From Rhodotorula mucilaginosa (taxonomy: Eukaryota > Basidiomycota > Microbotryomycetes > Sporidiobolales > Sporidiobolaceae), in NCBI GenBank assembly GCA_034406715.1, contig CP137866.1, positions 1,426,001 through 1,490,000 of the forward strand: DNA of 64,000 nt, written 5' to 3'. The translations under genes were made by a program, and so were the position numbers. Positions 1 to 64,000 of this stretch are shown here, in pieces; position 1 is the stretch's first letter; every line of letters begins with the position of its first letter. The notes below the pieces were generated by a model. The model searched no databases. It was not told where the DNA came from and saw only the letters and a list, made by a program, of their open reading frames with translations.

Positions 1-3000
1 GACCGTGATGAGCCGGGTTCTGGGCGATGGCGATGCAAGCGGCATTGTCCTCGAAGATCGTCGTAGCCGGCGGCTGCGCAATCCCGAGATCCTCCATGAG
101 CTTGCGGAACGCGAGCACCTCCTTGGTCGCGTCCGAGAGGGCGATCATCTCCGACTCGGTCGTCGAAGTCGCGATGAGCGTCTGCTGCTTCGACCTCCAC
201 GAGACGGCGCCTCCGGCCAGCTGGACGACGAAAGCACCGATCGAGCGTCGGTTTTCCTGGTCGTCTGCCCACGAGACGTCGCTGTAAACGACGAGATCGA
301 GCGATTCCTTGCTCCGGAACCGGAGGCCGAAGTGAGCGGTTTTGCTGAGATAGCGAAAGAGCCTCTTCACGGCCGTCCAGTCCTGCTCTGTCGGCGCAGC
401 GACTGCTTGCGCCAGCGCGCGAACAGCGGCCGCAATGTCGGGCCGGGTAAGCTGGGTTAGGTACTGCAACGCTCCCACCGCTGACTGGAACCGAGGGATG
501 TCGCCAAAGGGCGGCGACGACGGATCCGGTCCCGACAACGACGACTTCTCCATTGGCGTAGCAGCCGAGGAGCGAATCGATCCGTTACTCAAGTAGCGAG
601 CGATGATCGAGTCGATGTACTTCTTCTGGTGAAGCACAATCCCTTCGTCGGTGAAGACGACCTGAATCGAGAGAAAAGTCGAAACGCGACCGAGCCTCTT
701 GAGCTTGTAGACCTTGTTGAGCAAGTCGAGCTCGAGGTCGATGGTCTCTTGCGAGTCCGCGAGGATGAGCCCGTCATCGACGTAAAGAACGACGATAACC
801 CTCCTCCCCTCAACCGTCTTGGTGTAGAGACACGTGTCGGACTTCGCCTTTTCGAGCCCACGCTTCGTCATGAGCGTGTCGACCGCGGCGTACCACTGCC
901 TCGGCGCCTGCTTGGTTCCGTACATCGCTCCGACGAGCTTGAGAACGTCGCCAGGAGCGGACTTGCCCGGATAGCCCGGAGGAATCTTGATGTAGACATC
1001 CTCCGTCATCTTGCCATTGAGGAACGCAGTGTCGAAGTCGAAGGATTCGATCTTGAGTCCCTCCGAAGCAGCGAGAGCGAAGAGCGCCCAAATCGTCGAC
1101 ATTCTGGCGACCGGGGCGAACGTCTCGTTGAAGTCGATCCCCGGTCGCTGCGCAAAGCCCTGCACCACCAGGCGAGCCTTGTACCGCAAGATGCGGCCGT
1201 GATTGTCGGTCTTGGTGGCGAACACCCAAGTGGTCCCGAGAGCGCGGCAACCCGGCGGAAGCTTCGAAAGCTTCAGCACGCCGTGCTGATCAAACGCCTC
1301 CCACTCGGTGTCGACTGCGTCACGCCAGTGGTCGCGGTCCTTGTGCGCCATTGCCTCGGCATACGACTTCGGCACTTCCGGCATCGCGACGCCGACCAGG
1401 AGGTCACTCTCCTCCCAAGTCTCGTCCGCCGTAGCCATCTTGTCGTCCTCGTCCAAGACTTTCGTCAACATGACGAAAACAGGCGAGTCGTGCTCGCGTG
1501 AGACACCCCCAAAGGCGGCAGTCGTGCGACGACGCGAACCCTCGATGATGTTGGACTCGCCGATTTCCTCGTACCGACCCGGGTTCCGGCCGGTCAAGTA
1601 CGGGCGGTACTCGTACCCGTCTCCCACCGGCGGAGCCGCGACGGGCTTCGGGGGCGGGACTTGCACCTCCTTCGGCGCGACTGCGGGCGATTCCTTCGCC
1701 GGCAGGTCCTCGGGGGTGAACACCTCCGCGGACATCCTTGTGAACGCGACGTGTCGGCTGACCACGACGCGACCGAGTTCCTCAACGTACACCTTGTAAT
1801 TGTAGTCGGTGTCGTACCCGACGAGAAACCCTTTGACAGCGGTATCGTCGAGTTTCGAGCGAAGCGCCTTGTCGACATGGACGAAAGCGGTCGCTCCGAA
1901 CGGCTTGAGGTGCTTGACGCTCGGCTTCTTGCCGTGCAAGATCTCGTACGGCGTCTTGCCCGGGATCCTCGGGTGCGGCATGCGGTTCGAGACGAAGGTG
2001 ACGTAGCTGAGCGCGTGCGACCACCACTCCTTCTCGACCTTAGCCGCCTTGAGAATCGTCCGGACACGAGTCATCGCAGACCCGTTCATGCGCTCGACCT
2101 GGCCGTTCTGTTCCGGCGTGTACGGCGCCGTCCGTTCGTGCGTGATGCCGGACTCCTCCAGAATCGCGACAAGCGCCTTCGAGATAAACTCGCTGCCATT
2201 GTCGCTCCGAACGATGGCGACCTTCGCTCCGTAGAGGTTCTCGACGTTCTTGAGGAACCTCTTCCAGACGTCGCAAACCGAGCGGGCGTCCTTCCTCGGA
2301 AGAGCGAAAGTCCACTTCGCCGTCGAGTACTGATCGACGATAACGAAGTAGATCTGGTTCCTGTCGACGTCCGGGTGCTCCACGAAGCCGAGATCGACGA
2401 ACAGTCGATAGAACGGACGCGGAGCCGGCGTCGAGAGGGTCTTGAAAGGCGAGCGACGAGACTTCTCGAGAAGACAGTCTTCGCACTCCTTCTTGATCCG
2501 GTCCAAGAGCTTGAAGCCCTCGCAGCAGCCGGACCGTTCCATCTCGAGAATCGAGTCGAGACCGGGATGGCCGAGGTTCTGGTGCGCCTCCATGAGCGAG
2601 ACTGCTCCGGAGTCCCGAGTCGAGCCGGCGAGGGTCGATTCGGTCGCCAACTTTGCCGGTTCAGGCGCGAGCGGGACGAGGTACGGGGTGCCGGGGACCG
2701 TAGAGAAGACCTTCTTGTCTCCCTTCCACACGGTAGCGACGTCGTCCTTGAAAATCGTGTGGCACCCTTTCGCGCCGAGCGCCTTGACCGAGAGAAGTCC
2801 GGTCGTCGCTCCCGGGAGGTACCAAACGCGCGACAAGTCGAGTCGCATGCCCGTGTCGAGGGTGAGCGACTTCAACCCGTAGCCCGGGCATTCGACAAAG
2901 ACGCCGTTCGCAACTTCGACACGAAGGCGACCCGGCTGGAAGTTGTCGAGCTCGTGGCAAAGGCTCTCAGCATTGCAAATCATGTGATGAACAGAGTCCA
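1..3000 (-). mobile_element. Ty1/copia retrotransposon, pol part only
   Basis: Read right to left, this stretch encodes copia-type Pol in copia order. A protease/pre-integrase region lies near 2950-2480, the integrase core near 2440-2000 (NGSEF around 2190), reverse transcriptase near 1300-650 (YVDDG at 769-783) and RNase H near 300-1. The order integrase before reverse transcriptase separates it from gypsy elements. The reading runs off the left end, so the 3' end and LTR lie outside the window. No gag region or LTR is recognisable on the right side, so the copy looks fragmentary in what can be seen. Age cannot be judged without its LTRs. It borders the family P island. Confidence 0.88.
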
Positions 3001-4113
3001 TCCGAGCAGAGAATGGCATGAAGTCAGTTGCATCATGCGGATTGGGACAGCAGCTTGTGGAGTAAGGAAAGGCACTGATGGTTGTATACTTTACAGCCGC
3101 AATGCCCTTCAGACTTCTTCACTTTGTCTCCCTATGTGCCTCAAAATTGTTCAGGAGTGGCTGATGAGGGAATTCCTCCTTTTCGTCCTCCTGACCCCCA
3201 CTGGAACAGGCTTTATGCTGAGCAGGACGGGCTCACAAGTCGCAGTCTACATGAACCGCCCTCCACCACTATCTCCCCGTTTGACCAACCTCGACAATGT
3301 TCAGACTTGACATCACCACCTTCGCCAAAAGAGTTGATCAGAAAAGATCAAGCCTGAGGCAGTGACAATGTGCACTCTGTGCACTAGTGCCACCATGAAC
3401 TGCTCTATGGAGATGCAGCAAAACATGTGTCAATGTATTTGTAAATCACTGTGCAACCTATCCTGACTCCTGCTCCATGTTTGGTGAAAGTTTCAAGCGG
3501 AAAACACTCTTTCTTCACTGTGTTTTATACTCTACGGGCGCTTAGCTCAATATGCAGGTAAACTCTCAAGACAAACTAATTTCATCCGCATAGAAGCCAA
3601 CGGATGTACATACCCAGCCCCGTCCGTTTTCGGTCCAGTGACAAATCCTGTCACAGAGGGGCGGCGCCGGCGACGGACATCTTGACCGTTCGGTGTGTGA
3701 AGCATGCAGTGGCCGTATGTCTTTGCCAGGTGTTTATTGGCTCCGCTTGGATGGTATGGCTCCTGTACTGCTATCAAACGCATGCACCTCTTTGGCCGAG
3801 ATTCGTCCGCGGTCACTTTGTGCAGGCAGTGGGACTGCACAGAGTTGGATCCAGGGCGTAGCCAAGCACTGTTCTTTGGCATACATGTACTGCACAGCAG
3901 AAAAGCTTGTCTTTGAGACAACCTTGCAGACAGACTACGGAGGCGGTCAAAAAGACTCATTCGCAGATCCCGCCACTACCGGCGTGGTCCGGTGAAAGCG
4001 TACATGAGGTCCAGCCCCTCAGGCCTCATGTAGACTGCACAGCCACCTGTCTTGGCCAGGCTCTCGTTCTCTGGGCTTGCGCTTGGGCAGCTTGACTCCT
4101 GCGCACCGGGATG
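3001..4113. other. No recognisable gene
   Basis: Between the copia fragment and the first family P promoter site I see no coding region I can support. The stretch is less GC-rich than the conserved genes. Short open frames occur on both strands but none carries a known motif. Confidence 0.5.
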
Positions 4114-4121
4114 TCCGCGGA
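4114..4121. promoter_or_regulatory. PDRE-like palindrome TCCGCGGA, upstream of P1
   Basis: Exact palindrome within CGGGATGTCCGCGGAG, 75 bp upstream of the P1 start codon. The same 16-base context recurs before P2. It matches the core bound by Pdr1/Pdr3 in Saccharomyces. Function here is inferred from its recurrence before related genes. Confidence 0.7.
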
Positions 4122-4195
4122 GCGAGCTAGAGCCGCTTTCATTATTCGGTGCTGGCTTTCTCTTCTCTTCATAACACTAAGATTCCGGCACTGCC

Positions 4196-5794
4196 ATGAC
4201 TCAAGGCAATGATGAAGCAGCTGCAGAGCTGAGGCGCTGCCTTGGCGAGCTGGACAAACGCATTCGAGCTGAGAAGGTGATTGTGTCAGCTCGCAACGAA
4301 CATAACCACAGAAAGAATTGGGGCCCTCAAACCGACATCTGGACGCTTTCCGCTGTAGAGCGGTCACTTCAGCACCAAGTCGAGCTTGACCGGGTGAGTC
4401 GGTGAATTGATTTGGCTGCTCCAGCTGGATTTGCATGCTGATTATGCCCGAGTTTTGCAGTACCTCCTACTGAAGGCTGAAATGGTGGCAGAGGAGGTCA
4501 AAGACAACGAAGAGGAGGAGAAAATTCACCTGAAGCCTCGGCAGCGCAATAGATCCGCAACGGAAGACACAGAAGACAAAAAAGAAAACCCCCTGAAGCG
4601 TGTGGAATATGTTCCAGTCACAGTGAACGAGGTAAGTCAAAGTAGCTGCGTATTGGTCAAGGCAGCAGGCAGTCTAAGATGTACTTTGTGCAGGTGCGGG
4701 AAGAAGAAGAGCGTCTCAGACATTGGGTTGCTGGCCTCTCTACGTTCAAATTGCACAACAAGGTTTTTTGTGTTGTGTTTTTTTAGAAGTGCGGGCAAAA
4801 CATCAAATTCTGACAGCCGGTACTATGCACAGGTTCTTCAGCTTGGACTGCACGGTGTCAGTTGATTTTTTTTCGTGCTGGCCTTTTGCATAAGCATAAG
4901 CATTCACTCACGTCTTGCTTTTGACAGTCTAAATCACGTGCAGTGTACTGGTGCCTTTATGTCACAGTTGGTTTTAAAAATAGCATCCCGGACCACAAGC
5001 TGGTAAGTACCCTTGGCTTGTGCAGACCACAGGTTGATCCTTGATGCACAGCCTGACTTGTTGAACTGATGGTGATAAGCAACCCATAGCGGAATTTCTA
5101 CGTGCAGACACTCAAAATCCTTGAACGCCGCAAAAATCAAGCTGAGAGAAATCGTCTGCCAAGAATGGACTTGAAACGCTATGACAAGCGATACTGCAAT
5201 CTGGTCTACGTATGTCTCTTTCTTTTGCTTCCACAGCTGCAGACATACATCAGCCTAACAGTCAATTTGGCGGACTCAGGCTCTTGTTGCTGCGCATCAA
5301 GCAGCTTCCTTGGTCGGCATTGTTTGCAATGATTGGAACGAGGTTTGTTTCCCTGCAAGCAGCGAGTGTCAACAACCAAAAACACTGACACGGGTTGATT
5401 TGGACAGCCACCAGACTATCCTGCATGTCACTTCCTGCCTTCTCCTCCTTTGACAACAATGCCATCTGGAGCTATTCCTCAGTTCAGTTTCTCCGGTCCT
5501 TCCCCTTCACCATCCCCTCGTCTTGCTCCCTCTACACCACTTTGTGATCTTCTAGATCAGCACCACCTTCCAGATCTTCTTCCTGCCGATGGCACCATCA
5601 CCTGGGACCAGCACTTCGACCAGCGCAAAACGTCCGCTGGTAGCAGCCAGCAAGGGGACGCAGCCGCTGTTCCAGGCGCGTTTGTGCCTCAAGCACGGAG
5701 GGACTCTCAAGCACAAAGGGACTTGTTGCCGTGCTCGCCTCGCACAAGCAGGATCACACCTGTCTGCGATGACTTGGCAAAGCTTAGTCTCTAG
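4196..5794 (+). CDS. Family P member 1, unknown protein (8 exons, 360 aa)
   Basis: Not recognised as a known family. Exons: 4196-4393, 4461-4631, 4694-4762, 4833-4856, 4928-5002, 5108-5203, 5280-5342, 5408-5794. Every exon is a multiple of three and every intron is phase 0 with GT-AG ends; the sum is 1083 nt. Exon-by-exon similarity to P3 supports the model: a 69-nt exon of the type V..E...L..W...LS, a 24-nt exon ending LHG, a 75-nt exon with SRAVYWCLYVTVG, a 21-residue exon ending NDWNE, and a Ser/Pro-rich last exon. No signal peptide or membrane segment is evident; the product looks soluble and highly charged in its middle (runs of E and K). Start chosen as the first ATG after the upstream palindrome. 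A few exon borders could shift. Confidence 0.65.
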
Positions 5795-6246
5795 TGCTTT
5801 GTATGCAGTCTGTATTTAGCTTCTGTTTCTGCATGCGTGAAGTGCTTGCAAGCGCGAGATGGAGATCGGCAAGGAAAGCATATTACCCTGGACACTGTGC
5901 GAGTAGAATGATTTCGGCAAGGAAGAATCGATGCTGGCACAATTGATGCCTACAACTGCCGAGGGACAAGATTAGACCATGCCAATCTACAGATACCACG
6001 TTTGACCAAGATAAACAGAAGAGGGAAAGGGGCAAGGGCAAAGGACAAGGGGAAGTCAGGGAAGCGGACTCGGCGAAAAGCTGAGAAGGCCATCATCAAG
6101 TTCGCGAAACACTCAACCGTCAAAGCGTAGACCACAGGCTCTGACAGCCGGGCGCATCACGCCCCGATTGCCTCCCAGTTAGGTGTGTCTGGACAAGCTG
6201 ACTTCTGCAGCGATATCCGAATTGACACGGTCCTCCTCTCGGGATG
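5795..6246. other. Spacer between P1 and P2, no gene supported
   Basis: No exon matching the family or any known motif. A lysine/glycine-rich open stretch near 6005-6110 on the plus strand could be a relic but cannot be supported. Confidence 0.4.
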
Positions 6247-6254
6247 TCCGCGGA
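6247..6254. promoter_or_regulatory. PDRE-like palindrome TCCGCGGA, upstream of P2
   Basis: Exact copy in the same extended context as the site before P1 (CGGGATGTCCGCGGAG). It lies about 110 bp upstream of the first P2-like coding sequence. Confidence 0.7.
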
Positions 6255-6365
6255 GGGGCAAAAGTGCAAAGTTCTCCCTGCGCGATGTGCGGGTCTGCTC
6301 CCGCCCATAGGAGACCTCCTTGCGCTTGTGGGACCAAACACTGTGCGCAGCTTCCCAGCAAGCAC

Positions 6366-7501
6366 CATGTAGACACGCATCCTGGCAAAGGCTGCCTCCA
6401 AACGCATCCTCAAAGAGCTGAAAGCGCGCATCAGAGACAAGAAGAAAAAGGTTGAGCTGGAACCACGCAATGGGCGCTGGACATTTGCAGCTGTACAAGA
6501 AGCATCAAGCGCCGCGTGGAGCTTGATCGGGTATGTCCAAACACTTCTGCACGGTCTCAACCAAAGCCGCCATTACGTGCTGACAGCGACGGCCGAAAAA
6601 GCTCCTCCTGTTAAGGCTGAATTTCGATGCGACATGAACAAGCTTCTTGCGACGGAACCTGCATTATCAGTAGCGAATGTAGACAGGGATTGTGTCTCCT
6701 TTGCTCACATGCTGAGAGCGAGCTGACTTGTCCGCACATGCAGGTGGACAAGGAGAAAGAAAAGCTTGAAGACGAGATTGCCGAGTATTCCCCTAGTCAT
6801 CTCCATGACAAGGTGAGTCAGGTGTGGAATACCCGTGCTGCTAGTTCACTGATGTGTGTCTCCTGGTGTTGCAGGTCGACGGATGGTACAATCGTCCGTG
6901 GGATTCCGAGCACCGACGGGGACGGCATTACGTGAGTGATTTGTGGGCCAGGCCAGCCACCCTTCCTCACTAGTTCTACTTCAACCAGGAACTCAACCGT
7001 AACTACTGGGCTCTCTACGCCACAATTGGGAATTTCACAGATGGAGACCTCTCGAACGCGCAGCTTGTGAGATGGCTGCAGACGCGAGCAATCAAGTCCT
7101 TGTGCTGAGAACTCTCCGGACTTGCAGAACACATTTCTAGCAGTTTTTAGGGACTACCTAGGCTGGAACAACTGGTATTGCCATGGGGACTGGAGAGTGA
7201 GTCCCGCTGTTACCCGGAATTGCGACATGCCGAGCTTGAGCTGACGGGGGAAACACCATGTCCATAGGAGAAACCAGCCATAAAGAGGGCTCACGCGATT
7301 ACAAGTGAGGTGATAAGGAAAGAGAACCTCCCCTCCGGAAAATGGGGTGAGGTAAGCTTCTCTGATTAGCCGCAGCCGGAAATTCACAAGATGCTCATGG
7401 TCTGTTTGCAGCCGCAGCCGGAGCGTGATCCTTATATGCCTGGAGTACGACAACAGGGAGTGAGGCCTTGGGGCAGACGCAATGGCTACACACCTCTTTG
7501 A
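6366..7501 (+). CDS. Family P member 2, unknown protein; 5' part probably damaged
   Basis: The 3' exons are clear homologs of P1 and P3: 6744-6812 (VDKEKEKLEDEIAEYSP), 6875-6931, 6989-7066 (NYWALYATIG, matching YWCLYVTVG in P1), 7128-7196 (ending GDWR), 7268-7351 and 7412-7501 with stop. All are multiples of three, with phase-0 GT-AG introns. Upstream, 6366-6531 resembles the first exon of P1 (ELKARIRDKKKK, then WTFAAVQ), but the ATG at 6366 is followed at once by a stop in that frame. The 5' end is therefore either spliced differently or broken. Function unknown. A functional gene with an unrecognised first exon and a recent pseudogene are both possible. Confidence 0.5.
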
Positions 7502-8353
7502 GCTATGGCCTCGACCGTTCCTCGTGTCCTTGTGTCTTTGCAATTCTTTGGACCCGCAGTCGCAAATTTGGACTTTCCTCTCCCATTGTTGGCGGCTTTC
7601 TCTAAGTGTACTGTCTCCCTTCGCTCCTCAAATGAGGGAATCAAGCCAAGTGTTCTGATATGCATGCAAAACGACTGAAGTTCGAAATCAACTCTTGACT
7701 TCGTTTCGAACACAGCAAGCAGCCCCATTGCCTTGCGTTGCGAATCTCAGCATGTCTAGAGCAGTCTCTAATGTTGCAAGCTTGAACAGTCACTTCTTTC
7801 ATGTAAAGCACACCACAAAACTTTGTTGACGTGTGTTGTTGTTGTCAATTAGCATTTTGTATTCGGAAACGCAAACCCACTTGCGGAGCGGCTTGCAAGT
7901 CGTCGGATGCGAAGCGGCCTATACTCGCTAGGCTTCCTCGCGGACTCAACCAATCACACAAGTGAGAGGCTCGCCTGTGGACACGCTCTGCGTACTCCGT
8001 ATTCGCCCTTCCAGACGAGAACCGCGGCCAGCCTGTGCTCCATTCTCATCACAGCTTCAGCCGACTGCCTGCAAGAGTCCGCTGCACGGCACTACAGCAG
8101 GCTTTGCGTGGAGACTCCGACCGAGGGACTCGGCTGATCTACCTCGACGCTCACGCCTTCGCACTGCCGTTGTGTATACGAAGAAGAGCCTCAAACGTTG
8201 GTCCGATTAACACATCTCTACTCGCCCGCGGCTGAAAGGCATGGCGCTGGCGCTATGAATAGCTACGCAAACCGATCGCGAATGCCCCACGCTGTGCTTA
8301 GCACCCGAGCTCGACGCCGTCGCGAAACTCTAATACTCGGGGGTGGGCGCGGA
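7502..8353. other. Spacer between P2 and P3, no gene supported
   Basis: About 850 bp with no family exon, known motif or convincing splice-linked frame on either strand. Confidence 0.45.
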
Positions 8354-8361
8354 TCCGCGGA
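8354..8361. promoter_or_regulatory. PDRE-like palindrome TCCGCGGA, upstream of P3
   Basis: Exact palindrome within GCGGATCCGCGGATGC, 118 bp upstream of the P3 start codon. The flanking bases differ from the P1/P2 sites, so only the core is shared. Confidence 0.65.
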
Positions 8362-8479
8362 TGCGCCGCCGAAGAGAGGGGAGAGGAAATAGCCGAAACT
8401 TGGCTCGACTCCACGGCAGAGAGACCATGCAGACACCTCACTGCTCGATATATGACACTGGCTGTCGCGCTCGACCGCA

Positions 8480-10329
8480 ATGTCGGCCCCGGAGCGCCCA
8501 CAAGCTGCAGCGGCGCAGCTCGCCAAAGACTTTTCAAAGACGGTCGTGAGTTGTCGCCTGATGACTCGACCCCGCCCTTGCTTGGACCCGCGCTGACAGG
8601 CTTGCTTGTAGGGAGCGAAAGTCGAGGAGCGTCTTCGCGAGCTCGAAACCTGCAAAGAGTTGCCGAGGGACGATGCAAAGCTGGTACGTGCGCGCAATCC
8701 AATCGTCGCTCTACAGCATGCTTACTCACCGCCCGTTCACTGCAGTGGAACTTGATGCTGGAAGTAAGTCTTCATTGCTGTGCAGACTATGTCCCGCATG
8801 CTAACCCGCGCGCGGAGAGTCTACCAGTTACCTACGAAGCGGCTTCAAAAGACCGAATCCCTCTCGTGGTCTTACTACGAGCCTTTGCTCCGAGGCCTCC
8901 TGGACGAGCACGCGGTCAATTTCCAGGCGGAAGACGAAGAAACGGCACGAGCTGCGCAATGGGTGAGCCATCAGCGAATCGCTAAAATCGAGGGACTCCT
9001 TGCAACCGCTGTGAGTCTTCCACCGTCAATACGCCTACCTTCTCTCACAGCAGAGATATTGACTGTGAGCGATGCGCGGCCCAGAATTATAAATTAGTCC
9101 TCGCCGAGCTCGATGAGCAGATCCAGCTCGAGCGCGAAGAAGCGGAGCTCGCGTTGTCGGGTCCGTGGAACTTGCATGCGATGCAAGATGCTTTCGACCA
9201 CCAGTACGATCGTGATCGGGTCAGTCAGTCTTGCTCTTCCCAAAGAGGAGTAGATCGGATGCTGACACGGCGCTGCTCACTGACAGTTTTTGCTGCGAAA
9301 GTGCACGCTCCGCAAGGAATTCAAAAAAGGCTTTTGCGCTTCTGCACACGCCGTGCAGTCTCGTCTCTCCCCGCCTGTGCTTCACCCTCGCTGTACATGC
9401 TGAAACGCATGGATCGATGCAGGTCCAAGAGCTGAATAAGAGCATCGAAGACTTTGTCGCAAAGCTCAGTCCGCTCGAATTGTTCAACTCGGTCAGTCTA
9501 CTACCATCCCTTCGCATGATTTCCGAGTGCACTTGAGCTGCTTGCTGACGACTTGCAATGACAGGTATGCGAGTACGACCTGCATGATGTGAGTGCGAGT
9601 TTGCGGTGTTTTCGAGGTGAGAGTCGCTGACCCGGCTCTTCCCGCTAGGAGAAATCGCGCGCCGCCTACTGGACCGTTTACGTTCTGCTCGGCGCCTTCT
9701 CGCAGCTTCGTCCTGCGGAAAGCCAGCTGGTACGAGCATTTCATCCCCGCCAGCTCGGGCATTCGTGTGTGGTGACCAGTCTTCTCTGTTTGCAGCCTGT
9801 TCTCGCCGCGCGAATCAAGGAAGCTTTCGAGCGCAAGGCTCCTTCGAACCTAACCGCGGTATGGCCCTTGCTTACTTGCTGCTCTTGTGATGGGCATCAC
9901 GGCGCTTTAGGGTAGCGCGCAGACTGATCCATTCCCGCGTTCGCAGGCGTATCTCGTTCTGATCAACCTCGCGGAACAGATGCACATCCCACGAGGCGAA
10001 TGGCACGATGTGAGTCAAGCAAGTAGCCGCATTACATCACCAGTTGAAGCTGACGCCGGCCGACTTCGCCATAGCCTGTTCCTGCCTCGCTCAGCATTCG
10101 TGAGGCGGACCTGCTGCACCCTCGATCCCGCTCCAGGTCCATCTCGCACTCCGTTTCACAGTTTTCGCAGGTCGGACCCTCGGAGGTTCGCGGCCGTCGC
10201 GACCTCGTCGAACGCAGGAAATCGTCTGGCAACCCGCTTGCGCGGGGCGCTTGGAAATGGCACACGGCTTGGCGTTCTCGTCCGAACTCGTACTCCCCTC
10301 CGCAGTCGCCCAACGGAACCCTTCGGTAG
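8480..10329 (+). CDS. Family P member 3, unknown protein (13 exons, 362 aa)
   Basis: Not recognised. Exons: 8480-8545, 8612-8683, 8746-8763, 8828-9010, 9085-9219, 9287-9352, 9423-9491, 9565-9588, 9649-9729, 9796-9858, 9947-10009, 10044-10099, 10137-10329. The sum is 1089 nt. The first eleven exons are each a multiple of three; only the last intron (37 nt) breaks the phase-0 rule. Marker exons parallel P1: LDEQIQLE in 9085-9219, V.EL...I..F...LSP (69 nt), VCEYDLHD (24 nt), SRAAYWTVYVLLG, and a 21-residue exon ending GEWHD. The exon at 8828-9010 matches P4 (SHQRIAKIEG versus RHQRIKYIES). The last exon is Ser-rich and basic. No targeting signal seen. The close match in total length to P1 despite low identity argues that this is a real gene. 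Confidence 0.66.
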
Positions 10330-10607
10330 CTTCAATTCCGCCGCACTCCTCCCGCCTATGTGTAAATCCCTCCTTGTGCATGACTCTCATGTGCGATTCC
10401 GACGACTTGTTTCCGGCTGCTTGTGCGCGCCGCCTGGTTTCGCTCGGCCGCGGGGCGGATCGATTGCCAACTCTTCGGCGGTAACGTTACCCGACCGAGC
10501 GCCCCCTCAGCTCTCGGTAAACCGCCTCAACATGCTCCGAAGCTGTCGCTGGGTCGGCGGTTCCACCGCCGCCCTCCACGCCCTCGCGCTCGCACCCCCT
10601 CGGCTTG

Positions 10608-10615
10608 TCCGCGGA
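10608..10615. promoter_or_regulatory. PDRE-like palindrome TCCGCGGA, upstream of P4
   Basis: Core within CGGCTTGTCCGCGGATCG, 150 bp upstream of the P4 start. The 13-base block GCTTGTCCGCGGA is the same as that found before most family M and N genes 25-45 kb away, which lie on the other strand. Confidence 0.72.
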
Positions 10616-10764
10616 TCGATCCGCTTCTCTTTCCCCGTTCAGCCTTGACGCCTCCCACGAGGCTGGTGCAGTCTGTTCACTCTTGCCTTCGCAAACAACC
10701 TGCCCTCACAAACTCTGAACCCGCTCCCTCCCGCTCGCGAGCACGAGACGTATCCGCCAAACGA

Positions 10765-12772
10765 ATGTCGTCGCCCTATGTGCCCAGCGCGGCCGGCCTC
10801 CGCTACAGACGCGTGCGTGCAGCATCGATTTGTCGCGAGCTGAATGGCTTACTGACCTGCATTCGAGACAACAGGGCTGGTCCAGCGTGTTCCGCTCTCG
10901 GAAAGACCAACTGCCACTGCCTCCTCGACCCAAGGACGTCGACGGCTACCACGCAAAGCTTTATGTGCGCTATTGACCTGGCGCCTAATCCTGTGATTTC
11001 CGCTAACGATTACTGTGCGCACAGATCAAGACCGGAAAGCAAAACCGTCCCGATGCTCGTCGCGAACTCCACGCCAATTACGCACATGAAGTTGCCAAGA
11101 GAATGGAAATGGCAGACGTGTGTCTTGAGATCGAGTACACCTTTAGCTCCACAGCTGACCCTGATGACCACACAGGCGCAGTACCTCGAACACCTCGCCG
11201 ATGACTCGGCAACGCACTGGGTCCGCGGGCAACCGGAAGAATCAGCAGACGAAGAATTGAAACGATTCCGCGGCGTGCTGAACCAAGACTACTGCGCTCT
11301 ATTCCGTCCTCGTCTCGACGCCTTCTTTGACATGCGACTGCCGATGGACGAGGACAAGCGCAACAGCGAGGACAAGGTACTCTCTGAAAGCGAATACAGC
11401 CTCTTCGTCGAGGAACGCCATCAAAGAATCAAGTACATCGAGTCTGCTGTTGCCGTCGCTGTAAGCTGGAAGAATCGTGGCCTTCAAAGAATGGTTGGGG
11501 CTCATGTCGTGGAGGAGACTGATGCTTGCCGCGTCGTCAGTGGTGCCGGTTCCAGCTGGAAGACCTCCAACACCGCATGAAGCTCAACACTGACTATTGC
11601 GACACGATCTGGAGGCTCCATAAGAAATTGCGACAACCCAAAGATGTGGCAGATGTGGCAAAGGCAGCTCGGGGATTCCTCGAGTGCGAGAGGGAGCTGG
11701 ACTACGTAGGCATCCTTTTCCGCCCGCGTTCCCTACAAACACTGACAAGACCTGGAACAGTGCCTGCTGCTTGAAGCGCACTTCAAGGAACGCATTACGA
11801 GGCTAGAGCAGACTCACAGCTTGCAGTGGCCGCTTAATCAGGTCAGTGCAGCACATGCAGCTTTTCGCAATCTCTCGCACAAACAACAACTTCCACCACA
11901 GGCGAAAATGGCGTACAAGGACAGCAAGAAGCAGTCCGCAGACGCTGATAAAGCAGTACGCTCCACGGCTGCATTCCATCGGACTGTAAGAGCCTCTTTT
12001 CCCCGTTCCGACGCTGCGCGAAGACATTGCTAAAAACATTGTCGCCACCCCGAAAGGTTGCCGCTCGGACGCGTGGCGGTTCAGAACAGCCAGAGAGTGC
12101 GCACTTGCGGACCAAAGTAGGTCAGACTAAACACTTTGACTGCCTACAACGAGCTAACGCTGCGTGTGTGAAAAGGTCCAAGAGACGGGTTTCTGGGTTG
12201 CCTGGGCCCTTTCCAACCCCGCTTCGACCCACTCGTATGGCGATAACTGGCTCGAGGTGTGTGACCCATCTTCCCTTTCGGCGGTGACCTGCTGACAAGG
12301 GCCATTGAAACATCTCGCAGGAGCTCGCAAAATTCCTCAAAAAAGCCCGGACGCAAGGGCTGCTCGAAGCGAGGCCCGTAAGCTCTCTCTTTTCTCTGTG
12401 TTCCTCATGTAAAGGTGTTGAGCCTAATTCTGGAGATCACCGAACGCAGACACTTTCGTTGCTGAATGAATACAGCGCTCTCAAACCCTTTTTCGAAGGT
12501 CGGAAGGCGGAGGTCGGGGACTGGGTGGTGCGTGACCGCGCGTACTTTCTTTTCAGCGTGCAGGCTTTCGCGGCCACTGACTCTCTGTTCCGCACATGCA
12601 GCTGCGACCACGCCGCAGTCTCTCCCAGATCTCGATCACGGGAGGTCCTGACATGGGCACACTTTTCGAGCCCGGTAATGGTGACAATCTGTCCGGAACA
12701 ACGCCGACGGCGCCTTCCGCCAGGAGATCCGCCAGCACGTCCTCCAGCACACCACATGGCGCTGTGTCCTGA
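10765..12772 (+). CDS. Family P member 4, unknown protein (12 exons, 430 aa)
   Basis: Not recognised. Exons: 10765-10812, 10875-10964, 11025-11117, 11176-11460, 11541-11705, 11761-11841, 11902-11985, 12055-12114, 12176-12256, 12321-12377, 12450-12527, 12602-12772. All twelve are multiples of three and all introns are phase 0; the sum is 1293 nt with an open frame. The long exon 4 matches P3 (acidic LPMDEDK region, then RHQRIKYIES). Exon 9 (ETGFWVAWALSN) corresponds to the YW..Y exon of the other members, and exon 11 ends GDWV like the GEWH/NDWN exons. The last exon is Ser/Thr-rich. It is the longest and most diverged member. It is convergent with the PPS1-like gene, 403 bp away. Confidence 0.63.
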
Positions 12773-13175
12773 GTTGTTTTCTGTTCGAGTGGCTTTCCAT
12801 GCCGAAGTCCCGACTCCGTTTGTAGGTAGGTTTGAACCAGATTGCAAAGCAGTACATGTCTCCGCGAGAGGAAAAGATCCGGAACCATGTATTGCGACAG
12901 AAGGACGAAAGAGAAAAGACAGCGGGGCGGCTGCAGATACAGAACCAATGCGACAGGGATGGAGCAGGACAATGCGAGTAAGCATGCAGGAAGAGGCGAC
13001 GGGGAAAGAACGGGGACAAATGCGAGTAGGTCGTGATACCAGCAGGTTGTTATGCGGTGTAGGTGGCGAGTGTATAACGGGGCTCGGGAAAGGTGTCGGA
13101 AAAGCGGGAAAGGCGAAAATGGGGATACAAGGTGAAATGGGACGGGAAGTGGTGCGAGCAGAACGCAGCAGCTGC
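12773..13175. other. Convergent intergenic region
   Basis: Shared 3' region of P4 (plus) and the PPS1-like gene (minus). No further gene seen; presumably holds both 3' UTRs. Confidence 0.5.
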
Positions 13176-16100
13176 TCAGCACAGGAAGCGTTCGTTGAGG
13201 CGGGCGATTTCGCCGCAGAGGAAGCTGAACGCGAGGCGGTTGCTGCGCTTCAGGCCGGGTTGACCGAGCACCTGCAGCGAGTCGAGCTCTTCTTCCTCGT
13301 CGACGCAGTCGCCGTACTCGCTGACGCTACCGATCGACGACGACGGCGAGTGACCCTGCGCGGCGCGCGGACGGGACAGGGCGGCGACGCGTTCCTTCTC
13401 CTCGAGGAGTTCCGCCTCGAATGCGTGCAAGGCGGCGATAAAGGGCAAGTTGGGCTGGACGAGGATGTTGAGGCGCCGCGAACGGGTCAAGAGGTACGAG
13501 CTCGCGAGGTCGAGGCCCATCTCGCGCATCAGGTAGGCGATGACGATGCTCGCGCTCCGGCTGACGCCGACTTTGCAGTGGACGAGGATCTTGCCGCCTT
13601 GCTGCCTCGCAGTACGGATAAACTCGAGCGCCTCGTCGATGCAAGGACGGATCGAGTCGATCCCGTCGTCGGCAACGTTCTGCATGTCGAGGACTTCGAT
13701 CGTACCGTTGCGCTCTTCTTCCCACAGCGAGTTGGAGGGCAGCGCGGGCGACGACGAGCGGAACGGCGAAGTGAGGAGCGAGAGACCGCTCGAGCCCTTC
13801 GGCGGCGGGTGCAGCGCCGACTCGCCCATCGAGACGACGTGCGTGATCCCGATCGCCTTGAGCATCAGCGCGTTCGAGGCGTGGTTGACGTTGCCGAGGT
13901 ACTGCAAGTTTTGTCGTCAGTCTCGGTGACTTTTCTAGAGCGGAAGCGGAAATCAAAGCCCAGACTCACGAGGTGCGGCAAGATCCGACTCGGAAAGTGA
14001 CCTTCAAACGTCGGTCCAAAGAACCACGCATCCTCGACCGGGTCGGCGCTGCGCATCCTCCGCTTCGGCCCCCCGCACGCGACTTCGATCTCGGCCTCGA
14101 CGCGCGCCGCTTCTTCCTCGAGCGCACAACGAGTCTTGTCGTCATCCAGGAGCGGGTCGACTACAATCTCGGTCGAGTCGACGTAGCCCGAGTCGGAACG
14201 GCCCATGCTCGAACTGCTCAAGCCGAGCGTGAGAGTCAAGTCTTCTTCTTCCTGGTCTTGGTGCTGCTGCGAGGTGCTGGAGAGGTGGTCGTGGTTGTTG
14301 GCGGAGGCGAGATCCTGCGCGGGTGAAGACCGCCTCAACGCCGAGGCCGTCTGAACTCCGAAAGTCGCCACCGCGCGCTGTTCGGCAAGCCACCTGCGCG
14401 TGTACCGTTCTTCCTCGTCTTCGCGCTCGAGGACCTCGATCACGCGCTGCTCGAGCTTGAGGACCGTCTCGCGGTCGGCGGTGTAGACGAAGAAAGACCG
14501 TTCGCAGTCGATCTGGAGGAACAGGTACGCTTCGCTGACGGCGCAACGGCGCGACAGCATCACGTACGCGAGGGCAAGCAGGGACGTCTCGGTGTAGCCG
14601 TCGCCACAGTGCAAGAGGACGCGGCGCGGAGCGTGCGGGTGAGAGGCGGTCGAGTCGTGCAGCCCCAATAGCGGGTTCGGCGCCGACTGGTCCCGGATCC
14701 AGACAGCGAGGTCGACCACCTGCGCGACGAACGCGTCTTGCGCGCGCGTCGACGTGCCCAACGCCGCCGCGGTCGAGACCGTCTCGAGGTGAACGACCTC
14801 GTCAATGTTGGGACGGAGCAACGTCTTGGTCGTCTCGATCAGTTCGTTGTCGGCCGTCAACATGGGCTGGACCTCTTCGCACACGCGGCCGCCTTGAAGT
14901 TCGAGTTGGTCGAGGACCTGAGTCGCCGAGTCGAGGATGTCGCGCGAGAGGAGCGAAGCCTGGTCGTGCGACTCGATGCAGATGCTGAACGAGCAAGGGT
15001 TGCCATCGTCCATGTTGGCGACGGTCGGGTCGGCGCCGAGCGAACGCTGGTGCGCCTTCGGAACTGGCACGTCTTGAGTGTTGCCGAGCTGTGTGCAAGG
15101 CAGGTGCGTCACGTCAGTCTGGCTTTCCTGCGAGCGAGGCGGCCAAACAGGGCACGAGAACGCACCCAGACATTGGGCCCAATCTCGGTCGCCGCCGTGA
15201 GGACTCGCATCTCTTCGCGCTCGCGCTCGAAAAAGTTGAGCCGGTTCCGCGAGAAGCCGTGCGAGTCGATCGAGACGAGCCCCGGGTAGTGGCGTTCAAA
15301 CTCGGTGAACGGGTCTGCGTGCGTGAGTCCAACTCGTCAGTCTTGTTTGTGCAGGATAGGTAGGAGGACTTGGCTGCGGGGACTGACCCGCGATGACGTA
15401 GACGTTGTACTCGATGCCGTCCGTGCCGCGTCGTCGGTGTTCGCGGTCGATGGCTTCCTTCGCCTTGTACGCCGTCATGAGGACCGACTGGTCGATGCCG
15501 TTCTCGCCGTAGACGACAATGTCGCTGATGGTCGCATACTTGACCGCCTGGAGGCGCAAGTGGCGCAGGTTGACGTTTTCGAACGAGCGCGGGTTCGGCA
15601 ACGCAAAGGTCGTTTCGCCCGTCGTGCGACTGGTCGTCAGGATCGTCGAGGCGTCAATGGACGAGACGAGGCGCGCGGCGGGCGGGCTGGCCGAGGAGAT
15701 GGAAGAGCGCGAACTCGACGTGAGCTGCGAAAGCGAGAGCGAGGCGGCGGAACTGGTGCTCGTGGACGACGACGTGGCGGACGACCACGAGTCGGTCGAC
15801 GAGGCGAGTCCGCGCCGGAGCAGGTTGCGCGTCAAACCCGGACTCGGTTCGATCGGCATCGGCGGAGCGTGGATGACCGTCAGGCCGCGGTAGCTGCATG
15901 TGTGAAGTGGGTGTCAGTGTACGACTTTGACTTCACGAGCCGCTCGGCGGGCGTGTTCGTCGCGCGCGCGCCTCCACGAGAGAGCCCGAAAGTCGGCGAC
16001 TGACCTCGGTGGCTTGGCAGCTTGCCCTCTCCTGAAGCCAAAGTAGTGCGCTGCGGCCGAGTGCGGGATGTCTGCGCCTCCGTGGGCCCACGGGAACAGT

Positions 16101-16513
16101 TCCGTCTCGGGCAACTTGACGCGGCAGTGTTGCTCGTGCAGGTGGGCAAACTCGTGCGCCGACAGGACGCGCACTTGGGGCGTTCCGGGCGTGGTCGAGT
16201 ACAGCGGGAACTTGGTCGCGTCGAGCGAGACGAGGCCGTGAGCGGGCACGACGCGAGGCGGCTGCTGCGGTGCGGCGGGGGTGCGCAGAGGCGACGGCCG
16301 GCGGGACGAGGTGCGGTGCGAGGTAGCGCTGCTTGCCGTGGGCAGGATGGCGTCCAGTCCGGGGAAGAAAGGCGTCGTGGCGAGCGGTGAAGGCGGCGGC
16401 ATCGCGGCGTCTTCGGCGTCGGAGGTCTGGGCGGCGGCGGACTGGGACGGGAGCGGGTTGCGCAAGAGTTGCGGGTGCAGCTGCACCTCGGGTCCAGCCA
16501 GAGCGTGCTCCAT
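13176..16513 (-). CDS. PPS1: PPS1-like dual-specificity protein phosphatase
   Basis: Five exons: 16513-16005, 15893-15388, 15314-15166, 15088-13970, 13901-13176. The sum is 3009 nt, encoding 1002 residues. The last exon holds a dual-specificity phosphatase domain with signature HCKVGVSRSAS; the nucleophilic Cys is near residue 870. A second phosphatase-like segment lies upstream in exon 4 (LLHCGDGYTETS). That Cys loop does not fit the normal CX5R signature, as in fungal PPS1 proteins, which carry a degenerate extra loop. The N-terminus is Ser/Pro-rich and probably disordered. PPS1 removes phosphate from Tyr and Ser/Thr and acts in S-phase control in budding yeast; the role here is by homology. 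Start taken as the first in-frame ATG; more 5' exons cannot be excluded. Confidence 0.85.
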
Positions 16514-17992
16514 CTCCAGCTACGTGCGTGTGTGTGTGGGAGAGAAGCGAGAGCAGCGAACGTTGGCCGAGAGAAAGTGACAACAACGACGCGTCGCCAA
16601 ACGCGCGCATTTTGGGCCGTTTCGCGCGCGCACGAACCTCGTTTCCCGTCATTCAACTTGCGAGGTGCGTGCAGGTTGATTGTTTCGTGGAGCCACTGAC
16701 TATGGTCCCTTCACACATTGCCTGCAAATATCTTATCTGCTCCTCCATGCTTTGAAACAGCTGCAGCTTCGGTGCAGCTTGAAGGTCAGGATGCGCGTGA
16801 TCGTCGAAATTGGGCGGGAAGCTCCGTCGCGACGCGTCCCAAAAAACCGGCCGGCCGTCAAGCTGTGAGAGAGTTTGCCCGCTGTAGACCACGTCTCTTT
16901 GCTGTGATAAGGTGCACAATTCATAGCGCACTCGAAGACTGCTGCCACATGATCATCTGCTTTACGCTCCTGAGCTTTGTGTACGCGACACTGGAAAAGG
17001 AGGGAAACTTGATCCTTTGAAAGGCAGCTTCTATAGATCTCCGAGGCGCCGGATGGCGAGGCCCAACAACCACGCGGGTCTCTATACAATGTTTAAGAGC
17101 CGTCCATCGAAGCACTTACATTGGCAGTCGAGTAAACCCAGCGGAAGAATCATAGACTTTTGCGGGTGGCAACATTCAGTTCCGAGCGCTGTCTGTCTGC
17201 GCTTGCGCCGGCTTGGCGCTCGGAACCGCTGTGGGCGCGGCGGACCACAGGGGAATGGAAAAGCAAGGCGGGCCCAGGATGTACAGTTGAGCTCGCCATC
17301 CCAAGTGCCAGAGCGAAACACCATGTGGCAATCTCGAGGCTGACCGTAAAGTTGACCTTCTCGATCTCGCTCGCCACTGCACAGACGCCTTGTCGGCGCG
17401 CTCATCCGTGTGCATATCCCGTCTGGTGGCCATGCAGCGCAAATACTTCCCTTTGTCCAACGCAACAAGTGCGAACTTGTACGCTTGACCAGCGCCCGAA
17501 TGAGAACTCTTGTCCTTCCACACTCCGCTTCCAGCAGCCAAGCTTAACGCTTCTGCTCGCTGCTGATCTTTCTCCTTTGGACCTGTACAAAGAACCGACC
17601 TTGTTGCCGGATGATGACTTCTTAAAAGCAGAAACAAACCAAGACCCGGCGGCTAGAAAAAAGACTTGCAGGCGTTGGCGCAGAACAGAGGGCTCTGCGG
17701 TCGGTGGCCGGTGTCGATGCATGATGCAAAGGTATGCTTCTTTGAAAGCGGCGGTGCCTGCTCAAGTCCCGTATGGTTTGGGTCGATGCACTCCGCTGGC
17801 AGCAGCGGTGCGGCGGGGAAACAAAGCCAGCATTCTTGTCGGAAGATGTGCAGAGCTCGCCACCCAAGCCGGTCAAGCAGACGAGTGTACACAGTCAAAG
17901 GCCACCGGGAGTACATCCACTCGCCCAGATCACGCCATAGCTACTCGCTTATCGATCATCGATCAGGCCAAGGCTTTTTGTCGCCCGGACAC
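16514..17992. other. Accessory spacer with possible 3' end of a broken or unresolved plus-strand gene
   Basis: No conserved gene. Two plus-strand blocks can be linked by a phase-0 GT-AG intron: 17655-17731 and 17808-17939, the latter ending in a stop codon. They read like the phase-0 exons of the neighbouring unknown families. No 5' exons or start could be fixed, and other frames on both strands are equally open, so no gene is called. Confidence 0.3.
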
Positions 17993-18000
17993 ACCGCGGA
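17993..18000. promoter_or_regulatory. One-mismatch PDRE-like site ACCGCGGA, upstream of H
   Basis: Differs from TCCGCGGA only at the first base and lies 93 bp upstream of the start of gene H, the same distance range as the exact sites. A single degenerate 8-mer can arise by chance. Confidence 0.3.
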
Positions 18001-18093
18001 ATTTCGAAGCGGGGACGCGAACCGTGCGTTGGGCGGGTTGTCCACCCTCTGCGATTCTGGCAAGCTTCTCCCTCTCCTTATCACTCGGACAAC

Positions 18094-19696
18094 ATGCTCC
18101 CTTCACAGCATGCGACCGCCCATGGCTTTCTCCCGGTGCCGATTCAGCCTGCTCAGCAACAGCACGCACAGCCAACAAAGAGTCTGACTGGGCCCGATCC
18201 CGCGTTCTGGCAACAACTGAATATTCCAGACGATGCTCTGGCGCAAATGGATACGGAGAACTACAAAGCCTGGCTCAGAGCTATGTTCAAGGGGATCGAG
18301 TGGCTCGCTTACAACCGGTTACAAACTGCGCTTTTCCGCGAAAGCAAACAAGAATACTTCAAGAAGTGGTGTGCACAGTGTGACCCTCAAGTATCAACAA
18401 TCAACCCTAACCGATGCAAGGACAAAAAGGCTACTTGCGAGCGCATTAAGGAGAATTTCCAGTATCTTGCTGGCATCCTTGGTGAAAACTCTGAGGATTG
18501 GTACCTGGTGCGTGGGCGGACATTCGGGAAAACAAACCACGGACTGAGCCAGAACTCTCAGCCTCATCAGCAGGACATTCTTTATCACAACATCCAGAAG
18601 CGCCGAGCCTCCAAGCGCGAGCACGCTCTCCGCTACCAGGCACGGCACAGCGAAAGGAAGGCACAGGCGCAGGAAGCTAGGGGCACAGTAAGTCTGCAAG
18701 GAAGTCAATATCCCCTGCTTGAGCCAGAGCAGTTTGAACCTGCGATGGGCATTGAGCTATCTGATTCGCTGACCAATGGGAAGCTACAGGGGGATGAAAA
18801 CTTCGAGGAGATTGCCAAGATTGACAGTAGGAAAAAGAAACATGCACGCCGTCGGAAAGAGAAGAGAGAAGCCAACCAAGCACCGCGAGCAGTAAGTCTG
18901 CAAAGGTGTGACATACGAATCAAATCAGCAAGATCTCAGGCAGCCTGAACCCTTCTTACACAATGTGTCTGCTCGTTGTGCTGTACAAATGGAGCAACTG
19001 TTTTGCTGACAAAAGAATGAGTGACTTGACTGTTGACAGCGGGTTGCAGCTGCGGATGAGGAAGCCCTCCGCCACCAGCAGCAGCATGGGACAGAGCAAG
19101 GCGTGAAGCACCTTCACTCTGAAGGCACTTTCCCTACCTTTCCTGCTCAGCCCCACCCTGACTCCGCTCAGCTACCACCTGGATGGCAGTTCCATCCTGT
19201 GGGACGAACTGGAATGTCGCCACCTGTTTTCAACACGGGGGCATTTCTCCGAATCTCCCACTCCTCAGCAGGCCAATCTCCTTTCAACTCACAGAGATCC
19301 TTGGACGCAGGACAACAAAGCATGCAGAGTCCCTACAGCCCACAGTCAGGACAGGATGGGCTGCTCCCGGGGCACAACTTTCCAAGCCAACAGCCTCAGC
19401 ATTGGGCGCCGGAGACAGACTTCTTATACAATGGGCCAGGGTTTCAACCTTACAATGTCTACAGCCCACAGCAGCCTCTGAACAGAACAGGGCTTCTGGT
19501 GCCCAGCGCCTTGGGTTTCAACCTGCAGCCTCAACAGTGGACATTCGGGCCGCCACTTGAGCCTCACAATCCCAACCCCAACCAGCTGTATGGACACGGG
19601 ATTCAGCAGTACGGGTATGGGACACAATCTTTTGCTCCGCAAGATCCTCGGGTTCCATACACCCAACAGCCACCACAGCGCCCCGACACATACTGA
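18094..19696 (+). CDS. Gene H, unknown Gln/Pro-rich protein (3 exons, 469 aa)
   Basis: Not recognised. Exons 18094-18687, 18733-18891 and 19040-19696 sum to 1410 nt; each is a multiple of three and both introns are phase 0. The two donor sites share the 12-base string GTAAGTCTGCAA. The 46-nt first intron is also open in frame, so its retention would not stop translation. The N-terminal half holds an aromatic-rich segment (FWQQLNIPDDALAQM, then YKAWLRAMFKG), a Cys pair (KWCAQC) and a basic stretch (KKKHARRRKEKREAN) near the end of exon 2, possibly a nuclear localisation signal. The last exon is low-complexity, rich in Q, P, G, S and Y. No membrane segment. It may belong with the accessory families, but sequence similarity to P, M or N is not evident. 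Confidence 0.6.
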
Positions 19697-20240
19697 ATTC
19701 ACCCTAGTTAAATTTGAGCAAAACCCCAGGACAACTGGCATATAAAGTGAGTGGCATGGAGATTGACTACCTGCTGTGCTCCCTTACTCAAATTTCTAAC
19801 AACACAGGCAAAATCAGTGTGTCTTTTGTACAAAATTCGTTTGCCAAGCAAGGCCAATTCTTGCGTCTAGTTCCAATTGACTTGTATAAAACCACATGTG
19901 TTACAACAAAGAATTGTGCAGCAGCACTATGTCCCAGTCCAAGTTCAAGAATAGAGCACTACGCAAGCTTCTGAGCCTTTACGGAGGAACTAACCCTCGC
20001 TCTTTTCTGCGTCTTTCTTCTTTCCGTTCTTTTTCATTGTCTTTGTCCCTTGGTGTGTGCATTCAATGCCTCAGGGTTGCATGCTACTATTTGCAAGCTA
20101 CATACGCCCTGCGGAGTCAAGCAAGATTGACCGAACGCTGCCGAAAGTGAAAAAGGCGAGTAATGGGAAAAAAGATGGCATTTCGCGGAGGACCGACTTC
20201 GAACAGGGGAATAGTTTCCGCCTCTCTCGCGCGTCTTCGC
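19697..20240. other. Convergent intergenic region, no gene supported
   Basis: Lies between the stop codons of H (plus) and the minus-strand membrane-protein gene. AT-richer than its surroundings; no feature recognised. Confidence 0.45.
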
Positions 20241-21374
20241 TTATGGTGAAGGCCCGTCCTCGTTCCGATACCCGCTGCCCACCCAGCGACTCAACACCCT
20301 CTCGAGCCACCTCGTCTTGCCCAACCCGGCCCCGAGCAACCAGTTCCCAAACCTTCCCCACGCCGGCAGTGCCAAGATCTGCGCCGGCAAGTAAAAGAGC
20401 AAGAAAGAAGGGAGGAGGGTGATTGTGAAGAGGTACCGGGAGAGGCGTTTGAGGCGCGAGAGGGTCGGGTCGAACGGTTGGAGGTTGGTGAGGTGGGCGA
20501 GGTAGGGTTGCGAGAGCGTGTTGAGGAAGGCGCCGCGGAGGACGAGCATGAAATACCTGCGCAAGCGCAGTGCCTTGTGAGCATTTCGCGAAATGACGAG
20601 TCGGAAAGTCTGCCTTTAGTCGAGGGAGAAAGGGAAGAAGAAAAAAAAACTCACTCTCGAGTGGGCTGTAACCGCGGCGAATGCGGCGCGACTCCGACCA
20701 ACAACTGCGCCTCCGAAATCTCACCGAGCGGTTTCGACGAGTCTCCCTCTGCGAAGCGGAGCGCCCGCACCGGGACGCAGTGCGTCGGTACTGTCGGCAA
20801 CATTTCTCGTGTTCGGCCGACGACGACTTCGAAATCTGGGGCGGGCAACTCATAGGCGAATCCCTGTCACCACTGGGTGTCAGCAGCGCGGAAGAGAGGT
20901 AGCCGGATGAAAGAAGGGCTCTCACTTCGAGATGAGGCGGCAAAGAACCCTTGTACTCCCTACCGGGCGAGCACCGTTCCCACACCCACCGGCGATAATC
21001 CCCGTCCCCGTCTTTCTCGTCCCGACTCGAATCGCCCTCCCCGAGATGCCCCTCCTGATCATTGTACCCTTGCACGATCGCCGAACAGAAACAGGGCTCG
21101 ATGAACGGCACGCCGGCGAGATCCCATGAGAGCCACGCGGTGGGGACTATGACGGCGGAGGAGGAGCGAGGGGCGATTTCGCGCAGGACTTGTCGTTGGC
21201 GTGCGGCTGTTACATACGGGTGTCAGTCAGCTGCAGCTCTTGTTTGCGGTAATTCGGGAAGAGCTAAAAGTGGAGGAAGGGACCGCGTGGATGGCTCTCC
21301 AAGAGAGGGGACTCACGATGGAGTTGCGCGCCATACAGGATCAGCCATCGTGTATCTGAGTCGTCTTCCGCCAT
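20241..21374 (-). CDS. Conserved-looking hypothetical protein with one or two membrane segments
   Basis: Four exons: 21374-21317, 21206-20926, 20863-20655, 20556-20241. The sum is 864 nt, encoding 287 residues. Unlike the accessory genes, the introns fall in mixed phases. The last exon contains hydrophobic stretches (LFTITLLPSFLLFYLPAQIL, then LPAWGRFGNWLLGAG) that could form a membrane hairpin; the first 180 residues look soluble. I do not recognise the family. Long alternative frames on the same strand ignore good splice sites and were rejected. A peripheral organelle membrane protein is possible but unsupported. Confidence 0.6.
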
Positions 21375-22116
21375 GACCGGTGAGCCAGCGTTGCGTGAGA
21401 GAGCGAGCGCAGCAAGCCGCAACCGAGAGCCGAAGAAGAAAAGTGATCGACGCGCGCACAGCCGGCCAGTCGACCCACAGCAACGCGATGTGAGCGCCGG
21501 CGCGTCATGCGTGGAGCCTTCAGTCGAGCATGAGCATCGCAAGCAAGCAACGGAATCAAGCGACGGCCAAAGAGAGCTGAGCGCAAGAGGTGCCTGTACT
21601 CACTCACCTCCTCCCTGCCAAGTCTAGAGCGCCTCGATCCACGCGGACCGATGTCCGGCGAGAACCTGTCTGTCGAGTTTGGGTGTTTATCTTTGCTGGC
21701 GGGCGGCGGCATGGCGGCGCAGCGCTAGGTGGGCGGGGCTGTCTGCTGCTGCTGCTGATAAGGACGCAGGTCGTCGACTGCCTATCGCGGAGGATCCACA
21801 TGGCGGGGGGCAGTTGCAAGCGAGCGCTGCCGGTGGTAGCGAGTAGAGCAAGCGACTGCACAGGTGAAAGAGTCCTGCGGTGTTGATTGAAGGATGGGAA
21901 AGAAAAGAGGGAAGAGAAAGATGCGCGTGTCTGGGCGACAGCTCAACATGACCTGATCGCACGGCTTGTTACAAAGGACGCCAGACAAAGGCAGTAATGC
22001 TCCACAGTGGAACACGAAAAGCGACTTCGGGGAATGAAGGGGAGGGGGAAAGAAAACGAACACACAACCGAAATGAAAGAGAAGGATCAAATGTCTGTCC
22101 ACAAACGCACTAGCAC
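21375..22116. other. Intergenic region, promoter of the hypothetical membrane gene
   Basis: About 740 bp between the 3' end of PIL1 and the start of the hypothetical gene, both minus. No coding region supported. Confidence 0.45.
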
Positions 22117-25100
22117 TCAATCCAATCGCGTCACGAAGCGATTGCTGCCAAAGCCATCTTGACCGTTCGGGCCCGTCGAGGCGTTCGAAGCGCCGCCGCC
22201 GTACAACGACGACGACGAGTGACCTTGGTCGTAAGGACCGGCGGCGGGATTGCCACCATACGATGGAGAGCGCAGGTGCGCGGCATCGAGCGTAGGTCTG
22301 GTAAAGCGTACAAGCGCAAAAAGGTTCCGTCAGCCCCGAAAGTCCGGGCCAGAGAAGAGTCGAGTAGGCGCGCAAGGGAGAAGAAGAAAGAGGCTTACGG
22401 AACCGATCCGCTCCTCGGCACATTGTTATTCTGCGCCCCGTGGACCTGCAGCGGCCTCACGTCAAAGCTCGGAGTCGACACCGGCATCTCGCCCTCTCCA
22501 GCTTGTTCCAACTCGTGCTGCTGCTCCGCCGACAGAGGCGGGATCGAACTGTCGCGCCACCGTTGCGCGATCGCGGCGCTCTCGGACGAGTTGGGGGTCG
22601 CCTGTTGCTGTTGTTGAGCCGCGGGATCGTATTGGTACCCGGAAGCGGAGAATTGGCGCCCGCCGCCTGCGCTGCCGATTCCGATCCCGGGAGAAGCGGG
22701 ACCACCGCCGACTTGCGGCGGAGGAGGACGACGGAACGCTCCTGCCGGCAAAGTTCGCTTCTGGTCGTTGTTGTTGTTCCCTCCCGAAGTATTGTTGGAA
22801 GAAGGCGCATACAAAGGCGAACCGCCGACTTGGATGTCGCCGTACTTGCTCCCGAGCGGTCCATTCGAAGATTCGCTCCCCGGCGCGCGGATCTGAATCG
22901 GTCGACGCTGAGCTACTCCACTCGAGGTGTAGGCATCTCCGCTGGAGGGAGCAAAGCGAGAAGACCCGAGCGGGCGCGGTTCGAACGAGCTGGTGGCTCC
23001 AGCGGGCGAGCTCGGCACGTCCGGAAGACCACCACCGTACGGAGTCGGACTGGCGACTCGCGCGCTCTGCCGCTCCGCCGAGACTTGTCGCGCTCGCGGC
23101 TGCTGCTGCGAGTATTCGCCGTTGTACAACGCCGCATCTGAAGGAGCGGTGTTCGTCGACGCTGCTGCTGCTGCACCGGTCGCGTACGATGGGGGGTACG
23201 ATCCCCCCGCTGCCCCCGCTACCGACATCGCCGTCGGAGTGTACGACCTCCTTCGCTGATCCACATACTGATCGTTCGAAGTCGAATTCGAGTTCGGGAT
23301 CGCCGCCGACGCTGCGTCCTGGCCCGGATGGGCATAATCGCTCGAACGAAAGTCGCGCGAGTCTTGATCATTCGGATCGGGCGAAGCGACCTGCGTCATG
23401 GCGGGTGTGGCAACTTCGACGATGGGCGAGAGCGGGTTCTGTTGCTGTCCGCCGGAAGGAGATCCGGCCGGCAGAGGGTCCGGGTGATATTCCTCCGTCG
23501 GCGTGGGCCCTTCCCCATGCGTCTGCCGCGTGTACACGCTCGGGCTCACGGGCGTCGCCGCTTCGTACGCGTCCGAGTCGTCGACTGTATGCTGCTGCTG
23601 CTGAGAGCGCTCCGCCGCATCTTCTCGAGCTGCCTGTGCCGCCTCTCGCGCCTCGACGTCGTTCGATTCCGCGGCACCGGCATCGAGCGAAGTTTCTTCG
23701 TGCGCGTACTGCTGCGGAGTTGCCGAGTCGTGATCGTGCTCGAGTTCGCTACCCATGTAAGCGAGACTGGACCGGTCGACTGAAGATCGCAGGTCCGCGA
23801 TCGGAGGAGCCAGAGCCGTCGAGGGCGAAGCGGGCGTGACCTCTGCTGCCGTGGTTGCAGTCGGACCGGTACCGGTACCGGTACGGGCGGAGGAGGAAGC
23901 AAACGCATCGTGCACGGGCGTGGCGGTCGGAGCTGCTGCCGCCGCCGCCGACTCGGGCTGGTGATATGGCTGCCGACGCGCATCGGACCACTGGCTCGTG
24001 GCATCATCGCCCATCGGTTGGAACGAGCTGATCGGCCTAAAGTCTGGCAGAGGTTGCAGTCGGGGACCCGGCCCATGCCGCAACGATCCCTCCAAAGCGT
24101 CTGCGCCGGCCGCCGGCGAGTGCGAGGGTTGCTCGTACGGCGACGAGTACGATCCGTAAGACGGTTCGTCGCGGTAATGCGCGGGGGCGGCGGCGGGAGT
24201 CTGGGAACCGTAATTGTTGCTCGAGTCGACTCCTCCAACTGGTCGGATCCCTCCCATCTCGTCGTACTGATCCCGTCCTCCGAGCCCGGATCCGTCTCCA
24301 TAACCCGGCTGAGACGGATCTCCGTGACCGAGTTGAGACCGGTACGTATCGTTTGCATAGCCTCCGCCGCCCAAGCCGTGATGTTGCGCCGCGAACCCTT
24401 CCGTGATTGGCGCCGGGTTGAACACCACATCTTGCAAGCACCGTTGCGCCTCGCTGAGGAGTTCTTCAGTGCGCGAGTAGCCGTCGTAGTAGGCGCGCGG
24501 TTGGCCCGGTTCGGTCTCGTCGGTGGGCAACATGTCGACCATGAGTTTGCCAAGTTCGGCGATGATGACTGTCTTTTCCGCCAATTCGAGCATGGCGCCG
24601 AGCTTGAGGGACAAGGCAGCCCGAGTCGCTGCTCGCTTAAAGTCGCCGAGCCTTTTTCGAGCGCGGAGGGCGGTCAGCATCCCCGCTCTCCCGGAAGGGA
24701 CATTCACGAGAGAAAAGAGGTCTACCCACCTCGTCTCTTCGGTCAAGACGCTGTGCTCGAGCCCGACCATCTCTTGCTGCATGTCTCGCAGGCGCTGCTT
24801 CTGGGCCGGGAGATCCTTGTTCTCCTCCTTCATCTTGGACACCTTGCGGTCCTGCGCCTCGATCCTGCCCCCGAGCGAATCCCGCGACTTTTTGAGTCCG
24901 GCGAGCGTCTCTTCCTTGCTCCGAATCTCTTTGAAGCGGATGCTGCAAGCGGCGGGGTAAATGGGTCAGCCTCGCCGCGTGACTTTCGGTGCGCAGGAGT
25001 TGTTATCGGGACGCACCGGTAGTTGCCGTTGTGTTCGGCATAGGCCATCTCGGCCTTGGACAAGTAGTCGTACAAGGTGCAGACCTTGCTCACGACGTCC

Positions 25101-25548
25101 TGTGATCCGCCAGGGCTTGTCAGCTCTTCCTCGGGCCACCTGAGGGGGCGGGGAGAAAGAGACTGACGTTCAAGTCTGGACCCTCTGCGCCTGCCCATTC
25201 TCTCAGCGCGTGAGAAGCCTTGTCCCGTTCAGCTGCTAGACGTTGCGCTCTGTTCCGCGCCCGCGCGAAAGGAGCGGTCAATCCCATAGAGACCCGCCGT
25301 ATAGTCGTCCCGCATTTGGAATCGGATCCGGGCAGCGGGACTCACTGGTCGACGAGCTTGCGTTCGGAAGTGATGCACTCTTGCAAGAGTTTGATATCGC
25401 GCGGTCCGAGGCTCACTCGCGAGTTGTGCGCTGCGGTTGCAGAGCGTGAGCGGGTCGGAAGGTTCGCAAGATGATGATGAGGTCAGAGGTCCAAGAGGGA
25501 CGAGTGTAAGAGCGAGGACGGACCGAGTTTCTGCCTGAACGACTCCAT
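22117..25548 (-). CDS. PIL1: PIL1/LSP1-family eisosome protein
   Basis: Seven exons: 25548-25524, 25430-25346, 25249-25168, 25099-25017, 24942-24730, 24651-22399, 22297-22117. The sum is 2922 nt, encoding 973 residues. The N-terminal third is the PIL1 BAR-type coiled-coil domain, recognisable from SLGPRDIKLLQECI, VVSKVCTLYDYLSKAE, QEMVGLEHSVL, ALSLKLGAMLELAEK and YYDGYSRTEELL. Such proteins form the scaffold of plasma-membrane eisosomes and respond to sphingolipids. The rest is a long Gln/Ser/Pro/Gly-rich tail, much longer than in yeast Pil1 (about 340 residues). The 78-nt intron 24729-24652 has no stop and is a multiple of three. The first exon is short (25 nt) with a weak GTCCGT donor, so the very N-terminus is less certain. 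Confidence 0.84.
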
Positions 25549-25856
25549 CCTTGCGCTGGATTCCGCTCACTCGCTTTGTCTTGTAAGAGCAGCAGGCGAG
25601 TCTCGAATGGAGAGCAAGTTAAGTTACCCGAGGAGGAGGGCGAGGCGGTGCAGCGTGTTTGCAGCGAGCTGCTGCAAGAGCTGCTGCTTGCTGCAGTCCA
25701 GATCGACATCCAAGCCGCGCAAGAGTGGGGAACGGAACCTGGAAACAGGGGGAACGGGGGCTCAAGCCTCGAGCGGAATTCGAAATTATGCAAGCTCGCA
25801 GATAGGGCACTACTCGGAATGAGATCGCACGAGAGGGCAAGCATATAGGCGTGCAA

Positions 25857-28800
25857 TCAGGCAGCCGAGGAGCTGACCGGCGCCGGCGGAAGAAGCGCTT
25901 CGAGGAGAGCGATCCCGCGCTGGATGATCTGGTGCAGAGGCAGCGGCCACGGAGCCGTCCGGAGCGTCTCGAGTGCCGTAGACATGCCCGCTTGGAGCGT
26001 CGGCGTCGTCTGATCCGCCGCCGCGTGGTCGTCTATGGAGGGCGAATCGGGAGTTTCAGAAGCGGCCTTTCTTTCCATGAACGGCACAAAAGGGAGTACG
26101 TACCTCGAAGTCGGAGCGCAATCAGCACGAGACCATGCAGATAGACGGTAATGGCGAGCGTGTGCGAAACTTGAGGACCTGCCAACGGGTTCGCCGCAAC
26201 CAGTCGCGCTGTCGAACAAAAAAGAACCGTCAACTCGGGGTCAACTTGCAGTCTCAAGAGGCGTAAACTCACCAGCACGAACTCTCCACACCTCTTCGAG
26301 TTCGTCGTCCTTGGGCGCGCCGACCTCGTCCACCGTGGCCTGCAGCCTGCACACCTCCACATCGAGCAACAACTCGGCCATCACCATCGCCGGATTCATT
26401 CCCTGCTCCGCCCGCCCCGCGCCCGCCCCCGCCACCGCCACGGCCGCCTGACTCTCGACGAGGTCCAACAACCTTTGCGAGAGTTTGTCGAGTTCTCGCG
26501 GCCTCGGCGGACGAGGCAACGTCGAGGCGTGATAGGCTCGGCAGGAAAAGTCCAAGACGGCATGCAGAGAGGCGAGTGCCGTCGCCGCAGCGACTTCTTG
26601 TTGTTGCTGCTGCTGCTGTTGTTGTGCAAGGAGCAATTGGTGGTGGGCCGGGTCGTCCGGCGACGAATCGGCTTCTTTGCGTTTCAGGGACGCGGTTGCC
26701 GTTGCTGTGGGTGATTGAGCGGCGTACTGGGAGAGTGCCAAAGGCACGGGAGGAACGGAAGAAGAAGGCGGTGGCAGAGTCGAATAGGACGCGGGGTCGA
26801 GAGACGATTGCCGATCCAGCAAGGGCGCCCAGCACCTGTGTTTTTTTCGTCACTCGAGTCGGGTCAGTGTCCCGAGGTCTTTTTTAAGGCGGGCCGGAGC
26901 ACGTACACTTGAAGCTCCAAGAACCTCCACCACAAAGCCCTCCTCTCGTCTGCGTCATCGTCCCCTCCTCCTCCTCCTTCTCCTTCCCCGATAGGCTCGA
27001 CGTGCAGCCCCAATTCGTAAGCCGCCGCCGTGATCTGTGGCAAGTTCTCGAGTACGACCGGGATGTCGGGAGGTCCGTTGAGGCCGATCAGGCGTGATTG
27101 GATCACCAGCAGGCTGGCGCGGAAAGCTGTGTGAGACGGAGGGGGGAGGGAGGAGGGGCAGATTAGGAAGGCTGACTCGCCAGGATGAGGAGCCGGAGAG
27201 AGACAGACTACTCACTCTCGCAGGTAGGTTTGCGCGCGAAGCCTCCAGTCACGAACAAAAGAAAGCGTCAGCAGCGAAGAAAGCAAGAAAGAGAGAACTC
27301 AGACCTCCCGAGTTGGTGGGCTCGCCGCCACGCGGACTCACCACTCTCGACGAGGAGCCTGCCCGCTTCTTCCAACCAAGTCGCGCCCGCCTGGGTTTTG
27401 TCCTCGGTACAGCCTATCGAAGCCCACTCGGCTTCCGTCAAGGCCATCGCGCCCATCGCCAGACTCGCCAAATACATCGACCTCCACCCTTTCCTCCCCG
27501 TCATCCTCGTCGTCGTCGTCGGGTCGCCCGCCCCATTCCCGTTCGCGTCGGCGTTCGCCCAGTGAGCGCTACAGTCTTGCAAGAACCGATGCGCGACGGT
27601 CGGACCGGGGAGGAACAACTCGAGGGCGGGTTCGAGTCTCGAAAAGTAGGTCGAGATGCACAGGTGCGATTGGTGACTCGTCGGTGTGTACAACTCGCCG
27701 CAGGGAGTTTGGCTGGTCGAGAAAAGAGGGGGTGGGAGAGAGGAGGAGGTGGTGGTGGTCGTGGTGGTGGTGGTGGTGGTGGTGGTGGTTGTCGTCGAGG
27801 TAGGAGCCGCGAACGGCGGCGGTGTAGAAGCAGAGGAAGAGCGAGGGGGTGGCGGTGCTGCCGGCGCTTGAGTCGGGGAGGCATACGCCGAATCGCACAA
27901 CTCGACCTGGAATCGAAAACCAAAACGTAAGCCGAGTGCTCCTCCTCCTCCTCCTCCTCGGACGAGACTTGAGCGCACCTGCGAGATCAACCGAGGCAAG
28001 TCGATGGACCCCTCCCCCTCCTCCAACTTGACCTTGTCGAAAGGCGCCTCCCTCCCCTCCACCAACACTCTCACCAGCGCTCTCCTCGTCTCCCTCTTCT
28101 TCTTCCTCTTCTTCAAGTCGTCTCCGTTCTTCCCGTTAAGGTGGTTCAGGTTGGCGCTTCCTTCTTCTGCGGATCCGAAGAAAGAAGCGTGGATCCGAGG
28201 CGGGATGACGACGTGTTCGCCCGTCGAGGACGAGATCGAGTAGTGACTTCCGGGAGTGGCGACCGCCGCCGCCGGGGATGCCACCGACATGGCTTCATCG
28301 TCGTCGTCGTCTTCTTCGTCTCGGTAGTCGGCTATAGATTGACCGTACTCGTACTGCAACGACGAGTTCGAGGTTTGTCGTCGACGACGGGCTGGGTGAC
28401 GATCCGGTTGCTGTTGGGGAACACGCGGAGGATCGAAATCGACGCGGGAAGAGGGCGAACCAGTCATGATGCCGGAGAAGGGCGACCCACCCGACCCCGG
28501 CGGTACAGGCGACATGGTTGCGTTCGTATTCGGGTTCATCATCATCTCGTCCCCGTCCTCCGCCGCCTCATCGTCGCCGTCATCGTTCCTGCGGCCCTTT
28601 TTCCGCCTCCTCCTCCTCGCCGGCGCCGTCGCCGTCGTCATCGTCTTCTTTCTGCCACCCGTCGCGCCTCGTCGACCTGACGATCCAGTAGAAGTCGCAG
28701 CCGCCAAAGGAGGATTGCTCCCCGTCCTCGCGCTCGCGCTCGTCGACGCACCGTCTGCCTCCTCCTCGTCGTCATGGTCCGCATATCCGGCAGCGGCAGC

Positions 28801-29554
28801 CCACGCTGTCGTCGCTTCTTCCCTGCCCGCAGGAGACGACGGCGTCTTGGATCTCGTCCTCGGCCTCTTCTGCGACCGTCCTCCTCCTCCTCCCGCCGCT
28901 GCTGCTGCGCCCTCCCCTTCTCCACCCAGCGAGGACGACGATGCTGTCGATTGTGGTTGTGGTTGTGGTTGTGGTTGAATCCCCGAAGCAGCAGCTGCGA
29001 CCGCAGGAGAAGGAGACATGGCCGCGAGGGCGAGGTCCGCCTCGGTCCAGGGTTTGCCGCCGCGTTGGTGAGGCAACAAGGGGGTCGTGATGCAAGTTTC
29101 GTTCCGCTTCATGCAGATCGTGCAGCGGGGGCTTTTGCGGTCGCAGCGGACTGTTTTACAAGTAGATGGGGATGGTCAGTTTCACGTTGTGAGGGAGGTT
29201 GCAGATGGATCTCTTTCGGAAGGACGGCGGCTCCTCCTGACCCCTTTTTGGCTGCAGATTTCGAGTTTGCCCAGGTTTCTAGGTCCGGGGAAGGCAAATG
29301 CAAATGCTCCCTTTCTCCGCAACTTGGGGGGCATTTGGTCGGCGGCCGGAAGACACTGACTCACCTTTGCGATCCCTGCAGCGATCGCACGCCCTCAAGC
29401 CAGGATGGGCGGACGCGGACGCGTCGAGTGAGGCGAAGGACAAATCGACGTCGACGAGGCTGGCTCGACTGCGCGTCGCGATGGCCGGTTTGCTCGAGTC
29501 GTCCGCCCCGTCCTCAGCGGCGGCGTCCATATTGAGCGAGAGAGGGGGCGGCAT
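25857..29554 (-). CDS. Zn2Cys6 (Gal4-type) transcription factor
   Basis: Six exons: 29554-29365, 29150-27342, 27126-26907, 26835-26273, 26208-26104, 26032-25857. The sum is 3063 nt, encoding 1020 residues. The binuclear zinc cluster sits near residue 55 and is split by the first intron: ACDRCRDRK before it, VRCDRKSPRCTIC and the last Cys (KRNETC) after it, giving all six cysteines. A long disordered acidic and basic linker with His/Asp/Pro repeats and a poly-Thr run follows. The C-terminal part (LFLPGPTVAHRFLQDC, FRASLLVIQSRLIGLNG) looks like a divergent fungal transcription factor regulatory domain. Factors of this class bind CCG/CGG half sites, commonly as repeats. Target genes are unknown. 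It is tandem with PIL1 and divergent from the ankyrin gene. Confidence 0.83.
27747..27790 (+). repeat. (GGT)n microsatellite in the Zn2Cys6 gene
   Basis: A near-perfect run of GGT triplets. On the coding (minus) strand it reads ACC and gives a poly-threonine tract of about 17 residues in the linker. Triplet length change would alter the tract without a frameshift. Confidence 0.85.
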
Positions 29555-30049
29555 GAGTCGAGCGATGGAGCTTATCCCCTTTCTGGCTCACACACGCGCG
29601 CGCTAGTCCGCCTCGCTTCCTTTGACCGGAAGGTAGGGAGCCCGCGAGTGTTGCCGTCGAGGTGGTGTTCAACGGCCCCCGCGCTGTTCTCGGACCTCGC
29701 ACGTGCTCGATCTCGACGTAGATCGAGTTTTAGCGGGTGTATGGACGTCCTGCGTACGGTCGCGCGGTCCTTCGAGGGGTGTAGGGTTGAGCCGAGAGTC
29801 TTTGGAACTGTTGGTTGTTGTCCGGAGGTGGTGCCTGGTTCAGGAGGCTCACGGAAGCTGCGGCGGCGAGGCGGAGCACGGTAGAGCGGGTGCTATATCG
29901 CCAACGAGTCTATTCCGATGCCCCTTACTGCCTGTAAGCGTGTGAGCTGCGTGAGCGGTATCGCGGACGAGGGAGAGAGAGAGGCGAGTCGACTGGGTTC
30001 GCAACTCTCGCTCTCGTCGCACTGATACAGTCTAGCGAGCAGTACTCGA
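29555..30049. promoter_or_regulatory. Divergent promoter region, Zn2Cys6 factor / ankyrin gene
   Basis: About 495 bp between two divergent start codons. No TATA box or TCCGCGGA site was recognised. Confidence 0.5.
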
Positions 30050-31359
30050 ATGGCAACTCCGAGTACATCCCCCCGTCTCTCCTCCTTGCCCTGCCCTTGA
30101 CTATGCTCGTTCGCTGACTTGTCCCCGTCGTCGTCATCTCTTCTCTCGGAACCAACGGATCAGACGAGCGGTTGATCTACGGCGCAAAGACCGACTCGGT
30201 CGACTTGATGCAAGACGTGTTGAACGGATCGGAACCGTGCAACATCAACCACCAGGACGGGCTCGGCAACACCGGTCAGTCCTCTCTCGTGTTGACCGAG
30301 GTGGGGGAGTGAGCGTCCAATCTCGGACGAGGGGAGGAGATCTCTGTCCCCAGGAGGAGAGGACTACGGTGGCATAGTCTAGGGCACTCCGCCGAGTTCC
30401 GGTCCGACTTGCGGCGGCCTTACAGCTCACTGACACTCCCTCCTTGCCGTCTTTTCGCTCAACTCTCTCAACTCCTTTAGCGCTGCATTACGCGTAGGTC
30501 CCAGCGTCCTTATTCCTTGTCTTCCGATTCCCTTCACAAGACGCAAACCAAATGCTGACGAGAGTAATCTACGCCACCTCCCGCGCAGCGCCGCGACTCC
30601 CTCGCCCGACGCGCTCTCGCTCCTGCTCGACTTGGACGAGACCGACGTCGACTTGCAGAACCGCCTCGAGAACGCCACGCCGTTGCACCTCGCCGTCAAG
30701 TTGGACAACCCCGCTGCGAAGCAAGGCGTCATTGGGATGTTGCTCGATGCCGGGGCCGATCCGAGGTGAGTCCTGGCGAGTTTCACGCTTGGCCTCCGAT
30801 TTCGCCTTTGTTGCTTTGCATGCCTTCACAGAGGATCCCCTTACGGGTTTTGCTTACGTGGAGTGGAAACGGCGCTGACCTTCACTGCTCCGCCTTTTTC
30901 CTGCGCTTTCCCCTCCTATCAACCTTTTGTGCAAACTCTGGTATTTCGCTCCTCGCTTTGCTTTCCCCCTACCACGCGACGCACCTCCCGCTTTTTGTAC
31001 TTCCTTCTTCTCCGACTCCTCCTCGTTTTGGTCTCTCCGTCTCGCTCCACCTTCGTCCCTCCTCAAATCGTTCCCCGTCCGCCCTCGCCCCGCCCCAAAT
31101 CGACAAACACAAATAACCGACAACGGGACCCCCACCCGCGCCCAACAGCATCAAAGACAAGCACAACCTCCGCGTGCTCGATTACCTGCGACCACAATCC
31201 TCCGACACGGACAAGGAGATTGTCCAGATGTTGAGGATCGCCATGGCGGAACGGACAACGGGAGGCGATCGGGTCGACGCGGTCCGGAATAACCCCGATC
31301 TGGCGAATGACGACGATGATGATAGTGAAGGGGAGGGTAGTGGGAGCGAGTCGGATTGA
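30050..31359 (+). CDS. Small ankyrin-repeat protein (5 exons, 174 aa)
   Basis: Exons 30050-30062, 30164-30274, 30481-30493, 30589-30765 and 31149-31359 sum to 525 nt. Two exons are only 13 nt long; the frame is kept across them and rebuilds canonical ankyrin sequence: QDGLGNTALHYAA, then LQNRLENATPLHLAVK, then MLLDAGADPS. The N-terminus NERLIYGAKTDSVDLM also fits an ankyrin helix. The C-terminus is acidic and Ser-rich (DDDDDSEGEGSGSESD). Size and layout resemble small uncharacterised fungal ankyrin proteins such as budding yeast YCR051W. Partners are unknown. Confidence 0.85.
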
Positions 31360-31664
31360 GCGAGGGAGGGGGAGGCGCAATTCTATATCATGTGCATACC
31401 TGCGTCGTGGTTCGCCGCTGTGATCACCGCAGCTGGGGCGGAGGAAAGAGGCCCGCTTCTGATGCCAGGACGGGGACTCTTTTGAGTAAAACACATCCTT
31501 GCTGTACTATAACTAGAGAGAACGGGAAAGGACCCTGACTCTGAATGCGCGCCTTTCGACAAGCTTTGACCAAGGTCTCCTTGTTTCAAGCTACAAATGC
31601 GCAGGTGCCTGCACTGGCGACAAAACTGTTCATGCTGCAAAGCTGTCCTCCGACGCCGCCCTAT
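31360..31664. other. Convergent intergenic region
   Basis: Lies between the stop codons of the ankyrin gene (plus) and M1 (minus). No feature recognised. Confidence 0.45.
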
Positions 31665-32544
31665 TTACCGACCGTAGATCTTACGTTGGCGGTGCGAAAG
31701 ATGAGTGGAAAATCCGAGAGCCTGAGAAGGCGCTCCCAACTCGAGATAATGGCGTCGATTCAAGGCTTGATACATGGCAGGCTCAATCGGGCGTGGAGGA
31801 CCTGATCCCTCAGGATGCTGCTGCTGGTGTTGGATGGACTGCAGGGGTGAGATCAGAAGCTCAGTCACCTCTGACCGCGCCTCATCGAGCTCAGGATTTT
31901 CCGCGCCACTGAACATCGAGACGCACTGGATCAATTGGAGGCAGCGCCTTTACAGCAGAGGCTGGACCGTGATGAGGCTGTGGCACTTCTGCATTCGTGC
32001 TGGAGGTGCTGGGTAGTTGACGTGACTAGAAGGAGAAGTGGCGGGGAGGCACCTTGTGTAAGTATTGGTTGTGATTACTTGGACGCTGCAGGCCCTAGAT
32101 CACTCACAATCATTTCCAAGGCATGCCCTTGCTCCACAGAAGTTCCCTGTAGTGCCCCCCACAGTTCAGTCTCGTGTGTCTATACGCGCCGGGTGGGCAG
32201 AAAAGTAAGAGACAAACAAGACAATCAAGTGCTGCGGCAGCATCTCGGCGCTGTTGAATTTCTGACAATTGCTTCAGAAGCCGTCTGAGCCCGATCCCAA
32301 AGTCCATCCTCTCCTGTTTTCTCCAAAGATCGCAGTATACCGTTGTGGCGACGTGGGCCATCAGCTCAAACCAGCGCGCCACGACGGGACTCTCCGTGAT
32401 GTCGAGGCTGCGTGCAATTCTGTCAACCTCCATGAGGAAGCCCCGTACAGTCTGGCTGATCTGCGTGCCAAAATACAGGCCGACAAAATGGAAAGGCATA
32501 TCCCTCCGAAGATCGCCATTCTTGATGTTGGTTTCACGGGGCAT
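31665..32544 (-). CDS. Family M member 1, unknown protein
   Basis: Not recognised. Exon 1 is 32544-32218 (327 nt, the same length as in M6) and ends at a GTTTGT donor. It carries the family pattern FxxxLxFG, then a W-containing helix and FGIGLRRLLKQL. A 39-nt second exon follows (13 residues with a T/S-V/T pair, as in all members), then an exon ending LPPIDP before a GTGCGT donor. The last exon, 31838-31665, ends THLSHRQRKIYGR. The introns judged are phase 0. The C-terminus is shorter than in M2-M6, stopping at IYGR rather than running on through GGTG...TK. No targeting signal seen. Confidence 0.55.
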
Positions 32545-32698
32545 CATGACGGTTTACCGAGTTGATGCCGGGAGGAAGCTATGGAGACCGCGCAAGCGGC
32601 TAGCCAGCGACAAAGATCAGTAAGAGAGAGACGGAGGGAAAGACTGAAAGCTTGGCTATGCGCCGCGAGCTCTTGCGGACGAACAAGTCAGCGGCTTC

Positions 32699-32706
32699 TC
32701 CGCGGA
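32699..32706. promoter_or_regulatory. PDRE-like palindrome TCCGCGGA, upstream of M1
   Basis: Plus-strand context GCGGCTTCTCCGCGGACC, one base different from the GCGGCTTGTCCGCGGA block used before other members. It is 155 bp upstream of the M1 start. Confidence 0.65.
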
Positions 32707-33559
32707 CCCTGTGATTGCGTGCTTGGAGAAAAAATACAGCCGCGGCGTGGCGGATATGGCCTACCGCTGGATAGGCACAGCGAACGGAGTGGCCGTAAGC
32801 GAGACCGACGCCCGGAACAAGAAGCAGGTGAAGAGAGCTGGGGATGGCTCGAGTAGCCTTGCGAGCGAGAGAGACCGTTGTTATTGATCAAGCTAAGAAG
32901 CTGCTACTCAAAGAGAGACGGATATATGCGTACCTTGCGAGCGAGAGAGACCGTTAGAGGTCAAGAGAGGCTCGCCCGGCAAAGGATTGGAAAAACAATT
33001 GGGGAAAGGGTAATCAGAATAGAAACCGAAGCAATTCTCAAGCGCTCCACAGTTCCTCCTCGCTCCACCAAACTCAACTCCCCTCCGCAACAGCAGGAGA
33101 CGATCATGATGCTCAGAGCAGGAAGGCGAATGAAAAGCTTTCAGCCAAAGAGAGTGCCTGTGTTCCAGTGTTTGGCGCCGCAACATCAGTATGAATGGAA
33201 CTATGCCTATGTTGATGCCTGAAGCAAATTGCAAGAGCTAGAGCAAAGAGAGCGGAAGGCTAGCTTACAGGGGACCTTCCGACGCTGACACCATACCAAC
33301 CCGTGGGTGGCAACATGGGATTCCACTTCCTTTTCTCTAGTCTCTGATACTGTGGCACCCTTTGCTGTACCTTTGTGAGAGATATCAGTGACAGTGAGGG
33401 AAGCGGTAAATGGGGATGTCATGCGGGTGGCGACATGAATTTTTGCTGGGTCGGAGTCCCAACCTTCGCCTCGCTTGTCATCAACTTCCCATTCTAAGTC
33501 TCTTCCTCTCTCTTTCTTTTTGAACGTCACTAACACTACTTCCGATTGCAGATAATAAC
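32707..33559. other. Spacer with a short direct repeat, no gene supported
   Basis: A 23-bp string starting CCTTGCGAGCGAGAG occurs twice, near 32860 and 32935. A minus-strand open frame through 33207-33700 shows no recognised domain. The stretch may contain decayed element sequence. Confidence 0.35.
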
Positions 33560-33840
33560 ATATACCGTGCTGGTCACAAAGCGCCGGCCGCCGCCTCAAG
33601 ACGCCGTTGTCCGACTTAGGTGGTGTTGGTGGAAGTAAACTTCTCCCTCGGATTTGGTCGTAGCTTCTCCTTCCTTTAGCACTCCCCCTCGCTCCTCTCA
33701 TACTCTCTCGAAATCTATCCTTGAGTCACTGTTTATTGGCTCTGGCCCATCTACGACTCGCTACGCCCGTCTCCGACTAGCTACGACCCAGATCTGAGCA
33801 GGACGCCTTCTCTCGCATCGAGCTCGAGAGTGGTGCGCCC
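33560..33840 (+). repeat. LTR-like repeat R, copy 1 (partial)
   Basis: Shares the segment around CTCGAAATCTATCCTTGAGT and CTACGACTCGCTACG with copies 2 and 3. Probably a decayed LTR or a duplicated gene flank; the family cannot be fixed. Confidence 0.35.
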
Positions 33841-33898
33841 TGCAAGTTTTTTCGCGAAGGCTGACCATGGAACGCAGAGACAAGGCTCAAGTCGGGGA

Positions 33899-34198
33899 TG
33901 CTGTAGTACTGTCACTAAACAGAAGTGACCAACACTCTCCACACTCTGTTCAGACTGCCACATTGGCATCTCACTGCTCCGGGCAACCGGCTTCACCCGA
34001 TTCACTTTGCTCTCACTCTAGCTTGGTCACAGCTCTCTTCTCCTCCTTAGCCACTCTACTGTCTCTTGAACACTATACATACACTAGTGGAGAATTGGTT
34101 CTTGCCCCCTCTATGACTCAACTACGACCCAAAGCTTGTACACCCTCTCGCAGCAGAGATCCAAGAAGTAGCGCGTCCTGCCTGCAGGAGATCCACTC
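33899..34198 (+). repeat. LTR-like repeat R, copy 2
   Basis: Homologous over about 300 bp to 45207-45540 (shared blocks ACACTCTCCAC, TTTGCTCTC, TAGCTCTCTTC-like, CTACGAC..GACCCAAA). It abuts the M2 stop codon, as copy 3 abuts the M5 stop. Either an old solo-LTR-like sequence or the 3' flank of a duplicated unit. Confidence 0.45.
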
Positions 34199-35312
34199 CT
34201 ACTTGTGTGCACCAATCCTGCCTTGTATGCCATAGATGATGCGCTGCCAGGGCGAGAGATGGGCAGCTCCGAGAGACTGTGCGCCATGGGAAGGCGGACT
34301 TGGGGGAGGCAGTTGTTCCGGCCTCCCAAGCCCGCGCAGGTGGTAGTCGGATTCCCTATTGACAACTCCATGCCAAGGAGGATTCAGTGTTTTTAGGCGT
34401 GGCAGACCTGCAGTGTGTTCCGGCTGGACTTGTGCTATGGTCAGAGACTGGGGGGATCACCCTGATGGAGGGTGGGCCTTGCAAACGAGCAGGGCCGCCG
34501 AGAGGCATAGGCACGTACAATGTTGAGCGGAGCCAGCTGTGCTTCAGCAGGTTTGTGAACCTGTCAAGGCAGAAGAGCATCTCTCAGTCCTTTTTGTGAC
34601 TAATTGTGGATGAGACTCGGAAGATAAAAAAGCTCACCTAAAAGGGTGTGAGCCATTTGTGAGGGGAAGTTGGCAGCAGAGGGGCAAGGGTCAGTGCAAG
34701 GTCAGGGTGAAGAGACAAGTCAGTAAGGGTGTCAAGCTCCATGCCTACTCCATCACGTACAACAGGCCACTTGAGATGAGGAGGCAGCTGGGCTTGAACC
34801 TCATCGGACGTCTGATCGTGTGGCACACCGCGTACTGATCAGCACTTGTGCTTGGTCCCACTCAGATGTAGATCACCTACAAGCATGTTCAAGGGTCTCC
34901 ACCATGCTGTGGACCTTTCCTGTAGCACGAGGGGTCAGTGGAGCTGCTCGGGTTCTCCTGTTACAGCGCGGGAAAAAGAGAGACGAACAAAGATCTCGAG
35001 CGCTTCTTGTTGAGTGTGTTGTAATCGTCCTCCAGGAATTGGAGAAATCTTCTCTAAATCCTTCCATACGTCACTGATCCCTCTCCCGAAGGCGCTCTTG
35101 ACACCGTGCTCCCAGCCGGCATAGCATTCCTTGCTGGCAACTGCAACTGCTGCAAACCAAGCAATCACCACACCGTGCCCTCTTATTTCAAGTTTGCTCA
35201 GGGCCTTATCGATATTCTTGAGGCAGATGCGCGCAAGTTGTGAAAGGTCCGAGCCAAAGTCTAGGTCGCCGAGCGTAAAAGTCGTTGACGGGTGGTAGTT
35301 GCCGCTGGGCAT
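34199..35312 (-). CDS. Family M member 2, unknown protein
   Basis: Exon 1 is 35312-34989 (324 nt), with FTLGDLDFG, VVIAWFAAVAVASKE and FGRGISDVWKDLE. Exon 2 is 34919-34881 (39 nt). Short exons follow that encode LPPHLKWPV and AEAQLAPLNI. The last exon contains HGAQSLGAAHLSPWQRIIYG and ends HK with TAG. Introns 1 to 3 are phase 0; the border of the last exon is uncertain because the favoured acceptor does not keep the phase. The start ATG lies in CCAGAATGCC, a context shared by M2, M5 and M6. Soluble, unknown function. Confidence 0.55.
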
Positions 35313-35464
35313 TCTGGCTGTGGGGCGAGCCAGACGCTTGCAGCGGGTCAAGGTTGCTGCTGAGCAGGAACAGAACCTTGCAAGTGGCTAGCTAGTCCCA
35401 GAAGAAGAAGGAGAAGGGAGGGAAAGAACCCCAAAGCTGGACCACGCCGGCCAGGAGGGGCTCT

Positions 35465-35472
35465 TCCGCGGA
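35465..35472. promoter_or_regulatory. PDRE-like palindrome TCCGCGGA, upstream of M2 (proximal)
   Basis: First of two exact copies 16 bp apart (start to start), 153 bp upstream of the M2 start. M2 is the only gene here with a doubled site. Confidence 0.7.
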
Positions 35473-35480
35473 CCGGCTTG

Positions 35481-35488
35481 TCCGCGGA
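35481..35488. promoter_or_regulatory. PDRE-like palindrome TCCGCGGA, upstream of M2 (distal)
   Basis: Second copy, within CGGCTTGTCCGCGGACC, 169 bp upstream of the M2 start. Confidence 0.7.
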
Positions 35489-35989
35489 CCCACGTGCGAC
35501 CGCAGATATACACGTATTGCCTTTTGCGTCATGTGCAGCCAGAAATGCCAAACGACAATGCAGACTATAGCAGTGGCCAGGGCAAGCAGCCGGAACAACA
35601 CCGAGAATCACCGAGCAACGCCGAGCAGCGCCGACACGCTAATACGGCGGGCGCATTGGCTGAAAGTTCCGGCGCGCGTTGAGGACGGCAGACCGGTCAG
35701 CATTCAAGCTCCTCTGGTGGGTCATGTAAGGGTCAGTAGTAGCAAGTCGAAGGGTAGTAGCAAGTCGGAATGAGAAGAACGAGGCTGCGTATGTGCTACC
35801 GGCGCTGCCGAGAAAGCACACCGTTCCAAGTTGTCGTTTGTCGGGCGGACGGACAGATTTTGCCTCAGAGATAAGATAGTGTCTTCTGATAGGATTGTCA
35901 CCGGAAAAATAGACATTCTCCGCACCTTGCTTGACTCTCCATGAGCTGCTAAGCAAAGATACCATTTCCGGTTCACCAGCAGATTGATC
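35489..35989. other. Spacer between M2 promoter and M3 3' end
   Basis: No gene supported. The part next to M3 (about 35870-35989) resembles the 3' flank of M6 (47380-47518), including a shared GGAAAAATAGAC string, so the 3' flank was duplicated with the gene. Confidence 0.5.
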
Positions 35990-38900
35990 CTACTCTGTGG
36001 CACAACCAGTCCCGCCTTTTCTCCCGTAGATGAGGCGCTGACGAGATGAGAGATGGACAGCTCCAAGAGACTGGGCTCCGTGTGGATGGCCGTCAAGGCA
36101 AAGGAGCCGTCTAGCCGCCTCCGCTTGCACTTGCTTCACCCGTCGCTGCTTCTCCTCGTCCTGCATCAGGTGAGGATGTGTGGCTATAAGCCCAGGCCAG
36201 TTCTCAGTAGGCTCCCTTGCAGTCAGACGATGCTGGAATCCCTCAGCTTGTTGCGGCTGTAAGTGGTGTTCTGGGTCATGCAAGGCGTACCGTCCGCGAG
36301 GAAGCAGGATGCCTCGAGACGGACGACTCGCGCGAAGGTAGACTTGTAGCTCGTATCTCCAGTCACAAGAGACAGTGAATCAAGCTTTGTATTCCAATCA
36401 GAGAGTGGAAGTGACCTGGAGAAGAGAAGAAGGAAAAGAAGAAGTCGAACAAACATCTACAAGTCCAGACGCCGGAGTTGAGTGAAGAGGCTCGAGCGGC
36501 GTAGGCGGTGCAGACTCATCCTCCAAAACTGAAAACCGGTTCGTCGATATGACGGAGGCAAGTCCGATTCGCCCTGCTTGTGTGCAGGGCGAAGAAGGTG
36601 AAGTCGAAGTTGGAGTCGGAGTGAAAGGCGAACGGCTAACACTGCCCCCCCTAGACGAAGCGGTAGGGAAGTCAGATAAAGGTACAACAGAAGGAAGAGA
36701 AGTAGAGAAAGGGGACTTAGATAATGGGGCGATACCAACACGACGCCCCCGAATCTTTTTAAGTTCCTTGAACTCCCGCAGCGCTTCCGGCGCAGTCTCC
36801 CTCAGCTCGGCCTCCGGTCGCCATGAGTCCTCTGCAGCGGAATACCCGAGCCAGCGCACGCGGTACTCCTTCTTGTTCCGTCGCGTGCGTTCCTCAATGA
36901 TGCGTTCGATCTCAAACTCCTCCTCCGCACCGTCCACGGCGGGGACCACAGACAGCGGCTCGGACAACGATCGCGCAGGGAAGATCTCATCGTCATTGGG
37001 GAAGTGTGGCCGTAGACGAGACGCGTGGAAGGTTGGATGAATCTTGAGATGCGGAGGGAGCGAGAAGGTGTAAGACGAGGTTGCCGGCACGGTGGCCGTG
37101 ATCGTGTACGGGCCAATGTAGCGCGGTACGAACTTGGATGCGATGCCTTTGGGCATGCGCAGGCCGGATGTCGAGATGTAGGCCTTGGCGCCCACCTCGA
37201 AGCGGTCGTTTTCGGGACGACGGTGCTTGTTGGCCTCGTGGGTCATCGCGATGCGGGACGCAATGATAGCGTCGGAAGCTCGGAGCGAGTTGAGTCGCGC
37301 GCGCTCCGAGAAAGAGGCGGCGGCGTCCGGCTTGCTGACGAGCGACGGGAGCGCGTGAGGTGTGAAACCGTGGATGACGTCGAACGGCGCAAGGGTGGTC
37401 GAGGACGCTTTGGCCGAGTTGATGCCGAACTCGCACAAAGGGAGGACGTCGAGCCACGAGTCGGGCGAGTCCTCGCACATCACGCGCAAGATCTGGCCGA
37501 CGACCTTGTTGGTTGCTTCCGCGCGACCGTCCGTCTGAGGGTGCGCCGAGGTCGACATCTTGAGACGGATACCGAGGCGCGCGTGTAGAGCTCGCCAGAA
37601 AGCCCCAGTGAACTTGGGATCGCGGTCCGAAACGATGGCGTCGGGAAGTCCGAACCGACGATAAACCGAGTCGAGGAAGAGACCGGCGACATCGGCCGCG
37701 GTGGCCATTGACGAGAGCGGAATGAGAACGACCATCTTGGAGAGATAGCATGTGACCGAAAGTATCGAGTCGATTGCTTTTCCGCCCGAGCTGACGATGG
37801 GGAGGCCGACGACAAAATCCATTCCGATCTTGGACCACGGACGAGTCGGCGTCGAGAGGGGGTGGAGGAGTCCAAACGGCTTGGCCGTCGACGACTTGCC
37901 GCGAGAGCACGGCTCGCATCCCTTGACAAAGGACGTGACGTGGTCGACAACGTTGCGCCACCAGAATCGAGTGCGGACGTAATCGAGCGTCTTCTCGAGG
38001 CCGAGGTGGCCGAGAGCGCGATGTGAATGGTCGATGAACGCCTCATAGAACGTGGCGGCGTCCGGAGCTTTCGACACCCGACCGGCGGGGACGAGAAGCC
38101 GGAGAGAGTCGGTGCCGTCAAGGAAGACGAGAGAGTCGACAACCGAATACGCCGGAAAAGCCGACGGGTCGGCGAGGATCTTGGCGCCGAGTGAGTCGGC
38201 TGCTGTAGCCTTCCGAAGTTCTGTGAGGAACGAATCGGAGAAGCCATTCAGCGAAGCGCCAAGATCTGTTGCTGCCAGAGGAGCAAGAGAAAAAGGGAAC
38301 GACCGCACCTGAGGCCCCGGTTCAACCGAGGCGAGAGGGTCCCCTTCCTCCTCCAATGCCGCAATCCTGCAGGCCGCCATGCACAGACGAGCTCGGTCTG
38401 TGAGCTCCGATGCAAAGGGTGCCGGATCGTCAAGCGCAGGAGTCGGTTCTTCAGCATCCGCAAGCTCCGCCCGCGCCTCCTCAAATTCCGCCAGCCGCGA
38501 AAGAGCATCCGCAGCCATATTGACCTTGCCCGGAATGAAAGACCACTCGAAATCATACTCCGCAAGCTGCTCCCAGGTCCTTGTAGACCGGCGCGTCTGC
38601 TTCGGAGGTTGTTCCCAGTAAGTCTTCAGCGGCTCGTGATCGCAACGCACCACAAAGTGCCACCCAACCAGATGCTCATGCATCTTCTTGCACCCGTTGA
38701 GCACTCCCAACAACTCCTGGTCCGTGGTGGTGTAGTTCCGCTGCGCAGAGTTGAACTTGGCAGAGAAATACCGGAATGGCCGAACCGACTCAGCGTCCGG
38801 ACCCTGTCCCAACCATCCTCCGCATCCAAAAATGGAGGCATCTGTGAACAGGTACAGCCGCTCTTCGCCGGACTGCAGCTTGGGAAGGTCAAGAGGAGTG

Positions 38901-41900
38901 AGTGTGTCCGGAACCGAAGCGCGGAGCGTCTCAAACGCGAATTGGCGCTGCGCAGTCCACACCCACTGCGCTCCCTTCTTGGTGAGATCCGTCAGACATG
39001 CAGCAATCTCATTCAGGCGAGGAATGTGATCGCGCATCCACTGCAAGAAGCCCAGGAACCGTAAGATATCATGCGGGTTCTTGGGAACAGGCCACTTGCG
39101 GATTTTGCTGATCTTGTCCTCCGCCACATGCACGCCCTCATCATCCACGATTGCTCCCAATGCCTCAAGTCGCGGAGCCATGATGTCAACTTTTGACCGC
39201 GAGACAAAGAAGCGATAGTGCCGGAGCGTCGTGAAGATGATCTCCAAGTAGCGAAGATGCGCTTTCCGAGTCTGCGAGTACACGAGAATGTCGTCGTAGA
39301 AGGCATCAAGGAAACGACCCAAGACTTCCCTGAACATCATCTCGCATACGCGATGCATTGTCTCCGGCGCATTCGAGTCGCCCTGCTGCATGACTCGGGA
39401 GACAAAAGTCCCGTTGGGCGTCACGAATCCGGAGAAGGGAACGGAATCCTCCTCGATTCGGATCTGCTCGTATGCCTGTTTGAAATCAATCTTGGATCGG
39501 AAACGATGAGCTGCTAATCGGTTCCGCACTTCCATCATGTCGGGCAGAGGAGTGGAAAACTTCTTAGTGTTCAAGTTCCGAGGCTTGAGATTGATCACAA
39601 AACGAGCTTGCGACTTGTCATGCTTTGGAACTGCAAACATGGCACAAGCAGAATCAACCGACGCAGGAGACCAAAACCCATGCGAAACGAATGCGCGTGT
39701 ATGAGCACGGAACTGCTCCTTGTACCTATCCGGCATGCGAATTGCATGAGCGCGGATTGGCTTGCTCGCATCCACCAGCGGAATGTGATGGTTGACCGGA
39801 CGGAACGGCGGCAGTCCTGGAAGCTTGTCAACAAAAACATCAGAGAACCTTTCAAGAAGGGCATCCACAGCCTCCTTTGCCTCTGCTTCGGACAAGTCAG
39901 GCTGCGAGGGATCGTCTTCATCAATGTCCAAGAGCGGGTTCCGCGGCTCAAGTCCCACGGACTCGACAAGATCGACAACCTCCTGAGCTGGCAGGTCTGC
40001 AGCCATAGCACACAGAACCAGGTTGCGGAAGTCTGCATCTGTCATTGGCTCATCAGTGAACCCGAGAGCTGCCAGGTTCTGCACCGGCTGCTCCGCAAAG
40101 CGCTCATGCGCAAAGTCGTAAATCGACTCGCAAGGCCCAGTGGGCGCAACGAACAAAGATTGCGCAGAGACGGCAGTACCTGTGTCGCGCATCCAAGGCG
40201 TGCCAAGAAGTGCGTCCACTCCCGGCGGCAGCGGAAGGACAAAGAACCGCCGCCCTTCGAGCGAGATTGGGCCAACCCGAATATCTGCGCTTGCGACCAG
40301 GGACAGGCGGGTCGAGAGTCGATCCGCTGCAAGATCAGCATGGACCGGAGCAAGGAGTCGCGAGACTTCGACGCCCAGACGAGCGACCAGCTCGGGAGAG
40401 AGGCAATCGGCTTGCGACCCCGAGTCGATCAGCGCGCGAGCGGACTCCTGCATGCCAAAGATTGCCGGTACCGTCAACGGCTTGGGCGAGATCTTTGGAG
40501 TAGCAGAGGAAGAAGACTTAGCAGCTTCTGCGTATGACCGAGTTGTCGGAACCTGTGGGCAAGAAGTGAGATCCTTCCTCCGGTTCGAGTTGGGAGATGC
40601 CGAGGACGAATCCGCCGACACCGCCGCAAGCCCAGCAGCCGCAGGAAGGGAAGTCAGCGGCGTACTGGGTTTTGCCTCAAGCGCAGATGGTTGAGCAGAA
40701 AGGGACTTAGCTGCGAGAGCGACGTCCGGAAGGTCGGGCGGCGAAGCGCGTGTCGAGAGAAACTCGAAGAGCTCCTCAACGGTTGGCGCTTGACGCCCCT
40801 CAGAGATAGCCAACGCAATTAGCTCAGCACATGGGCACAAGTCCCTGTCCGGCTGCGAAGGATGAGTCTCATCACAGGAAGGCGAAAAAGAGGTCCGAGG
40901 TGACTGAATCGACGAGCAGGTTGGACCGGCACCTACTCGTCGCTGGCTTTTTCCGACTCCTTGCTCGAAAGCTCGGTGATGGTAGCGGAAGCCACAGTCA
41001 TGGTCTCACCTTTGGCCGCCTCCGGACCGGCCGGGGAAGCTTTGGCGAGAGACGCAGCGGATTTTCCCGAAGGAAGCGAAACCGCCGCAACCACCGTGGA
41101 AGGCGTGACGCGCGCATGCGGGCACGCAGTCGAGATGTGTGTCCCCTTCTTTCCGCAGTTGTAGCAGAGAAGAGGGTTCCGAGCCGGATTCGCGTCCGGT
41201 TTGTGCCAGTCCGCCCGCTTCGAGGTCGGGTGCTCCGCCTGCCATTTGGCCGCACGCTCGCGCCAGGCGTCGAGATTGGCCGCAGTCGAGGATGAGTCGG
41301 AGCGCTCGGAAGAACGGGCGTTGTCGACACCGTTGCGCCGCGACGAGGACGAGGCTGAGGTTGCCGGAGCCGGAGCGGACGAGCGAGTTGAAGTCGACGT
41401 CGACGAGCGGGATTGGTACTCGGGAATCGTATCCGCCACCACCGCAACACGCACCACTTGCTCAAACGAGGGCGTGGTGATGCCCTGAACCGCGAGCATC
41501 GCGATGTTGTTACGGACGAAACTCGCCACGTTCGATCGCAAGCCGCCGAGGAACACGCCAATCCGATCGGCGTCCGGGACCGAGTGGGTCAGGACCGCGT
41601 CGGCGAGAGCGGCAACTTGCGTAGCAAAGTCGCGCGTTGTTTGGTTGTTCTGCTTGGCGAGGCGGTACCGGTCGAAGGAGCGTTGGGCAGCCTGATCGTC
41701 GACCCAATGTTCGCGAATCGCGGCGACGAAGTCGGCGGCCGACGCAATGGGCCGGTGACGCTCGCGCGCGTCAAACCAGGCTTGCGGACTGATACCACCG
41801 GTGGGCTCGACGTCCGAAAGAAGACCGCGGATGGCGTAGTACGCGGACGGCGTGTGCAGTCGATCGACCGGATCGTTGGGCTTGAGTCCGAGACTCGCCA

Positions 41901-44215
41901 GCCACGCCTCGGCCGACGCGAGCCAGGTCTCGCGCTTCCGGTAGTCGTACACGCCGGTCCATGCCGACGGCGGCTTGGGCTTGTGTCGGCTGCCGAGGTC
42001 GTTGAAGACGACGGGCAGGGCGACGGGCTTCGGAGAAGTGGCGAGCGCTGGACGAGCGGGCAAGTCGCGCGAGATGCGCTGCTGGAAGTCGAGAGCGCGG
42101 CGATGCTCCTCGAGCTGCTCCTGGAGGTTGCGAATCTGACGAGCCATGTCCTGACCGACCTCGTCGTCGGCCTGCGCGTCGCCCTCCTCCCACTTCGCTC
42201 CGTCGCCGAGACGCGATTCAGCGTCCTTGGCGCGCAGTCCCGCGGACTCCGTCTCCCATCGGCGCCGTTCCTTGTCCTCAAAGTCGTCGAGTAGCTGCTG
42301 GCGACGACGGGCCGAGTCCAGCTGGAAACGGGCAGTCGCATCTTCGCGGCGCTGAAACGAGGCGATTGAGAGCGAGACTGACGGGGCTGCCGGCTGGGAG
42401 TGGCGAGAGGGAAGGGGAGCGAAAGGCGAGGTCCGCTGAGTGGGAAGCGGAATTGTCGATTGGACCGGCTGACCGAGTCCGGCGTTCGGCAGGGGAACAG
42501 GCTCGGAGGGTGGAACCGGGAAGTTGTTGACCGCGAGAGGCGGCGCGGCCAAAGACGCTCCGATCGCTTGACGGTCCGGGTGAGGGTGCTCCGGGACATC
42601 GTCAAAGTCGATGAGGTTGGCGGCGGCGTGGGCGCTCATGCTGGGGCTGTTCGACATGTCGGTGCCGGGAGGAAGTGGGGCCGACGGCGAACGTGGAGGC
42701 GGTGAGAGCTGGCGCTGGGCTCGAGTGCGACGAGCTGTCGACTGGACGAGGGTATCGAGATCGCCAAGAGTGTGGGGAGGTTCCTGATGCGCGAGTCGGA
42801 GAGACCGGCGCTGGAATGAGAAGTTGAGGGACGGCGGACCGAGTCGACGCTGGGAGGAGGCGTCGGAGTCGTCCGAAGAAGTCGTGAGCGAGGGGAGCTC
42901 CGACGATTCCGGTCGGGAGGAGATCGACCGTGGATGGGAAGATGGTGCAGATTGTTGAGAAATGGTGGAAAGTCGGAATGCTCGACTGTCAAAAAAGTGC
43001 AAGGCGTACCGTCCGCGAGGAAGCAGGATGCCTCGAGACGGACGACTCGCGCGAAGGTAGACTTGTAGCTCGTATCTCCAGTCACAAGAGACAGTGAATC
43101 AAGCTTTGTATTCCAATCAGAGAGTGGAAGTGACCTGGAGAAGAGAAGAAGGAAAAGAAGAAGTCGAACAAACATCTACAAGTCCAGACGCCGGAGTTGA
43201 GTGAAGAGGCTCGAGCGGCGTAGGCGGTGCAGACTCATCCTCCAAAACTGAAAACCGGTTCGTCGATATGACGGAGGCAAGTCCGATTCGCCCTGCTTGT
43301 GTGCAGGGCGAAGAAGGTGAAGTCGAAGTTGGAGTCGGAGTGAAAGGCGAACGGCTAACAGGTCACTTAACTTAGCTGATGATGTCTCCTTGATGCAGAC
43401 ACGTACAGGATCCAACGGGGCCAGCTATGCTTCCGTTACAGTTTGAGCCTGTAGACAGAGCAAGTGTGCACGTGAGTACTTCTTGCAATTGTACTCAATA
43501 AAGACTCGGGAAAAGCTCACCAAAAAAGGTTCGAACCGTTCGAGTGATATTGGCGGTAGCAAGAAGCGAGAAGCAAGGCAGCAGGGGCAAAGAGTGTGTC
43601 AGCATGAGTATGCAGAACGCATACTTGATCACGCACAACAGAATCGTCGGGTAGCTTGAGATCAGGAGGCAGCTGCACCCTTCTCTGTCAACATGGAAAC
43701 ACGGTCAGCAGCGTTGTAACATGTGACTGCAGCATGCAACTCTTTGAGCATAGTAAGATCTAGAGCACCTACAACCACGCATAGAAATCCATAGGGACCT
43801 GTGGAATAGACCTGTGACACGCAAATCAGTGAGGCTTCTTGCTCTTTGTCTATGTGCTGCATGGAGAAGGGCGTACAAGACTACGGATTGCCGTGGCTTG
43901 CGCTGCTTGCAATGACTGGTTCAGGCGGCCAAGGCTTTGCTGTAGATCATCCCACACAACTGTGAGTCCTCTCGTCAAGACGCCCTTTTGTTGCCCGGAC
44001 CAGGCGGGGTAGTACGTCTTGCTGACAAAGGCCATGATTGCGAACCAAGACTTGACAACCTCGAAATTTTGAGCCTCGATTTGGTGCAGAGCTTGAGCAA
44101 TGTCTGTGAGGAGTTTTCGTGCAGCTAGGGTGAGCTGCGGGCCAAAGTCCAGGTCACCGAGCACAAATGGCCGGCCCTCCTTCCAATCCTGTTCATACTT
44201 CGGCACTCTGGCCAT
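35990..44215 (-). CDS. Family M member 3, split by a gypsy element in its last intron
   Basis: 5' part: exon 1 is 44215-43877 (339 nt; FVLGDLDFG, VVKSWFAIMAFVSKTYY), followed by a 39-nt exon 2, an exon encoding LPPDLKLPDDSV, and an exon ending at 43407 before a GTACGT donor. 3' part: last exon 36256-35990 (267 nt, the same length as in M6), with HGAQSLGAVHLSSRQRLIYG. The 7082-bp element sits between them, 46 nt after the donor and 22 nt before the acceptor; the native intron would have been 63 nt. The fourth exon may not be open in the family frame, so the gene may already be inactive. Function unknown. Confidence 0.5.
36274..36278. repeat. Target site duplication GGTCA, left
   Basis: Five bases directly outside the left LTR, identical to 43361-43365. 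Five bp is typical for Ty3/gypsy integration. Confidence 0.9.
36279..36641 (-). repeat. LTR of the gypsy element (3' LTR, 363 bp)
   Basis: Starts TG and ends CA on the plus strand. Identical by eye to 42998-43360. Confidence 0.95.
36398..40840 (-). CDS. Gypsy Pol polyprotein with chromodomain
   Basis: Part of the element, about 1480 residues. Visible parts in order: aspartic protease (ALIDSGSQ), reverse transcriptase (FYDDILVYS), RNase H, integrase with a zinc-binding N-terminus and catalytic core (SDRDPKFTG), then a chromodomain (YRVRWLGYSAAEDSW). Chromodomains of this group can guide integration to heterochromatin. The open region runs into the downstream LTR. Confidence 0.93.
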   Translation of the reverse strand: MCPCAELIALAISEGRQAPTVEELFEFLSTRASPPDLPDVALAAKSLSAQPSALEAKPSTPLTSLPAAAGLAAVSADSSSASPNSNRRKDLTSCPQVPTTRSYAEAAKSSSSATPKISPKPLTVPAIFGMQESARALIDSGSQADCLSPELVARLGVEVSRLLAPVHADLAADRLSTRLSLVASADIRVGPISLEGRRFFVLPLPPGVDALLGTPWMRDTGTAVSAQSLFVAPTGPCESIYDFAHERFAEQPVQNLAALGFTDEPMTDADFRNLVLCAMAADLPAQEVVDLVESVGLEPRNPLLDIDEDDPSQPDLSEAEAKEAVDALLERFSDVFVDKLPGLPPFRPVNHHIPLVDASKPIRAHAIRMPDRYKEQFRAHTRAFVSHGFWSPASVDSACAMFAVPKHDKSQARFVINLKPRNLNTKKFSTPLPDMMEVRNRLAAHRFRSKIDFKQAYEQIRIEEDSVPFSGFVTPNGTFVSRVMQQGDSNAPETMHRVCEMMFREVLGRFLDAFYDDILVYSQTRKAHLRYLEIIFTTLRHYRFFVSRSKVDIMAPRLEALGAIVDDEGVHVAEDKISKIRKWPVPKNPHDILRFLGFLQWMRDHIPRLNEIAACLTDLTKKGAQWVWTAQRQFAFETLRASVPDTLTPLDLPKLQSGEERLYLFTDASIFGCGGWLGQGPDAESVRPFRYFSAKFNSAQRNYTTTDQELLGVLNGCKKMHEHLVGWHFVVRCDHEPLKTYWEQPPKQTRRSTRTWEQLAEYDFEWSFIPGKVNMAADALSRLAEFEEARAELADAEEPTPALDDPAPFASELTDRARLCMAACRIAALEEEGDPLASVEPGPQVRSFPFSLAPLAATDLGASLNGFSDSFLTELRKATAADSLGAKILADPSAFPAYSVVDSLVFLDGTDSLRLLVPAGRVSKAPDAATFYEAFIDHSHRALGHLGLEKTLDYVRTRFWWRNVVDHVTSFVKGCEPCSRGKSSTAKPFGLLHPLSTPTRPWSKIGMDFVVGLPIVSSGGKAIDSILSVTCYLSKMVVLIPLSSMATAADVAGLFLDSVYRRFGLPDAIVSDRDPKFTGAFWRALHARLGIRLKMSTSAHPQTDGRAEATNKVVGQILRVMCEDSPDSWLDVLPLCEFGINSAKASSTTLAPFDVIHGFTPHALPSLVSKPDAAASFSERARLNSLRASDAIIASRIAMTHEANKHRRPENDRFEVGAKAYISTSGLRMPKGIASKFVPRYIGPYTITATVPATSSYTFSLPPHLKIHPTFHASRLRPHFPNDDEIFPARSLSEPLSVVPAVDGAEEEFEIERIIEERTRRNKKEYRVRWLGYSAAEDSWRPEAELRETAPEALREFKELKKIRGRRVGIAPLSKSPFSTSLPSVVPLSDFPTASSRGGSVSRSPFTPTPTSTSPSSPCTQAGRIGLASVISTNRFSVLEDESAPPTPLEPLHSTPASGLVDVCSTSSFPSSLLQVTSTL
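40933..43002 (-). CDS. Gypsy Gag protein
   Basis: Part of the element, about 690 residues. It has a Gag core region and one C-terminal zinc knuckle (CYNCGKKGTHISTAC). It is a separate open region upstream of Pol. The exact start codon is uncertain; it lies just inside the upstream LTR boundary. Confidence 0.9.
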   Translation of the reverse strand: MHFFDSRAFRLSTISQQSAPSSHPRSISSRPESSELPSLTTSSDDSDASSQRRLGPPSLNFSFQRRSLRLAHQEPPHTLGDLDTLVQSTARRTRAQRQLSPPPRSPSAPLPPGTDMSNSPSMSAHAAANLIDFDDVPEHPHPDRQAIGASLAAPPLAVNNFPVPPSEPVPLPNAGLGQPVQSTIPLPTQRTSPFAPLPSRHSQPAAPSVSLSIASFQRREDATARFQLDSARRRQQLLDDFEDKERRRWETESAGLRAKDAESRLGDGAKWEEGDAQADDEVGQDMARQIRNLQEQLEEHRRALDFQQRISRDLPARPALATSPKPVALPVVFNDLGSRHKPKPPSAWTGVYDYRKRETWLASAEAWLASLGLKPNDPVDRLHTPSAYYAIRGLLSDVEPTGGISPQAWFDARERHRPIASAADFVAAIREHWVDDQAAQRSFDRYRLAKQNNQTTRDFATQVAALADAVLTHSVPDADRIGVFLGGLRSNVASFVRNNIAMLAVQGITTPSFEQVVRVAVVADTIPEYQSRSSTSTSTRSSAPAPATSASSSSRRNGVDNARSSERSDSSSTAANLDAWRERAAKWQAEHPTSKRADWHKPDANPARNPLLCYNCGKKGTHISTACPHARVTPSTVVAAVSLPSGKSAASLAKASPAGPEAAKGETMTVASATITELSSKESEKASDE
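42998..43360 (-). repeat. LTR of the gypsy element (5' LTR, 363 bp)
   Basis: Identical by eye to 36279-36641; it is the upstream LTR in the element's orientation. Confidence 0.95.
43361..43365. repeat. Target site duplication GGTCA, right
   Basis: Matches 36274-36278 directly outside the other LTR. Confidence 0.9.
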
Positions 44216-44362
44216 TGAGCCAGTAGGACCACTGCGGCGGGTCAAGATCAGTCCGGGGCAGGAGTTGCGGGATCTCACGTGCTAGCTAGTCCCGGAAGGA
44301 AGAGAAGGAGGGAAAGAGCCCCAAGTTGGAAGCTGGACCAACGCGCCGGCACGAGCGGCTTG

Positions 44363-44370
44363 TCCGCGGA
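44363..44370. promoter_or_regulatory. PDRE-like palindrome TCCGCGGA, upstream of M3
   Basis: Context GCGGCTTGTCCGCGGAG, 148 bp upstream of the M3 start. A CTAGCTAG palindrome lies between them at 44282-44289. Confidence 0.72.
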
Positions 44371-44713
44371 GTAAGCTGCGAGTGCGTATCTTTTCGTGGC
44401 ATACATGACACCACTAGGTGCTGCCAGCTGATGGTGCACATGCAGACTCTTGGTACATAGCAAAGCACACTGGCGATAAATGCATGGCCCGAGCAACACC
44501 GAGGCGACGGGAATCGGAAGACTTGGCGCGTGTCACACCTCGGATGCAATATGTAAAGATGAGCGGCAGCAAGTTGGAACGTGCAGGATGTTCAAAGGAG
44601 AGGATGCTGGCAGTGCGATTGCTAGCGAAATGAACACTCTCTGCATCTTCTGGACCCCACCGGAGATTGCAAGTCCAAAATAAAGGCTCGATTTCCGTTC
44701 AACCGCTAGAATC

Positions 44714-44976
44714 CTACTTGGTTGTATGCCCAAACCCACTGCGTTGACCATAGATAGCACGCTGGCGATACGAGAGATGCGCAGCACTGAGAGATGCTGA
44801 CTTGTACCGACAAGATCAAGGAGCCGTGCTGCAGCATCGGCTCGCAGTTCCCGCAGTTGTTGCTGATGCTTCTTGCTCTCCTCTTGGGTCAGGTGGTGAT
44901 AGGCTAGTCTAGACTTGTACTCATCCAGGTTGGGTGCCAATGGCAGTATATATTGAGAATCCTCGTGCTGTCGTAA
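44714..44976 (-). pseudogene. Family M member 4, relic of the last exon
   Basis: Only the last exon is recognisable. It starts after a CTCAG acceptor with LRQHED, as in M6 (LRQHEG), and contains a glutamine-rich helix and a broken version of the HLS.RQR.IYG motif before the conserved AAGTAG stop context. The family frame is not kept to the end. No first exon, and no promoter palindrome of its own; repeat R copy 3 lies just upstream. Confidence 0.6.
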
Positions 44977-45206
44977 CTGAGTAGCAAGTGTGATATAGGT
45001 CAGAATCTGGTGTCTGTCCAAGGAGGGCATAGAGAGGTGATTCACAACAATGACGACAACAATGGTGACTCTGGTAGTGGGAGCAAGTTGGATTGAAGGA
45101 AGATGGGGGGGATATCATGCATGCTGTGCGAGCATACGTGCGTCCATTGGTGAAGGTCCACCTCCTCGGGACGGGAGACGAACCTCGACTTGGGGGTGCG
45201 TGTAGC

Positions 45207-45540
45207 ACCCTCACTAGAACAGAAACAGGACACTCTCCACCAACCTGTTTAGAGCCATACATCAATCTCTCAGTGAGCTGGTCACACAAAACGGCCGGGT
45301 GGCCCATAACGTCGTCATCCCGGTTCACGTCAAGTTCACATTGCTCTCGCGCGGATTTGGTAGCTCTCTTCTTCTTATATAGCCACACCGACTATCTCTC
45401 AAATCTATACTCGAGTCCAGTGGAATAGCATGCTCTTGTGGTTCCGTCCTATGACTTGCTACGACTGGAGACCCAAACTTGCACGACTTCCCGCATCAAG
45501 CTCAAAAGGGAAGACGTGTCCTGCTCGACGCAATAGTTCC
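45207..45540 (+). repeat. LTR-like repeat R, copy 3
   Basis: Homologous to 33899-34198. It begins TGTAGCACCC and includes a TATATAG box (45378-45384) followed by ATCTATACTCGAGT. It adjoins the M5 stop codon. Confidence 0.45.
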
Positions 45541-45545
45541 ACTCT

Positions 45546-46735
45546 TTACTTTGGCGTGCCTGTCCCGCCTCGTTTACCGTAGATGACGCGCTGGCGGTGC
45601 GAGAGATGGAGGACAGCTCCGAGAGACTGTGCTCCGTGGGGATGCTGCCGGAGACTCGTGAGTGCTGCAGCAGCCTCAGCTCGCTGCTTTAGCTGCTCCT
45701 GCCACTCCTGCCACTCATTCTCCTCCTCCTCATTCAGCTGCTGTTGCTCCTGCTTCTTGTTCAGGTGAACATGGGCTGCATCTGCAGGATGCTCACCAAT
45801 GTGGAGAGGTTCCAACTGGGGTAGATGGTAGAAGCCCTCAGGTTTTGGCGACTGAAGTAGGGTAGTGGATCAGAATTAATCCGGTGATTGGCTGTGACTG
45901 GCAGCCCTCATAGACACCAAAACACGGAAGGCGCAGGGACGCATGCGATTGATCGGAGCCCGCTGTGCCGCAGCAGGAACATGATCCTGTCAGAGAGCAA
46001 GAGCGTCTCTCAATACTTTCTCTGGTTGATAATGGGAGACTCGGAAGACGGCAGCTCACCCACAGGTTGTGAGCCGTTTATAACGTGATGTTGGCAGCAG
46101 AGGGATAATGGTCAGGAGAAAGAGATAAATCAGTAAGGTTGTGAAGCCCCATGCATACTCCAACCGCACAGCCAACACGCACAGATGGCCACTGTAGATG
46201 AGTAGGCAACCGCTCCTGAACCTCCTCCGACAACTAACCGCGCCCCGCAACATGTAAAGTGATCAGCACAAGTTGCGGTCAATCACACTCAGATTCAGAT
46301 CACATACAAGCATGCTCAAGAATTTCTGAGACGCTGTGGAACTTTCCTGTAGCACGCGCGGTCAGTTCTGTTGGTTTCTCCTGTTACGGCACGGAGAAAA
46401 GAGGGACGAACAAAGGTCTTGAGGGCTTCTTGTTGAGCGCGTTGCAGCTGATCCTCGGGAATCGGGACATTCTCTTCTAGTTCGCTCCATACATCACTGA
46501 TCCCTCTCCCAAAGGCGCTCTTGTCACCGCGGTCCCAGCCGAGATAGTATTCCTTGCTGACAAGCGCAACTGCTGCAAACCAAGCAGTCACCATACTAGA
46601 CTCTTTCATGCCAAGTTCGCGTGTAGCCTGGTCGATGTTGCTGATGCAGGCGCGGGCAGACGGTGTGAGGTGCAAGCCAAAGTCCAGGTTGTCGAGCTTG
46701 AAAGGCCTGTGTGCCCGAACATTGCCGCGAGGCAT
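45546..46735 (-). CDS. Family M member 5, unknown protein
   Basis: Exon 1 is 46735-46412 (324 nt; FKLDNLDFG, MVTAWFAAVALVSKEYY, FGRGISDVWSELE), ending at a GTTCGT donor. A 39-nt exon 2 follows (46348-46310), then exons encoding LPTHLQWPS and AAAQRAPIN. The last exon is 45851-45546 (306 nt), with a Gln/Glu-rich helix, then HGAQSLGAVLHLSHRQRVIYG and stop. Introns are phase 0, but the donor after AAAQRAPIN is not a normal GT site, so one intron is uncertain. It is closest to M2 in exon lengths and 3' flank. No targeting signal. Confidence 0.55.
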
Positions 46736-46908
46736 TCTGGACTCTGGGGCAAGCGAGAAAGATGGAGCGGGTCGAGGCTGGTGCCAGGCAGGGAATCGGA
46801 CCTCGCGAGTGGCTAGCTAGCCCTGGCAAGAAAAGGCAGAGGGAAGGAGAAGAAAGCCAAGCTGGACCGTGTCCGGACGGCCTCAGCTCGCGGAGGATAA
46901 GCGGCTTG

Positions 46909-46916
46909 TCCGCGGA
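46909..46916. promoter_or_regulatory. PDRE-like palindrome TCCGCGGA, upstream of M5
   Basis: Context GCGGCTTGTCCGCGGAC, 174 bp upstream of the M5 start. CTAGCTAG at 46813-46820 lies between. Confidence 0.72.
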
Positions 46917-47518
46917 CCCGTGCGTTTGTGGCGGTGCACGCATCCCGTCCATTCCCAGCGTCCCTTTATGCACCAGTCACGAGTATACAGTACGCAGTAC
47001 GAGAAGGAAGAGCGAGATGAGCGCCGCAAGAGCCTCACGACAAGGACAAGGACAGGGCGAGGCGGGGATCGTCCGTCCGAGAGCAGGCTTTGCATCCACA
47101 TGTCTTTGTACATGATTAATTGGGATGGACGCAGCATGTAACTCATGCCCCCTGAAAGGCCATAGTGATGTGCGAGAGGGAAGAAAGAGTTGAGTTGTCG
47201 GTGGCAGGTGGCGTTTTTACCTGCGCTCGAGTTCGCAGGATAACATACATTTAGGCAATCTCTGCCACACAAGCATACTACGAGAGGCGGACTTGCACAC
47301 CCCGGCGCCAGCCAGGAGGACTGTAACGCTTGGGATCTCTTTCGGTGTTTGTCATTCAAACTTTGGCTTTCTTGCAGCAATATTTTAGCTCAGACTGGGA
47401 GAACTTCTTGAGTAGCGTAGCTGTAGGGATCACCTCTGGAAAAATAGACGTTCCTCGCTTGTCCTCCGCTGAGTTTTGTGTAAGGCTTTGTTGAATTCTC
47501 CGTACACTCGGCAGGATC
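46917..47518. other. Spacer between M5 promoter and M6 3' end
   Basis: No gene supported. The last 140 bp before M6 match the 3' flank of M3. Confidence 0.45.
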
Positions 47519-48622
47519 CTACTTGGTGACATGGCCAAACCCATAGCGTTGATTGTAAATGACACGCTGCCGTTGCGAGAGATGGACAGCTCCGGGAGAT
47601 GCTGCTTCAAAAGGATGAGGACTAGCAGAGTGGTGCGCGGCAGCCTCAACTTGCTGCCGCGCCGCCGCCCGCGCTTGCTCCGCCTCCTTGTTCAGGTGAT
47701 CGTGGGCCGGTGCATCTCCAGGATGTCGGAGACCCACAAGAGGGTGCAGTTGGAGTAGATGTGGAAATCCTTCATGTTGTCGCAACTGAAGGATGAGTGT
47801 TCTGGTCAGAAAACGGTGGTCTGCTGTATTGAAAACAAAAGCTGAGAAAGAAAGGGGGTTAACGGGTACGCACCGGGTCAATTGCACGCAGCTCGGGAGG
47901 ATTGGTCTCGAGGTGTGGATGGGGTCTGAAGACATCTCTGTTCACAAATTCTGCGATAGACGGGAGTGCGATTTGGTCTTGGAGAAAATGACGCGGTGGC
48001 TGACTCAGGTGTGGGACAGAGAGTGAATCAGTATGGGATGTGCTCTCTTGTTTAAGTGCTTCTTACACACCGGAGGTTCAGGCAGCGCAACATCATCAGG
48101 CAGTTGCACTTGCCTCTGTCAATTCGACAAGGAAAGAAAAAAAAGCATCGGTCGTCAATTGTTCTCGGGTGCTTTGGCTCCAGATCACTTACAACAACGG
48201 CCAAGGGATGTCCTTTTGTCGTAGAATGCGCCTGTAGCAAGCAATGTTATCTATGCCTCTCGAGATCCTTTGTGGGTGAACAGAAAGGTACGCACAAGAA
48301 CGGTGATGGCGGCAGTCGGGTCATCCGAGCCTGTGGGCAGCTCGGTCACGACACGACTAAGCCCTTTCCCGAACTTTACCCTCTCTGCGGTGCCCCATCC
48401 GGAGTAGTATGTCCTGCTGACATAAGCCATTGCCTTGAGCCATCGGACCACAGTGTCGTCTTGCTCAATGCCGAGGTCGCGGATGACGGTGGCAATCCAG
48501 GTGAGGCTCTTTTCTGCGGGGTCACTGAGGTCCGTGCCAAAGTCCAAGCCGCAGAGCTCAAAGTGCGGACGAGTGCGGGGGTTGCTCCTCCCGTCTTGTC
48601 CGTTGAGGCGGCGACGGGGCAT
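47519..48622 (-). CDS. Family M member 6, unknown protein
   Basis: Exon 1 is 48622-48296 (327 nt; FELCGLDFG, VVRWLKAMAYVSRTYY, FGKGLSRVVTEL), followed by a strong GTGCGT donor. Exon 2 is 48231-48193 (39 nt, AHSTTKGHPLAVV). Short exons follow that encode LPDDVALPEPP and PPELRAIDP. The last exon is 47785-47519 (267 nt), with LRQHEGF, an Ala/Gln-rich helix, PGAVHLSQRQRVIY and stop in the AAGTAG context. Introns appear phase 0; the exact acceptor of the fourth exon is unresolved. It is divergent from COG2 and shares about 650 bp of upstream DNA with it. Confidence 0.55.
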
Positions 48623-48809
48623 TCTGGCCTGAGCTGAGCGATTAAGGAGATGAGTTGCTGCAGCAGGGTTGACGCAGGTACGTGGCAAAGGCAGGGAGCG
48701 TCCGCAAGTGCCGGCTTGCTAGCTGGTGTATGGGAAGAAGGAGAACAGAGAGGGACGTTGTACGGTCCACGCTGAAACCCGCGCCGGGGCCTCTCCCTGT
48801 ACCGGCTTG

Positions 48810-48817
48810 TCCGCGGA
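48810..48817. promoter_or_regulatory. PDRE-like palindrome TCCGCGGA between M6 and COG2
   Basis: Context CCGGCTTGTCCGCGGAGAG, 188 bp upstream of the M6 start and about 460 bp upstream of COG2. A TATATA string lies at 48822-48827. Confidence 0.72.
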
Positions 48818-49277
48818 GAGCTATATAGGGAACCGTGGGGGACCGGGGAAGCGCGCACCGCGCCACGTATAGCTTGGCGCTTGGCCACACAGCCGCGAGC
48901 TCACATCCATACACGAGCACAGCTGCTGTAGCCGCGCCTGAGTCTTGTCGAAGGAGATGGCAACGTCGAGGCGCATGACAAACGGGTAGCTCTTCGGTTC
49001 AAGCTTGGCACGAAAGTAGCGCTGTACAGTTGCTTTTGGCTGCCGGGAATCCAGCCTGGGTCGAGTCCGACGATTCCATGTGAAGTGCAGGAGAGAGCGA
49101 GAAAGTCGTGTCTTTTCATCGTCGTTGACGTCGACCCAGCGCAAACCACATAGAGACCAAGGGCAGTACGCTTGAGCAAGACGAAGTTCTCCTAGACCTG
49201 CTCGAGCCCGTCCAACCAGGCAAACGCCCCGACGTCTCTCCCCACCTGGGCCCGAGACGTGTGAAGTGGACGCGACG

Positions 49278-52200
49278 ATGGCGGCGACACAAGGCGACGC
49301 CGCGCTGCAGGACCCGTTCAGTCCCAGAAGCGTCGCTACAGAATCCGAGCCGGTCAAGCCCCGCCCCGAGTCTGCGACCGCGCCGCCGCTGCACCGCCCA
49401 ACGTTCACTCAAGTCCTCTCGGCCGCAGACTTGTCGGCCGTCTTGAGCAGTACGGCAACCGAGGACGACGACGACGACGCTTCAGAAGCAGTGGGCCAAC
49501 TCCCGGACGCTCCGCCGATCTCGCACTCGCTCCTCGCGAGTCCCGACTTTGACGCGTCGTCGTTCCTCCTCGCGCGCCGACTCACGCCGCTCGACCAACT
49601 CCGCTCCGAACTGCGCGAGTACCTCGCCAGCTTGAAACAGTCCCTCGTCGGTGTCATCAACGACGAGTACGAAGCCTTCATCGGACTCTCGCTCGGGTTG
49701 AAACAGGCCCATGTGTCGCAGTCGCTCGCGCGCGTGCGGAAACCCGTTCTTCAAGTCAGGAACGAGGTCGTGCGCGTCCAGGACGAGTTGACCGCCATGC
49801 AGGACGAAATGAGCTCCGTCCTCGAACAGAGGAAAGAAGCCCGGGAGGCGAAAGCCCTCATGCGGAGGTTGCTCGCGACCGATGAGGCCGTCGCAAAAGT
49901 CGAGGCCCTCTTGAACCTCGAGTCGCCGCCACCGCCGCCTTCCTCGTCCTCAACCTCGCTCAAGAAACCGCGGAGAGCAATCATGTGCGTAGCGATTGGG
50001 TTCCTCGCCAGGGAGCGCTCGCTGACCCACACCATGCCTTCCGCGAACAGCTCGATGGTCGCCGACTCTCCCACGAAGCGACTCGAACGGATCGCGAGCG
50101 AGTACACTCACATGCAATACCTCGTCAAGCGCGCCGGACCCAACCTCCCTTTCATCCGTGCGCTCGAACCGGTCCGTCTCTCTCGTTCTTTCTTGCTCTT
50201 TTCTTTTTCTGTTGGTTCTCCTCGTCCTGACGAGCCCCTGAATGAACACGACCGCAGCGCATCGCGAGAATCACGCAAGCCCTTCGCGCCGAATTGTCCG
50301 ACCTACTCGGCTCCGTTCTCGCCTCTCGACCAATCTCGGCCTCTCCCGCCTCCTCGAACAAGAACGCGGCGAACTCGTACCGCCAAGAACTCCTCACCAC
50401 GCTACGGACGTTCCTCTCGCTCGGGATGGCGCACGAAGCGGATGAGATCATCAGGACGGAACTCGTCCAGCCCTTTATGCGACGGACGGTGACGCGCGAG
50501 AGTCTCGTTGGAGCGAAACCGTTGCCGCCGTCGCCGGCGCCGAATACCGCCTCCTCCTCTACTACTGCGGTCGCTTCTTCTCCTGCTGGTGATGAAGCCG
50601 ACGAGCCCACACCGACGACGACGACGGCGGCGGCGGTTCCCGCCCCCTATCGGATCGAACGCCTCCGACTCCCGACTCAACCACCCCCACGAGACGGGAC
50701 CAACCTCGTCCCGCTCACGACGTTGTACAACCGGATCCTCGAATTCGTCGAACGGGAATGCGGGATTGTGTTGGATGTGGCGGAGAGGGTGTTGGATTCC
50801 CAGGTGGGCGGGGTCGGTGCGAGCGAGAAGAGGAGACGAGTCAAGAAAGAGGAGGAGGAGGAGGACGCCGAGGCAGCGGAGGAGGAGGAGGCGGCGGTCT
50901 TGCGAATGGGAGCATCATCGGCCCACTCGCTCGGATCGGGAAAGGAGGACCAGGAGGGGGATGGCGAGGATGGCGGCGGCGGCGGATCCGACGACGACAG
51001 GATTACCGGTTTCCAGGTGTTGAACAACGTTGTTGTCGACGAGATTGCCAAGGCTATCACGAGCGAGTTGGGAGGGGTCGTGTTTGCTGCCGGGCGGCCG
51101 ACCGTGTTCCATCAGGTACGTTCATTCTTCGACTCCTTTCTCTCTCCTTCTTCCAGGGGGACAACGACATATCTGCCGTCTACTTCGAGTCCCAGCTTGC
51201 TCGTGGTCTTCTGCGCCTCGGGCTGATCATGACGCTGACGACGACGAATTTTTCGGTTCGTCCTTCCTCCTCGCGCAGCACTACCGCCTCGCGACCCTGT
51301 TCCTTTCCCGCCTCGAAGCCCTCTCTCCGACCCTCCCTCGCCTACAAGCGCTCCGGTCCCATCCGAGCGTGACTACCCTCCTGAAACGGTTCCAACTCCC
51401 GGTTTATTTCCAACTCCGACTCAAAGAGGCGGTGGTGCTGATCGAACGGGCGTTCGAGATGGGGTCAGCGTCGGGGGGAGGGGCGAAGGATGCAACGTTC
51501 GCCTCCTCCTCCTCGGCGGCGGCGGGTGAGGATGTGGAGGAAGGGTTTGTGATGAGTGAGAGTGAGGCGGTTTGGAAGGCTTTGGAGCGGTGCTGGGATG
51601 ACGACGTCTGGTTGGTCGAACTCGCCGGCCGGTTCTGGAAGTTGACGCTGCAGGTCAGTCTCTTCGCTCGGTTGCCTTTTTCTTTGGCTCTTGAGCAGAC
51701 GACGCTCTCGCCCCCGATAACGCTCGAGCCATCCAGGTCGCCTTCTTCGAGGAAACTGACGCTACGATTTTTTTGTCTCTTTCTTTGACCTGTCATGCAG
51801 ATCCTGAGCCGATACCGGACCTGGTTGAACGACAAGGTACCGCGCTACGTTCTGCCGACGAGTGCTTCTTCGGCGAACATTTCTGCGGAAGGCGATCGGG
51901 ATCGAGGGCGGGTGAGTGGATGACGTGCGGAGCGCGAAATGCTGGTATTTGCTTCCCTTCGGAACGCTGATCCTCAGCTGCCAATTGCTTTCCGCTAAAA
52001 CTTACAGCTCACGCCGAATCCGAGCACACCTCGGCCTGGAACGCCTGGTCCGAGCGAGGCCGACACCGTCTCGGAGGAGGCCACCTTGCGCCAGTTGACC
52101 GTCTTAATCGCCGATGCGCGGACGATGGAACGTCGAGCGCGGAGACTGTATGAGGAGCGGATACGAGTCAAACTGCCGCGGTCTGAAGGCGGTACGATCG

Positions 52201-52964
52201 CTCTTTCTGCGGCGGAGGACGTGGAGGAGGACACCGAGACTGGTCAGTCGGTTCTTTTGAAGTCGCTCTCTTCCTGTCGAGCGACGGGCATTGATTTCGC
52301 CCTTTGCTTGTACAGCTGCCATCGAAGAAGCTCTCACGGGTGTGACGTCCTTTGTCCCATCGCTGTCCTCTCAGGTCATCACGATCCTCGTGAAACGCTG
52401 CGCCGAGCACCTCAAGCTCGTCCGGTCCGTCGCTTCCCAAGTCCGCGCCTCGACTCGCAAAGGTCCGATCGAACCGAGCTACTTTGTCCACAACATCCTC
52501 AAAGAGTTGAGGGCGTACTTGAACGGTCCTGGGAGGGTCATCGAGGAGGAATTGCGGAAAAAGTGGGCGACGGCAGTGGTGGAAGATATCGCCGGCAGGT
52601 GCGTTCAGTTTGACCTTTCGCTCGTAGGCCTGGTGACCTGGGGACTAACTCATACATCCTGCACAGATACACGGCCATCCTCTCGACCCAAAAAAAGACC
52701 GAAGATTCTCTCCGCTGGCTGAAAAAGGGCCGCCAAGGCCTCTCCTTTTTTGGTCGGGCCGCCTCGTCCGCGGTGGGCGGCTCGGGCGACGATGCCGGCG
52801 GCGGCGAGGACGACCGCGTCAAGATGCAGATGCAGCTCGACGTCGAGACGCTCGCCGAGGATGCGGTCGCGCTCCAGGTCGAGGTGGACGCGAGTGAGGC
52901 GTTCTTGGCGCTCAAGAGGGCGGCAAGGGGAGACGTTCCGAAGGAGGACGAGGGCAAGAAGTAG
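49278..52964 (+). CDS. COG2: Conserved oligomeric Golgi complex subunit 2 (COG2)
   Basis: Eight exons: 49278-49984, 50051-50171, 50258-51115, 51279-51653, 51801-51911, 52008-52242, 52316-52598, 52667-52964. The sum is 2988 nt, encoding 995 residues. The N-terminal COG2 region is clear (SPDFDASSFLLARRLTPLDQ, then LREYLASLKQSLVGVINDEY). The C-terminal region shows the COG2-type PTVFHQ/HYRLATLFLSRLE junction and ELRAYLNGPGRVIEEELRKK. COG2 belongs to lobe A of the COG tether, which guides retrograde vesicles within the Golgi. Introns fall in mixed phases, unlike the accessory genes. The middle holds acidic and Gly/Asp low-complexity insertions. The long third intron (163 nt) contains an inner AG/GT pair, but using it would leave a 23-nt intron, so it was not called. 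Confidence 0.9.
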
Positions 52965-53314
52965 TAGTAGCAGTTGCGGTTGTGCTGCTGGAAGTGTCGC
53001 AGTTTGCGAAGATTGAGGTGCCCATCGCGCGAGGAGAATATCCTAAGGAGGAGACGTCGCAGACCGCCCGCGCGGCAAGCTATCCCGCCCCGAGAGCACC
53101 TTAAAAGCTGGGGCTACTGTGTTACATGCTATACGAGACTGCGCGACTACAACTACACCCAACGCTCGAAAGACCTGTTGAGAAGGCCGAAAGATCGTTC
53201 GTCTTTGATCCCTGCGTCGGTCCAGCCGAAAAGAGGAGCTTGACCCAAGCTGTACAGAGGAGACACTGAATTTTCAAGGGTGATAACTGGCCTAATCCCG
53301 CAATCCGGATCGCG
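52965..53314. other. Convergent intergenic region
   Basis: Lies between the stop codons of COG2 (plus) and N1 (minus). No gene seen. Confidence 0.5.
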
Positions 53315-54525
53315 TTACTCCTGTGAAGTGCGCGCGTGAGGCTCGCAAGCTGCACGCCTGTTAACTGAATTCTGCAAGGACAGGACCTGATCCTGGGGAT
53401 TCCTAAGGTTGTATGCCTTGACCGCGGAATCTTGGACCCGCAAGAACACTTGTGACCATTGGTGCACAGCCGCTGGGGATGAGCAAGGTACGGAGATCTG
53501 ATGAAGGAGGTACTCTTGGTCAGAACTCGAGCTCATAAAAAGGTGGCAGCTACGCCGCTTTACCCCAGATTGCACAAGGATATTGGCCGGCAGACCCTTA
53601 GCCTGCAAAAGAAGACAATGAGCAGGGGATCACAGGATGAGCACACAGGTTAAGGTATGGAGCGTGGCACGCACCAAGAGATAGTCGATACCGGCCGCTT
53701 GAGGACGAGGTGAATGGAACAATAAGTATCGAGCCACATGTGCCCATGCTGAATCCTCTTGCCTGTACATATTGTCAAGAAGAAGAAGCAATGTCATCTT
53801 GAATTGTCTTTGCTGCGTGGGGTCCGGCCGGCCTTGAAGCTCAACGACGAGCCTCGCGCAGACGGTTAACCACTCTTCAAACGCGGACTTGTATGATTGA
53901 GATAGGCGAAGGTTGTGAAGGCGCGAACGAGCAAACGATTGAATGCCAATTAAGAGTTGCACAGGGGTGAGGGTGGTGTTGCGCGGAGGATGAGTGCCGT
54001 TCTCAGTTTCGCGGCGGGCATCATATGACAGCTCGTCCTTCACATGTTTGCCCGTGGTCAGACAGAGCTTTGACATGTGAAGAAAATTGTGACCCACAAA
54101 ATCTCTGACAATACTGTACGGATTCTCCAGAACGCCGAGCTGTCGGGAGGTTCGTGAGTCGACCTGAGAGCTTGAACGAGACTACATCCCGGCGGGACTG
54201 TACTCACTGGATAGTGAGCGTCGGGACGGTCTCTGACAGCATAAGTGCCCCTGTGGTGATTGAGGTCCTCGAGCAAGTGCTCGAAATGCGGGCGAGCCCA
54301 GTCCAGGCTTGCGAGGTCGGTGAATCGGGTCGAAATGACATGCCCCGTGATGGCGAGCCAACCCTGGGCGTAGTCTCGTTGATTTGTCAAATCTTCGGCC
54401 TTGCGTGCGCACCTTTCGATGACATTGAAGAGTTTAACCCTCTCTTGGAGGTACCTCAGGTTGTTGGGTGCAGAAACACGGAACAAGCCCGTCGGGGGCA
54501 GCGCCGGGGGAAGCTGTTGCGACAT
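53315..54525 (-). CDS. Family N member 1, unknown protein (3 exons, 364 aa)
   Basis: Not recognised. Exons 54525-54208 (318 nt), 54163-53675 (489 nt) and 53602-53315 (288 nt) sum to 1095 nt; all are multiples of three with phase-0 introns. Segments shared with N2: ERVKLFNVIERCARKA, STRFTDLAS, LENPYSIV, LLLLDNMYRQED, AKGLPANI, and the C-terminal block from QWSQVFLRVQ through NPQDQVLSLQ to RRAACEP. It is helical and soluble-looking, with no signal peptide. Its length is close to P1 and P3 (360 and 362), although sequence similarity to P is not evident. Exon 1 has a loose pattern similarity to family M exon 1 (W..A..H.IS..F), too weak to claim homology. Confidence 0.63.
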
Positions 54526-54663
54526 GTCAAGCGAGCCCGGGAGGCAGGACGCTGACAAGGAATGAGCAGAACAGCCGAGGTAAAATAATGCTTTTCTGTG
54601 GAGCGTCAGGAGCATAGCGTGCTAAGCAACGGACGGCGATGAGCTCGGGCAGCGAGCGGCTTG

Positions 54664-54671
54664 TCCGCGGA
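54664..54671. promoter_or_regulatory. PDRE-like palindrome TCCGCGGA, upstream of N1
   Basis: Context GCGGCTTGTCCGCGGAG, 139 bp upstream of the N1 start; identical over 17 bases to the M3 site. Confidence 0.72.
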
Positions 54672-55048
54672 GATGCTTGCACTCGTGCCGATTCTGGGGC
54701 CTGAGGCCCGGGCGTTTCGGCTACGTACAGTCTGGGCTGGGCAGTATGTGAGAGAATTTCGCTCTCTGACGCAAAAGCCCGTCCGAGCGCAGCAGCAATT
54801 CGGACGACGATCGGCGAGCCTTACAACATCCGCAGTTCCGCAGGACAATGCAGAAGAGAGCGGAAGAATCCATCGCGAATATAGCGCACGCGGGGTCAGA
54901 ACTCTGCAGAATTCTTCTGGAGGGTTTTCTGGACTCGTGGAGGAGAGATGGACGTTTAAAACCAGGAAGGAGATTTCCGCAATTTGTCCCTGGCTCTCAA
55001 TGTCAATCTCTGTGAGATACATAGCCAGAGCAGGTCAACGATCTTTCA
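54672..55048. other. Spacer between N1 promoter and N2 3' end, no gene supported
   Basis: Nothing recognised on either strand. Confidence 0.45.
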
Positions 55049-56278
55049 TCAGACTACGTCTCTTTGTATCACAATACGCAGAGGATCAGTCAGTATGCAC
55101 GGCTCGCAAGCCTCACGTCTCTCCTCGATGGACGAAACTTGGTCGTGAGGATGTCTCTGGTTGTAAGCCTCGACGGCTTTGTGCTGGACGTGCAGAAAAT
55201 TTGGCGACCACTCGAAGGAAGCGCGCGAGGTTTCAGCTGACGGTGGAAGCTGCCATTTTGGGTGTCGAATCAGCAATTGTTCGGCAAGCTGAGAGACCGT
55301 TTTGCAACGCAGCCCCAGGACTTACGCCTGCTTGTTGAATAACTTCCTGAGGTAAACCCCTAGCCTGCAGTTTGATTATATCGATTTAGCGTCGGGGTCA
55401 AAGGCAGCGGGTAGCAACAGAATCAACGCACAAAGAGGAAATCAACGCCAGGCGACGAAGAGTGGTAAGTTGGCACCCATGTTTGGTCCTCCTCCTCGTA
55501 CAGATTGTCAAGGAGAGAAAAGAGAGCACGCAGGTATTGAGCCCGTTGCTTGCTATCAAGGTCGGGCTCGTAATCGCACACGGTGTAGCGTGTGTACAGA
55601 GTCCATTCCTCCAAGGCTGCTTCCCATGCCGTGCTCGAAGAGGAGGACAATAACCCGCCAAGGCAAGCTCGGACATAGCCTTGAATTGTCTCAATGACGT
55701 CTTCGGGCGTGATGTGTGCCGGAATCTTGACAGGAGCGAGCGTGGGTTCGCCGTGATGCTGGTTGTGAAACCGGTCCTGCGCGAGTGACCATCGACGTCA
55801 GTACCCATGCATACACCGTGACTATGGGAAGCATACATATAGGCTCGCGATGGTATAAGGATTCTCAAGCAGTTGCACCTGCAAAGATGTGAGAGAGAGC
55901 AAAGGTCTAGCGCGTCACCCTTGCGATTGGATCCCATGATGGCAAAACGGCAGAGACTGACGGGATAGAGGCGAGGCAAAGCCTGCTTCTCGGCACAAGT
56001 TGGAGTGTGATGCTTCGTCTGCTCAAGCACCATTAAAAGTGCCGGCGCGCCGAGAGGACACTTGCGAGACTCGTGAATCTCGTTCTGAGCAGGTGGAGCA
56101 TGACGGCGCGCCAGCACACGCCGTACGCTGGTTCGTCGGAGCGCCCCACGGCCCTACGAATGCACTCGTCGACGAGTTGGACGAGTTGCACTTTCGTTTC
56201 GGCGACGACTTGGCGCTCCTCGAGCTGTTCTTGCGTCGACGCATCGTTTGATGGATTCCGAGGGGTACGCTGCGGCAT
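55049..56278 (-). CDS. Family N member 2, unknown protein, possibly damaged
   Basis: Paralog of N1 along its length. The first exon from 56278 carries KVQLVQLVDECIRRA and TRFTSLAS. Then come LLENPYTI, a block with LFSLLDNLYEEEDQ and GVDFLF (matching LLLLDNMYRQED and GIDYLL), an exon ARGLPQEVIQQAG, and a last exon ending at 55049 with HKAVEAYNQRHPHDQVSS. It has more introns than N1, and those that can be placed are phase 0 (for example after LYP, LLENPYTIASLY, DFLF and QQAG). Within the first exon the N1-like reading does not stay in one frame, so the copy may be broken or have an unrecognised small intron. Divergent from SNF8. Confidence 0.52.
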
Positions 56279-56388
56279 AGCTACGCGTTCGTACGGCTGC
56301 GCCCGGGAGCGGTCGAACTGCTTCGTTGGCGACAAAGCCAAAGGAAGGGCCGGTAAGAGAGATTGAGCACAGGCACGGCACCCGCTTG

Positions 56389-56396
56389 TCCGCGGA
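56389..56396. promoter_or_regulatory. PDRE-like palindrome TCCGCGGA between N2 and SNF8
   Basis: Context CCGCTTGTCCGCGGAGTCC, 111 bp upstream of the N2 start and about 395 bp upstream of SNF8. Confidence 0.7.
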
Positions 56397-56789
56397 GTCC
56401 TCCTCGACTGCGGCGGCTCAGCGCTCAGCGCCCAGCCACGGGAGGAGAATTCTCAGGCGGGCGCGGACGGTGGATTGGAAATTCCGAGCCGAGCTTGGTC
56501 AATGGTCGGTCGTGCACAGGAATCGACGGGTGGCAAACAGCACAGATGGAGGGCGCCGATGATGACGCGAAGCGAGTGAGCGAACGAGCGACGATGAGCG
56601 GAAGGGCATTAAGCAAGGGCAGAACTCGCGGTAGACGTGTTCAGTCAGTAGCTGTAGCTATACTTGTGCGGCAAGCAAGGTGTCCTAGTCGCAGCGGGAG
56701 AGACAATACGCTCACGTCTCGATGGTCGGCCCCACTCGACTCCTGTCTTCCTCTTGCCATCGGCACGAGACAAGGCAGGGCGCGCAGGG

Positions 56790-57602
56790 ATGGCCCGCCG
56801 ATCTGCGGGGATCAGCTCTCTGCAGCGGCACCTCGACACGGCCGACAACTGGCACACGCTCGGCGCCTCGCTCGCCGAACAGCAAACCGCGTCGCTCTCG
56901 TCCCAACTCGCGACGTTCCAGCAAGCCTTGTCGCGCTTCTCGTCCCAGCACCGCCAGCAGATCCTCAGCTCGCCGTCCTTCCGCACCCACTTCTCCCAAC
57001 TCTGCAACGAACTCGGCGTCGATCCCCTCGGCGGAGGGGCGAAAGGGCTCTGGGACAAGATTGGCGTCGGAGATTGGTACTATGCTCTCGGCGTACAGGT
57101 CGTCGATGTCTGTCTCGCGAAACGGGAACGTGGAGGGGGACTCGTCGCGCTCGATGAGGTCCTCCAGGGGGTAGAGAGGCTCCGCAGCGCAGGGGGGAAA
57201 GCCGCCCCCGGTTCAACGTCCGAAGTCACCGAACAAGACATCCACCGCGCGATCGACGCTCTCGAACCGCTCGGGTGTGGGTACGCCATCATCACTATTG
57301 GCGGAGGGTCCGGCGGTGGGGGAAAGAAACTCGTCCGCTGCGCTCCGGGAGGACTCGATCGAGACTCGCTCGTCGTCGTCGAAGCCGCTTCGCAGACCGG
57401 TCGAGGCGCCGTCACGCGCGAAGAATTGCTCGAATTTGCGGCCGGTGCCGGCGGCGCATCGTGGGAACTCGATCGGGTTGATCGCGCGCTCGAAAAGGCG
57501 TTGATGGACGATCGGACCGTCTGGCTCGACGAACACGTCGTCGGCAAGCACGGCGCCGTCCACCACGACTATTACGCCCCCGGGTTGTTCGTCATGGAGT
57601 GA
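56790..57602 (+). CDS. SNF8: ESCRT-II subunit SNF8/VPS22 (EAP30)
   Basis: Single exon, 270 residues, close to the family's usual length of about 230-260. Family landmarks: RRSAGISSLQRHLD at the N-terminus; FRTHFSQLCNELGVDPL; WYYALGVQVVDVCLAKR; EQDIHRAIDALEPLGCGYAI in the first winged helix; and the second winged helix ending WLDEHVVG and HHDYYAPGLF. With VPS25 and VPS36 it forms ESCRT-II, which sorts ubiquitinated cargo into multivesicular endosomes. Start chosen at the ATG giving the conserved N-terminus. It has no introns, unlike its neighbours. Confidence 0.92.
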   Translation: MARRSAGISSLQRHLDTADNWHTLGASLAEQQTASLSSQLATFQQALSRFSSQHRQQILSSPSFRTHFSQLCNELGVDPLGGGAKGLWDKIGVGDWYYALGVQVVDVCLAKRERGGGLVALDEVLQGVERLRSAGGKAAPGSTSEVTEQDIHRAIDALEPLGCGYAIITIGGGSGGGGKKLVRCAPGGLDRDSLVVVEAASQTGRGAVTREELLEFAAGAGGASWELDRVDRALEKALMDDRTVWLDEHVVGKHGAVHHDYYAPGLFVME

Positions 57603-58213
57603 TGAATGAACGACAACACTGTATCTACCGAAGATCGCGTATCGCGGAGAAAGTCTCGACGAGGAACAGAAACCGAGGTAAGCCCATCTGAGTGGTCTTT
57701 TTTCACGCTGCATGACACGCACCGGCCTGTGCTGACTTTGCTCCTTCCACCAGATCTCACTTTCGACTTCTTCGATGCCACCATCTGCAGCCGCGGGGAG
57801 CGCCGTCCGACTGCAGGACTCGAGAGCGTCAGTGCCCTGGCACGAGTCGACTTGACTGCAGCTGTCCCGGCCGGTGGCTCGACGACGGATAAACCGGCTG
57901 CATCGTCTCTATCACACGAGCATGGCCTGAATAGACGTTCTGGCGGAACCTAGCCCTGCAGTGTTTCCTCTCTCTGTGGGCGGCGGCCTAACAGAGGAAT
58001 TATCATCGAGCATTGCCGCGCAGGTTCTATCCGTCTCCCGCAGGGGAACTCGTGTACATGCACTGTCTCGCTGTCCTGTACGCAAGTCCAGCGAGCGCAC
58101 GAAGGCTTCCGCGCGAGCTGCTGTGGCGAAAATCCTACTGTAGCTAACGCCGCCCGTCACACCTGCGAGCCGCTCCGGCTACTTGCTGAGTCATCCGAAA
58201 GGTCATTTGCCAG
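57603..58213. other. Intergenic region, no gene supported
   Basis: Lies between SNF8 and the thiolase, both plus strand. No conserved coding sequence seen. Confidence 0.5.
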
Positions 58214-58220
58214 TATAAAA
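58214..58220 (+). promoter_or_regulatory. TATA box TATAAAA upstream of the thiolase gene
   Basis: Good TATA element 250 bp upstream of the chosen thiolase start at 58465 and only 40 bp upstream of another in-frame ATG at 58255. It argues for a transcript start near 58245, so the ATG at 58255 lies at or near the 5' end of the message. Confidence 0.55.
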
Positions 58221-58464
58221 CGGTCGAATATATTAAAGCTGAGAGATATATCATATGGCGAGCGGGTTGCCGAGGGCCGCGGCTCAGGAGGGGACTCCGG
58301 CTACTTCGATCAAGGCGTCGAAAACCGGCAATCGCTCGACCAAGGTCCGGCTCACTCGGCCGGAAAACGTTGGGCCGCCGCTCCATTTTAGACCCGCTCG
58401 CTCGTCTCGTCTCGCTTCCTCTCCTCCTCATCCTCCAACCTCTCGAGACCTCGAAGTACACACG

Positions 58465-60614
58465 ATGTCTGGCCTCATTTCTTCGACCATTGACTCGATC
58501 CGCGGTACCTCGGGCGGCAAGAGCAAGCTCCTCAAGAAGAGCCCCGACGATGGCGAGTCTCTCGTCGAGTAGTCCCCACCCTCGGACAATGCGTCCGTTA
58601 ATAGCGAGTTGGTCGGTGCGGCTAACCAGGTACATGCTTGTGCAGTCGTCGTCACTATGGCGTGCCGTACACCGCTCCAGCGCGCTCGCAAGGGCGGCTT
58701 CAAGGACATGAGCGTCCAGGAACTCTTGATTGCCTTCTTCAAGGTGGGGCACGCGCTCTCTCTCCTTTGTCTGCATACAGACGACTGACACTGGATGCCG
58801 GGATTCATTAGCAAGCCATCCCCGAGATGAAGATCGACCCGGCCCTGATTGGCGACATCTCTGTCGGTGAGTTTCGCCACTCTGCCTCGCGCGACGGGCT
58901 TTGTCAGCCGCGTTTCTCCTCGGCGGTCGACTGAACTGGCTCCTGATTCTTCACACAGGCACTGTCCTCCCGCCCAAGGCTCCGTACGATGCTCGTGCCG
59001 CCGCCCTCGCCGCTGGTATCCCCGAAACCGTCCCTCTCCAGATTGTCAACCGGTACGCAAAATCCTCCCTTGTCGCCCGCCAGCCATTCGAGACCCTGCT
59101 GTCAACGCCGGTTTATTGACGACATCGCTTATCCCTCCCGCGCAGCTTCTGCTCCTCGGGCTTGATGGCCGTCTCGGCGATTTCGAACCAGATCCGCAAC
59201 GGCGAGATCGAGGTCGGACTCGCAGTCGGGTTCGAGTCCATGTCGGCTACGTGCGTCTCGGTTCTCTTCACCTCGGTTCGGTCAAATGAGAGCGAACACT
59301 GACGCCTCTGTGTCTTTGGGGACAATAGTCCGGACCGCGGCGCCGACAACTTTGCCGAGGAGGTGCTCGCCCACCCGGTCGCGCGGGACACGCAGCACCC
59401 CATGGGCTGGACCTCGGAGAACGTCGCCAAGGGTGAGTCCAGAATCTTGCTCTTGAGTTGGGTAGGCCCAACGCGCTGACGGCCAGCGCTTTTTGCCCTC
59501 CGATGACGCACAGACTTCAACATCACCCGCGACCGCATGGACGAGCTCGCCGCCCTGTCTCAGCAGCGCGCCGAGGCCGCGCAAGCTTCCGGCCGCTTCG
59601 ACCGCGAGATCCTCCCGATCGAGGCACTCCAACTCCCCGCCGGTGCCACCCCCTCGGACGCCGGCGCGCCCGCCCCGCAGCGGACCAAGGTCCTCGTCAC
59701 CAAGGACGACGGCATCCGTCCGGGCACGACCAAGGAAAAGTTGGCCAAGATCCGCGCGGCGTTCCCCCAGTGGGGTAACGGGGCTACGACCGGCGGGAAC
59801 GCCAGTCAGATCACGGACGGCGTCGCTGGTGTTTTGCTCATGACCCGGCGCAAGGCCGAGGAGCTCGGGTTGGAGATTCTCGGAAAGCACGTCGCGACTT
59901 CGGTGGCTGGTCTCGCTCCCCGTATCATGGGCATCGTGAGTTCCTCTCCACCTTTGTGCTTCCAGACGGGTCCACCTCCGTGCTTGTTCAGGCGCGGTTT
60001 TCCCTGCCGGCGCTCGGGACGAGACCAGCACGACAAGTGGCAGTTGCGACCACCATACTGAGTGCGTACTGACCCCCCCTCTCACTTTTTCTGCACACGA
60101 TCGCGACAGGGTCCCGCCTTTGCGATCCCCAAGGTCCTCGAGCGCTGCAACATCTCGAAGGAGGACGTCGACCTCTTCGAGGTCAACGAGGCTTTCGCGT
60201 CCATGTACAGCTACATGATCGACATCTACGGCCTCCCGCTCGACCGCACCAACGTCAACGGCGGCGCGATCGCCCTTGGTCACCCGCTTGGATGCAGTGA
60301 GTTTCTTCTGCCTCCCTTCCCTCTCTTTTCTTTTTTCTGGCCAGAAAGAATAGCCTGTCGATCCGCTCTGGATGACCTGGAACAGCCATACTGACGCCCA
60401 AGTCGGGATTCGCTCGCAGCTGGCGCACGGCAAGTCGCCACCGGTTTGCACGAGATCCGCCGCCGCGGCGGAAAGGTCCTCGTCACCTCGATGTGCATCG
60501 GTCTCGGTACGCCTCGGTCCTTTCTTCATTCCCCGCGATAAGCTACAATAGACACTGACGCTACCTCTGGATCATGCAGGCATGGGCGCCGCCGCTGTCT
60601 GGGTTGCCGAGTAA
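58465..60614 (+). CDS. POT1: 3-ketoacyl-CoA thiolase, POT1/ACAA1 type
   Basis: About 424 residues in nine exons, starting 58465-58552, 58646-58743, 58812-58866 and 58959-59052. It catalyses the last step of beta-oxidation, releasing acetyl-CoA. The active-site nucleophile is in [11 protein letters not shown] (near residue 114), the base in [12 protein letters not shown] (near 379) and the second Cys in SMCIGLGMG (near 411). The first intron (58553-58645) is GC-AG: only the GATG|GCGAGT donor joins KKSPDD to [10 protein letters not shown] in frame. The C-terminus WVAE is not a PTS1 and no PTS2 is evident near the start. An in-frame ATG at 58255 would add 70 residues without an obvious PTS2. Convergent with the aminopeptidase, 211 bp away. 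Confidence 0.92.
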
Positions 60615-60825
60615 AGAAAATGGCGAGACGTCAGGCCCTCTCTTGTTCTTTCGGTTCCGTACCAGCTGTTGTAGCGCCGTTTATTCCGTATCGCTCGGAC
60701 GTTCCCATCACGTTCAGCGGAGCTTGGCATCTCGAGAGAATCGCAAGAACAGAGGTAACTGCGTGCTTTTGTGATTTCCTCGAGCAATCCAAACTTCCTG
60801 CTACAAAAGACTGTACTCGGCCTGC

Positions 60826-63800
60826 TCACTGCAGGTACTTGTTGTCGCGCAGCCACTGCTCGACGTCCTTGGTGTCGCGCTCGAGCCACTTGGCCTTGGC
60901 GCGGACGGCGTCGAGACCCTGGCTGAGGCCCTGGTCGAATGCACTCGTGTCCTTGTCCTTGAAGAACGCCTCGACCTGCTGCGCGTCCTTCTCGGACGTG
61001 AGAGACATGAAGCTGTACTTGACGATGTTGCCGATCGAGAAGCTATACGAACGAAAGAGAAGCGCTTGTCAGCTTCTGTTCCAGTCGAGAGAAACCGAAG
61101 TAGCGGAAACGATGGGTGACGTACTTTCCCTTGAAACGCAGCATGATGGCATCGTAGTTCTGCTGGAAGCACTCCCAGATCTTGCGCTTGGCGGCGCGGT
61201 TGCGACCGAGGTAAGCGACGAAAGAGCCCATGTCCTATACAAGCGAACGTTATTGCGATTAGCAAGAGGTCCCGCCCGCTGCACATGATGGCACTGCCGA
61301 GACTGACCTGGTTCTTGACGTCGCCAGTCATCATCATCTTGATGGTTCGGTCGACGAGTTCGGGCTTCTCAGCCGAGCAGAGCGCGACAATCGCGGACGA
61401 CTTGTGCGCCGGCGTCGGCGGGCTCTGGTACACCTCGAGAACCTTCTCGTACTCCTTCTCGCCACCGACACGGACGTTCTGGGCATAGATGCTGGTCTTG
61501 AGGTCACCCGGAATCTCCGAGTCGTCGTTCTTATCCATAAAGGCGCCGAAGCGGCGGCGGTACTCGGCAAGAGTCTCCTCGTCACCGGCGGCAGCCAGGA
61601 CGGAGATGGCAGTCGTGCGGAGCTCGGTGGTGTCGGCGTCGTCCGACTCCTTGAAGTCGAAGCCGAGACGCTGAGCGACAGGCTTGAACAGCTCGCGACG
61701 GAACTTGGAGATGGCGTCGCGGACTTCCTCGGGCTGCTCCCACCATGCCGAGACCACCGAGCCGAGAGCGGTGGAGATCTCTTGCCAGACTGTATCGCAT
61801 CACACGTCAGCTCTGAGTTGCACGCACGCGATACGGGAAGGAAGAGAGTGTTGCTCACCCAGGTTCTCCTCCTCGCCCTTCATTTGCGAGAGCAGGGTAA
61901 GCGAACCGCTCGTCTTGGCGTAACCACTGCTGGCGACGACCGATGCGTCCTGAACGAGTCCCATGCGGTCGTTCAACGAGAATTTGGAAGCGTTGCCCTT
62001 GCCCGCCTCCGAGCCGAGCTTGGCGAGACGAGAGGTCGGGTACAAAGTGCGGTCTGCCGGAAGCGGATGTCAGGGAGCGCTCCAGAGGGGCGCACGTGGA
62101 GGTGGGTGCCACTCACAAACTCCACAGGTCTCGGCGTTCAGCTTGTACGTCGTGTTGGCGACATCCTCGATCTCGATGGTCGTCTCGCGCTCCGACAAAA
62201 CCAACTCCGAATGCACCTTCGACTTGCCAGTCTTCGAGTCGACGACGAGCAGCTGCAGCGGGACGTGCCACAAGGTCTCGTCCTCCTCCGGCTGCATAGT
62301 TCCAGGAGGTCAGCACTTCTCGTACCTTGATCGCGATGACGACGTAGGGAATGGAATGCTCACGGTAGCATCGGCGGTGGCGAAGAACCGGTTCTGGCGA
62401 ACCTTGAGGCCCTTCTCGGTCTCTTCGACCGTGATGAGCGGGAAGCCCGTCTTGCTGAGCCAGTTGTCCATCATCTTGCCGACGTCCTGGCCGGACGCCT
62501 CCGAGATGCCGGCCATCAGGTCCTGCGTCCGCGCGTTGCCGTACAGATGCTTCTTGAGGTAGATCGAACTGCGAGCGCACGAAAGTGTCAGTATCGTACT
62601 GTCGAGCGTAATTTAGAAGAAGCCGGTCACGCACACGCCCTTGAGGAACTTTTCCTCGCCGACAAAGTTGGACAGCATCTTCAAGCAACTCGCGCCCTTG
62701 GAGTACGTCAGCGCGTCAAAGATCTGCTGGATCGTCTCCTCGTTCGGGCAGGGCATCTCGACCGGGTGAGAAGACCGCAACGCATCGAGCGACAAGGCGC
62801 GGGCGAGGTGCTCCGTGATGAAAGCCGAGTGGACGCGCCACGACGGCTCGATCCGGTCGGGGATGATGACCTCTCCCATCAGGGTCGCGAACGACTCGTT
62901 GAGCCAGAGGTTGTCCCACCATTCCATCGTAACGACGTTGCCGAACCACTGGTGAGCGACTTCGTGCGACTGCGTCGAGACGATGCCCTTCTTGGCCTGC
63001 AGACCGGACTTTTTCGGGTCCCACAAGTACAGACTCGTCCGTCCCGTGATGAGTCCCCAGTTCTCCATCGCACCCTGGGCAGCGACCAACCATATTAGTC
63101 TAGCGACCGGCAAAGGCGCACTGAGACCCGAACGGAATGCACGTACGGCGTCAAAGTCGCTCGCGACGAGGGTGTCGAGCTTCGGCAGCGGGTATGCAAT
63201 GTCAAAGATCTCTTCATAGATCGGCAGGATCTTGGCAGTCGTCTCGAGCGCGAGTTGTCCTTGCTTGATGTGGTCCCACGTGGCGTAGACGCGGAGCGGG
63301 ATGGTCTTGCCAGTCAGAGGCGAAGTGAAGGAAGACTCGATGTGTCTGTGCGGGGTAGGCGGGGTGAGTGGCAGGCGCGAGGTCAACAGAAGATTTTTGA
63401 GTACGCACTCGAACTCTCCGTTGGCCCATGCGACGAGGTAAGTCGAGACCTTGGGCGTCGGGGTGAAACGGGTGATCTCCCAGTCATCTGCGGGAGGGAC
63501 AGTCCTGGAGTTAGATGATCGGTCGCGCTCAGCGAGAAGAGGGAGAACTGTCTCGTACCCTTGAAGTCGGCATCATCCTGCTCGACCTTGTTCACAACCG
63601 TCTCCGTCTTCCCCTCCGTCTTGACCGTCTTGCCGACCACCTCCTTCTCCGTCTCGCTCTGGAAGAACTGGTCCCCGAGCAAGTCGGTGCGCGGGAAAGC
63701 GCCGCCGGCACCGAGGTGCTTGGTCGACTCGACGTCCGTGTTGGCGAGGGAGACGGTCCCGGTGCGCGAGATGAGCGAGATCGAGTAGGTCGCCTTTTGC

Positions 63801-64000
63801 GCGGGCTCGTCAAAGGCGGGCTGCGAGTGACCACGCTGGGTCAGCTTCTGTTGGTGCGCTCGCTGTCTGAGGCCGCCAGAAGGAAGAGCCTCACGAAAGC
63901 GCGACGGGCCTGGCCTGTATCAGGTCGGGAATGTCAATATGCAGTGCGGAGGAGGAAGGAGGAGGATCCGGAACCCACATGGCTCGAACTGGGTGAGCGC
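60826..64000 (-). CDS. APE2: M1-family aminopeptidase (APE2/AAP1 type), partial
   Basis: The N-terminal part lies beyond the right end of the window; the stop codon is at 60826. Multi-exon zinc metallopeptidase. Visible hallmarks: the exopeptidase motif GAMENWG, split from its upstream exon by an intron near 63075-63150, and the zinc site HEVAHQWFGN with the downstream Glu in NLWLNESFA (about 62900-62960). The ERAP1-like C-terminal domain follows, ending DTKDVEQWLRDNKYLQ. It removes N-terminal residues from peptides; yeast Ape2/Aap1 are cytosolic or periplasmic and act on Leu, Lys, Arg or Ala. Subfamily assignment is by overall resemblance only. Confidence 0.9.

Follow-up and report, generated by a model that had tools for sequence, protein, structure and literature searches.

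A shared promoter word before orphan gene families in Rhodotorula mucilaginosa

The asymmetric sequence CGGCTTGTCCGCGG, followed by A in 82 of 94 exact sites, is enriched genome-wide over its reversed control, stands before unrelated genes and lies outside any longer repeat. We regard it as the putative site of one sequence-specific regulator, with a dispersed, orphan-rich regulon as the probable reading. An earlier note on this DNA had started from the 8-bp palindrome TCCGCGGA upstream of accessory genes in the 64-kb window (the whole stretch analysed) and proposed a common regulator of Pdr1/Pdr3 type. Shared cis-regulation is supported far beyond the window by the genome-wide counts and the blind family members described below; the Pdr1/Pdr3 identity is not supported.

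The conserved unit and its frequency

All twelve TCCGCGGA copies listed at the outset are exact, and a recount gives 13 in the window. The extra copy does lie inside copia, at position 1725 and not 1735. Dinucleotide shuffling gives an expectation of 2.19 copies in the window, with a maximum of 8 in 100 shuffles. The raw count is nevertheless a weak argument, because other palindromes are almost as frequent there (CGTCGACG 11 times, CGAGCTCG and CGGCGCCG 10 times each). The placement before accessory starts confirms that the TCCGCGGA observation is real.

The palindrome had been taken as the unit, but what is conserved is asymmetric and about 15 bp long; neither TCCGCGGA nor TCCGTGGA constitutes the whole of it. 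The 20.35-Mb genome holds 779 copies of the 8-bp core, about 2.45 per 64 kb, against 346 for the control, and the majority of the 779 are without the left arm. Exact CGGCTTGTCCGCGG occurs 131 times versus once for the reversed pattern, the looser CGGNNTGTCCGCGG 240 times versus 4, and GGCTTGTCCGCGGA with at most one mismatch 225 times versus 9, the control for CGGCTTGTCCGCGG and CGGNNTGTCCGCGG being the pattern read backwards, which does not preserve dinucleotides. In an alignment of 55 sites the information falls to background level beyond about 16 bp, and the flanking sequences show no homology. A dispersed repeat is ruled out, since the flanks are unrelated. Among the titles and abstracts listed by searches of the open-licence literature, none describes this element.

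The sites are clustered. Neighbouring pairs 0.5–12 kb apart number 27 versus 6.5 expected, and 45 of the 94 exact sites on contigs C1–C10 are no more than 200 kb away from a contig end versus 25.6 expected. One copy (locus L085) is flush against a gypsy LTR.

Start codons and the genes behind the element

Within the window the core stands at most 300 bp upstream of all 11 accessory starts (P4196, P6367, P8480, P10765, five M and two N; Table 1) and of none of the 14 other predicted starts, which come from a purpose-made gene finder and include three inside retroelements. In the window, 74–180 bp separate the element from the ATG, in agreement with the 75–190 bp claimed before. Among 46 starts hand-picked from ORFs near the element, the median gap is 104 bp (quartiles 82.5–123), and the element runs in the same orientation as the gene in 15 and in the opposite one in 31. 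A TATA-linked position was considered and dropped, as TATA-like matches were too few (8 around the 46 sites).

Table 1. Elements and accessory genes in the window
Feature	Position	Strand	Remark
Element CGGGATGTCCGCGGA	4107..4121	+	74 bp before ATG of P4196
P4196, intron-rich orphan gene	4196..5342	+	exons traced by eye to ~5342; end provisional
Element CGGGATGTCCGCGGA	6240..6254	+	112 bp before ATG at 6367
P6367, P-family gene	6367..7500	+	end approximate
TCCGCGGA core without normal left arm, 3 mismatches	8354..8368	-	upstream of P8480
P8480, orphan gene	8480..10329	+	
Element, exact	10601..10615	+	149 bp before ATG of P10765
P10765, orphan gene	10765..12651	+	
Element CGGCTTCTCCGCGGA, 1 mismatch	32692..32706	+	144 bp before ATG of M32547
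M32547, first-exon region	32218..32547	-	
Second, degenerate element copy	35458..35472	+	core TCCGCGGA at 35465
Element, exact	35474..35488	+	161 bp before ATG of M35312
M35312, first-exon region	34989..35312	-	
Element, exact	44356..44370	+	140 bp before ATG of M44215
M44215, first-exon region	43877..44215	-	
Element, exact	46902..46916	+	166 bp before ATG of M46735
M46735, first-exon region	46412..46735	-	
Element, exact	48803..48817	+	180 bp before ATG of M48622
M48622, first-exon region	48296..48622	-	
Element, exact	54657..54671	+	131 bp before ATG of N54525
N54525, first-exon region	54208..54525	-	
Element CCGCTTGTCCGCGGA, 1 mismatch	56382..56396	+	103 bp before ATG of N56278
N56278, first-exon region	56036..56278	-	

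The genes had been called unrelated-looking, which is true between families; within them, M, N and three of the P genes are paralogs. Homology is evident among the five M promoters, and the element is the sole long near-invariant block in the alignment of these diverged sequences. Given this paralogy and promoter homology, the number of independent events behind the eleven copies is smaller than eleven. P4196 is similar to P8480 by blastp, and P8480 has as counterpart an annotated 348-aa protein in Rhodotorula sp. CCFEE 5036, with relatives in R. mucilaginosa. P10765 had been placed in the P family, but blastp detected no similarity to the other P genes. A TAG directly follows the ATG at 6367, so the start or the integrity of P6367 is uncertain.

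The element also precedes other tandem orphan families outside the window. An enrichment scan by gene family, as the earlier note had suggested, was run in part, in the form of the window contrast above and of blind family members, which were found by protein similarity with their promoters unseen. Nine of the 11 blind members carry the element with at most two mismatches (L097–L102 and L105–L107; L103 and L104 are without it); the background at this level is 13 of 2570 random stretches without TCCGCGGA and 2 of 2200 shuffles of the tested stretches. Six one-sequence family searches yielded 39 matches, and 31 of the 33 promoters judged have the element while 2, again L103 and L104, do not, a result to be read with the choice of the six queries for carrying the element, with several further members first met through it, and with cut-offs (E up to 1 for M and up to 0.1 otherwise) at which a few weak matches may be false. 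Three family members outside the 33 (C8:378867, C8:269953 and C11:262806) show no exact CGGCTTGTCCGCGG copy at those places. The P search returned its own gene and two weak matches and missed the other window P genes, showing that one-sequence searches undercount families.

One hidden protein superfamily behind the shared site was rejected: among 15 orphan groups compared by hhalign, 104 of 105 pairs are unrelated and L090–L089 is the sole related pair, although most groups consisted of one to five first-exon reads and deep homology may have escaped the comparison. Sixteen orphan proteins or exons had no Pfam match, and M and P found nothing significant among solved structures (best E 0.16 and 0.82). 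Conventional genes with the element include those for a GH18 protein, an M16 peptidase and a Tle1-like hydrolase, and the element is therefore not an orphan-only mark.

A proposed common regulator and the competing readings

One DNA-binding regulator would recognise CGGCTTGTCCGCGG, mostly with the following A, and would act from the proximal promoter, about 60–210 bp before the ATG, in either orientation. Its regulon would comprise roughly 130–240 dispersed sites. Orphan genes confined to the species and duplicated in tandem would be prominent in it, alongside some conventional genes. Members of one family would have inherited the site along with the promoter; separate families would each have acquired or retained it on their own, since no relationship between their proteins is detectable. 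The shared site thus suggests that one protein may switch much of the orphan gene set together; protein binding, co-expression and the direction of effect are what we infer from it. The word holds CGG and CCG triplets (CGG-N5-CCG running into CCGCGG), on which we base the speculation that the regulator may be a fungal zinc-cluster (Zn2Cys6) protein. Counting against the common regulator, the near-fixed 14-bp word is long for a single zinc-cluster dimer site, two of the 11 blind members are without the element, the three family members named above lie at places with no exact copy, and window gene P8480 has the core only.

Proteins of the Reb1/Rap1/Abf1 class are abundant and keep promoters nucleosome-free. 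If the word bound such a general promoter or boundary factor, its use would be constitutive and there would be no specific regulon. Its length and almost fixed sequence, the narrow distance to the ATG and the conventional genes among the carriers would all suit this reading, and the mixed orientation fits it equally well. The element is missing, however, at all 14 other predicted window starts, and strong copies number merely about 130–240 genome-wide and are clustered, which makes a general factor unlikely. The clustering, together with the excess near contig ends, could instead reflect a word through which accessory islands attract a repressor or heterochromatin; the closeness to individual ATGs and the conventional carriers resemble ordinary promoter use, and we consider such silencing improbable. 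Least credible is a spread by promoter duplication or a transposable element with no regulation at all. Paralogs do share promoter sequence, and the L085 copy abuts an LTR, but the unrelated flanks of the 55 sites and the orphan groups, mutually unrelated, already strain this explanation.

A drug-response role had been suggested by the core, which is identical to the Saccharomyces pleiotropic drug response element (PDRE) TCCGCGGA bound by Pdr1/Pdr3 (PMC5539612, PMC8211738); PDR5 carries the variant TCCGTGGA (PMC5539612). The two elements share the 8-bp core and the promoter position, and the red-yeast sites favour the A that ends the palindrome. Unlike the PDRE, however, the red-yeast element adds a conserved left arm, CGGnnTG, and its right end is dispensable, the last A being absent from 12 of the 94 sites. 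The variants TCCGTGGA or TCCACGGA lie within 300 bp of none of the 70 element loci examined, some of which overlap, and no drug-efflux domain appears among the 26 proteins or exons behind the element tested with Pfam, a small sample of the sites. A Pdr1/Pdr3-like protein is thus a very improbable owner of the site.

Extending the common regulator further, one master regulator might command many unrelated, fast-evolving orphan families, which new genes would join by gaining the 14-bp site. The tandem repertoire often lies toward chromosome ends, and its proteins lack N-termini resembling signal peptides; it could then serve inside the cell in self/non-self recognition, as killers or at a specific stage. 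We offer this tentatively and hold it rather doubtful.

Relation to known systems

Orphan families are usually studied singly because nothing links them, and a shared promoter word would be a handle on many. It would predict co-expressed genes, could help to find members that similarity misses and could serve as bait for the regulator. If the reading is true, the word would illustrate the way in which genes lacking relatives become part of a regulatory network.

To our knowledge, no known site matches the arrangement CGG-N5-CCGCGG. PMC8211738 gives paired CGG triplets as the general rule for zinc-cluster sites, and CGG, CCG and CGG triplets are likewise present in the red-yeast word. A red-yeast cis-element defined by conservation near a start is also found in DRE1, a motif conserved upstream of DAO1 in Rhodosporidium/Rhodotorula (PMC4624585); its sequence differs from that of the element, and it concerns one gene. 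In fission yeast, Mei4 binds the FLEX motif at the wtf meiotic driver family (PMC9562144), likewise a case of one regulator's site across a large, fast-evolving family of intron-containing genes. The wtf genes, however, form a single family, and their motif lies in intron 1, where it serves the poison transcript, whereas here many unrelated families have the site upstream of the ATG. The orphan families are not known to have killer activity.

Near the site, weak companion words also occur, for example GCGCACGCGC, GCTCGGGCC and GCACCGCCAC, in part through paralogy.

The palindrome and the longer word around it

The palindrome TCCGCGGA occurs 13 times in the window against 2.19 expected, and these copies include all 12 positions listed in the earlier note. 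By itself this number does not settle the matter: other palindromes in the window reach 10–11 copies and the genome (20,350,292 bases, 19 contigs) has 779 copies of this core. The placement that had been claimed for it, ahead of accessory genes, was borne out: in the window a core lies within 300 bp upstream of 11/11 accessory starts and of 0/14 other predicted starts.

Most window sites have a left arm in common, which reads CGGCTTG in six exact copies and CGGGATG in two. The arm and core together make the element, CGGCTTGTCCGCGG, of which the window holds six exact copies versus 0.41 expected per 64 kb. Genome-wide, there are 131 exact copies of the element (67 forward, 64 reverse) versus one of the same pattern read backwards, 240 versus 4 of CGGNNTGTCCGCGG, and 225 versus 9 of GGCTTGTCCGCGGA with at most one mismatch; this control does not preserve dinucleotides, and for the 8-bp core alone it yields 346 copies versus 779. 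On contigs C1–C10 the next base is A in 82 of 94 exact sites, showing that the final A is preferred, not free. In an alignment of 55 distinct sites, whose 14 inner positions were fixed by the selection of sites, 53 have C at position −1, T or C is favoured at −2 and C or G at +14, and the flanks further out are at background. Therefore, the element is a sharply delimited word of about 15–16 bp rather than a repeat.

The 94 sites are clustered, with 27 neighbour pairs 0.5–12 kb apart versus 6.5 expected (maximum 16 in 5000 random sets), and 45 lie within 200 kb of a contig end versus 25.6 expected (random maximum 42). Once the window sites and those of a regular tandem on C4 are removed, the remaining 85 sites retain 21 pairs and 39 end sites.

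Features and their locations (five- and four-digit positions are in the window; L-numbers are individual loci)
Feature	Location	Detail
Tandem orphan family E behind element	C10
Tandem orphan family T behind element	C4
Tandem orphan family K behind element	C7
Tandem orphan family B behind element	C8, C5
Tandem orphan family G behind element	C2, C12
Evenly spaced exact elements	C4:520631, 525323, 530015	spacing exactly 4692 bases; resembles regular tandem duplication
Weak P8480 match	C3:1423346	E 0.4; CGGGATG-type element 162 bp upstream
P-like gene	6367 (6364-6380)	ATG directly followed by TAG; context resembles that at 8424
Second block in M promoters	35393, 44290, 46816	between element and ATG
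Companion-word loci	L077-L081, L023, L055, L019, L027, L035
Blind test, 0 mismatches	L101
Blind test, 1 mismatch	L097, L099, L107	L107: at G of left arm
Blind test, 2 mismatches	L098, L100, L102, L105, L106	L102: at G of left arm; L105: inside core
Blind test, without match	L103, L104	4 and 5 mismatches
Three of six matches outside the judged set	C8:378867, C8:269953, C11:262806	no exact copy nearby in exact-site list
Gypsy retroelement	36279-43360	two 363-base LTRs, mutually identical; 5-base target duplication GGTCA
Another copy of the same LTR	C7; L085:994-1024	starts flush against 14-bp element

Promoter placement and the blind test

At 46 starts judged plausible, the gap from element to ATG has a median of 104 (quartiles 82.5–123, range 62–211), and the element points in the direction of the gene at 15 and against it at 31. 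The sole long near-invariant block in the five aligned promoters of family M is TCCGCGGA plus AAGCCG, with one variable base between them. These promoters also hold a second, shorter conserved block resembling GCTAGC or GCTAGCTAG. Across 74 contexts of the element, the companion words GCGCACGCGC, GCACCGCCAC and GCTCGGGCC are found in excess, partly through paralogy.

A single representative of each of the families M, E, T, K, B and G served as query in protein searches of the genome, which gave 39 matches in total. Eleven family members with previously unseen promoters, absent from the exact-site lists, were chosen for a blind test, and nine of these promoters had a copy of the element differing at no more than two positions. 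Random stretches lacking TCCGCGGA reach this level in 13/2570 cases and shuffles of the tested stretches in 2/2200; the figure for all stretches, those with TCCGCGGA included, is 223/2828, high because most loci had been retrieved around the word. The element was present in 31 of the 33 matches judged, some by coordinates (M 5/5, E 4/4, T 5/5, K 4/4, B 10/12, G 3/3), a total that takes in the six queries picked for the element and weak matches (E up to 0.07).

The genes behind the element

The window, C3:1426001-1490000 of the genome, carries one copia and one gypsy retroelement, conserved genes with domains of the dual-specificity phosphatase, Pil1, ankyrin, COG2, EAP30, thiolase and M1 peptidase types, and the intron-rich accessory families P, M and N, all gene models being predicted from the sequence. 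An M protein finds five places in the genome, all within the window, and P8480 recovers itself plus two weak matches. The latter search missed the other P genes of the window, so one-sequence protein searches undercount families.

Pfam gave no significant match for 16 orphan proteins or exons (six from the window); its cut-off was passed by three of ten genes that lie behind the element and look conventional (GH18, a Tle1-like hydrolase and an M16 peptidase). Of the 105 pairs among 15 groups, profile comparison showed one to be related, and by a crude hydropathy measure none of 32 sequences had a signal-peptide-like hydrophobic N-terminus (top 12-residue mean 1.18). The public protein set holds one relative of M, four of P and four of E; the named ones are three P relatives, all from Rhodotorula. 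A window P gene matches proteins from Rhodotorula sp. CCFEE 5036 and R. mucilaginosa. The public JCM8115 annotation (P0004) fuses P8480-like and P10765-like sequence into one protein, making the gene borders there uncertain. The P-like gene at 6367 either starts elsewhere or is broken. By eye, the second exon of five M genes, after a long first exon, seems to be exactly 39 bases (13 codons).

Candidate readers of the element

A short, sharply bounded word, placed either way round near start codons, would be most simply read by a double-strand DNA-binding protein. We consider the element probably a binding site of one sequence-specific regulator, putatively governing a dispersed, orphan-rich regulon; the CGG triplets in the word prompt the guess of a zinc-cluster protein. 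The main rival is that a general promoter factor binds the element. The earlier note had identified the palindrome as the core of the Saccharomyces pleiotropic drug response element (PDRE), and the core is indeed identical to the PDRE. The preferred final A also agrees with binding by a Pdr1/Pdr3-like protein; however, the conserved unit is longer than the PDRE and known PDRE variants are absent near the element loci examined, making this reading very improbable. Least credible is that the element has no regulatory role.

The putative single regulator finds its nearest parallel in architecture in FLEX/Mei4 at the wtf genes, which form one family (PMC9562144). No description of the word was found among open-licence papers.

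The identical LTRs and target duplication of the gypsy retroelement inside the accessory cluster point to a recent insertion. The contact between element and LTR at the C7 copy is possibly due to chance or to integration beside a bound factor.
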